Virus record (IMG/VR): IMGVR_UViG_3300032157_000040
Coordinates: 1-27,331 of that record
Length of the DNA stretch: 27,331 nucleotides
Reading direction: 5' to 3' (one strand)
Source of the DNA: a virus
The notes beneath the pieces are model-generated. The model made no database searches. It was not told the origin of the DNA and worked only from the letters and a program-made list of their open reading frames with translations. Below, piece after piece: positions 1 through 27,331 of the stretch. How positions within the stretch are numbered: position 1 is the first letter of the stretch; each line of letters starts with the position of its first letter. The translations under genes were made by a program, and so were the position numbers.

Positions 1-461
1 TGACCAGGTTCTTTAACCTCGACATCTTGTGCGTCGTCAGTATTATAACGCTTTTTACCTTGAGTTTGTGCCGGTTGCGTTGGCTGTTGTGGTTGCGTTG
101 GCTGTCCTATTTGCTGTTGCTTTTGTCCGGGTGTTACTTCAGAATTCTTCCATGTAGAAACATCGGCACCTGGTTCTTTTCCAGGTAATACTTTTTGTGT
201 GTCATCTGCTCCTGGAAGACCTTTTTCTGCATCCGGAGCTGGATATCCTGGACCAGTGGCTAAAACTTTTTTAATCGCAGCTCGGATGTCTTCTTCTTCG
301 AATTCACCTTTAATATTCAGAAATTTAATTAATTGTTGAACATTAGGTTGTTTTCTATAAATAAGTTTCCCTGTTTTAGGATCCGGATTATTCTTAACAA
401 TCTGATTATTCTTTAAATATTGAATCCATTCACGAGTTAATTCTGTTAGGTTAAGAGCCAT
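1..461 (-). CDS. Hypothetical protein, 3' end outside window
   Basis: Open frame from an ATG at 461 that runs off the left edge (153 complete codons, no stop). The protein begins MALNLTELTREWIQYLKNN, has a helical, charged N-terminal third and then a low-complexity region rich in Pro, Gln and Gly. That region includes two copies of a Q-Q/P-T-Q-P type repeat (about 68-105 in the DNA) and ends in an acidic segment. Its start overlaps the end of the upstream 91-aa gene by 11 bases, so the two are probably translationally coupled and share the late-type promoter at 752-759. I do not recognise a family. The disordered Pro/Gln linker suggests a scaffold or virion-associated protein, but that is inference. 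Confidence 0.75.
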   Translation of the reverse strand, partial: MALNLTELTREWIQYLKNNQIVKNNPDPKTGKLIYRKQPNVQQLIKFLNIKGEFEEEDIRAAIKKVLATGPGYPAPDAEKGLPGADDTQKVLPGKEPGADVSTWKNSEVTPGQKQQQIGQPTQPQQPTQPAQTQGKKRYNTDDAQDVEVKEPG

Positions 462-726
462 CTTCGTCTCCATCGAACCCTGTCTTAATACGTTTTACCA
501 TTCTAGTAAAACGATTAGGATCAGCACCACGGATACTGGAAACAAAGCGTTTCTTCAAAGCCTCAGCCTCTTCGGGAGTGAAAGCTTCGTCGATTGATTC
601 AAGCAAATTAATGGCTGAAACTATAATGTGTTGTGCTCTGGCCTCGATAAGATCTTCTCTACTCTTTTGAGGCACATAGGTACTAATTTCCTCGAGTATG
701 GATCTACTTCTGCGATTAATTGACAA
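451..726 (-). CDS. Small conserved-looking hypothetical protein (91 aa)
   Basis: A 91-aa protein starting at a TTG codon (724-726). No ATG occurs before residue 75, and a GGAG Shine-Dalgarno sits 8 bases upstream, so the TTG start is well supported. The protein is helical, with a motif that reads roughly LIEARAQHIIVSAINLLESI (residues 26-45), followed by an Arg/Lys-rich segment (residues 60-82) and an acidic tail. I recall similar short proteins in other T4-type phages but no function. A GATAAATA late-promoter element lies at 752-759, about 20 bases upstream of the predicted transcript's start codon. It heads a two-gene unit with the partial gene that overlaps its 3' end. Confidence 0.75.
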   Translation of the reverse strand: MSINRRSRSILEEISTYVPQKSREDLIEARAQHIIVSAINLLESIDEAFTPEEAEALKKRFVSSIRGADPNRFTRMVKRIKTGFDGDEDGS

Positions 727-751
727 GTTATAATCTCCGATTATTTTTCTA

Positions 752-759
752 TATTTATC
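752..759 (-). promoter_or_regulatory. T4-type late promoter octamer (GATAAATA)
   Basis: Minus-strand GATAAATA in the short gap between the helicase gene and the 91-aa gene. It matches the T4 late -10 element TATAAATA at 7 of 8 positions. The predicted start near 746 leaves about 20 bases of leader that contain the GGAG ribosome site. Confidence 0.6.
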
Positions 760-778
760 AATTAATCAGCAAAAGATT

Positions 779-2218
779 TTATTTCTTCATTTTGAGCATT
801 GAACGCAAGGCTGCTGCGCCTTCAAGTGTTTCTGTTTTCTTAACCTTAGTCATAGATGTAATTTCACCTATACTCGGATCTATCTTTTCATTTGACTTAA
901 CAACACTTCGTTTCTTCAACTGATCATAAATATTTTTAGTTGTGGTTGTTACTGCACTTTCATCACCTTCTTCGAGGTCAGAAATTCTTAAACTCTTATT
1001 ATTGAATGCTAAATCTACCTTAGAACCTACACCTGCACTGGAACGTGTCTTAATAAATTGAATTTGATAACGACCACTTTCCTTCATTGATGCACTTGTA
1101 AAAATACCAATGACATTATCTGCTGTATTAACTTTAGAAATACCACCTGCAATATGACTAGGATCATATTCAATCTCTTCATAAGATCCACGATTTAATT
1201 GTGAAGCTGAAATTGTTACCGTATCAAGTTCAACTGATAAATTACGCAATTCTTCTGTGACATATTTGTCCTTAACAAATAAGTTTTCCATTGAAATTTT
1301 TGTACTCATTGGATTCATCAAATCTAAATAATCAACTAAAATACAATCAACCTTAATTTTTTTATGTATTTCATACTCTTTAACAAATGCACGAATATCA
1401 TTAGCAGTACATCCATTCTTTAATTGTTTAATTTGAATTGAACCTTTATGTTGCTGCTGCGTCTTTTTAAGCCTTAAATGAACATCATCAATATTCCGCA
1501 TCACTTCACGTGTCTCATATCCAGTGTGCATTGCATCAATACGCATAGCACAAAGCTTCTCACTGAGTTCCAATGATAGATAAACAACATTTAATCCTGC
1601 CAATGCCCAATTCACTGCAAGATTTTGTAAAAATAGAGATTTACCTGCTCCAGATTGTCCTGCAAAAATAGTAATCTCTCCACGGTTTACACCACCATAG
1701 AGTTTATCGTCTACTATTTTCCAGCCCGTGGATATCTGCCCTTTACCTGCCCGAATAGCTTCAAGTCTAGACTTCGGATCATAGTAATAATCTGTTCCGA
1801 GGTCTTTAACAAGGGCAATCTGTACCGCCGCTTTGATAGTTGCTTCAACTTCGCCATATCTTCCTTCATCTAATAAAGTGGGAGAGGCCAGAATTGCATC
1901 ACGCAATGCCTTATGCCTACAAAACTTTTCAAACTCTCTTAAAAACCAATCTTCATTTAAAGAAGCCGCAACTTCCATGAGTTCAACTTCTTTTTTAGTT
2001 GTGGCTTTTATTACCTGTAGTGGCGGGATTAATGAAAAATCTGTACTATATCCTTCAATAAAGGCTACCGCATCTCTATTTTGTGTATTTTCAAAATATT
2101 TAGATTTCAAAATACCTTTACAACGCACAAATAAGTCTGGTTTGCTTACCATAAAATTGATAAACAAGTCTTCAACTTCTTTATCATAAACATCAATTCC
2201 GCTTTCGTTTTCTTTCAT
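779..2218 (-). CDS. 41: Replicative DNA helicase, DnaB/gp41-like
   Basis: RecA-fold hexameric replicative helicase that unwinds DNA ahead of the phage polymerase and works with the gp61-type primase. Numbered from the longest frame, the Walker A motif GQSGAGKS lies at residues 190-197 and the Walker B strand ILVDYLDL at about 296-303. A helical N-terminal domain fills residues 1-150, and the C-terminal RecA core is followed by a basic tail. The overall length (about 480 aa) fits T4 gp41. The longest frame opens at a TTG at 2227; I prefer the in-frame ATG at 2218 because GGGA is better placed for it. The gene starts inside the end of the primase gene (about 26 bases overlap), so the primase and helicase are coupled, as expected for a primosome pair. 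Confidence 0.95.
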   Translation of the reverse strand: MKENESGIDVYDKEVEDLFINFMVSKPDLFVRCKGILKSKYFENTQNRDAVAFIEGYSTDFSLIPPLQVIKATTKKEVELMEVAASLNEDWFLREFEKFCRHKALRDAILASPTLLDEGRYGEVEATIKAAVQIALVKDLGTDYYYDPKSRLEAIRAGKGQISTGWKIVDDKLYGGVNRGEITIFAGQSGAGKSLFLQNLAVNWALAGLNVVYLSLELSEKLCAMRIDAMHTGYETREVMRNIDDVHLRLKKTQQQHKGSIQIKQLKNGCTANDIRAFVKEYEIHKKIKVDCILVDYLDLMNPMSTKISMENLFVKDKYVTEELRNLSVELDTVTISASQLNRGSYEEIEYDPSHIAGGISKVNTADNVIGIFTSASMKESGRYQIQFIKTRSSAGVGSKVDLAFNNKSLRISDLEEGDESAVTTTTKNIYDQLKKRSVVKSNEKIDPSIGEITSMTKVKKTETLEGAAALRSMLKMKK

Positions 2219-3248
2219 TTTGTTCAATGTCCCATGTTATTTTTATCTTTTCCTTTCCAGACACTGCGGTAGAAATAATAGAATGTGTAGTTAATAACCT
2301 TCCATAGATTTCCGATGCTTGAGCCGCATCTTTTATATTTTGTCCCCATTTTGGAAATGCCACAGCCCAATTATTTTCAATTGCTACCTTAACTAAATCC
2401 CATCCTTTCTTATCTCTATCAGGACATACAATTACCTGTTTCTGAAGACGATTAATAATATCTACCTTTGCCTGTCCAATCTCACCTAATGTACTTATGC
2501 CATCAACGCACCATGCATCGAGGACACCCTCATTGAGGAGAACATATTTACGTGACCAATCTGAATAATGATCAAGATTATAGACAAAGTCTAATGGGCA
2601 TTGTTGAAGATATTTTGGTATGCTCTTATCAACTGGATCATAACATAAGCGTGAAGTAAATCCTACAATATTTCGTTTATAATAATAAGGAATAATTAGG
2701 CGTTGATTTAAATTATTAAATGTTTCGGGAGACCAATAGAATTGATCTAAATCAAAAATACGTCTTTTTAACGCATAATCTACAACTTTACGAAAATTTG
2801 GATCTGTTAATCCATGTTCAAGCCATTCAGTTATCTTTAGTGAATCTTTCGGTAATTCGACAGGTTTCCACAGTTGAAATAAAGATTTGAGCCTACTTTC
2901 TCTATCTATTTTATCGCCATCTCTTACTTGAATAATATTATTTCTATTTCTAAATATTTCAAAATCAAGTTGTTTAATGAAATCTTCACCAACATTTATT
3001 TGTTTTAAGAAAAATTTCATTCCTTTAGATAAATCTTTACCTTCTGTATAACCAGCAGAAAATCCACAATTGAAGCAATTTATTGCTATAGATTGTGGAT
3101 TATATTGAATTCCGAAACGATTACGTGTATCTTTTCCGTGCCCACGTGTATGGCATAACATGCAGTTTCGCTTATTCCACCCTTTTGGGGCCTGTTTTAG
3201 TGGGCCAATGTTTTGCTGAATTGCGTCGCGAAGAATTTCTAAAATCAT
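2193..3248 (-). CDS. 61: DNA primase, gp61-like (zinc finger plus Toprim)
   Basis: Synthesises RNA primers for lagging-strand replication, acting with the gp41-like helicase. The N-terminal zinc-binding domain shows C29-x2-C32 and C58-x2-C61, with His residues at 33 and 37 between them. The Toprim core shows the conserved Glu in LLNEGVLDAW (E240) and the Asp-x-Asp in CPDRDKKG (D277/D279). The 351-aa length is typical for T4 gp61. The ATG at 3248 has no Shine-Dalgarno; a sigma70-like promoter ends 6 bases before it, so the transcript may be leaderless. It overlaps the downstream helicase start. Confidence 0.93.
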   Translation of the reverse strand: MILEILRDAIQQNIGPLKQAPKGWNKRNCMLCHTRGHGKDTRNRFGIQYNPQSIAINCFNCGFSAGYTEGKDLSKGMKFFLKQINVGEDFIKQLDFEIFRNRNNIIQVRDGDKIDRESRLKSLFQLWKPVELPKDSLKITEWLEHGLTDPNFRKVVDYALKRRIFDLDQFYWSPETFNNLNQRLIIPYYYKRNIVGFTSRLCYDPVDKSIPKYLQQCPLDFVYNLDHYSDWSRKYVLLNEGVLDAWCVDGISTLGEIGQAKVDIINRLQKQVIVCPDRDKKGWDLVKVAIENNWAVAFPKWGQNIKDAAQASEIYGRLLTTHSIISTAVSGKEKIKITWDIEQNERKRKRN

Positions 3249-3254
3249 CTACGA

Positions 3255-3283
3255 ATTGTAACAGATTTCGTGAAGAAAATCAA
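3255..3283 (-). promoter_or_regulatory. Sigma70-type promoter for primase-helicase
   Basis: On the minus strand, -35 TTGATT (3278-3283, 4 of 6 consensus) and -10 TACAAT (3255-3260, 5 of 6) are separated by exactly 17 bases. Six bases separate the -10 hexamer from the primase ATG, which would put +1 on the A of the start codon. It lies wholly in the 39-base gap after the transglycosylase gene. It explains how replication genes can be expressed early although they follow late genes. Confidence 0.55.
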
Positions 3284-3287
3284 ATAA

Positions 3288-3884
3288 TCACTTATAAAGC
3301 TGTCTTTCGTTATTAAATTTATTAATATAATTTTGATTGAATTTACCTTTACGATAATCTCCATATCCTACATTATAGGCTATAATCGTAGCGTCTTTAT
3401 CTTTTAATCCTTTATGATATTGAGATAGAATGTCGACCGATTTCTCTATTTGATGTTCGAGATCTGTTCTTAGTCTTTTAGCATCAAGTTTATGAACATT
3501 TGGTCGAATTTGAGTCAATCCAACCGCAGGATCTTTCTTTAGATCTGAAACAGCTTCCGGTCTAAAACTACTTTCTATTCCAACAATAGTTAAAATATCT
3601 TCGGCTCTAGGAAAAACAGGTTTCTCATGTTTTTTAGCAAGCTTGGCAATTTGTAAAGCTAATTCAGGATTTATTTTATATTTAGATAGAATTTTATCTG
3701 CTAAATCCTGTGCATTATGTCGAACTGGTGCCGGATTAACTTTTTGCTGAACAGGTCTATCAAAATTAGGAATTTTAGGATTAAAATTTCCTAATGCTGC
3801 CAATCCAAGAATTCCGCCGGCGGCGGCTTTCTTGAAATTTATTTCGTCCAGTTGTTTTTCGGTTAAAACTTCATATAATTTCAT
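3288..3884 (-). CDS. Lytic transglycosylase (SLT fold) with capsid-targeting-like N-terminus
   Basis: Predicted to cleave peptidoglycan glycan strands. The SLT-type lysozyme motifs are clear: the catalytic Glu in VGIESSFRP (E104), GLTQI (122-126) and AYNVG near residue 170. Residues 1-9 (MKLYEVLTE) resemble the T4 capsid-targeting peptide MKTYQEFIAE and end in L-x-E, the T4 prohead-protease cleavage pattern. A short Ala/Gly/Leu-rich hydrophobic stretch follows (about 20-33). It starts just after the stop of the 290-aa gene, behind a TAGGG ribosome site, so it should share that gene's late promoter. No holin-like neighbour is visible, so a virion-associated entry enzyme is more likely than an endolysin; this is inference. 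Confidence 0.85.
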   Translation of the reverse strand: MKLYEVLTEKQLDEINFKKAAAGGILGLAALGNFNPKIPNFDRPVQQKVNPAPVRHNAQDLADKILSKYKINPELALQIAKLAKKHEKPVFPRAEDILTIVGIESSFRPEAVSDLKKDPAVGLTQIRPNVHKLDAKRLRTDLEHQIEKSVDILSQYHKGLKDKDATIIAYNVGYGDYRKGKFNQNYINKFNNERQLYK

Positions 3885-3885
3885 A

Positions 3886-4758
3886 TTAAGCCCTAACTAT
3901 TAATTTTTTCAATATGCCTGGATTAAGAACTTCTTGACTTGGAAAATATTTAAACTTCAACCACATGAAATTAGCCGCGAATGACCAAGATTGTGTTCCG
4001 GTATAACAGAAGAATTCAACATCTTTTGATAATGTTGAAGGATAGATTTTGAACCAGCGGTGATGGTCTACGTAAGGATCAGGTGACTCTTCAAGACTTC
4101 CCCAAATTTCTAATCTACCAGTTGCATCACAAGTGTATGTAGAAAATGAATGAACTGAATCAATGTGATTTAAAACTCTTGCACCAGGTATTCTCCTGGT
4201 ATAAAAGCATGGAGCAGGTGGCGTAGATGTAGATATAATAATATCCGGTGTCCAATCTTCTGGAAGAATTGTAACACTTGGAGGTGGTGATTTAAGTGCT
4301 TGTTCCGTAATTTCAATTTCCATTGCAACGTTATCATTATAATCACTATATAATGGTTTTTCAACATAATAATCCGGTGCATTAGAAACAAAGGACTTTG
4401 TTTGAATTAAAACAAATTCATATAATCCTGCATGAATAAGTGCAAGATCTCCGGAATCTAATTCTAATGTAATAATACCTTTTGCTGGTCCAAGTCGGCA
4501 AATTTTCTCTAATGAAATAGTTCTATTTTCAGGATCGATAATTCTTGCATAAACTTGGCTATCGCAAGAAATATCTGTCGGAACTCTGTCTGGACCTAAT
4601 ACTCTAAAAATTAATTTCTGGTCAAGCCCCTTATGTGCTTTTAATGGAACGTTATTATTCATTGGTCCGTTATCCTTGCATGAGCAGAAGGTATCACCGA
4701 CAGCGAGTAATCCCCATACGTGATCGTATAAATATGTCTTGTGAAATGTGACGTCCAT
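3886..4758 (-). CDS. Probable virion/baseplate-associated protein (290 aa)
   Basis: A mostly beta-strand protein. Residues 45-120 (LDQKLIFRVLGPDRVP onward, ending in an ALIHAGLYEFVLIQT-like strand) resemble the Ig-like N-terminal domain of baseplate upper proteins, which attach receptor-binding parts. The C-terminal half (190-290) has many aromatic residues and ends in a WLKFKYFPS segment followed by a short basic tail. It has no signal peptide or membrane segment. It carries its own GATAAATA late promoter and a GGTAGGG ribosome site, which supports a structural role. A long antisense or shifted frame inside it (4170-4391) is not a gene. The specific function is not identifiable from sequence alone. 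Confidence 0.7.
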   Translation of the reverse strand: MDVTFHKTYLYDHVWGLLAVGDTFCSCKDNGPMNNNVPLKAHKGLDQKLIFRVLGPDRVPTDISCDSQVYARIIDPENRTISLEKICRLGPAKGIITLELDSGDLALIHAGLYEFVLIQTKSFVSNAPDYYVEKPLYSDYNDNVAMEIEITEQALKSPPPSVTILPEDWTPDIIISTSTPPAPCFYTRRIPGARVLNHIDSVHSFSTYTCDATGRLEIWGSLEESPDPYVDHHRWFKIYPSTLSKDVEFFCYTGTQSWSFAANFMWLKFKYFPSQEVLNPGILKKLIVRA

Positions 4759-4776
4759 TTATCCCTACCTTTTCTA

Positions 4777-4784
4777 TATTTATC
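4777..4784 (-). promoter_or_regulatory. T4-type late promoter octamer (GATAAATA)
   Basis: Minus-strand GATAAATA in the 59-base gap after the kinase-like gene. The predicted start near 4771 gives a 13-base leader containing GGTAGGG before the ATG at 4758. It should drive the 290-aa virion-like gene and the transglycosylase. Confidence 0.65.
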
Positions 4785-4817
4785 AAAAATTAGTCGCATC
4801 TCTTGCCTGCTTTTTCT

Positions 4818-5420
4818 TTAGCTAGCCCATGGATCAGTAACAACAAGAGTGTCTCCACGCTTCATTACGTTGCTGCTATTCCAGTCTTCCCCACTGTATC
4901 CAATTATAAAATCCAGTTCTGGCCAATGTTCTTCGAGATAATCTGAATTTTCGTCCGAATCAAGATAATCGAATAAGGAATAGCCCCTCTTTGGTTCTAT
5001 ACTGGGGGCTATATACTTCTTAAGTATAGGATCATTCTCTCCGTCAAGCTCTTGTAGTAGTTCCATTCTAATAGCATGACTGTTTTTCCCAATGTTTATG
5101 GGCCTTCCTCGAACCTTTGGCACGTGAGGATTGTTTTGATTTTTACGTATAACTTTTAGAAACTTTTCGTATCCCCGATCATCGACGAATACCTTATAGA
5201 CATAGGGATAGTTAGGATGTTGGAAAATATTAGCAAAATAGCCATCAGTGTTTATCTTCTTCCATCCATGCTGTTCTGCTGTTTTAATGAAATTATTCAT
5301 CGAATCAGTCTCGTACTTATAATCACTAATTTGATTGGTTTCAATCTCCTTGGGTTTCAATTGCGAGGCTGCTCTGTTAAGTGGGTGTGATTTGTATCCA
5401 GTAAGTTCGTTTAGTCGCAT
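4818..5420 (-). CDS. Minimal protein-kinase-like protein A
   Basis: A 200-aa protein whose layout matches a protein-kinase fold. It has a glycine/aromatic loop near GYFANIF (60-66), a candidate ATP-binding Lys in VYKVF (K76) and a hinge-like MELLQEL (119-125). The catalytic-loop-like GEDWNSSNVM has D179 and N184 at the canonical D-x4-N spacing. VVTDPWAS then places the putative metal-binding Asp at D196. The protein stops three residues after that Asp-Pro, so it has no activation loop or C-lobe. The N-terminus MRLNELTG recalls the start of kinase-like protein B. The late-type element directly abuts the ATG, with no Shine-Dalgarno, so the message may be leaderless. Activity and substrate are unknown. 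Confidence 0.75.
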   Translation of the reverse strand: MRLNELTGYKSHPLNRAASQLKPKEIETNQISDYKYETDSMNNFIKTAEQHGWKKINTDGYFANIFQHPNYPYVYKVFVDDRGYEKFLKVIRKNQNNPHVPKVRGRPINIGKNSHAIRMELLQELDGENDPILKKYIAPSIEPKRGYSLFDYLDSDENSDYLEEHWPELDFIIGYSGEDWNSSNVMKRGDTLVVTDPWAS

Positions 5421-5424
5421 TCTA

Positions 5425-5432
5425 TATTTATC
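5425..5432 (-). promoter_or_regulatory. Late promoter octamer abutting kinase A start
   Basis: Minus-strand GATAAATA followed by only 4 bases and then the ATG at 5420. A T4-like start about 6 bases after the octamer would fall within or next to the start codon. It is back-to-back with the plus-strand TATAAATA at 5473-5480. Confidence 0.6.
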
Positions 5433-5472
5433 ACAAAGGGACCCGAAAAAAGTTTCATTCCTTAATCAAACA

Positions 5473-5480
5473 TATAAATA
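5473..5480 (+). promoter_or_regulatory. Perfect T4 late promoter octamer (TATAAATA) for the plus-strand pair
   Basis: An exact TATAAATA lies 6 bases upstream of the ATG at 5487, so the predicted +1 falls at or next to the A of ATG. It is the only promoter-like signal for the two plus-strand genes, and there is no Shine-Dalgarno. Confidence 0.65.
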
Positions 5481-5486
5481 AGTATT

Positions 5487-5858
5487 ATGATAAATCTCGA
5501 AGAAATCAGGGAGAAATTCCCCTTTTTAACCGGTATACGCTTTCAAACGCATGAATATATTGGAATTATACAAAATTCTGACGATAAGATTATCAGCTTT
5601 TATGATTATGAATGTATCCGTACACCTGAAGAAAAAGTAGTTTTTCTCGAGAATGGAGATACCTGGTGGTGGGAAAGCAATAGGTTGCTACCTATTAATA
5701 TCTTTTTACAAGGACAAATGCAACAATTTCGTTATTGCATGAAAACAATTGTAAACAAAGATGTAGAGATTATGTTCGGTTCCTGTACAAGTCTAAACAA
5801 CATTATGAAGAAACGAATTAAGAAACGTCAAATTCAATTAATCAGAAAAGTGCCTTAA
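5487..5858 (+). CDS. Conserved-looking hypothetical phage protein (123 aa)
   Basis: One of only two plus-strand genes. It begins MINLEEIREKFPFL, has a central acidic/aromatic segment with DTWWWESNR (about 58-66) and PINIFLQG, and ends in a strongly basic helix (KKRIKKRQIQLIRK) typical of nucleic-acid or membrane contact. No ribosome site is visible; the late octamer 6 bases upstream implies a leaderless start. I recall similar proteins in T4-type phages, without a known role. Its first residues (NLEEI) are the same as those of the next gene. Function unknown. Confidence 0.75.
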   Translation: MINLEEIREKFPFLTGIRFQTHEYIGIIQNSDDKIISFYDYECIRTPEEKVVFLENGDTWWWESNRLLPINIFLQGQMQQFRYCMKTIVNKDVEIMFGSCTSLNNIMKKRIKKRQIQLIRKVP

Positions 5859-5863
5859 TCTTT

Positions 5864-6427
5864 ATGAACTTAGAAGAAATAATTTCCGGGGAGTTAGGTA
5901 ATCCAAACATACCTATATTTTCAAATCCAAAACATGAGTGCGATCAGGACGGGTATGCCATTATGTCTGATATATGGAATGGATATTATGTATTAGGCAT
6001 TTTGGATAACAATATCCCATTATCTTATGTTATTTTAGAACCAGAACAAAACGGTCTAAATAAATTAAGAGAAATTTATACAGATCCAAAACACCGCGGA
6101 AATAATTTAGCAGCCATCTTACTATTATGCCTAAAAGGTAAATTAGGAGTTAGAATATTATTAGATAAAGATGAAGTTGTGAGTGAAAATGCTCGAGGTC
6201 TAATCCTTAAGATGGTAAAAGGAAATAGATTACACGCATCATTACCCGATGGTAAAAAACTTTCTCCAATAGAATTAGAAAATATATTTAATAATGTATC
6301 TCCCAGTAATATCTCAATCATTATCGAAGGGCATAATTTCTCTGATATCGAACCAAAATATAGAAAAGATCTTATATTATCAGAAAGATTTCATTTAAGA
6401 TACAGTAATAAAGAATTATTTGATTAA
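5864..6427 (+). CDS. GNAT-like acetyltransferase (putative)
   Basis: A 187-aa protein with a GNAT-type core. After two strands (YYVLGILDNNIPLSYVIL, about 43-60), motif A reads LREIYTDPKHRGNNLAAILL (68-87). The H-R-G-N-N-L-A part stands where the Q/R-x-x-G-x-G/A acetyl-CoA pyrophosphate loop is expected. It begins MNLEEIISGEL, echoing the neighbouring 123-aa protein. No Shine-Dalgarno precedes the ATG, which lies 5 bases after the previous stop, so translation is probably coupled. The substrate is unknown. Transcription from the upstream late octamer would make it a late gene, unusual for a host-modifying enzyme unless it is packaged or modifies virions. It ends 8 bases from the convergent DnaE-like gene. 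Confidence 0.65.
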   Translation: MNLEEIISGELGNPNIPIFSNPKHECDQDGYAIMSDIWNGYYVLGILDNNIPLSYVILEPEQNGLNKLREIYTDPKHRGNNLAAILLLCLKGKLGVRILLDKDEVVSENARGLILKMVKGNRLHASLPDGKKLSPIELENIFNNVSPSNISIIIEGHNFSDIEPKYRKDLILSERFHLRYSNKELFD

Positions 6428-6435
6428 AACATATG

Positions 6436-7023
6436 CTATTCTTTCGAAAATTTCTCAATTAGCAGATTTAAATTTACCACGATAGCGAGAGCATAGGCTA
6501 TTGCATGACATCGGCGGAATTGATATTCGTCTCCTTTCTTTACCCAAACTTCTTTTCTAATATTATCCCAACTTTGATGCTGTAGATATGCTTTTCCTGG
6601 ACGCATAATTGCAAGGACCATAGCCAAGTCTTCGATTGATTGAGGTTTATATTTTACTAATAAATTGCTGTGTCCCTTTAAATGAAATAATTGATCAGTA
6701 ATTTCCGAATATTGAAAAAAATCCCAAGGTGGTTCTTTTTCTAATAATTCAAGTAAATGCTTTTCAGATTTAACACCTTCATACATATTAACATTCAAAA
6801 AATCAATTTTGAAATATCCATAGTCTCTTGCTTTCTTATAATCCAATGTTGCCATATTGGTTACAGGATCACGAGGAATGTTTTGAAAATATACACCTGT
6901 ATTATGCTTTTCATAACTGCCATCGTCATCACGATCAATCCGTCCTTGGATACATCCAATACCTTTTAAGATATCTTCTCTACCAAATACGTCCATGTCA
7001 ACATCTGTTTCAATTCTTTTCAT
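6436..7023 (-). CDS. Miniature DnaE-like (C-family DNA polymerase) palm protein
   Basis: A 195-aa protein that reads like a condensed bacterial DnaE/PolC palm. The N-terminal ETDVDMDVFGREDIL (5-19) matches the P-D-x-D-x-D-F motif that carries two catalytic aspartates. YFKIDFLNV (about 71-79) matches the motif with the third aspartate. FFQYSEITDQLF, then the stretch around KPQSIEDLAMVLAIMRPGK, matches the FQ-x-ES and L-x-RPGP region. FRRCHAIAYALAIV matches the F-x-KSH-x-x-AYA segment. All PHP, fingers and C-terminal OB-fold parts are absent, compared with more than 1,000 residues in real DnaE. It is the last gene of the gp32 operon, overlapping the preceding gene by 14 bases. Activity is unproven; it could be a replisome accessory factor. 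Confidence 0.7.
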   Translation of the reverse strand: MKRIETDVDMDVFGREDILKGIGCIQGRIDRDDDGSYEKHNTGVYFQNIPRDPVTNMATLDYKKARDYGYFKIDFLNVNMYEGVKSEKHLLELLEKEPPWDFFQYSEITDQLFHLKGHSNLLVKYKPQSIEDLAMVLAIMRPGKAYLQHQSWDNIRKEVWVKKGDEYQFRRCHAIAYALAIVVNLNLLIEKFSKE

Positions 7024-7246
7024 TTTTATATATTATTAATGGTATATACGGACAATAAAAATATCCTACAGCCTCAATTACATAGGGTTCAAATTTTAAT
7101 TTAAATGCTGTTGCATCTTCCTCATTATCAAAGGTTAACATATTTGTTCCCCATTTAAAGGAGATTACATCTAATAAATTATTATCTACAAGCCATTCGC
7201 TAATAATTTCTAATTTATTATGTGGTACTTTAAATGAAATTTCCAT
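7010..7246 (-). CDS. Small hypothetical protein (78 aa)
   Basis: A 78-aa protein with alternating strand and helix segments. It begins MEISFKVPHNKLEIISEW and continues through MLTFDNEEDATAFKLKFE to a hydrophobic, tyrosine-rich end, suggesting a ferredoxin-like alpha/beta fold. It starts at TAATG overlapping the zinc-finger gene's stop and runs 14 bases into the DnaE-like gene, so it is translationally coupled on both sides. Family not recognised; it might be a partner of the DnaE-like protein. Confidence 0.7.
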   Translation of the reverse strand: MEISFKVPHNKLEIISEWLVDNNLLDVISFKWGTNMLTFDNEEDATAFKLKFEPYVIEAVGYFYCPYIPLIIYKNEKN

Positions 7247-7926
7247 TATAATCCGGCTTGCTCTAATAAATTCTTAATATATTCGACATCATCAGTTTCT
7301 TTCTTGAACTTACGCATCCAAAATCCCGGATCAATCACATTCTTAATCATTGGATCATGATCTTCTGTAAATCTACCCTGAAGATCTTCTGCTGATTTAG
7401 ATAGATATAATACCCATGGACTAATTCTACCAGTCTTTATAAGGTATGCTGCTTCATTTGCAGAGATATTAATAAAGAATTGATTAAATGTTACGTTATT
7501 CTTTTCACACCATTCAATAATTACTGATATTGTTCTATCAGTTGCACTAACTGGTGGTTCTGTTTTTACTAAATTTTCAATATACAATTCATAGACTGAA
7601 TCAATTTTCCATTTTTCAATCTTTAATCCACTCTTAATAACAAAATCAATATATTGTTCTAAATGGACTGGCCTTAATAAACCTACATGATTGCCAAAAT
7701 TTACAAATTCAGTATAATATTGACTATCTATAAATTCATCTTGTGTTTTTATTTTCTTTGAATTAGTATGATATGCAAAATATTTCTGAAATGTTCTAAA
7801 GCCATAACGAAATCCTTCAGTATTAATATCAAGATAGCGTTGCTTCTTAAGACATATATGAGTGGCTAGTGTGGTTTCCTTATGGAACTTTTTTCCGCAA
7901 TATTTACAATCGAATTTTTGTTCCAT
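7246..7926 (-). CDS. Zinc-finger protein of the replication operon (226 aa)
   Basis: The N-terminus carries a C2H2/C2HC-type finger: CKYC at residues 7-10, then H23 and C25 after a KKFHKETTLATH linker. A mostly helical domain follows, with FGNHVG, WKIDSVYELYIENL and GRISPWVLY segments. The longest frame opens at a TTG at 7944, but I prefer the ATG at 7926, which places the finger directly at the N-terminus. Comparable proteins occur, to my memory, in many T4-type phages beside replication genes, annotated only as zinc-finger proteins. It probably binds nucleic acid or a replisome subunit; this is inference from the finger and the neighbours. Confidence 0.75.
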   Translation of the reverse strand: MEQKFDCKYCGKKFHKETTLATHICLKKQRYLDINTEGFRYGFRTFQKYFAYHTNSKKIKTQDEFIDSQYYTEFVNFGNHVGLLRPVHLEQYIDFVIKSGLKIEKWKIDSVYELYIENLVKTEPPVSATDRTISVIIEWCEKNNVTFNQFFINISANEAAYLIKTGRISPWVLYLSKSAEDLQGRFTEDHDPMIKNVIDPGFWMRKFKKETDDVEYIKNLLEQAGL

Positions 7927-7946
7927 TTTTTTCTGTACCAACAAGA

Positions 7947-8480
7947 TTATTTTCCTTTTAACAAACCCTCTATTTCTTTATCGCTAAATCCATTATCAAC
8001 TAAGAAGTCTTCAAGATCTTCGACAGTATTAATCTTTTGAAATAATTCTAATTCATCATCATTTAAATTAGGAAAATATTGTAAAACTATTTCTTCAACT
8101 CTATTCTTCTTAATACCTTTTGGTGGCGCAATCCATTCATGTTTGTCTGGCCTACCAGTGCCAGTCATCGCGAGTAACATCCATTGTAATTCTTTATGTT
8201 TATTTAAAAACTTAGAACGTGAATTCATAACTGTATTTACATTCCAAATCTGGGTTCCTGGATCACGTGAAGTTGAACTCATCCATCTCGTCAATGGCCA
8301 AATAGCAATATCTTTTTTCTGTTCATCATTCAATTTACTATAAAATTTCTTGTTACGCCGATCAAGCGCAGGAATAACAACACCGAACAGATCGTTTTTG
8401 TATTCTTTACCTTTCTTTTCCTCTTCAACTTTTATTGCATCCGGATTAAGTTGAAAGAATTCTTCTACCCAATTACTCAA
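7947..8480 (-). CDS. Probable clamp-loader subunit (gp62-like)
   Basis: A helical protein with segments DLFGVVIPALDRRNKKFYSKL and IWPLTRWMSSTSR (the latter about residues 61-73 in this numbering). It continues with KELQWMLLAMTGTGR and a C-terminal acidic helix-turn region. This pattern (FxVxxAIxxKDxxFYxKL, a W-x-x-x-RWMS core, a C-terminal helical bundle) resembles proteins annotated as the small, non-ATPase clamp-loader subunit of T4-type phages. The resemblance is from memory. No ATG is available early. The longest frame starts at a TTG at 8498; a GGAG correctly spaced before the TTG at 8480 favours that start, which overlaps the previous gene by 8 bases. No gp44-type ATPase is present in this window. 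Confidence 0.55.
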   Translation of the reverse strand: MSNWVEEFFQLNPDAIKVEEEKKGKEYKNDLFGVVIPALDRRNKKFYSKLNDEQKKDIAIWPLTRWMSSTSRDPGTQIWNVNTVMNSRSKFLNKHKELQWMLLAMTGTGRPDKHEWIAPPKGIKKNRVEEIVLQYFPNLNDDELELFQKINTVEDLEDFLVDNGFSDKEIEGLLKGK

Positions 8481-8976
8481 AGAGTGCTCCAATATCAATT
8501 ACGTCTGGTAATTTACTCACTTCCTTTACAAATAAAACACAATTAGGATGTGGTTTATCTTCTACAGGAACAACAAGTATGTTACCATTCTTTAGTTTAG
8601 GAAAATACCATTTCACTTCTGCGTAGACATTTGTGATATTAATTTCTTGTGGTCGAGGTACCATATGCCTTAGTGGGTTAAATACCATTGTATGAAATCC
8701 TCGATCATTTAAACTTGTCAGTGGCATTATTTCTAAATCACTATAGTCTTCATCACATACAAGTATAGACCAATCCAAGGGCATTTGTATAGTGTATTCA
8801 CCGATTTTCAAAACTACCGCTGGTGCGTAAAAACTTTCTAAGAAAATAAGTGGAATGAAAAAATAATCAGGATTTTTAGGATCTGAATAATCCATTACGC
8901 AATAACGTATATCTTCAATCTCATTTGGAATCTTGTCAAGATTATATGCTACGTTATCATTTGTTAATATATTCAT
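8473..8976 (-). CDS. Conserved-looking phage protein of unknown function (167 aa)
   Basis: A 167-aa beta-rich protein. Recognisable segments include YCVMDYSDPKNPDYFFIPL (25-43), IQMPLDWSILV (63-73) and LEIMPLTSLNDRGF (81-94). VKWYFPKLKNGNILVVP (121-137) comes closer to the C-terminus. I recall similar proteins at this place in related myoviruses, always hypothetical. AAGGGAAA gives a good ribosome site before the ATG. Its position immediately upstream of, and overlapping, the clamp-loader-like gene suggests a replication-related role, but no catalytic motif is visible. Confidence 0.75.
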   Translation of the reverse strand: MNILTNDNVAYNLDKIPNEIEDIRYCVMDYSDPKNPDYFFIPLIFLESFYAPAVVLKIGEYTIQMPLDWSILVCDEDYSDLEIMPLTSLNDRGFHTMVFNPLRHMVPRPQEINITNVYAEVKWYFPKLKNGNILVVPVEDKPHPNCVLFVKEVSKLPDVIDIGALFE

Positions 8977-8986
8977 TATTTCCCTT

Positions 8987-9760
8987 TTATGCTTTATCCA
9001 TTAAATCAAGTCTCACAATATCATCTTCAGATAATATTGAACCGATTTGTGTTTCGACGAAAACGAGATCCGTATCGCCAGTATTTGTAATCTTGTGAAG
9101 TGTTGCAACATCAATCGCATAGATCGATCCTTTCTTGCAACTAAATCCATAATTATCAATTGCTACAATTCCTGTACCAGAGATAATATACCAACCTTCA
9201 CTTCTATGATTGTGATATTGGAGGCTTATAGCCTGTTTCGGTTTAATTGTAACTTCTTTTACAAGATAACCTTCGCCTCTATGTAAAATCTTGTAAAATC
9301 CCCAATTCTTGTTTGTTATGTCATTTTTCCAATTATCAAAATACCAAGAACTTGAATATCTTTTATCTGTTCCGCCAATACCAAATCTTAAAATAACGTC
9401 GCATTCCTTTGCTACTTTTTCTTCAGGTATATTTTCAATGGTTCTATCACCACCATTCATAAAGTATATTGTGCTTTTCGGATAAAAAGCTCTAGTTTGG
9501 CGTATTGCTTCATTAGCTGTATCATCAGCATCATCTTTAGGTGAAAGGGCATGAACTTGTGAAATATATTTTATACCTCTCAGTATTTCCGTTCTATCGT
9601 ATTGTGGCATAAAAGCCTTACCTTTTTTACGAATTAGCCATTCATCAGAATTCACAAAAACAATTACATCATCCACCCATCTGGAGGATTCTCTGAAATA
9701 TTTAATATGACCGGGTGTTATAGGATCAAATCCACCTGTTAAAATTGCAATTCGATGCAT
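8987..9760 (-). CDS. Nucleotidyltransferase-cupin fusion protein
   Basis: A two-domain protein. Residues 1-145 form a cytidylyltransferase-type Rossmann domain, with GGFDPITPGH (9-18, the T/H-x-G-H nucleotide-binding motif in its T form) and an SSSWYF segment corresponding to the family's I-S-x-x-x-I motif. Residues 165-257 form a cupin like that of type II mannose-phosphate isomerase/ManC: LQYHNHRSEGWYIISGTG, then IYAIDVATLHKITNTGD, ending SEDDIVRLD. The expected roles are activation of a sugar or polyol phosphate with a nucleotide, plus a sugar-isomerase/epimerase-like step. The target could be a glycan or modified DNA; the sequence does not say. The start overlaps the previous stop (TAATG). 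Confidence 0.85.
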   Translation of the reverse strand: MHRIAILTGGFDPITPGHIKYFRESSRWVDDVIVFVNSDEWLIRKKGKAFMPQYDRTEILRGIKYISQVHALSPKDDADDTANEAIRQTRAFYPKSTIYFMNGGDRTIENIPEEKVAKECDVILRFGIGGTDKRYSSSWYFDNWKNDITNKNWGFYKILHRGEGYLVKEVTIKPKQAISLQYHNHRSEGWYIISGTGIVAIDNYGFSCKKGSIYAIDVATLHKITNTGDTDLVFVETQIGSILSEDDIVRLDLMDKA

Positions 9761-10140
9761 TATGATTCACCATAAAATTCTTGTATTTTTCCTGATTTTA
9801 CTATTTTCTCGAGAACTGCTACAAAATCTTCATTCTGTTTAGCTTCTTTTTCTTCTTGTAATTGTCTATGGTATGATTTTGGTTGAAGAGCATCTAGTGC
9901 AACTCCACATTTTAGAAGATAATCATCTAACATATTAAGAACACCACAATGCCTTACACCCATAAATGTTAGTGCTATGGAGGTAGGTTCATATGTTGTT
10001 TCTAAATGAATAACCATATGGTGCCTTCCCCTAACTTCCATTGTGGCTTGTTTTATATTCACACCCACTAGTTCATTTGCCTTAAAGAAAATCTTGATTA
10101 ATTCAAGATGTGCTATATCTAATCTTGTCTCAATTATCAT
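9760..10140 (-). CDS. Small hypothetical protein downstream of uvsW (126 aa)
   Basis: A 126-aa alpha/beta protein: an N-terminal helix-strand region, MVIHLETTY (about 42-50), GVRHCGVLNMLDDYLLKCGV (61-80), then a charged coiled-coil-like C-terminus. Its start lies inside the last codons of uvsW (about 11 bases overlap) and its stop overlaps the next start (TAATG). No family is recognised. The tight coupling to uvsW suggests a helicase-associated or repair role only by context. Confidence 0.75.
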   Translation of the reverse strand: MIIETRLDIAHLELIKIFFKANELVGVNIKQATMEVRGRHHMVIHLETTYEPTSIALTFMGVRHCGVLNMLDDYLLKCGVALDALQPKSYHRQLQEEKEAKQNEDFVAVLEKIVKSGKIQEFYGES

Positions 10141-11629
10141 GATAATTTACCTTTGAAATAGTATATGGATATTGCGCCTCTGTATAAAATTTCTTTCTCT
10201 TTGCTAAATGCCTTTTAGAGAACTTACAATTCGAACAAACATCATAAACGTTCACAAAATCTTTATCAGGAGCAACTCTAATACCTCTACCAATACTTTG
10301 AATAACCCTTACAAAACTTTTACCTGCTTCAAAAAGCACCAGGTTAAAAATACGAACGATATTAATGCCCGTAGATGCTACACCATAGGTAGCAATAATA
10401 ACCTTCCCATCGACTTCTTGAACTTCTTTATATTCATCCTTACGTTTCTTTGATTTCATTTTACCGGAAACAAAAACTGAATTTGGAATCAATGCTTGTA
10501 ACTTCTCACCAGTCTCAATGCGATCAACTAATATCAGGGTATTTCCACTCTCAGATATTTCAACAACCTGTTTAGCCAAATACTTTAAGCGTGTTGGATT
10601 AGTAGTTAGCCATTTTAATTCGGATTGATAATCATCAAACTTATCACCACGCAAAGTAGCGGCTATTTGATCTACAGGATCCTGATCTACCAATTGCCAA
10701 ACATTAACATGTAATTGTGCAAGAAGACCTTTATCTTGTAATTCTTTAGTCTCAATTCTACCGAGCATCGGGCCAATACAAGCCATAACAGAAACTTTTT
10801 CATGCTCCTCTTCAGGCATTGTTCCTGTAAGCCCCCATCTAACCGGAGCATTTTTCAAATAGCTCGACAATAAACGTCTCAATACATCTGCCTTGGCTTT
10901 GTGTACTTCGTCCACTATAACGCAAACCACGCCTTCGAAGAAATCGTTGATATCGATTTCTAAATCTATTTCTTTTGAACGCTTTGCTAGGCTTTCCAGA
11001 CTTTGCCATGTACAGATTGTGTGAGTTTTCAAATACTCTTTTCTATCACCGAAGAATACACCCACATCTAATCCCAAATTTTTATAATCATCTTCGGTTT
11101 GTGTTACTAAATCCTTGGTCGGCACAATTACGATGCTACGACCATAGGGTTCAACTTTATGACTAAGAATCGCCGTTACCAACGTTTTTCCCGAGCCTGT
11201 AGGGGCAATATTTACACCTGTGAGATTATTGAGATAAGAGTTAATTACTTCAACTTGGTGATCTTGTAAAACGATTGGATCACCAACAAATTGATGACCA
11301 ACTGGCCATTGGATATGAGAATAACTATCTTCGACTACCTCATCAAACACAAAGTCATGTGAAGTATCTCTAAGATCTTCAATTTCAACTTCATACCCTT
11401 GTTCTTGAACAACAGGTAAGAGTTTATCTAATAGATTAAGATATGACCTGCCGCCTATATCACAAAAATTCAACATACCATCCCAGCGACCAAGTTTATA
11501 GGCTGGAGTATGTCTAGCATATTCGAGAAAATATTGAACTGAATTAACAAGTTTTCTTCTTGTTACTATATCAAGACCTTCAAATTTAACGTTTACTTCG
11601 TCTTGTATTATTAATTTTGTTGTTATCAT
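10130..11629 (-). CDS. uvsW: UvsW-like recombination helicase (SF2)
   Basis: ATP-dependent DNA helicase of superfamily 2 that in T4 unwinds branched DNA, drives branch migration and reverses stalled forks. It shows Walker A APTGSGKT (about residues 142-149), the motif II box DEVH in VIVDEVHKA (about 240), motif III-like LTGTMPE and motif VI QSIGRGIR. An N-terminal domain of about 110 residues precedes the helicase core, as in UvsW. The longest frame has an upstream TTG at 11635; the ATG at 11629 forms an ATGA overlap with the preceding stop and is preferred. The length of 499 aa matches T4 UvsW closely. Confidence 0.93.
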   Translation of the reverse strand: MITTKLIIQDEVNVKFEGLDIVTRRKLVNSVQYFLEYARHTPAYKLGRWDGMLNFCDIGGRSYLNLLDKLLPVVQEQGYEVEIEDLRDTSHDFVFDEVVEDSYSHIQWPVGHQFVGDPIVLQDHQVEVINSYLNNLTGVNIAPTGSGKTLVTAILSHKVEPYGRSIVIVPTKDLVTQTEDDYKNLGLDVGVFFGDRKEYLKTHTICTWQSLESLAKRSKEIDLEIDINDFFEGVVCVIVDEVHKAKADVLRRLLSSYLKNAPVRWGLTGTMPEEEHEKVSVMACIGPMLGRIETKELQDKGLLAQLHVNVWQLVDQDPVDQIAATLRGDKFDDYQSELKWLTTNPTRLKYLAKQVVEISESGNTLILVDRIETGEKLQALIPNSVFVSGKMKSKKRKDEYKEVQEVDGKVIIATYGVASTGINIVRIFNLVLFEAGKSFVRVIQSIGRGIRVAPDKDFVNVYDVCSNCKFSKRHLAKRKKFYTEAQYPYTISKVNYHDN

Positions 11630-11880
11630 TCGCAAAGATTTCGGTGTTTGTGTTTTAATATATAATCTTCATCAACCTCTACAGGAAATTCATAAGGCAT
11701 ATATTTTATCATATATGAATATTCCTTTTTGTTACCATGATAGATTACTTCCTTTATTATGCCACATTTAGTTTCGGCATTAATTGGAAGTTCTGTCAGA
11801 ATACCATTTATTGTTGCCAAAAATGTTTGTCCAATAACTCCCTTCATTTCAATTACTTGATTTACCACAAACGGATTCAT
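11626..11880 (-). CDS. Small hypothetical protein between uvsY and uvsW (84 aa)
   Basis: An 84-aa beta-rich protein (MNPFVVNQVIEMKGVIGQTF, then CGIIKEVIYH and EYSYMIKYMP) with an SH3-like strand pattern and a basic C-terminus. AAGGAA lies before the ATG. It ends in an ATGA overlap with uvsW. No family is recognised. Its position in the recombination operon suggests a DNA- or protein-binding accessory. Confidence 0.7.
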   Translation of the reverse strand: MNPFVVNQVIEMKGVIGQTFLATINGILTELPINAETKCGIIKEVIYHGNKKEYSYMIKYMPYEFPVEVDEDYILKHKHRNLCE

Positions 11881-11889
11881 ATTAATTCC

Positions 11890-12351
11890 TTAAATACTTG
11901 CATCATCTAATCCTGCGACCCTGAGTTTTATGATATGGCCAGTCATAAAGTTTTTCGCTTCAAAACCTTTAACAATTCCTAGAAATTTATTTCTTAATAA
12001 GGCAACTTCATTAACCAATAATGTTAAATCAACAATAGACTGAACACCATCTATATATTTTTCTGCGTCGCGAGAACTTAATGTTTTATTATAGGCTTCA
12101 AGAAATCTTTTAAATTCTGCTGATCTCTTTTTTCGAAGATCAATATTTAGGTATTCGAGAACAGCTTCAATTTCTTGTAACTGAGAAAATCTTTGTTCTA
12201 CCAAACCAGGAAGTTCTGCCGCGTGCTTCTCTAATGATTTACCTTTAAGTGATAATTCTTTCCGTGCATTATCTAGTTCACCTTCAAAATAAACTATGAA
12301 TGCAGAAATATTTGATAGATCTGCGGTAATTCTGTAATACCAGATCGACAT
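11890..12351 (-). CDS. uvsY: UvsY-like recombination mediator
   Basis: UvsY loads UvsX recombinase onto gp32-coated single-stranded DNA. The 153-aa protein is almost wholly helical, with a coiled-coil-like first half (YFEGELDNARKELSLKGKSL, 22-41). A conserved second half follows, with AYNKTLSSRDAEKYIDG (about 88-104) and ending in a FLGIVKGFEAKNFMTGHIIK-type segment. That second half resembles the S-R-x-L-S-D-R-x-x-D-K-Y-I-D and R-G-x-A-x-x-N-I-x-x-I-R-V patterns of UvsY from T4-type marine phages. Placement between uvsX and uvsW fits. The ATG overlaps the DUF4326 stop (TAATG). Confidence 0.75.
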   Translation of the reverse strand: MSIWYYRITADLSNISAFIVYFEGELDNARKELSLKGKSLEKHAAELPGLVEQRFSQLQEIEAVLEYLNIDLRKKRSAEFKRFLEAYNKTLSSRDAEKYIDGVQSIVDLTLLVNEVALLRNKFLGIVKGFEAKNFMTGHIIKLRVAGLDDASI

Positions 12352-12599
12352 TATTCATTCGCAATTCGTGATAAGACATCACCATGACAAGATAATGGTG
12401 CACAGAAACAAACAAGGTCTTTACCCCTGAGTTCTTGTTTAGCTGCTTCCATAAGTTTAGGATTTAACATCAAATATTCTTCAAATTTTCGAACCACATC
12501 TTCGCGAGTACCATCGGGCCCAATAACAAACGGGTTTCCCCATTTGCTTGGACGACCGATATACACCCCTTTTGAGGATTTTCTTTTATTTAATACCAT
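12351..12599 (-). CDS. DUF4326 family protein
   Basis: An 82-aa protein with the two family signatures: GVYIGRPSKWGNPFVIGPDG near the N-terminus and KDLVCFCAPLSCHGDVL near the C-terminus. The Cys and His of CFCAPLSCHG are probable functional residues. The longest frame begins at a GTG at 12626, but the family begins close to the ATG at 12599 and that start is preferred. This gives a 14-base overlap with the preceding gene. The function of DUF4326 is not established as far as I know. Its presence between uvsX and uvsY is only context for a nucleotide or DNA-related role. Confidence 0.88.
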   Translation of the reverse strand: MVLNKRKSSKGVYIGRPSKWGNPFVIGPDGTREDVVRKFEEYLMLNPKLMEAAKQELRGKDLVCFCAPLSCHGDVLSRIANE

Positions 12600-12900
12600 C
12601 GAGACTATGTACTCTTCTAATTGCACCTTCCATTGCTTGTACTAACAACACTGCTTTTTGAGTTCTGGATCTTAATACTCTCTTAATTGCTAGAGCTCTC
12701 GGAGGGACACTTAGGTCTTCTGCCAAGGCCTGATGTACCCTGGTCAAATTGACTGGCTCTGAAATCCACATCACGTAGTCGACACCCACAGTCACATCTC
12801 TCATTTTCTCTTTGAACTGCTGGACTTGCGTATAGGATTTCAAGGCATCCTTGCTCTTAATTGTTTCGAGTAATAATTCTCCTGATTCATTAGCGGTCAT
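12586..12900 (-). CDS. Small hypothetical protein (104 aa)
   Basis: The longest frame begins at 12933, but a GAGG six bases before the ATG at 12900 supports the shorter form, which begins MTANESGELLLETIKSK. The protein is helical and basic in its second half (PPRALAIKRVLRSRTQKAVL), which could contact DNA. It overlaps genes on both sides by 10-15 bases. No family is recognised. Confidence 0.7.
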   Translation of the reverse strand: MTANESGELLLETIKSKDALKSYTQVQQFKEKMRDVTVGVDYVMWISEPVNLTRVHQALAEDLSVPPRALAIKRVLRSRTQKAVLLVQAMEGAIRRVHSLDGIK

Positions 12901-13126
12901 TGTCATCCTCGTAATCTTCTTCATACACATCATCAGTTAAATGACTCCTGACTGCTTCACGCATTTCTTTGTCAAGATCTTCCTTTAACAAATCATCTTC
13001 TATTAATCCAAACTCATCGAAAACAACAACAAGAATATCAGCTACTTCTAACCGTTCTTTTGGAGCCACATATGTCTTAAGTCTAGACCATAATTCTAAT
13101 AACAATTCGTGATTATCGTGTACCAT
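12890..13126 (-). CDS. Small acidic protein downstream of uvsX (78 aa)
   Basis: A 78-aa acidic, helical protein with LLLELWSRLKTYVAPKERLE (8-27), VADILVVVFDEFGLIEDD and a highly acidic tail. Its ATG follows the uvsX stop directly and AGAGG precedes it. I recall similar proteins next to replication genes in several phages, always of unknown function. The acidic tail could mimic DNA or bind a recombination protein; this is speculative. Confidence 0.75.
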   Translation of the reverse strand: MVHDNHELLLELWSRLKTYVAPKERLEVADILVVVFDEFGLIEDDLLKEDLDKEMREAVRSHLTDDVYEEDYEDDNDR

Positions 13127-14224
13127 TTAAACCTCTTCAACTACTTTAATTGCAATACCATCTTCAGGTGTGTCATGAATAACTACCTTAAAATCATGAT
13201 CGGTAAATTCATCCATAATCACCCTCATACTTTCTTCATCTGTCTGCCATTCTTTTCTAAATAACTTCATGACTTCGCCTGTTCTTTTAGAAGTATAAGC
13301 ATAACGTTTACCATCTTGAACCAAAACTCCAGATTTTAAAAATAAATCAAATAAACCACTTATCGGATTCATTCCTGATTCCCAAGGGATATCAATCTTT
13401 ATTGATTCAAAAGGTTTAGCATATCTTGTTTTTACAACCTTGCAGGTTGCCTTGATACCTCTAACTTCAGTGACCTTATTACCTTCTTCATCTTCCTTTA
13501 GTTTATATTTCTTCATCGCAACAATAATACTTGAAGCGAACATGAAGCCTGAGCCTCCAGAAATTTTATCATCGGGATCAAACATATCCTGACTTGCATA
13601 TGTATGGTTTGTTACTACCATACCAATATTTAAATCCCCGAACATATTTACACAATTCACAACAAATGCTCTTAACTGCTTTGCCTTTCTCCCCATATCC
13701 CCCTTCATATCACCCGCTTGGAATTGATTTACATCTGTTGGTGTTAATAACATACCGATAGAATCAACAATGAATAGAATTTTCGGACGAGCATCTCTTG
13801 GAAGATCTAAATAATCTTCTTTGTAAGCTGTAACAAAATCATGAACAATTTTTGCCACATCATCAATCATAGATGCACTAATACGCAACATCTTATCTTC
13901 GTTTGTATCTACATCAAGATTTTTGAGCCATTTCTCATCAAGTGCATTTTCTGTGTCAATCATAACAACAAAAATGTCTTGGTCCTGAGCTGCCTTCGCA
14001 ATGTTTCCGGATACGATATATGATTTGCCGGCACCGGGTTCGCCTGCAAATACCGTTACCTTACCCATTGGAATGCCACGATAAAAGCTTCCACTGATAA
14101 GATAATTCAATCCATAGGAACCTGTACTGATCCATGTATCTGGATCATTAAAGCCTGTGGAAATTCCTGTAATACTTTTTGTCAAAGATTTTCGATACTT
14201 TGAAACGTCAAAAGGTTTAACCAT
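13127..14224 (-). CDS. uvsX: UvsX, RecA-like recombinase
   Basis: ATP-dependent strand-exchange protein that forms filaments on single-stranded DNA for recombination-dependent replication. It has Walker A GEPGAGKS (61-68), Walker B ILFIVDSIGM (149-158) and a RecA-type L2/oligomerisation region around MVVTNHTYASQDMFDPDD. The 365-aa length is slightly below T4 UvsX. The ATG at 14224 has a clear TAGGAGA ribosome site. It lies 54 bases downstream of gp32, and a stem-loop in that gap (14245-14269) may tune read-through from the gp32 message. Confidence 0.96.
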   Translation of the reverse strand: MVKPFDVSKYRKSLTKSITGISTGFNDPDTWISTGSYGLNYLISGSFYRGIPMGKVTVFAGEPGAGKSYIVSGNIAKAAQDQDIFVVMIDTENALDEKWLKNLDVDTNEDKMLRISASMIDDVAKIVHDFVTAYKEDYLDLPRDARPKILFIVDSIGMLLTPTDVNQFQAGDMKGDMGRKAKQLRAFVVNCVNMFGDLNIGMVVTNHTYASQDMFDPDDKISGGSGFMFASSIIVAMKKYKLKEDEEGNKVTEVRGIKATCKVVKTRYAKPFESIKIDIPWESGMNPISGLFDLFLKSGVLVQDGKRYAYTSKRTGEVMKLFRKEWQTDEESMRVIMDEFTDHDFKVVIHDTPEDGIAIKVVEEV

Positions 14225-14244
14225 GAGTTCTCCTAATAAGTTAG

Positions 14245-14269
14245 TAGAGGTGGTATTTAGCCACCCCTA
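14245..14269 (-). terminator. Stem-loop between gp32 and uvsX (attenuator-like)
   Basis: On the minus strand, TAGGGGTGG and CCACCTCTA pair (9 bp, with one G-U) around a 7-base AT-rich loop. No T-run follows, so it is not a classic intrinsic terminator. It could partly stop transcription, stabilise the 3' end of the gp32 message or act as a processing site. Confidence 0.4.
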
Positions 14270-14278
14270 TGTAAACAA

Positions 14279-15337
14279 TTATTTGTTACGATTTCTTAGC
14301 ATGGCTAAGATTTCTTGTGGAGACTTTTCAGTCTTCGATTCTGACTTGGTAGTTTCTTTCACGTATTCTGTAGGTGGATCTACATCGAATGGTGGTGTAT
14401 CGTCGTCTTGATCAACAATTGGAACAACTGGAACAACGGTTTTTACCGGCGCTGTTGTTTGAATTTGAGTGCGAGTTGGTTGTGGTGCGGAACGTGATAC
14501 ACGCTGACGTTCTCCACCTTCTGCATCATCACCTGCTTCAAAGCCAAATGGTTTGTAATGTTGGCTGAAACGTTCTGGATCATACAATTCACCATCAACT
14601 GATTCTTGGAACATTTCAAAAATGATTGCCAATTGTTCTGCTGAAGGACGCTTTGGAAGATAAGTTGCGAGATCAACTAATCCATATTGATTAATTGCGT
14701 CTTGCATTTCTTCTGTAATGCTGGATTCCTTACGAGCCCACTTAGATGTACCATAATCGGCAAATCCACCCTTGCTTGTCTTCGAAATAATGAAGTCAAC
14801 ACCATTGATATAATCAACTGGGCTGTGAGGACCCATTTCTGGATCTAGGAGAGCTGCTTTGATAATTGCAAAAATCTGTGGTCCAATAATAAACTTACGA
14901 ATTGGATTTTCTGGTTTGTCTAATTCATTCATAGGATCTTGTTTAACAAATCCTTGCATGAAATAGGTACGCTTGCACCAATATTTGCGTGCGGTTTCTT
15001 CTAATGACTTATCCTTCCACCATGGACGAATTTCATTCAAAATTGGGCAGGTCTTTGGACCATCCCACATTTCAATACAAGGAACCTGTACGGTTACTGG
15101 TTTATTTTCGTCTTGACCTTTAATGCCTGGGAAAGGAATTTTGATAACTAAACGTTCTGCCCAAAAGAATGTGTTATCTTGATTTGCGTCTGGTAGAAAT
15201 CTCTGAATAGAGCTCATACCTTCTGGCATATTCCAATGTGCGTAAGTTGCCTTGTCGCCGCTAGTGAAATTGCTTGGGAGTTTACGGTTTTCCAATGCTT
15301 GTAATTTTGCACGGATTTCGTCTAATGTTTTTGCCAT
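14279..15337 (-). CDS. 32: Single-stranded DNA-binding protein gp32
   Basis: Coats single-stranded DNA during replication, repair and recombination and recruits UvsY/UvsX and the polymerase. The N-terminal basic region (RAKLQALENRKL) is followed by an OB-fold core with Cys residues in VPCIEMWDGPKTCPIL and YWCKRTYF. These correspond to the zinc-binding part of gp32-type proteins. The last 80 residues are acidic and Pro/Thr-rich and end QEILAMLRNRNK, like the protein-interaction tail. Length 352 aa. The start is ATG at 15337. A structured leader and a strong sigma70 promoter precede it. Confidence 0.93.
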   Translation of the reverse strand: MAKTLDEIRAKLQALENRKLPSNFTSGDKATYAHWNMPEGMSSIQRFLPDANQDNTFFWAERLVIKIPFPGIKGQDENKPVTVQVPCIEMWDGPKTCPILNEIRPWWKDKSLEETARKYWCKRTYFMQGFVKQDPMNELDKPENPIRKFIIGPQIFAIIKAALLDPEMGPHSPVDYINGVDFIISKTSKGGFADYGTSKWARKESSITEEMQDAINQYGLVDLATYLPKRPSAEQLAIIFEMFQESVDGELYDPERFSQHYKPFGFEAGDDAEGGERQRVSRSAPQPTRTQIQTTAPVKTVVPVVPIVDQDDDTPPFDVDPPTEYVKETTKSESKTEKSPQEILAMLRNRNK

Positions 15338-15449
15338 GATTTGTATAATTCCTGCTTTAGTTTATAATTGAACGCTTTTATTCGAGCCGACGATCTACTC
15401 GGGTCACGTTAGTCCCTTTCGCATCTTACCTGCTAAGGTCTTCGTATGC
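15338..15449 (-). promoter_or_regulatory. Structured gp32 leader RNA (candidate autoregulatory operator)
   Basis: About 110 bases of untranslated leader. The 5' part can fold into hairpins. One is GCAT...ATGC enclosing ACCT-TAGC-AGGT (15421-15449), another is a GGG...CCC hairpin (15401-15416), and a third is CGAG...CTCG (15383-15401) that shares a base with the second. The remaining 45 bases to the ATG are A/T-rich and look unstructured. T4 gp32 represses its own mRNA through a 5' pseudoknot followed by an unstructured AT-rich stretch; this layout is similar. A 6-codon ORF (ATG at 15426, minus strand) is also present in it. No known riboswitch consensus was recognised. Confidence 0.45.
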
Positions 15450-15453
15450 AGCT

Positions 15454-15482
15454 AGTGTACGAAAACCTTGTGTGTTTGTCAA
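15454..15482 (-). promoter_or_regulatory. Strong sigma70-type promoter for the gp32 operon
   Basis: On the minus strand, a perfect -35 TTGACA (15477-15482) and -10 TACACT (15454-15459, 4 of 6) are separated by 17 bases. Predicted +1 is near 15447. It lies just after the stop of the 686-aa gene, in the only long gap upstream of gp32, and should drive the genes down to 6436. Confidence 0.7.
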
Positions 15483-15489
15483 GAACTTC

Positions 15490-17550
15490 TCAAAAGAAAT
15501 TCATCGTATATTTGTCAAAGAAAGCTGTTAGGCCAACAGATTCTTTAATTTCTTTCTTCACCTCGGTAGCTTTTTCTTCTACCTTGATATTTTCAAAAAC
15601 TTGTGTAAGGACAGCACGTTCAAAATCGTTTACGGTGCCTTCCTTACAAATTTTATTTCCAATCTTATTAATAAATCCTGCAAGCTCATCATTTTCCATG
15701 ATACGCAAAGCAAATTCGTTAATTTTGAATCCTAAACGAGCATTTTCACTCGCAAATTCAAACATCGGAGTAGTATTTATCGATTCACGGCGAACCTTGA
15801 CAACATTTGCGGCCGATTCCTCGATCCTTTTGTGATAGGTATCCTTTTCTTGAACAAGTTGTTTAATGATAGGAAGTACACCTTCAAACTTTTCATCGAA
15901 ACGACGAATAGTGAAAAGTTCCTTGAGCTGGCTTGTATCATCCTCGGCAAGGGCTTCACGTTCAAAAGTTTCTAAACGAGCCTTAACTGTTTCATAGGTT
16001 TTTACACCAGTCAACTTTTTAAGTTCAGTACGAATCGTTTCAATATTTTCTTTTACCGTTTCAACAATGCCGGAACTATCTTCATTAATTAATTTATTAG
16101 TTGTAACATAACGATTAAAAGATTGAAGTTTTAAAAGATTTCCAGTAGTTTCTGTAATATATTCACCTACCTTGTCACTAAATGTTCCACTATGTGCCAT
16201 ATGTTGAGCCATTGCCCTTGCACCAGGTAGATAGTTATGTGGAAAACGAAAACGTTCACCATTACATTCTAAGAAAATTGCACTAATGTGGCGGGATCTC
16301 GATCCACGCACATTCTCATCAATAGGTGTCTTATGTCTTACCAAAATACGAACATTTTCTAATGTTTGCTGTGATGTCCTTAATGAACCAAACATCTTAC
16401 TAAAACTTTCATTTACAGGAATATCTTTAAAATCAATATCAGTAGCTCTAGATGTATTAAATTTCTTTCCGGATGCAGATGGTGGTGTTATAGGTGGCTT
16501 CTTTCCGGAGATCTCTGTATCTGATCCATCAATAGAATTATTTTTCCTTGCAGCAGGAGATCCCGGCTTATTAACTTGATTTCCAGTCATTGCTGAAATT
16601 TGATCCGGGTGATATCGTCCAAGAGTATTAATTTTCTTTAATTCGTGTCCACGTTGATAATTGCGTTCCCAACGGGCATCATTTTTATCACTGTCCCTTT
16701 CACGTTCTATACGTATTCTTTTCAAAGTTTCAGATTCTTCGTAAATAGCTTCATCTACTGCCATAGAATATATCATATAATCCTTATACGGGTGTGCAAC
16801 CACCTTACCTTGTTGAACAAGTTTATTTAAAATAGGTTGAACCTCATCCGGCTCTTCACCTAAATTGTTACAAATATCATGAAATGCTGCACCATTTGGT
16901 TGATGATGTTGATGATTTTTACTTGTGAAGGCTTTAATCATTCTAATAACTTCACCCACTAAGTGGTGATTATGTGGACTTGTTGCGTTTTCCATCATTG
17001 CTCCATTTGCAAGAGAATATAATACCTGGCCATCCTGAAATCCCGGCTCAGCTATTATTTTTCTTTCTTTAACTAACCTTATCAATACTGGCTTGATTTC
17101 TCTCACATCTATTCCAAATATTTGTGCCATTGTGTCAGCTTCGGTTCCTGGAGAGGTTCTTAATCTTTCTAAAACTCTATGAATCAAATCAGCCTGAGTG
17201 TTCTCCATCATTGCAGCACCCTTCATTTTCGCTTGATATGCATAATCTTTTGGTTGAATTGATTTTCCAAAGATTTTAATTTGCGAATTCATCATGAATT
17301 GATCAGAAAGTTTACGAATGCCTTTTTGTATTCCTTCGACAGAATCATCAACATTTTTACCTTTACTAAATTCAACCTTTTTAGCATCTTCATCAACCGT
17401 AACCATAATATTAGGATTAACAACGAAAAATCGACGGGCGGCTGTTGGATCTGTTGTTTCATTACCTGCATCATCAAAAATCTTCACCTTGAGGCCATGC
17501 CCCTTTAAGAGAGAAAATATTTTTTCAGAAAGACTCGATACTTCAACCAT
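15490..17550 (-). CDS. Large virion-like protein with two winged-helix-like repeats (686 aa)
   Basis: The N-terminal part (1-105) resembles proteins in related phages. Two tandem winged-helix-like units follow, about 118-182 and 195-266, each introduced by a G-A-(x)-M-M-E-N segment (111-117 and 183-188), consistent with an internal duplication. A Pro/Ser/Lys-rich linker covers about 300-375. A conserved-looking core follows with RHKTPIDENVRGSRSRHI and RFPHNYLPGARAMAQHMA (about 415-470). The C-terminal 200 residues are helical. It has its own GATAAATA promoter and AAGGA ribosome site. The family is, to my memory, an unassigned structural or internal protein in T4-type phages; the winged helices suggest DNA contact. 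No enzyme motif seen. Confidence 0.8.
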   Translation of the reverse strand: MVEVSSLSEKIFSLLKGHGLKVKIFDDAGNETTDPTAARRFFVVNPNIMVTVDEDAKKVEFSKGKNVDDSVEGIQKGIRKLSDQFMMNSQIKIFGKSIQPKDYAYQAKMKGAAMMENTQADLIHRVLERLRTSPGTEADTMAQIFGIDVREIKPVLIRLVKERKIIAEPGFQDGQVLYSLANGAMMENATSPHNHHLVGEVIRMIKAFTSKNHQHHQPNGAAFHDICNNLGEEPDEVQPILNKLVQQGKVVAHPYKDYMIYSMAVDEAIYEESETLKRIRIERERDSDKNDARWERNYQRGHELKKINTLGRYHPDQISAMTGNQVNKPGSPAARKNNSIDGSDTEISGKKPPITPPSASGKKFNTSRATDIDFKDIPVNESFSKMFGSLRTSQQTLENVRILVRHKTPIDENVRGSRSRHISAIFLECNGERFRFPHNYLPGARAMAQHMAHSGTFSDKVGEYITETTGNLLKLQSFNRYVTTNKLINEDSSGIVETVKENIETIRTELKKLTGVKTYETVKARLETFEREALAEDDTSQLKELFTIRRFDEKFEGVLPIIKQLVQEKDTYHKRIEESAANVVKVRRESINTTPMFEFASENARLGFKINEFALRIMENDELAGFINKIGNKICKEGTVNDFERAVLTQVFENIKVEEKATEVKKEIKESVGLTAFFDKYTMNFF
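15774..15781 (-). promoter_or_regulatory. Internal late-promoter-like octamer
   Basis: An exact GATAAATA inside the 686-aa gene, followed 8 bases later by an in-frame ATG. It could give late transcription of gp32 or of a C-terminal fragment of about 91 aa, but one such 8-mer is expected by chance in a window this AT-rich. Confidence 0.2.
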
Positions 17551-17570
17551 GATAAAATCCTTATTATGCT

Positions 17571-17578
17571 TATTTATC
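17571..17578 (-). promoter_or_regulatory. T4-type late promoter octamer (GATAAATA)
   Basis: In the 37-base gap after the large terminase gene. Predicted +1 near 17565 leaves a short leader with AAGGA before the ATG at 17550. Drives the 686-aa protein. Confidence 0.65.
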
Positions 17579-17587
17579 TATAAATGA

Positions 17588-19165
17588 TTAAATCATTATC
17601 GGCATCGGCATATCATAACTTGTATCAGTGTTATCCGAAACATTACTATTAATTGCTGCCTGTGACTTATCATCCCACGTAGAAATAAAGTCAGTCATTC
17701 TAACCGCGAGTATCATCGCCATTATCAAATCGTCTGTTTGTCCAATTCGTGCTTCAAATGTATTGGCACGAGAAACAAAGACTTTCAATTCAGATAACAA
17801 ACCTTTAGAATTAATTTTCATTCTACCTGATTCAATTAAGAATTTCAATTTAGCACAAGATTCCAATTTAGATTTATTTGTTGTGTTGAATCCTGCTCGT
17901 CTTGCTCTTCCAGATCCGGTTAATTTATTTTTCGGATCATGCAACATTGTTCCATAAAAATTTTCTTCACCAGTATCTCTAATAACAACAAGAGCTGCTT
18001 CACCTAAAGTATTATTTTCTACAGACCAATAAGTTTCTGGTTTGCCTGATAGATAAAGTTCTTCAAGAATCTTTTTCATTGTACGAACTTGTTCTTCAAT
18101 CGGAGCCTTGTTATTACTCCATTCCCCAACTTGAACTAAGGACGGTAATTCGAGAATTTGAATTGCTGCATTATCACCACCTGTACCCATTGATGGGTCA
18201 AGTGAAACAACATATGTAAGTTCAGAACGAATATCGGAATACCAACGAACTTGCCCAGTTTTTCTAATTGGATTTTTTGGTTCAAGTTGTGCAAGCTTAA
18301 CTGGATTAATAAGAGTTTCTTCAAATGTAATGAATTGACAATTGTGTTCACGAAGGAATCTATCTTCACCTAATGCGGCTAATTCTTCATCTGCCCATAA
18401 TTGATCACGTTCTGGGTGACGATCCCATGTTGCCATATAAGGTCGGAATCCATTTACACCAATTTCAGTTTCATTCCCATTGGAATCAACCATTTTATTC
18501 GCACCCCACCAAATATCAGCAAATTGATCTTCATCTGTATTTGGTGTTGAAGTAATAATACATTTACCACCTGTGGATAAGGTTGGTGATAGAGAAGTCC
18601 AGAATTCTTTTGCAATATTTGGTTCTACGAATGCAAATTCGTCTAAATAAACTAATGATAATGCCATACCACGACCTGTATTTTCAGTTGTGGTAGTTGC
18701 AATAATGCGTGATCCATTATCAAAGTCTATGGAACGTTTATTATAGGTTTTGGCACCTGCACGAATGTGATCTGGAACAGATTCATATGCATATCGAACT
18801 CTGTGCATAATTTCTTGTGCGCCATCATATTTGTTGGAGGCAATAAGAATTGTAGAATCCGTGTTGAACATCGCATACCAAAGAAGATATCCTGCCGCTA
18901 CGGTAGTCTTTCCCATTTGGCGACTAACCATATTAATGGAGCGACGTGAAAAATGATAATTGTTAATTAAATCATATTGAAAATCAAATAATTGTAATTT
19001 CAACCTACCCTTTGTAGTATGTTGAATATACATATAATTTTCAAGAAAATATTTAGGACCTGTCTTAGGATCCATGCATAATCTCAGTTCATCATATTGT
19101 TCTTTGGTATATGTTACTTTTTTATATGCAGGTTTAACATGTTCTTCGTCTTGATATATTGCCAT
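17588..19165 (-). CDS. 17: Large terminase subunit gp17 (ATPase-nuclease)
   Basis: DNA-packaging motor that translocates phage DNA into the prohead and cuts concatemers. The ATPase half shows Walker A SRQMGKTT (81-88) and Walker B LVYLDEFAF (171-179). The RNase H-type nuclease half shows the first catalytic Asp in VVSLDPSMGTGGD (D323) and the C-terminal acidic residues in GQTDDLIMA. Length 525 aa, shorter than T4 gp17 (610). The ATG follows the stop of the frameshifted upstream frame by 2 bases, with GAGAGGG upstream. Confidence 0.96.
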   Translation of the reverse strand: MAIYQDEEHVKPAYKKVTYTKEQYDELRLCMDPKTGPKYFLENYMYIQHTTKGRLKLQLFDFQYDLINNYHFSRRSINMVSRQMGKTTVAAGYLLWYAMFNTDSTILIASNKYDGAQEIMHRVRYAYESVPDHIRAGAKTYNKRSIDFDNGSRIIATTTTENTGRGMALSLVYLDEFAFVEPNIAKEFWTSLSPTLSTGGKCIITSTPNTDEDQFADIWWGANKMVDSNGNETEIGVNGFRPYMATWDRHPERDQLWADEELAALGEDRFLREHNCQFITFEETLINPVKLAQLEPKNPIRKTGQVRWYSDIRSELTYVVSLDPSMGTGGDNAAIQILELPSLVQVGEWSNNKAPIEEQVRTMKKILEELYLSGKPETYWSVENNTLGEAALVVIRDTGEENFYGTMLHDPKNKLTGSGRARRAGFNTTNKSKLESCAKLKFLIESGRMKINSKGLLSELKVFVSRANTFEARIGQTDDLIMAMILAVRMTDFISTWDDKSQAAINSNVSDNTDTSYDMPMPIMI

Positions 19166-19167
19166 AA

Positions 19168-19676
19168 TTAGTAATCCCTCTCCGGTTCATCATAATAATC
19201 ATCTTTGGAGGGTGGTTCAATCTTTTCTGCTTCATCTTGGAACGCTTTTTGTAAAAGATTAGAAATAGTTATAGGATTAAGAAGTTGTTTTTGAACCGAA
19301 TATGGTAAATTTTCTTGAAGGGTTTCTAATGAAACTACTTCATTATCTAAATAACAATCTGAATCAGGATCAGGAGATGCAGAATGAATTGAAACATCAC
19401 TTATTGCTGCATAGGTTGATGTGGTATAGGTCGGACTGTCTGTTCTATGATTCCACCCTGTCGGCTGTTCATCGGTTTCCCAATCAAAATCTGCACTTGC
19501 AGATACATTTAACGAAAGACCAATTTGATGTGGTCGATTATCATTACCGATAGCAGTCGCTGATAAAGTTAGAATACCTTCATAAGAAATAGTATCATCA
19601 GAAGAATCAAAGTCTCCTTCATAATCTGTTAGAGATACATCGGAGACTACGGCGGATTCAGTTAACTTTTTTTTTT
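19168..19676 (-). CDS. C-terminal extension of the 372-aa protein, reached by -1 frameshift
   Basis: An open frame from 19683 to the TAA at 19168-19170 with no ATG, GTG or TTG start near its beginning. It would encode about 166 residues beginning KLTESAVVSDVSLTDYEGDF. The middle is a beta-rich domain (ISYEGILTLSATAIGNDNR, then IGLSLNVSASADFDW) and the end is a helical, acidic tail. The upstream 372-aa frame ends on a run of ten A (19667-19676) reading AAA AAA AAA AGT TAA; slipping back one base there continues as AAG TTA ACT into this frame. Together they would make about 536 aa. Programmed slippage, transcriptional slippage or a homopolymer sequencing error are all possible. Similar beta domains occur, from memory, in other phage proteins. 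Confidence 0.65.
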
Positions 19677-20780
19677 GGTTTTTTTAAATTTTTTGGCGCC
19701 GCGACGGCTATCTTTTTTATCTTTCGGCGGTAATGGTTGTGGATTCAGCATCCTATCACTGGCGGCTTCCTCTAAGAATGATCTATAACCGTAAACCAAT
19801 TCTTTGTGAACTTCTTCAAGTTCTGTTTTCATTTTTTTCTGTTCTGGGTTATCTCCATGACGAGCACCAGAAGGTCCTACGGCCTTCACAACTGGACCGT
19901 CAGCACCATTTGGAAAATAATCATTTCCAGATGCAACATGGACATCATGATAACCATTTTGAAGATCTTCTTCTAATTCATCTTCTACGGATTCTTCTTC
20001 AGATTCAACAGTTTCTTCTTCAAGACCCATTTCACCTTGTCTCATACTCCAATCTGTGTAATCATCGTCAAATTCATCACTATATTGAGCTTTAATGGCA
20101 TCAGAAATCTCATCTATTTCCGAAGCATCTAAACCCTCTTCATCGAAATTACGCAAAACAAGATCGAGTGCTTCCTGTGGTTCAACAAAACTATCAGTAT
20201 AGTTTCGATACATCTCAAGGCCTCTGGTAACATTTTCATTACCAGCTGTTGGGTCTAAACCTTGTGCAGCACTTCCCATTTCACCCTGGTTCATAGCCCA
20301 ATCTGTATAATCACCGGATTCTTCAAATCCTGCATCATAAAGATTTTCTTCCATCTTGCAGGCTTCACGAGCATTCTTAGGATTAGATTGACGGCAGGAA
20401 TCAACGTGTGCTTCTTCTACATGTTTCATAGCACTGCTTAATTGTTTTGTGCCTTTATCAGCTTGATTGAATTCTTTTGATACCTTATCGGACGGGCATG
20501 AATCATAATCAGCACCATGAGCACAAGCAGCCATGAAACGTGCTTGCTTTTCTGAACTTGATTTTTCTTCTAAGTTTTGTGCAGATTTTTTCAAATTTTC
20601 ACGATCACTAAGTTTACCTTCTTTTTCCTGATCTTGAACATCTTTAGGAGTAAGTGGTTTCTCACCTTTCTCTTTCCTAAGATAGGCAGGAACTTCGTGG
20701 CGTCTAGGTCCATCTTCATTGAGGCCTGGAATAGCCATTACACCTTCCATAAGGGTCATCATTTCTCTCATACTTTTCAT
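19662..20780 (-). CDS. Candidate internal head protein, acidic, with short repeats (372 aa or longer)
   Basis: The N-terminus MKSMREMMTLME has the shape and L-x-E end of a T4-type capsid-targeting peptide. Residues near 75-115 (KQARFMAACAHGADYDSC... SKEFNQADKG) match a small motif common in phage proteins. Two copies of D-Y-T-D-W-(A/S)-M-x-Q-G-E-M-G occur, encoded near 20275-20315 and 20026-20064. A long Glu-rich stretch follows, then a Lys-rich end (RRGAKKFKKTKKKS). It overlaps the preceding gene by ATGA. The annotated stop is probably bypassed by -1 frameshift on the A10 run (see the extension). A core/scaffold or packaged protein is the likely role; no enzyme motif is seen. Confidence 0.8.
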   Translation of the reverse strand: MKSMREMMTLMEGVMAIPGLNEDGPRRHEVPAYLRKEKGEKPLTPKDVQDQEKEGKLSDRENLKKSAQNLEEKSSSEKQARFMAACAHGADYDSCPSDKVSKEFNQADKGTKQLSSAMKHVEEAHVDSCRQSNPKNAREACKMEENLYDAGFEESGDYTDWAMNQGEMGSAAQGLDPTAGNENVTRGLEMYRNYTDSFVEPQEALDLVLRNFDEEGLDASEIDEISDAIKAQYSDEFDDDYTDWSMRQGEMGLEEETVESEEESVEDELEEDLQNGYHDVHVASGNDYFPNGADGPVVKAVGPSGARHGDNPEQKKMKTELEEVHKELVYGYRSFLEEAASDRMLNPQPLPPKDKKDSRRGAKKFKKTKKKS

Positions 20781-21451
20781 AGCATACCTACCTTTAACAG
20801 GTTAGGCTTCTTGATTCTGCCAAATAGCCCAACATCATCTTTGTTTAAATTCTTTGGATCATTAAATCCATCATAGCCCTTCGGCAGTGTGGAATGATCG
20901 GTTTTAGCAGCCGGACTTAGTGGGTTTTCGACAGTAACTATTTCACGTTCCTTGCGGACTTTTTCAAGCTCCTTCAAGAAACTTACATTGTACTTCTCTC
21001 CATAAAGTGCCTCGTCTGGATTTTCGTCAGCCATATAATCACTACCGAGTCTAGTCTTATATTTCTTTTTGTATTCTTCGGAATGTCTATCAATATATAA
21101 ATCTGTTTCAATCTGTCTTGGATCATTTTCAGAATAAACTGCAAGACATGCTGGAGAAATTCCAACACAATTACAAACGTATATTCTTAGAAAATCTAGT
21201 GAACCCGGATATCCAAGTGTTATATCACAAATAAATACTGGTGTAAATTTTACATTAGGAAAATCTAATGGACTTTCTTGGATAGGTGTTTTTCTAAATG
21301 AAGATGCTGATTTAAGATCATATTTGGCTAAACCTGCTTCAAGCTGATCAATCATAACATCTGTCATTTCATTCACGGCAAATTTTAAGACATATTTGTA
21401 TTCTGTCTTATTTTCTGCAACGTAGTTAATAAATGATTTCTTTTCTGCCAT
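20777..21451 (-). CDS. Conserved-looking T4-type phage protein, candidate packaged protein (224 aa)
   Basis: The N-terminus MAEKKSFINYVAE resembles a capsid-targeting peptide with cleavage after V-A-E. The following domain reads YKYVLKFAVNEMTDVMIDQL, RKTPIQESPLDFPNVKF (53-69) and a FICDITLGYPGSLDFLRIYV strand-helix region (73-92). This gives a ferredoxin-like pattern I recall from unassigned proteins of other T4-type phages. The C-terminus is charged and ends RIKKPNLLKVGML. A GATAAATA late promoter and GGAG precede it; the promoter overlaps the end of the small terminase gene. Late expression fits a head protein. Confidence 0.75.
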   Translation of the reverse strand: MAEKKSFINYVAENKTEYKYVLKFAVNEMTDVMIDQLEAGLAKYDLKSASSFRKTPIQESPLDFPNVKFTPVFICDITLGYPGSLDFLRIYVCNCVGISPACLAVYSENDPRQIETDLYIDRHSEEYKKKYKTRLGSDYMADENPDEALYGEKYNVSFLKELEKVRKEREIVTVENPLSPAAKTDHSTLPKGYDGFNDPKNLNKDDVGLFGRIKKPNLLKVGML

Positions 21452-21469
21452 AGTAACTCCATGTTAAGA

Positions 21470-21973
21470 CTATTTATCAGAATTTTCAGTTTTACTGGAA
21501 ACAATATACTTGATGAGTTCGTTCCTATCGAATTCTCCACCATTAGAATATTTCTTGTCACCATTTCCTTGTTCAAAATCAATCTGTTCTGCACGAACTT
21601 TCTTTAACTGAAGTTCTATCATTTTAAGTTTTCTATCAGCCTTAGCATTATTAGCCTCTAATGCAATCTTAAGACTTGAAACTCCAACTTCATAAATCTT
21701 ACCAGCATGGAGATCTGGAACATTGCCACCAAGTACAATAAGATCTTCGAATGTTTTGATTGCTTTCTTAGCAATATCATCCATTTCAGCATCGTGTTTA
21801 TTTAAATCAGTTACGGTAGGTAATGCTAAATTAACCTGTTCGGCCGTAGTCAATGCATTAGAAACTTCTGCAACTTCTGCAAATAATTCTTCTTTAGACT
21901 TTTGAGGCAATTCTTCTACCACCGGCTCTTCTATAGGAGGTAGGTTAAAAAAATCTTCAAGTTTCTTCGTCAT
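21470..21973 (-). CDS. 16: Small terminase subunit gp16-like
   Basis: Recognises phage DNA and regulates the gp17 motor. The 167-aa protein begins MTKKLEDFFNLPPIEEP, with an acidic Pro/Glu N-terminal tail. A helical hairpin follows: DDIAKKAIKTFEDLI, then AGKIYEVGVSSLKIALEANN and AKADRKLKMIELQLKKVR. The pattern E-V-x-x-x-x-L-K, A-N-x-A-K, K-L-K-M-I-x-L-Q-L-K is typical of T4-type small terminases. Length and position near gp17 agree with T4 gp16. The start overlaps the end of the 48-aa upstream ORF by 17 bases. Confidence 0.8.
   Translation of the reverse strand: MTKKLEDFFNLPPIEEPVVEELPQKSKEELFAEVAEVSNALTTAEQVNLALPTVTDLNKHDAEMDDIAKKAIKTFEDLIVLGGNVPDLHAGKIYEVGVSSLKIALEANNAKADRKLKMIELQLKKVRAEQIDFEQGNGDKKYSNGGEFDRNELIKYIVSSKTENSDK
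21471..21478 (-). promoter_or_regulatory. T4-type late promoter octamer (GATAAATA)
   Basis: Overlaps the last codons and TAG stop of the small terminase gene. Predicted +1 near 21465 leaves a short leader with GGAG before the ATG at 21451. Should transcribe the two internal-head candidates and the large terminase. Confidence 0.65.
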
Positions 21974-22103
21974 GTCTTTCCACTATACCTTTGAGTATTT
22001 TATTCATTTCTTTAAGACATTCAAGTTGTCCTTCTAATTTTTCTTCATATGATAATTCTATATTTTCTTCTATCTTCTTTTGTTCTTTTTCATTATCGGA
22101 CAT
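21957..22103 (-). CDS. Short acidic coiled-coil ORF between gp4 and gp16 (48 aa)
   Basis: An ATG at 22103 opens a 48-aa frame: MSDNEKEQKKIEENIELSYE, then EKLEGQLECLKEMNKILKGI and a short acidic end. It is highly charged and helical. AAGGGAAGGG sits about 10 bases before the ATG. The same region can form an AACCC/GGGTT hairpin around that ribosome site, at the end of gp4, which could couple its translation to gp4. It fills an otherwise empty gap and ends inside the small terminase start. No family recognised. Confidence 0.6.
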   Translation of the reverse strand: MSDNEKEQKKIEENIELSYEEKLEGQLECLKEMNKILKGIVERHDEET

Positions 22104-22107
22104 AATA

Positions 22108-22548
22108 TTAACCCTTCCCTTTTGGGTTATTGAAAATATTATTCTCAGTCATTACTCTAAATCCCATGCCACGATTTTTTGCAAACTCTTGTGCCGCCTG
22201 CCATTTGAACGTATTCAATGCGACCGCTGCCTTAGCCTTTTGACTTTTTGCCTGTTCTAGGAATGTCTCTTTGGCTGGCTTTACTTCAATAATCTCTGCT
22301 ATTTGATTACCTTTAGCATCCACATAAGTAACAACAAAATCCGGGACATACACAGTGTATTTACCGGTGAATGGATTTGTGTAGGGTATCTTAATGGATT
22401 CACTTGCCCAGGTTTTTATATTTGGATTATTATCAAATAACAACATTACCTTATGTTCCCAAGATGACCTGAAAACAATAGGATATGTACCAACATACTT
22501 TTCCGGGTGTTCCGGAGTATATTTTCCTTGAAAATATGATCTAGACAT
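22108..22548 (-). CDS. 4: Head-completion nuclease gp4-like
   Basis: In T4 this protein trims or seals packaged DNA at the head vertex before tail joining. The N-terminus MSRSYFQGKYTPEHPEKYVG and the RSSWEHKVM segment are very close to T4 gp4 in pattern. The PD-(D/E)xK-type nuclease residues are E31 in SSWEHK, D70 in YVPDF, and E88/K90 in IIEVKP. The length of 146 aa matches T4 gp4 (about 150). It is coupled to the kinase-like gene by TAATG. The C-terminus is NNPKGKG. Confidence 0.93.
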   Translation of the reverse strand: MSRSYFQGKYTPEHPEKYVGTYPIVFRSSWEHKVMLLFDNNPNIKTWASESIKIPYTNPFTGKYTVYVPDFVVTYVDAKGNQIAEIIEVKPAKETFLEQAKSQKAKAAVALNTFKWQAAQEFAKNRGMGFRVMTENNIFNNPKGKG

Positions 22549-23186
22549 TATGCTATTGGGTCTGATAATACCAATTGAGGTATGCCTCCTACTTTCCGAA
22601 ACATAATATTATCTTCTTTACCAGCTATATCAAGGCCAAATCCTACAGATCTTTTTTGAGCACTATGAATTATCTTTAATGCTTGAGCAAATTGTTTATC
22701 TTTAATGTTTCCAGGATTTTTTTCGTATGCATCAGTTATTAAAGCATCTATTGATGGATTTTTTATTTTTCCTAGCGTCTGATAATTATGAAACATATAA
22801 GATTTAAGATGTTCAATTGTTTCAGGATCAACGCTTGACATAGGATGCAAATGTTCAAGAACCGCATAATAAAAATTCATATTATTATCTTTTACGGATT
22901 TAAATTTAATAATTTTTGGAAAATAAGGATTTTTGTATCCTCTCTTTTCTAATGCCTGAATAATTTTAACAAATACAACATACGGATCATCACTGAAATC
23001 ATTTAACATAGCCTGGTGAGGAATTTTTATTACTTCACCTTCCCTTTTTGCGGCTTGTCCTTTTCGAACCATGGCATAACCACCATCACCAATATTTGAT
23101 CCTACTTTCTGTAATTTTGCTAATTTTCTTGAGCCGGGATCTAACCGTGGATCATCCTCATTTACAAATAATTCAAATAATCTCAT
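22548..23186 (-). CDS. Minimal protein-kinase-like protein B
   Basis: A 212-aa protein with a kinase N-lobe-like pattern: glycine-rich loop IGDGGYAMV (32-40), Lys in VIKIP (K54) and hinge-like AVLEHL (108-113). The catalytic segment GLDIAGKEDNIMF has D186 and N193, two residues longer than the canonical D-x4-N. QLVLSDPIA holds the metal-binding Asp candidate D209 and ends the protein, with no activation loop or C-lobe. The N-terminus MRLFELFVNE resembles a capsid-targeting peptide. It is embedded in the late virion operon and coupled on both sides (ATGA and TAATG), so it is made late, with head and tail proteins. Together with protein A it suggests a paralogous pair. Substrate unknown. Confidence 0.75.
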   Translation of the reverse strand: MRLFELFVNEDDPRLDPGSRKLAKLQKVGSNIGDGGYAMVRKGQAAKREGEVIKIPHQAMLNDFSDDPYVVFVKIIQALEKRGYKNPYFPKIIKFKSVKDNNMNFYYAVLEHLHPMSSVDPETIEHLKSYMFHNYQTLGKIKNPSIDALITDAYEKNPGNIKDKQFAQALKIIHSAQKRSVGFGLDIAGKEDNIMFRKVGGIPQLVLSDPIA

Positions 23187-23656
23187 GATCTTATCTCGCG
23201 TGCTTGCAGACTAAATCGATTACTTGCTGTGGTAACAATTCCTACTTGATTTCCAGGATCTCTAAGATTATTTAATGCTCTATAAGCATTAGGTGCAAAG
23301 AAAAGTTTTCCATCAGCACCGGTTTGTTCAAGCAATGCCTGCGGACTAATTCCTAATTGTGATGCCATATCAATTGCTAATCCAGTCATTGTATCGGCAT
23401 ATAAGGGACCTACTCCACGCGACAAAAAGAAACACTTTGTAGAATCATACGCGCCGGGCGAATAATTTCCTACAACTCCTAATCCAAGCCCAGATTGTAA
23501 TAAAGATCCAGCATTAGGAAATACAGTAGGGCCAGATGCATATTTAAATGTATTGGTAGGAACACCATTTACAGATTTAACAGTTTTCTGCGTACCTAAA
23601 TAGGTAAGCATCTGTGAACTAAAACGGCCAATTGTCGCAATATTCGGATTAGCCAT
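23183..23656 (-). CDS. Probable virion protein (157 aa)
   Basis: A 157-aa protein with a Gly/Ser/Asn-rich N-terminal half and IDMASQLGISPQALLEQTG (about 96-113), then FFAPNAYRALNNLRDPGNQV. It has no catalytic motif or membrane segment. Its start overlaps the stop of the baseplate-like gene (TAATG) and its stop overlaps the kinase-like gene (ATGA). By context and composition it is a minor virion or baseplate component; family not recognised. Confidence 0.7.
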   Translation of the reverse strand: MANPNIATIGRFSSQMLTYLGTQKTVKSVNGVPTNTFKYASGPTVFPNAGSLLQSGLGLGVVGNYSPGAYDSTKCFFLSRGVGPLYADTMTGLAIDMASQLGISPQALLEQTGADGKLFFAPNAYRALNNLRDPGNQVGIVTTASNRFSLQAREIRS

Positions 23657-24888
23657 TATTTACTCGCAGTTCGATTTACATCTTTATAAGCTGAAGAATT
23701 AGATGATGGAACAGATTGAAAAGGTCTTGTTGCAATCTTAGCCGGAGAAGTTGGATGATATGGTGTTGGAGAAATATTTGCTAAGCCATCTAAAGCACTT
23801 GAAGTTACTCTTCGAACTGCCTTTGATGCAAATGCTCCAGTCACAGCACCAAGGCTTGACTGGACATTCTTTCCAATTCTTTGTAAAATAGGATTATCTG
23901 AATTTAACAATGGATTGTTAGATTCAATAAAATCTAACAATCGGGCATTGAATGCAAGTGCGGGTAATTCTAAAAATTCTCCATGCTCGAATTGTTCTTT
24001 TGACGAACCTGCTTTTCCTAATTCAAGATTTTGAATTGTATAATAAGCATATTCATATTCAAATGTAAATGTTAATTCAAGTGTCTTATCACCTACAGAA
24101 TAATTTAAAGTATCATGAGAGAAAGCAGCAACACGTGGATTAACAAGTGTTACCTTATTAAATCTCCCGCCGTGAACTTGAAAAATGTCTATGGATGAAA
24201 TTAAATTTCTTGTGTTCTCAACATTTTCTATATTAAATCCAAATCTATGATTATCAAGTGTATTTTGAACAATATCCTCTATTTGAGCTTTTTCGCCGTT
24301 ATTAGTAACAGCCGGGCCACCTTTAAAGCTCCCACCCGAAATTAACTTCTTTATACTTGCTGGTAAACCTAAAATATTAGGATTAAAAGACGGAGTAATA
24401 TTTTTTAGAAATTGTTCTGTTGTTACAGGTCCTGTCTTACTAATTGCTACCTTTGGTTCATTCTTTCCTGGTTCAATGCCATCCTGAAAATAATATCTAT
24501 AATACATTTCCCAGAATTTTAATGTTTTACCATCTGCTACATCATGAAAAACAACCTTAACTGGATCAAAATCAATTCTAGTCTGGCTTAATCTCTTTCT
24601 ATTATATTGGTTTAATGGATCTGTCTGTATTTTGAAGGACGGCATATCAATACTCTTAACTAAAGGCTGAACTTGAGTCCAAGAGGGTTGATTAAAAAAT
24701 TTAGAAAAATGTGCTCCTGCAGATTGACTTATATTAATATTAATATAAAATTCAAATGGAAATCGAGGTTGATTTCTATAAAGAGTTTGTGAGTCTTGAT
24801 TAAAGTTGAAGGTGGCATGACGCGGGTTCTTATGATAATAGAACCCTATGTCAGTTAACTTGGTTATCAGATTTGAGAAGGATGGCAT
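23656..24888 (-). CDS. Baseplate/tail-tube-fold protein, possibly gp48 or gp54-like
   Basis: A 410-aa beta-rich protein. Pattern: FPFEFYINI (43-51), LVKSIDMPSFKIQTDPLNQY (75-94), DPVKVVFHDV (107-116) and LKFWEMYYRYYFQDG (about 122-136). This is the tube-fold style of T4 baseplate-tube junction proteins (gp48, gp54), with a tube-initiator-like C-terminal half and a long Ser/Pro-rich tail. T4 gp48 and gp54 are 364 and 320 aa. The late octamer sits 6 bases before the ATG and there is no Shine-Dalgarno, so a leaderless message is implied. It heads the unit through the 157-aa protein, the kinase-like protein, gp4 and gp16. Confidence 0.6.
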   Translation of the reverse strand: MPSFSNLITKLTDIGFYYHKNPRHATFNFNQDSQTLYRNQPRFPFEFYININISQSAGAHFSKFFNQPSWTQVQPLVKSIDMPSFKIQTDPLNQYNRKRLSQTRIDFDPVKVVFHDVADGKTLKFWEMYYRYYFQDGIEPGKNEPKVAISKTGPVTTEQFLKNITPSFNPNILGLPASIKKLISGGSFKGGPAVTNNGEKAQIEDIVQNTLDNHRFGFNIENVENTRNLISSIDIFQVHGGRFNKVTLVNPRVAAFSHDTLNYSVGDKTLELTFTFEYEYAYYTIQNLELGKAGSSKEQFEHGEFLELPALAFNARLLDFIESNNPLLNSDNPILQRIGKNVQSSLGAVTGAFASKAVRRVTSSALDGLANISPTPYHPTSPAKIATRPFQSVPSSNSSAYKDVNRTASK

Positions 24889-24894
24889 ATAAAC

Positions 24895-24902
24895 TATTTA
24901 TC
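24895..24902 (-). promoter_or_regulatory. Late promoter octamer 6 bases before a start codon
   Basis: GATAAATA followed by GTTTAT and the ATG at 24888. The predicted +1 falls at the ATG. It overlaps the last two codons and stop of the 49-aa ORF. Confidence 0.65.
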
Positions 24903-25047
24903 TATTATTATTTTCATTCTGTTTTCTGATATATGCCTCATCGGTTAATTTCTTCAATAACTCAACCGCTGAAATTCCTTCTTTTAGCAATTTAATCTTC
25001 TCTTCCTCTGATAACTCTTTTTTCAATTCATTTATTTGTTTGTTCAT
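24898..25047 (-). CDS. Short helical ORF downstream of the homing endonuclease (49 aa)
   Basis: An ATG at 25047, inside the end of the endonuclease gene, opens a 49-aa frame: MNKQINELKKELSEEEKIKL, then LKEGISAVELLKKLTDEAYI and a short polar end. It is charged and likely coiled-coil. It fills an otherwise empty 140-base gap and overlaps the endonuclease gene by 20 bases. No family recognised. Confidence 0.6.
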   Translation of the reverse strand: MNKQINELKKELSEEEKIKLLKEGISAVELLKKLTDEAYIRKQNENNNR

Positions 25048-25954
25048 CTATATTTTCCTTTAATAAATTTCCATCTTTGTCAAAAATCATAAATTGAAAA
25101 TTATAGCCGGCATCAATACAGGCTTGACGCTTGAGGAGATTGATATTATACCAACCGATAAATCCATCATATGTATATTTTGATTTTACCTCAATAATAA
25201 GATTTTTCTTTGGTATATAAATGTCCGGATAATATCTATGCTTTTTATTGTTTTCTAAATAAAATATAGGTAAAATATCAGGATTTACACATATCTCATC
25301 CTCTACAAATTTTTCTAATAATAAATTTAAACATTTGTCTTCGTATCCCTGCAATTTTATTGTTTTTCCAGATGGCAATAAATAATTCTTTTTCTTGTAA
25401 TATCTATTTCTATCAAATGTATTCTTAAAATGCATAACATTTGTTACGCCGTATTTTTCTAAATTAGTTTCTACTTTTTTATCTTGAGTAATTTTTAATT
25501 TGGATGAATGTTCGACACCATATTTTTCTAAATTGGTATTTTTAGTCTTCTGTTTGAAACTATCTAATCTCTGTGGTTTCTCTATACCATATTTTTCTAA
25601 ACATGTTTGTTTAGATTTATTTTCAAATTCTTCAAGAAGTTGAGGTTTATCAGTTCCGTGTCTTTCTACATTAGTATCTTTAATTTTCTCTCTAAATTCT
25701 TCAAGATCCATAGCATTAGTAATTCCTTCACCATACTTTTCGGTAAATGAATTTTTAATTTTATCTTTTATTTCTTTAGATTTTGATGGATTAGAAACAC
25801 CATATCTTAATAAAGAAGTCTGTTTTACCTTATCGGCAACTCCTATACGTTGGCAGGAAATAGAACAATACTTTTTGTATTGTCCATCCTTCCTGCGTAT
25901 TTCTGTCACTATCGTTTTACAACTTTTATTATTACATTTTTGACCATTTGCCAT
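25028..25954 (-). CDS. Free-standing homing endonuclease, zinc finger, six repeats and PD-(D/E)xK nuclease
   Basis: The N-terminus has a C7-x4-C12 and C30-x3-C34 zinc-binding pattern. Residues about 40-180 contain six degenerate helical repeats of 23-27 aa built on K-x-T-x-L-E-K-Y-G-V-x-x-P, similar to DNA-recognition repeats in phage intergenic nucleases. The C-terminal domain has a PD-(D/E)xK core: YYPDIYIP (P243/D244), then LIIEVKSK (E255, K257). The 308-aa protein is A/T- and Lys-rich compared with the virion genes around it. It lies between the tail tube gene and a baseplate-like gene, has its own sigma70 promoter and a strong AAAGGAG ribosome site, and is therefore likely a mobile element expressed early. 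Confidence 0.88.
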   Translation of the reverse strand: MANGQKCNNKSCKTIVTEIRRKDGQYKKYCSISCQRIGVADKVKQTSLLRYGVSNPSKSKEIKDKIKNSFTEKYGEGITNAMDLEEFREKIKDTNVERHGTDKPQLLEEFENKSKQTCLEKYGIEKPQRLDSFKQKTKNTNLEKYGVEHSSKLKITQDKKVETNLEKYGVTNVMHFKNTFDRNRYYKKKNYLLPSGKTIKLQGYEDKCLNLLLEKFVEDEICVNPDILPIFYLENNKKHRYYPDIYIPKKNLIIEVKSKYTYDGFIGWYNINLLKRQACIDAGYNFQFMIFDKDGNLLKENIDEQTNK

Positions 25955-25977
25955 ATGTTTTCTCCTTTATAAAGAAA

Positions 25978-26006
25978 CTTATACAGCAAAATTAAAGATT
26001 TGTCAA
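25978..26006 (-). promoter_or_regulatory. Strong sigma70-type promoter for the homing endonuclease
   Basis: On the minus strand, a perfect -35 TTGACA (26001-26006) and -10 TATAAG (25978-25983, 5 of 6) are separated by 17 bases. Predicted +1 near 25971; AAAGGAG then precedes the ATG at 25954. It lies in the 59-base gap after the tail tube gene. Confidence 0.75.
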
Positions 26007-26013
26007 GAAAATT

Positions 26014-26628
26014 TCAACCAAACGTGGTTCCGCCCGTCGGAGAAGCGATATCTGGATATGGATTTCCTCCAACAGTTGTTCCGTCGTTTGTATTTGGACC
26101 TGCTACCTGTGTTGCATTATCATAACGAATTGTTAATGTAATAATTACTGGATCACCAGAAGCATAATCTCCACCATCAGTAGCATAACCTGTTACCCAG
26201 CAACCGTCTAATACCCATGATTCTAATTGATCGTTATTGGTACCATCTAAAGAATGAATTTCCATTGTGAATTTATAATTGATACCTGCAACCGCACTTG
26301 TTTGTTCAAAGTGATTCATTTGTTTTTGGACTTGTGATCCAACTGCTGAGGCTACCGAATTAACAATATCATCGCGCAATGTAACATCAATTGTATCAAA
26401 CGAGTGCTTTCCTTGAATCCATGCAACAGAATTATAAGAATCAAGCTGAACTTCAGTATAATTAAGTTTCGGGCGTGTGCAAGTAACAACATTAGCAGTC
26501 ATTTCCCTTAAACCATTGTTTTCACCGAAATTTTGCCATAGAATCCTAAAACGATATTTTTGCTTTGGATGCAAAATGCCAAGTTTGTTTCCATCTAATG
26601 GAATACCGAATTTTGCTAAATTTGCCAT
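26014..26628 (-). CDS. 19: Tail tube protein gp19-like
   Basis: The subunit of the inner tail tube through which DNA passes. The 204-aa protein matches T4-type tube proteins in pattern: YRFRILWQNFG (26-36), VTCTRPKLNYTEVQLDSYNS (48-67), WIQGKHSFDTIDVTLRDDI (70-88) and DPVIITLTIRYDNA near the C-terminus. The C-terminal tail is Gly/Pro/Thr-rich. AGGAG lies before the ATG and a GATAAATA late promoter sits at 26656-26663. It follows the sheath gene, the T4 gp18-gp19 order. Confidence 0.92.
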   Translation of the reverse strand: MANLAKFGIPLDGNKLGILHPKQKYRFRILWQNFGENNGLREMTANVVTCTRPKLNYTEVQLDSYNSVAWIQGKHSFDTIDVTLRDDIVNSVASAVGSQVQKQMNHFEQTSAVAGINYKFTMEIHSLDGTNNDQLESWVLDGCWVTGYATDGGDYASGDPVIITLTIRYDNATQVAGPNTNDGTTVGGNPYPDIASPTGGTTFG

Positions 26629-26655
26629 TTTAATCTCCTGCTATATAGCTAATAC

Positions 26656-26663
26656 TATTTATC
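26656..26663 (-). promoter_or_regulatory. T4-type late promoter octamer (GATAAATA)
   Basis: Located between the sheath terminator and the tail tube ATG. Predicted +1 near 26650 leaves about 20 bases of leader with AGGAG. Confidence 0.7.
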
Positions 26664-26687
26664 AAAATTAAGAAAATTTTTATCAGC

Positions 26688-26717
26688 CAAAAAAATACCG
26701 GCTTTCGAAGCCGGTAT
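26688..26717 (-). terminator. Rho-independent terminator after tail sheath
   Basis: A perfect 10-bp stem, ATACCGGCTT against AAGCCGGTAT (26695-26717), around a 3-base loop. On the minus strand seven T residues (26689-26695, partly within the stem end) follow. It lies 17 bases past the sheath stop and separates high-level sheath transcription from the tail tube unit. Confidence 0.92.
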
Positions 26718-26733
26718 CTTGTTTATCTACCTA

Positions 26734-27331
26734 TTATGGTAATGCTAGGCTTGTGCCAGTATTCATAATTCTGATAGGAATGTAAATAAATTCAATTGCC
26801 TTAACAGGTTGAATTGCAATATCAATCCAAAGTTCGTTTCTATCTATACGAGCTGGTGTGTTATTCGATAAATCGCAAACAACCAAGAAGTCGTATAATG
26901 CACGAAGTGTGATCAATTCAGCTAAGAAACGGTCAAATGCATCCTTAACAGCCTTACGTGTCGTTGAATCATTCGGTTCAAACAAGAATGGCATTGCAAG
27001 AAGATTGCACTGATAACGTAGATAATTTTCTAAACGAACCACATTGATACGATCTGTTGCACTTGCGTATGGTTGACGTGTTTTCTGGCCGAATACAACA
27101 ATACCACCCGTTGGCATAACACGAATTGGATTAATACCATTAATGTATAGGATATCTCTCTGACCTTCATTCAACTTAACAGTAATAAATTGGCCGGCAT
27201 CATTAACATATCCAACTGCTGCGGCATTATTAACCACGCCACGTTGTAAACCTGCTGGAGCAAACCATGGATAAGAAACTTGGTCACTATAAGCAATGGT
27301 GCGAAGAGCCATGTGTGTTGGAGGAACAACA
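26734..27331 (-). CDS. 18: Tail sheath gp18-like, C-terminal part (5' end outside window)
   Basis: The contractile outer tail cylinder. The frame is open to the right edge (V-V-P-P-T-H precedes the internal Met at 27312), so that Met is not the true start. The pattern SYPWFAPAGLQRGVV, INPIRVMPTGGIVVFGQKT and RINVVRLENYLRYQ matches the conserved C-terminal domain of T4-type sheath proteins. The C-terminus is a hydrophobic strand ending TSLALP. Roughly 199 residues are present out of an expected 650 or more for the T4 homologue. A strong terminator follows. Confidence 0.93.
   Translation of the reverse strand, partial: VVPPTHMALRTIAYSDQVSYPWFAPAGLQRGVVNNAAAVGYVNDAGQFITVKLNEGQRDILYINGINPIRVMPTGGIVVFGQKTRQPYASATDRINVVRLENYLRYQCNLLAMPFLFEPNDSTTRKAVKDAFDRFLAELITLRALYDFLVVCDLSNNTPARIDRNELWIDIAIQPVKAIEFIYIPIRIMNTGTSLALP

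Follow-up and report, generated by a model that had tools for sequence, protein, structure and literature searches.

The window analysed here, the whole stretch of 27,331 nt, covers 27 kb from the genome of a jumbo T4-like phage and is syntenic with Pseudomonas phage PA5oct; a nucleotide search of a phage collection with the window returned no match. The original prediction held that five of its proteins, otherwise unrelated, begin with peptides resembling the capsid-targeting sequences of phage T4. The five open reading frames and their starts proved to be exactly as described, all on the minus strand (Table 1). Three of them, encoding a transglycosylase and two kinase-like proteins (kinases A and B), share a start of the form M-[KR]-L-x-E-[LV].

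The SLT domain of the transglycosylase scores 41.8 bits, against a curated cut-off of 21.3. Kinase B is termed kinase-like from D..NIM..DP and homology only: searches of Pfam and PHROG gave no match, with none to PHROG 15752 at E<=0.01, and its RAS14 homologue reached only 0.0087 against that family. A second homologue is L098, in the same genomic slot. Kinase B was not found in twelve large relatives, and is therefore an accessory gene; its AlphaFold2 model has a pLDDT of 37. A profile search of viral contigs with kinase A found no relative.

Table 1. Positions of the tags, the genes that carry them and GATAAATA sites in the window; a slash marks the end of a tag
Feature	Position	Strand	Remarks
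Lytic transglycosylase, 198 aa	3288..3884	-	SLT domain at residues 97-183, PF01464 E=9.2e-11
Transglycosylase tag MKLYEVLTE/K	3858..3884	-	L-T-E at 7-9, also L-Y-E at 3-5
GATAAATA	4777..4784	-	Upstream of the 290-aa gene directly preceding the transglycosylase
Kinase-like protein A, 200 aa	4818..5420	-	PHROG 15752 protein kinase, E=3.2e-8
Kinase A partial tag MRLNELTG	5397..5420	-	Regex match; no Glu at 9-10
GATAAATA, late-promoter-like	5425..5432	-	4 nt before kinase A start; spacing below usual
372-aa virion protein homologue	19662..20780	-	Homologous to PA5oct gp281 (ESI-MS/MS)
372-aa N-terminus MKSMREMMTLME	20745..20780	-	Doubtful tag; may be LAGI-type motif
224-aa virion structural protein	20777..21451	-	PHROG 14802 head and packaging, E=2.3e-8
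224-aa tag MAEKKSFINYVAE	21413..21451	-	KKSFINYVAE, ungapped alignment to T4 MKTYQEFIAE
GATAAATA, late-promoter-like	21471..21478	-	19 nt before 224-aa start; same site 20 nt upstream in G001
Kinase-like protein B, 212 aa	22548..23186	-	Between head-closure and 157-aa structural genes
Kinase B tag MRLFELFVNE/D	23157..23186	-	HExxH-tag profile rank 1/40
GATAAATA	24895..24902	-	Upstream of 410-aa tail gene; kinase B two genes downstream

Enrichment of the N-terminal motif

A search of N-termini for the motif, which the original prediction had suggested, revealed enrichment over shuffled sequences in the window and its relatives. The strict form, ^M[KR][LIVFM].[ED][LIVFM], was scored on the N-termini of called proteins. 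It matched 3 of the 40 proteins of the window (mean 0.1 and maximum 2 when residues 2-16 were shuffled) and none of 152 internal methionines in the window, which served as a control; neither the 224-aa nor the 372-aa N-terminus matches. PA5oct has eight matches (0.55 shuffled), and three environmental relatives have four (G001; 0.28-0.34), four (G011; 0.15-0.22) and 13 (G006; 1.3). The expression was broadened once the PA5oct N-termini had been seen, and G006 and G011 were scanned only later. By this comparison, the sequence motif is commoner than chance in five genomes.

Virion proteomics already exists for the phage group concerned. Seven of the eight PA5oct motif proteins belong to the set detected by ESI-MS/MS, against a baseline of 93/333 (Fisher p=7e-4), in a set that includes the likely cytoplasmic ribonucleotide reductase and thymidylate synthase and so gives no strict proof of virion location. 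Loose motif patterns (pattern C) had no association with ESI-MS/MS detection in PA5oct, which leaves the strict form as the informative one. The late promoter GATAAATA lies at most 40 nt upstream of 9/24 tagged genes, compared with 78/1109 (p=3e-5).

Shared N-termini of this kind might arise from translation-start context or chance, through A/T-rich early codons and a preference for K/R as second residue. Similar DNA, ATGA[AG]ATTAT[AT]TGAA, does encode two of the three tags in the window. However, matches were roughly 10- to 30-fold rarer in composition-preserving shuffles, which largely refutes this explanation, and the motif matches coincide with ESI-MS/MS detection in PA5oct. The codons also differ in part among the three tags (CGA CTA AAC GAA CTT in kinase A, AGA TTA TTT GAA TTA in kinase B), so that a recent DNA copy does not explain the kinase A tag, and L098, at 30% overall identity to kinase B, conserves M1, R2, L3, E5, L6 and E10. 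An origin in start context or chance is thus highly improbable.

Strength of the individual tags

The five tags are unequal as judged from their sequences: those of the transglycosylase and kinase B are strong, kinase A keeps the head of the tag, and that of the 372-aa protein is doubtful. The profiles that rank the transglycosylase and kinase B first were built without window sequences. With a profile of the relatives' prohead-core tags only, the transglycosylase ranked first among the 40 window proteins (p=0.0005 per protein). Its ortholog L027 retains the tag as MRLQEVLTE; a search of phages with the transglycosylase N-terminus alone gave no match. For kinase B, none of 2000 shuffles scored as high with a profile trained on the tags of HExxH proteins only, and the tag is maintained among homologues across 25-30% identity. 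Kinase A has LNE at residues 3-5 only and, without a second Glu, can receive no Glu-anchored profile score; its homologue in Rhizobium phage RHph_I1_18 has a T4-like start, MKSFSEHIAE.

The transglycosylase and the 372-aa protein had been named as the best fits to L-x-E. This stands for the transglycosylase (LTE-9) and only formally for the 372-aa protein (LME-12), while the corresponding residues of kinase B and the 224-aa protein read V-x-E, as claimed.

The case for the 224-aa tag is good at the family level, where it appears as sequence conservation. Among six close relatives, K5, S6, F7, Y10, V11, A12 and E13 are invariant and residues 8-9 variable; the G011 ortholog has I in place of V (YIAE). 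Other starts in the family are MNRLQQILTE in 121Q and MKDLNTILTE in Vibrio 2.275. At the cut site, D replaces E in Muenster, and A or S is found in PA5oct and Phosso. The PA5oct homologue, gp282, was detected by ESI-MS/MS. Since the family is annotated as virion structural protein, the 224-aa protein is no obvious effector. In its structure model (pLDDT 47 overall), only residues 18-107 form a core, tentatively beta-alpha-beta-beta-alpha-beta.

The 372-aa protein keeps its first 21 residues in relatives and diverges over the remainder. We somewhat favour the view that this N-terminus is another short motif, LxxLAG[IV], common to the scaffold C-terminus, which merely resembles a capsid-targeting sequence. 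It aligns with the LAGI-type N-termini of relatives, MFNINDILRLAGV (PA5oct), MNLQRIKQLAGIK (G011) and MQELKRLQELAGV (G006), and not with the tag; similar scaffold C-termini are LQKILSLAGIRK and VEELRRLAGIK. Profiles of core tags score it weakly (p=0.02-0.05). On the other hand, MKSMREMMTLME can be read in the T4 register too, and close relatives retain the form MREMINLME. The 372-aa N-terminus was set aside as a doubtful tag.

Prohead genes and protease in related phages

The original prediction implied a prohead protease, and an S77 protease (PF03420) was found in close relatives: PA5oct gp331 (E=5e-24), G011 (9e-26), a contig with a terminase 84% identical to that of the window, and a homologue in G006. 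Searches for PF03420 in the window and four relatives found none, as these are fragments or partial contigs; the 27-kb window ends short of the prohead-protease region. The head genes of G011 and G006 run portal, a gp67-like protein (MRAVEMLTE/FYDPADD), a protein in the gp68 position, protease, scaffold (MAKKIDEILSE/SVG) and capsid. PA5oct has the same order, with core and scaffold tags MKINDIITE and MTVKFEHILNE. This head-module order of the close relatives is that of T4 genes 20-67-68-21-22-23, and their prohead-core and scaffold homologues bear the same tag as the window proteins.

In the gp67-like, scaffold and HExxH families, the tag residue that varies least is the second Glu, and homologous bodies begin directly after it: E/TTEEDRALISLAD, E/TTEEERAILSLSS and E/SVNEDRAIISLAR. 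Similarly, L102 (MKAIEILLE/DKLEHLAKTMG) aligns to MKLFELFLIE/NKISHLVKTMG. One candidate HExxH protein, G001_118745 (MRLPELTIE), was ruled out as such and matches the Asp/Arg hydroxylase family PF05118.

These observations bear on a different view, in which the tag is a general virion-assembly signal of late structural proteins, such as a helix that docks to scaffold, neck or tail, and is neither a removable propeptide nor linked to injection. The structural annotation of the 224-aa family and of PA5oct 157529-157843 would fit such a signal, as would the variants at the 224-aa cut site and the missing second Glu of kinase A. The constancy of that Glu in the other families, with body homology beginning right behind it, and the S77 protease encoded by relatives argue against it, and we regard an assembly signal of this kind as unlikely.

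Instead, we consider it probable, from sequence comparison, that these short starts act as capsid-targeting propeptides of the T4 type, carried by virion proteins and by accessory enzymes that would be packaged and, probably, injected. This reading, proposed in the original prediction, gains from the S77 protease, the tagged core and scaffold proteins, the ESI-MS/MS set and the late promoters. Support for it is partial: cleavage, packaging and injection of the window proteins are predictions, kinase A lacks Glu at 9-10, the 372-aa protein aligns with LAGI-type starts, and the 224-aa protein, from a family annotated as structural, is no obvious effector.

Comparison with known systems

In T4, internal proteins IPI-III and Alt carry capsid targeting sequences that are processed by gp21 (PMC9026906, PMC3012670); in these, positions 4, 7 and 8 are hydrophobic and position 10 is Glu (PMC9026906). 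Kinase B has this pattern, with F4, F7, V8 and E10, and the 224-aa KKSFINYVAE is in register; the transglycosylase tag fits with one residue fewer. As in IPI-III and Alt, about 10 N-terminal residues are involved, of which the second is basic and the hydrophobic ones are regularly spaced, with L/I-x-E. The S77 protease in the window's relatives, the non-homologous cargo and the prohead gene order are further parallels with T4. Unlike T4 MKTYQEFIAE, the tags here follow the consensus M[KR][LI]x[ED] and are often one residue shorter, and their processing is predicted. A profile trained on this clade and run on 283 T4 proteins placed gp24 at rank 2 and IPII/IPIII at 18-19 and missed IPI, so the motif is related to, and not identical with, the T4 internal-protein sequence. 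The T4 head-protein starts nearest to the clade's core tags are those of gp24 (MAKINELLRE; compare scaffold MAKKIDEILSE) and gp22 (MLKEQLIAE), which are capsid and scaffold proteins, unlike the injected enzymes predicted here.

The predicted tags also resemble the phiKZ/SPN3US system, where the prohead protease cleaves after Glu and ejection proteins are packaged, although the propeptides there are mostly far longer, with several of more than 100 residues and one of 20 (PMC5694885). The predicted cargo here consists of transglycosylase, kinase-like, HExxH and ClpS-domain proteins, in contrast to the small anti-restriction proteins of T4. T7 gp16 is an internal virion transglycosylase for DNA entry, and the transglycosylase here would be alike, its packaging being predicted from the tag only. 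T7 is not known to have such a tag or a prohead protease.

A proposed cargo tag of jumbo phages

Late in infection, a protein that starts with M-(K/R)-(L/I)-x-(E/D)-(hydrophobic)2-4-x-E would be drawn by this tag into the prohead core, where the gp67-like and gp22-like core proteins bear the tag too. A protease of the gp21 family (S77) would then cleave after the Glu of L/I/V-x-E, as a rule residue 9 or 10, leaving the mature protein in the head. Carriers in the window would be the 224-aa virion protein, the transglycosylase, kinase B and probably kinase A. The packaged enzymes probably enter the host with the DNA, where the transglycosylase would open peptidoglycan for entry and the kinases may modify host proteins ahead of any phage gene expression. 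For the window's own enzymes, we infer packaging, cleavage, injection and targets.

A broader proposal, which we hold tentatively and at slightly less than even confidence, is that a general cargo tag of 9-10 residues serves PA5oct-like phages and related jumbo phages from the environment, with interchangeable enzymes encoded in recurring late-gene slots, loaded into the head by the tag and injected. Candidate cargo comprises kinases, the lytic transglycosylase, HExxH metallopeptidase-like proteins, a ClpS-domain protein and a TRWCTA-motif protein. If this proposal is true, the T4 capsid-targeting principle, so far associated with internal proteins and Alt, would reach enzyme cargo, and phosphorylation of host proteins, proteolysis and opening of the wall would precede phage gene expression, with the kinases and transglycosylase acting at the first moment of infection. 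A 10-residue tag would then reveal, from sequence alone, packaged and probably injected jumbo-phage proteins, and would make dozens of accessory genes, now unknown, testable as effectors.

The phage and its relatives

The window is a 27,331-base virus fragment whose terminase shares 61% identity with its counterpart in Pseudomonas phage PA5oct (287 kb, Arenbergviridae, Wroclawvirus). Its gene order is kept in PA5oct and in three environmental contigs, G001 (136 kb), G011 (131 kb) and G006 (363 kb), with terminases 88%, 84% and, over most of the length, 82% identical to the window's. Homology to annotated PA5oct genes identifies tail sheath, tail tube, head closure, terminase, UvsX, helicase and primase. 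The fragment does not take in the head module.

Feature coordinates (slash, here and in the text: predicted cut)
Location	Strand	Feature
Window 3288-3884	minus	Transglycosylase, MKLYEVLTE
Window 4818-5420	minus	Kinase A, MRLNELTG
Window 19662-20780	minus	372-aa protein; window locus of the LxxLAG[IV] family
Window 20777-21451	minus	224-aa protein
Window 22548-23186	minus	Kinase B, MRLFELFVNE
Window 752-759, 4777-4784, 5425-5432, 17571-17578, 21471-21478, 24895-24902, 26656-26663	minus	GATAAATA
Window 8987-9760		Cytidylyltransferase-like domain (PF01467) fused to mannose-6-phosphate isomerase C-terminal/cupin domain (PF01050)
Window 15490-17550		Virion protein homologue of 686 aa (G001 version: 497 aa, ~190 aa shorter); weak matches to transcription-regulator PHROGs around residues 118-186
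Window 25028-25954		308-aa ORF with repeated LEKYGxxxP-like units, flanked by tail genes, missing at the equivalent G001 site; looks like a homing-endonuclease-type insertion
G011 46109		Portal
G011 49768		S77 protease
G011 51550		Capsid
G011 50415-51533 (in L093)		LxxLAG[IV] site
L014:4724-5830		LxxLAG[IV] site
G006:C1:108152-110713 (L077)		Large terminase subunit gene split by in-frame insertion, possibly an intein; 855-aa frame, matching in two pieces
L099:5908-6924		338-aa protein, family unknown, tag-like start MKLYELFEAE; recovered from four contigs by the DNA tag scan
L102:1923-6080		Three successive tagged genes (MKIREILAE, MKAIEILLE, MKLFELFLIE), flanked by neck-protein homologue and tail sheath; second and third have a common body

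A shared N-terminal tag

The original prediction held that five otherwise unrelated window proteins begin with a sequence like the T4 capsid targeting tag. All five N-termini were found exactly as given, and three have M-[KR]-L-x-E-[LV] in common. The expression ^M[KR][LIVFM].[ED][LIVFM] matches 3 of 40 window proteins (0.1 in shuffles) and none of 152 internal methionines, with four matches in G011 (0.15-0.22 shuffled) and 13 in G006 (1.3 shuffled). Because this generalised expression was composed once the PA5oct and G001 N-termini were known, motif counts for those two are not blind; the G011 and G006 scans came later. An unbiased DNA scan of viral contigs for M-K-[LF]-[YF]-E-[LF]-F-x-x-E returned 13 stretches, among them the G011 HExxH protein and a gene of L102, another environmental phage.

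A profile of nine columns, derived solely from five core tags of relatives, placed the transglycosylase first of 40 window proteins (14.1 bits; runner-up 3.2; p=0.0005), and one built only from HExxH-protein tags placed kinase B first of 40 (18.3; runner-up 1.6; reached by no shuffle). The 372-aa protein scored weakly, the 224-aa protein was not set apart among window proteins, and kinase A was outside the scope of scoring. When the core profile was applied to 283 T4 proteins as a cross-lineage control, gp24 (MAKINELLRE) ranked 2nd, gp22 13th and IPII/IPIII only 18th-19th: the clade tag is akin, not identical, to the T4 signal.

The tag differs between families, and the homologous body starts directly after the second Glu, as in HExxH proteins of four genomes, PA5oct gp279 (MKLFEVFTLYE/DK) and an L102 pair (MKAIEILLE/DKLEHLAKTMG versus MKLFELFLIE/NKISHLVKTMG). 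Kinase B is 30% identical to its same-slot relative in contig L098, with M1, R2, L3, E5, L6 and E10 kept before a diverged linker. Its RAS14 relative retains MKLIDLF, and a homologue of kinase A in Rhizobium phage RHph_I1_18 starts MKSFSEHIAE, close to T4 MKTYQEFIAE.

Within the N-terminus of the 224-aa protein, KKSFINYVAE aligns with the T4 tag without gaps. Six close relatives all agree at K, S, F, Y, V, A and E and differ at the two positions that separate F from Y; the G011 relative has I for V, a strict I-x-E. Distant members start MNRLQQILTE (121Q), MKDLNTILTE (Vibrio 2.275) and MINLQKILTD (Muenster), and those of PA5oct and Phosso lack the tag Glu. In T4, Asp at position 10 permits targeting, not processing (PMC9026906).

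For the 372-aa protein the prediction stood in part: the N-terminus is real, residues 1-21 are better conserved than the remainder, and the PA5oct homologue is virion-detected. Its identity as the shared tag is doubtful, since relatives open with LxxLAG[IV], a motif also found at the scaffold C-terminus. This resemblance suggests that the N-terminus is probably a different head motif, and LxxLAG[IV] perhaps a second head-assembly motif.

Prohead core, protease and virion detection

The G011 head module runs portal, tagged 145-aa gene (MKIRDIILNE), gp67-like 71-aa protein (MRAVEMLTE/FYDPADD), 337-aa protein at the gp68 place, S77 protease, scaffold (MAKKIDEILSE/SVGLSEE) and capsid, to be compared with T4 20-67-68-21-22-23; the labels gp67-like and scaffold are based on gene order and a weak head-scaffolding PHROG match. 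Their PA5oct counterparts start MKINDIITE and MTVKFEHILNE. The expected gp21-like protease is present in relatives, with PF03420 matches in PA5oct (E 5e-24) and G011 (9e-26).

PA5oct records flag proteins detected by ESI-MS/MS, which include 7 of 8 motif proteins versus 93 of the 333 proteins examined (Fisher p=7e-4); since the list includes likely cytoplasmic enzymes, detection supports virion location but is not proof. The eighth, a 64-aa product, adjoins two that are tagged and detected. The scaffold homologue is missing from this set, as expected if scaffold is degraded.

A probable late promoter

Counted over the window, G001, G011 and G006, 87 genes have GATAAATA in the 40 nt ahead of them, versus 0-14 for five control words (four permutations and TATAAATA). 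GATAAATA recurs a short way ahead of late and structural genes, including tail tube, sheath and 224-aa genes, and is probably a T4-like late promoter of the clade. It precedes 9 of 24 tagged genes versus 78 of 1109 (p=3e-5). Within the window, the 224-aa and kinase A genes each carry a copy, which for kinase A lies only 4 nt ahead of the start; the transglycosylase and kinase B come after genes bearing it.

Tagged cargo and its proposed route

Tagged cargo in relatives includes HExxH proteins (with weak metallopeptidase matches only), a ClpS-domain protein (MRLDEIINE/AGEV; PF02617, 3e-12), untagged in PA5oct, and the TRWCTA-motif protein, PA5oct gp279. Slots of tagged genes vary between genomes: the slot after terminase holds one in PA5oct, L002 and L010 and none in the window, the kinase B slot (head closure to 157-aa gene) is filled in the window and L098, not G001, and the transglycosylase is present in the window and L027, not G001.

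Most likely, the tag would bind the prohead core and be cut off by the S77 protease, and the cargo would remain with the DNA and then be injected. The motif, its occurrence in the core, the protease and the late-promoter association are computational observations on relatives; for the window's enzymes, we infer packaging, cleavage, injection and targets. The internal proteins that T4 injects block type IV restriction enzymes (PMC12373910), so by analogy some tagged cargo may possibly have an anti-defence role.

Follow-up and report, generated by a model that had tools for sequence, protein, structure and literature searches.

A gene in the replication cluster of a T4-related phage, which encodes 195 amino acids and carries the active-site motifs of the bacterial C-family polymerase DnaE, raises the question of what so small a relative of a replicative polymerase does in a group of phages that also possess a B-family DNA polymerase. 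The gene lies in a 27,331-nucleotide genome fragment, referred to here as the window. We conclude that its product is the C-terminal portion (C half) of a minimal C-family polymerase that group 2.2 jumbo phages encode in two pieces, and a new member of the split-polymerase family predicted in 2021. We assign a probability of about 0.78 to the reading that two proteins together make up a minimal C-family DNA polymerase with a low-processivity accessory role, of which this one is the C-terminal subunit.

Gene neighbourhood

Along the window lie the genes for a helicase and a primase, followed by a few insertions, two plus-strand genes, the C-half gene, a gene for a C2H2-like protein, two conserved genes, a nucleotidyltransferase-cupin gene, the genes for UvsW, UvsY, UvsX and a gp32-like SSB, and finally the terminase and virion genes. 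The features closest to the present question are as follows.

779..2227, minus strand: DnaB-like replicative helicase, T4 gp41-like, in the replication cluster
2193..3248, minus strand: T4 gp61-like DNA primase, part of this replication cluster
5487..5858, plus strand: conserved convergent gene, phrog_11637, located 3' of the C-half gene
6436..7023, minus strand: C half of the split DnaE-like (minimal C-family) DNA polymerase, 195 amino acids, PHROG 11778, with D7, D9 and D74 corresponding to E. coli DnaE D401, D403 and D555 by motif alignment
7010..7246, minus strand: open reading frame of 78 amino acids with no convincing family, sharing its last 14 bases with the start of the C-half gene
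7246..7944, minus strand: conserved gene for a C2H2-like protein, phrog_11058, placed just ahead of the C half in relatives
10130..11635, minus strand: UvsW-like helicase, at the opposite end of the conserved cluster, its order kept in relatives

The order uvsW, C2H2-like gene, C half, convergent gene, primase and helicase is also found in RaK2, 121Q, PAC2 and others. Pseudomonas phage PAC2 has a gene annotated as 'C2H2-type domain-containing' at the place equivalent to that of the phrog_11058 gene, and a convergent gene of similar size occupies the phrog_11637 position in RaK2, 121Q, PAC2 and Atu_ph07. The 78-residue reading frame at 7010..7246 is probably co-transcribed with the C half.

Several other genes of the window are of separate interest. 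A cytidylyltransferase-like domain (PF01467) is fused to a mannose-6-phosphate-isomerase-type cupin (PF01050) in the gene at 8987-9760 (minus strand), which sits between conserved genes of the replication cluster. A DUF4326 protein (12351-12626, minus strand; PF14216, E=7e-26) adjoins UvsY in the recombination gene cluster, and a free-standing homing-endonuclease-like gene (25028-25954, minus strand; phrog_3339, Pfam DUF7487) is inserted among the virion genes. Two further minus-strand genes look kinase-like by eye: the one at 4818-5420 weakly matches the phage protein kinase family phrog_15752 (3e-8) and the one at 22548-23186 has no Pfam match.

Part of a C-family palm in 195 residues

The C-half gene (7023..6436) is a complete open reading frame with an ATG start, while the plus strand of the same interval is riddled with stops. 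DnaE active-site motifs had been reported in the initial annotation in the order of the bacterial enzyme, and all of them were located in the protein, as D7-V-D-M-D11, K72IDFL, F103QYSE, M140RPGK and C172HAIAYA, together with H40NTG; among 200,000 shuffled versions of the protein, a regular expression for the motif series found no match. PHROG 11778, annotated as 'DNA polymerase', gives a full-length profile match to residues 3-191 (E=1.4e-64), and the profile of full-length DnaE/PolC proteins, phrog_405, matches residues 56-146 (E=2e-5). The match to the Pfam Pol3 finger family (Pol III finger domain; 3.5e-4) falls slightly short of the curated cut-off. Sequence comparison with individual polymerases gave weak support, since a single-sequence phmmer search of the PDB reached DnaE at E=0.17 only and hhalign of the C half against one E. 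coli DnaE returned low probabilities of 34% and 19%. The assignment to the C family was therefore decided by comparison of folds.

An AlphaFold model of the C half built with 63 sequences has a mean pLDDT of 93 and a pTM of 0.77. When this model was compared with known structures using VIA-align, all 15 entries with Z scores above 4 were C-family polymerases, which ranged from 6.6 to 10.1, whereas the best unrelated entry scored 3.7. The highest scores were obtained for Taq Pol III alpha (3e0d, Z 10.1 over 192 residues, rmsd 3.4) and PolC (3f2b, 9.7), followed by E. coli DnaE (2hnh, 8.9; 4jom, 8.7). Residues 2-195 align to residues 458-841 of the Taq, 397-784 of the E. coli and 967-1299 of the PolC enzyme. 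Foldseek likewise placed C-family polymerases on top, with modest E-values (best 2.1e-3). No other fold thus ranks above DnaE, so that the refutation named in the initial annotation did not occur, and the proposal of a condensed DnaE relative in the replication cluster of a T4-related phage is borne out by the fold match.

Catalytic residues and missing domains

Aligned to P400-D401-F-D403-V-D405 of E. coli DnaE, D7 corresponds to D401, D9 to D403 and D11 to D405; further equivalents are K72 (K553), D74 (D555) and H173 (H760). These equivalences rest on the motif alignment together with the aligned ranges. The offset of the Taq range places D7 and D9 on residues 463 and 465, the catalytic residues of Taq Pol III alpha, while the ends of the E. 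coli range suggest a slip of one residue at the less confident N-terminus of the C half. Judged from the alignment, D7, D9 and D74 are the expected catalytic aspartates. Three catalytic aspartates are hence present, as the initial annotation had proposed, but the metal-binding pair would be D7 and D9, complemented by D74, and not D9 and D11. All of these residues belong to a set (D7, D9, D11, H40, K72, D74, R141, P142, K144 and H173) that is identical in 109/109 distinct aligned C halves. The fold match and the invariance of D7, D9 and D74 show the C half to contain the C-family palm fold with its three catalytic aspartates.

Much of the remaining enzyme is absent. Only 63 residues separate D9 from K72, compared with 150 in E. 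coli, indicating that the thumb is gone, and K144 and H173 are 29 residues apart, compared with about 118 in E. coli, indicating that the fingers are cut down. None of the PHP, thumb, clamp- and tau-binding domains is found in the 195-residue protein, which leaves no room beyond the match to E. coli 397-784. A conserved C-terminal clamp-binding motif was not seen in C halves either, their tails varying between lineages. In addition, the Gly-Ser nucleotide-binding motif is missing from the open reading frame and is carried by a separate protein in relatives. The initial statement that everything else of DnaE is missing hence holds for the 195-residue reading frame and fails for the genomes of relatives, in which the remaining part of the palm is a separate gene.

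This bears on the suggestion that the protein could be a minimal polymerase by itself, functioning alone as a palm. All three catalytic aspartates and the finger residues are present and the protein has a good predicted fold on its own; however, it lacks the GS-motif part that is found in every solved C-family polymerase, and relatives supply that part as a second, co-occurring protein, which carries this motif in invariant form. We consider a stand-alone polymerase highly improbable and favour a C half that acts with this second protein.

The partner protein and the split point

A search of relatives with PF07733, the N-terminal Pol III alpha domain, revealed a second small gene in six of nine records, the three records without a match being fragments of less than 140 kb. 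The encoded protein (N half) corresponds to PHROG 11127, has about 171 amino acids and contains an invariant GRGS nucleotide-binding motif, of which R140, G141 and S142 are identical in 98/98 N halves. With its own profile, the N half was found in all 17 C-half-bearing records tested. The window, a genome fragment, contains no match to it, and the N half of the source phage is expected to be encoded outside these 27 kb. In the AlphaFold model of the N half (pLDDT 90.8), residues 78-171 align to E. coli 278-393 with Z scores of 7.7-12.2, and only C-family polymerases match above Z 3.2; the first ~77 residues have no assigned fold match.

Since the N-half match runs up to residue 393 of E. coli DnaE and that of the C half sets in at about 397, the two halves abut and the cut lies just ahead of the catalytic PDFDVDF motif. 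All 116 phage N-half reading frames stop 0-4 residues from this point. A fusion of both halves in one reading frame was sought and rejected, with no case among 148 C-half and 116 phage N-half reading frames. In the phages examined, a distance of tens to hundreds of kilobases separates the genes of the two halves. Some recent records name both halves 'DnaE-like DNA polymerase III alpha'. In two lineages (Atu_ph07 and the relative at locus L065) the N half adjoins an RFC/gp44-like clamp loader. In a relative (locus L066, 1764-2510, plus strand), a GIY-YIG/NUMOD3 homing endonuclease reading frame abuts the 3' end of the N-half gene and opens with a near-copy of the C-terminal IGVHRVNS peptide of the N half.

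The initial annotation also offered a decoy competing for the host clamp or helicase. In a broader form of this reading, the C half would be a decoy or regulator, a DnaE fragment devoid of catalysis that vies with host DnaE for the clamp, the helicase or other partners. It is indeed a small piece of a host replication enzyme, and no functional study or report of activity for the family was found in the literature searched, many subscription papers and preprints lying outside the search. However, the catalytic residues are all invariant over distant lineages, the C half is constantly paired with the N half (17/17), and the PHP, clamp- and tau-binding regions, which would be the most natural contacts of a decoy in the host, are absent. 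A decoy function is thus disfavoured and, in our view, very unlikely.

Distribution and replication context

Homologues of the C half were detected by tblastn in 63 phage records, 60 of which cover at least 80% of the query; the proteins are about 190-210 amino acids long, and the matches listed come from relatives of RaK2, 121Q, GAP32, PA5oct/Paride, Atu_ph07, SCTP-2 and XacN1. The protein studied here is at most 51% identical to those of the aligned named phages among RaK2, 121Q, GAP32, PA5oct and Atu_ph07. A profile-based scan of viral contigs yielded at least 586 confirmed relatives. Plasmids gave no match. When 84,980 bacterial and archaeal genomes were scanned by pattern, four relatives turned up, each of them in a metagenome-assembled genome and probably on a phage contig. 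A cellular origin is disfavoured by these counts, and, given its occurrence in phage records and viral contigs, the family looks phage-restricted.

A B-family polymerase is encoded by 16 of the 17 relatives tested for the N half, the exception being a 134-kb fragment, so that the initial description of a T4-type phage with a B-family polymerase besides the DnaE-like protein holds for these relatives; none was seen in the 27-kb window, itself a genome fragment. A DnaQ-like exonuclease is present in 14 of 16 relatives. Profiles for gp45-type (PF02916) and PCNA-type (PF00705) sliding clamps matched nothing in 16 relatives, although some relatives possess RFC/gp44-like clamp loader genes. The sliding clamp of these relatives may be very diverged or missing.

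A two-protein polymerase and its possible role

Based on homology, the split point, co-occurrence, residue conservation and predicted folds, we infer complex formation, polymerase activity and a biological role for the N and C halves. The N half would provide the beginning of the palm and, with its GRGS loop, hold the triphosphate of the incoming nucleotide. The C half would bind the metals through its three aspartates and touch nucleotide and template through its shortened fingers (RPxK, HxxxY), and docking of the two halves would rebuild one palm. The lack of PHP, thumb, clamp- and tau-binding parts suggests weak processivity and hence a short-patch or otherwise limited role beside the B-family replicase, such as gap filling, repair, or lagging-strand or one-strand synthesis. 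The DnaQ-like exonuclease of many such phages perhaps works together with the split polymerase. As the thumb is missing, stable binding of the primer-template is uncertain. The separation of the two genes by up to hundreds of kilobases, the modest Foldseek E-values and the lack of any reported activity in the papers found also weigh against the two-protein reading. We see an even chance that the split palm reassembles into an active polymerase that is template-directed, lacks a thumb and totals about 366 residues, which would be the smallest of the C family and would have a dedicated job beside the B-family replicase.

The missing thumb and reduced fingers also lend themselves to another interpretation, in which the two halves together make a nucleotidyltransferase other than a template-directed polymerase, acting, for instance, in end-tailing or in protein or RNA modification. 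The C-family palm has a pol-beta/nucleotidyltransferase fold (PMC7824862), many members of which are non-polymerases. In contrast, the finger motifs RPxK and HxxxY show little or no variation, and the genes sit in replication clusters. We regard this function as unlikely and retain the two-protein polymerase as the preferred reading.

With the split point precisely located, invariant residues identified in both halves and the two always paired, the system lends itself to a clean test by reconstitution. An active pair would represent the smallest C-family catalytic core and would explain why these phages keep a second polymerase.

Comparison with known systems

The split reading was published independently by Iyer et al. 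in 2021 (PMC7824862), who described the Pol III alpha of group 2.2 jumbo phages as a 'phage-specific minimal version', split at distant genes into an N-terminal NTP-binding protein and a C-terminal protein that binds Mg and the template. According to these authors, it coexists with a B-family polymerase and possibly cooperates with it in one strand or in repair, and such forms resemble an ancestral Pol III rather than reduced copies (PMC7824862), a suggestion on which activity of the pair would bear. In other reports, the N half of phage CBB was noted as a truncated Pol III alpha and Pol III subunits were listed for Atu_ph07. The present analysis extends this description by locating the split at residue level, testing the pairing, counting invariant residues, supporting both halves by their folds and correcting the catalytic residues.

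The protein studied here belongs to the same family as the split Pol III alpha of RaK2, 121Q, GAP32, PA5oct and Atu_ph07 (PHROG 11778 and PHROG 11127) and shares its length, motifs and neighbourhood; the two differ only at the level of sequence, the window being too short to show its own N half. With bacterial DnaE/PolC it shares the palm and part of the fingers, including equivalents of D401, D403, D555, K553, HxxG, RPG and HxxxY. In contrast to the bacterial enzymes, the phage form is split ahead of the catalytic DxD, lacks the PHP, thumb, clamp-binding, OB and tau-binding regions, and has 63 instead of 150 residues between the second and third catalytic regions. The PHP-containing Pol III alpha of group 3.2 jumbo phages (phage G type) is likewise a C-family phage polymerase; however, it is full-length and bacteria-like (PMC7824862), whereas the present one represents the split form that appears to be restricted to phages.

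What the first reader, a model, noticed from the sequence alone, without database searches (positions are those of the whole stretch)
22548..23186. Kinase-like protein B inside the late head-and-baseplate operon, paralogous in design to protein A
Seen in sequence: a Gly-rich loop (32-40), K54, D186/N193 and a C-terminal SDPIA ending, mirroring TDPWAS of protein A. It is translationally coupled between a virion-like gene and gp4, so it is made at the same time as virion proteins. Two such genes 17 kb apart in one phage suggest a family with a shared function. Late synthesis makes little sense for a takeover enzyme unless it is packaged and injected at the next infection, as T4 Alt is.
Basis: partly seen in the sequence, partly recalled or inferred. 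Interest (0 to 1): 0.8.

Follow-up and report, generated by a model that had tools for sequence, protein, structure and literature searches.

The report
Phage kinase tagged for head packaging
A giant T4-like phage carries, inside its particle-building operon, a small protein kinase related to the phage T7 takeover kinase; its first residues look like the T4 tag that loads proteins into the phage head, so it is probably packed in the particle and injected into the next host cell.

Summary
Window 22548-23186 (-) encodes a 212-aa kinase-like protein, B. It overlaps a virion-protein gene (ATGA) and the gp4 head-completion gene (TAATG). B belongs to a family of about 20 found here, most in the same slot; other relatives have that slot empty. 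Thirteen of 14 aligned members match the T7 gp0.7 kinase PHROG, all but B itself. A canonical member folds confidently (pLDDT 89) as a protein kinase that ends at the DFG position. B matches protein A only through profiles (97.7%, E=1.5e-12).

New here is the N-terminus M[KR]L[YFI][ED][LI], followed by an unconserved linker. The T7 kinase lacks it. Unrelated genes of these phages carry a similar start, as do MS-detected virion proteins of the relative PA5oct. On one contig seven adjacent genes carry it, including ADP-ribosyltransferases, one fused to a B-type kinase. It resembles the T4 capsid-targeting sequences of internal proteins and Alt.

Best reading: a gp0.7-type kinase converted into head cargo, injected with the DNA. 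Packaging, injection, late timing and activity are inferred, not shown. B's own catalytic loop has a two-residue insertion, so B may be weak or inactive. New variant of a known kind.

The parts
22548..23186 (-). protein B: minimal T7 gp0.7-type protein kinase, 212 aa
   Evidence: ORF; family alignment; profile match to A and T7 gp0.7; fold (canonical member)
23157..23186 (-). N-terminal head-targeting-like signature MRLFELFVNE (codons 1-10)
   Evidence: codons 1-7 are 74% identical among 5 members found without using this motif, codons 8-30 only 13%; shared with unrelated proteins; cf. T4 IPIII MKTYQEFIAE and Alt MELITELFDED
23067..23093 (-). glycine-rich loop IGDGGYAMV (codons 32-40)
23025..23027 (-). 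beta-3 lysine K54
   Evidence: nearly invariant column
22608..22631 (-). catalytic-loop equivalent D186...N193, with a 2-residue insertion relative to the family
   Evidence: invariant D and N; other members D-x4-N
22557..22562 (-). DP (D209-P210), DFG-equivalent; the protein ends two residues later
   Evidence: invariant; alignment with solved kinases stops at their DFG position
22108..22548 (-). gp4 head-completion/head-closure protein, overlaps the B stop codon
   Evidence: phrog_218 E=4.7e-40; 52% to PA5oct
23183..23656 (-). 157-aa virion protein gene overlapping the B start codon
   Evidence: 30% to PA5oct gp285, noted ESI-MS/MS
4818..5420 (-). protein A: second gp0.7-type kinase-like protein, N-terminus MRLNEL
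   Evidence: phrog_15752 E=3.2e-8; profile match to the B family E=1.5e-12
3288..3884 (-). SLT transglycosylase with the same N-terminal signature (MKLYEVLTE)
   Evidence: Pfam SLT E=9e-11; N-terminus
19662..20780 (-). PA5oct gp281 (MS-detected) family; conserved N-terminal LxE-G, prohead-protease-like site
20777..21451 (-). PA5oct gp282 (MS-detected) family; N-terminus KKSFxxYVAE, like the T4 IP tag

Best explanation
B is a minimal protein kinase of the phage T7 gp0.7 type: N-lobe plus catalytic core, ending right after the Mg-binding Asp, with no gp0.7 shutoff domain. It has been given a short N-terminal capsid-targeting-like sequence and is translated with head-completion genes. Proposed mechanism: made late, drawn into the prohead core by residues 1 to about 10, packaged with the DNA, injected at the next infection, and then phosphorylating host takeover or defence targets before any phage gene is expressed, as T4 Alt does by ADP-ribosylation. 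Shown here: gene, coupling, family, fold, A-B homology, shared N-terminal signature, optional presence among relatives. Inferred: late timing, packaging, cleavage, injection, catalysis, targets. B's own catalytic loop is divergent, so B may be a weak or inactive member of an otherwise intact family.
For: Family and fold: 13 of 14 aligned members match phrog_15752, best E=1.5e-9; family profile vs T7 gp0.7 E=2.2e-6 with matching GxGxF, K, DMHSGNIM and DP motifs; canonical member pLDDT 88.9, top viral-structure hits are phage protein kinases including the T7 group, prob 1.0; the 50 rows listed for the B model are all kinase-fold proteins, nearly all protein kinases. N-terminus: codons 1-7 74% identical vs 13% for codons 8-30 in B and four relatives found by gp4 linkage. 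The M[KR]..[ED][LIVF] start is enriched at gene starts over internal Met-Lys/Arg in this phage group, 30/105 vs 12/281, p=2e-10; 15/80 vs 11/251, p=1.4e-4 without contig G015. In PA5oct it is on 6/93 MS-detected vs 4/352 other CDS, p=0.007. Orthologues of MS-detected PA5oct gp246 and gp105 keep such starts in relatives. Contig G015: seven adjacent genes with such or similar starts, two with ART-PolyVal domains, one ART fused to a B-type kinase. Precedent: T4 IP and Alt tags (PMC9958956; PMC12373910).
Against: No virion proteomics exists for this phage, and PA5oct has no B homologue detected by tblastn. B alone matches no PHROG or Pfam family. B's D186-N193 spacing is +7 instead of +5. The [LI]xE cleavage site is imperfect in B (VNE), near-absent in several relatives (L004, L009, L014) and absent early in A. 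In the canonical model residues 7-13 form a strand of the fold, so part of the N-terminal conservation may be structural. The signature is a short, degenerate motif, chosen partly after seeing the data; single-genome enrichment is significant only in the window, G015 and G020. One family member (L054/L055) lies outside the neck operon. The 14-member alignment is biased, since most members were found with a pattern that includes the N-terminus.
Confidence: 0.55

Rival explanations
1. B is a kinase made late that acts in the same infection, not packaged: it phosphorylates structural or late proteins, or the host envelope to exclude superinfecting phages. Such a role was proposed for a HipA-like kinase lying between portal and MCP genes of gut phages (PMC8008677).
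For: Tight coupling to the 157-aa gene and gp4; published precedent for a late kinase read this way.
Against: Does not explain the N-terminal signature shared with unrelated proteins, virion proteins and ARTs.
Confidence: 0.2
2. B is a pseudokinase or accessory virion/neck component: a kinase fold kept for binding, not catalysis.
For: Two-residue insertion in B's catalytic loop, no family match by itself; neighbours are virion proteins.
Against: Catalytic Asp, Asn, Lys and DP Asp are kept in B and in relatives as diverged as 25%; the gene is absent at this slot in many relatives, so it is not a required neck part.
Confidence: 0.15
3. B is ordinary accessory cargo (a moron gene) with some other function, placed here because the late operon tolerates insertions; the N-terminus is part of the kinase fold and the resemblance to T4 tags is coincidence.
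For: Homing-endonuclease-like genes also interrupt this operon in relatives; residues 7-13 are structured in the canonical model; the motif is short.
Against: The motif occurs on unrelated proteins at gene starts far above the internal background and on MS-detected virion proteins.
Confidence: 0.1

Closest known systems
Phage T7 gp0.7 protein kinase (phrog_15752 / phrog_2828)
   Same: Same kinase core and motif order, including DP in place of DFG and loss of the canonical kinase C-terminal subdomain; profile E=2.2e-6.
   Different: B lacks the C-terminal shutoff domain, has an M[KR]L[YF]E[LI] N-terminus that gp0.7 lacks, and sits in a structural operon instead of an early region.
T4 Alt and internal proteins IPI-IPIII (CTS-tagged, injected head cargo)
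   Same: Short N-terminal sequence of similar design ahead of a catalytic or anti-host protein.
   Different: Different enzyme (kinase, not ADP-ribosyltransferase); tag not identical; packaging and cleavage not demonstrated.
Kinase-PolyVal domain of polyvalent proteins (PF18762; Iyer et al. 2017, PMC5512222)
   Same: Also a kinase lacking the C-terminal subdomain, proposed to be delivered at invasion; L063 has a B-type kinase fused to ART-PolyVal.
   Different: No HMM match of PF18762 to the window or the twelve related contigs searched.
HipA-like late kinase of Gratiaviridae phages (PMC8008677)
   Same: Kinase gene inside a late structural module.
   Different: Other kinase family; proposed role is superinfection exclusion.

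Membership tests
T7 gp0.7-type protein kinase | significant profile match | tested here: met
   13 of 14 aligned members match phrog_15752; family profile vs gp0.7 E=2.2e-6; B alone does not match
T7 gp0.7-type protein kinase | Gly-rich loop, beta-3 Lys, DP Asp, core ends after DP | tested here: met
   fold
T7 gp0.7-type protein kinase | catalytic D-x4-N spacing | tested here: not met
   B has D-x6-N; other aligned family members and T7 gp0.7 have D-x4-N, so the family meets it and B departs from it
T7 gp0.7-type protein kinase | C-terminal host-shutoff domain (feature of T7 gp0.7 itself, not of the kinase domain) | tested here: not met
   B ends at DPIA
T7 gp0.7-type protein kinase | kinase activity | not testable with these tools
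   -
T4-type CTS head cargo | short N-terminal tag of the design M-K/R-x-x-acidic-hydrophobic shared by unrelated proteins of the same phage group | tested here: met
   similarity in design, not an alignment-level match to the T4 tag
T4-type CTS head cargo | prohead-protease site [LI]xE about 8-15 residues in | tested here: inconclusive
   B: VNE-D at residues 8-11; clear in SLT (LTE), RAS14 (LFE) and the L063 603-aa protein (IIE); missing early in A, L004, L009, L014
T4-type CTS head cargo | presence in virion and injection | not testable with these tools
   only indirect: PA5oct ESI-MS/MS notes on other proteins with this N-terminus
Kinase-PolyVal (PF18762) | HMM match | tested here: not met
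   0 of 13 records at E<=10

The most novel reading that the evidence does not exclude
T4-like jumbo phages carry an interchangeable set of injected effector enzymes (kinases, ADP-ribosyltransferases, NUDIX and lytic enzymes, sometimes fused) behind one portable N-terminal head-loading tag. Some phages inject two different gp0.7-type kinases that phosphorylate the host before any phage gene is expressed.
Probability: 0.45. Interest if true: 0.8.

Novelty: new variant of a known kind. Interest (0 to 1): 0.6.

Why it matters
Phage protein kinases are known from T7 as early-made takeover and anti-defence enzymes (gp0.7; JSS1_004 inactivates DndFGH by phosphorylation, PMC12345140). No injected, virion-borne phage kinase turned up in the papers I searched. 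If true, host phosphorylation would begin at DNA entry, and the N-terminal signature would give a simple sequence handle for predicting injected effectors of jumbo phages, most of which are annotated 'hypothetical'.

Tried and rejected
Single-sequence searches with B: no significant Pfam or PHROG hit, only a 25% tblastn hit in Stenotrophomonas phages RAS14/CM1, no viral contig; family profiles were needed. PDB sequence search with the family profile gave nothing relevant. Bacterial/archaeal genomes: no relative found, so not a host gene by this test. Polyvalent-protein kinase (PF18762): no match. T4 late promoter scan: uninformative. A pattern scan for M[KR][LF]YE[LIM] with an upstream GG gave 11 contigs, most of them unrelated or very short ORFs, so the motif alone is not diagnostic; one (L063) was the informative ART/kinase cluster. 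OspG/NleH-type minimal kinases are known to me as an analogous truncation and were not tested. The VIA Z-scores for B itself are modest (best 6.0), so the fold call rests mainly on the canonical member (best Z 8.9) and on sequence.

Full report
What is there. The window is a 27.3-kb IMG/VR fragment of a T4-like jumbo phage related to Pseudomonas phage PA5oct (terminase 61% identical; head completion gp4 52%). Protein B (22548-23186, minus strand, 212 aa) starts in the stop codon of a 157-aa gene (ATGA) and its stop overlaps the gp4 start (TAATG). The 157-aa gene is a homologue of PA5oct gp285, noted as detected by ESI-MS/MS in that phage's record.

Family. B alone finds only a weak hit in Stenotrophomonas phages RAS14/CM1 (25%). 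Using gp4 as an anchor gave 14 related contigs. In four of them (L004, L005, L014, L015) a kinase-like ORF sits between the 157-aa gene and gp4; in L009 it sits before the 157-aa gene; in the other nine the slot next to gp4 is empty. An alignment of these found about 15 more, most in the same slot; L054/L055 carry it elsewhere, next to Clp/DnaJ-like genes. So the gene is optional cargo, usually at one site. In the 14-member alignment M1, L3, E5, G35, D67, N86-P87, F89-P90, D186, N193, D209-P210 are among the invariant columns and K54 is nearly invariant.

What kind of protein. Thirteen of 14 members match phrog_15752, the PHROG that T7 gp0.7 also matches (E=1.7e-46), best E=1.5e-9; B is the exception. 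The family profile matches T7 gp0.7 itself (E=2.2e-6) with GxGxF, Lys, D-x-H-S-G-N-I-M and DP aligned. The AlphaFold2 model of B has a confident core (mean pLDDT 69, residues 1-45 low-confidence); its Foldseek list is of kinase-fold proteins, nearly all protein kinases. The canonical member L040 gives pLDDT 88.9 and pTM 0.85, with phage protein kinases including T7-group ones at probability 1.0 and solved protein kinases up to Z 8.9 over 143 residues. The alignments run to about the DFG position of the solved kinases, which is where B ends (the DFG positions are from my own knowledge of those kinases). T7 gp0.7 has the same core and then continues into its shutoff region, so ending here is not a truncation artefact.

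A and B. By BLASTP they are barely similar. By profile the A family and B family match at 97.7%, E=1.5e-12, over all motifs. Protein A also hits phrog_15752 (E=3.2e-8). They are homologues; their nearest relatives differ, so they need not be a duplication.

The N-terminus. In B and four relatives found without using it (L004, L005, L009, L014), codons 1-7 are 74% identical, codons 8-30 13%, kinase motifs about 40%. RAS14's homologue keeps MKLIDLFED. T7 gp0.7 does not have it. Unrelated proteins of these phages do: in the window the SLT protein (MKLYEVLTE) and A (MRLNEL); small ORFs in the same operon of relatives (MRLYEFVKLDE, MRLIEITIN). PA5oct's record marks 93 CDS as ESI-MS/MS-detected; M[KR]..[ED][LIVF] starts are on 6 of these and 4 of the other 352 (p=0.007; a regex tuned on the data gives 8 vs 2, p=9e-5). 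Homologues of MS-detected gp246, gp105 and gp309 in relatives have such starts or close variants (MRARELFEN, MRLQELFLVE, MRASEVINE). Across six contigs the motif is at 30 of 105 gene starts beginning M[KR] against 12 of 281 internal M[KR] (p=2e-10), and 15/80 vs 11/251 without the richest contig (p=1.4e-4). T4's own tags are MKTYQEFIAE (IPII/III), MKTFKEF (IPI), MELITELFDED (Alt); T4 CTSs target proteins to the prohead core and the N-terminal peptides are removed by gp21 (PMC9958956), and IPs are injected anti-restriction proteins (PMC12373910).

The strongest single piece. Contig G015 (L063) has a run of adjacent genes starting MRAREFTKT, MRAREFIIPE, MRASEFLHT, MLITEIIDT, MRLYEIIIE, MRFNEIVEA, MRFREIVEG. 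The MLITEII gene is a B-type kinase (profile E=5e-14). The MRFREIV gene has an ART-PolyVal domain (E=2e-25) fused to a second B-type kinase (E=1e-11). MRASEF is ART-PolyVal, MRLYEII carries NUDIX. Kinases of the B type thus share an N-terminus and a cluster, and once a polypeptide, with ADP-ribosyltransferases, the enzyme class of T4 Alt. The window's terminase has no match on that contig, so its kinship to the window phage is not established.

Mechanism. Most likely B is loaded into the prohead by its N-terminus, injected with the DNA, and phosphorylates host proteins at once. Shown: gene, family, fold, shared N-terminal signature, optional distribution. Inferred: late timing (no late promoter evidence), packaging, processing, injection, activity, targets. 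JSS1_004, a phage kinase with an N-terminal kinase and C-terminal shutoff domain, inactivates the DndFGH restriction complex by phosphorylation (PMC12345140), so an anti-defence target is plausible.

Weak points. B has a two-residue insertion between D186 and N193 and may be inactive. The LxE site is poor in B and missing in several relatives. In the canonical model residues 7-13 are a strand, so some N-terminal conservation may be structural. The motif is short and partly post hoc. I know of no virion data for any phage with a detected B homologue.

Comparison. Closest known: T7 gp0.7 for the enzyme, T4 Alt/IPs for the delivery. Kinase-PolyVal is a parallel case of a C-lobe-less kinase in invasion proteins (PMC5512222) but its HMM does not match. 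Hence a new variant of a known kind: known kinase type, unexpected delivery route.

Noticed in passing
L063 1038-11151 (contig G015 50200-60310): Run of seven adjacent minus-strand genes with tag-like N-termini, including two ART-PolyVal proteins, one of them fused to a B-type kinase; 15 of 25 M[KR]-starting genes on the contig carry the motif.
   Followed up: partly
window 19662-20780: PA5oct gp281 (MS-detected) family with a conserved N-terminal LxE-G (LMEG, LTEG, LNEG), a likely prohead-protease site.
   Followed up: partly
window 20777-21451: PA5oct gp282 (MS-detected) family with N-terminus KKSFxxYVAE, close in design to T4 IPIII KTYQEFIAE.
   Followed up: partly
window 3288-3884: SLT transglycosylase with N-terminus MKLYEVLTE, possibly another head-packaged enzyme.
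   Followed up: no
L003 2905-3594; similar ORFs in L004, L011, L048, L053: Papain-like cysteine protease gene (Pfam C1, E=4e-11 in L003) between tail sheath and tube genes in relatives; no such ORF is listed at that place in the window.
   Followed up: partly
window 25028-25954: DUF7487 protein between the tube gene and the 410-aa tail gene; relatives have other inserted genes at this site or none.
   Followed up: no
window 8987-9760: Fusion of a cytidylyltransferase-like domain with a mannose-6-phosphate isomerase-like cupin.
   Followed up: no
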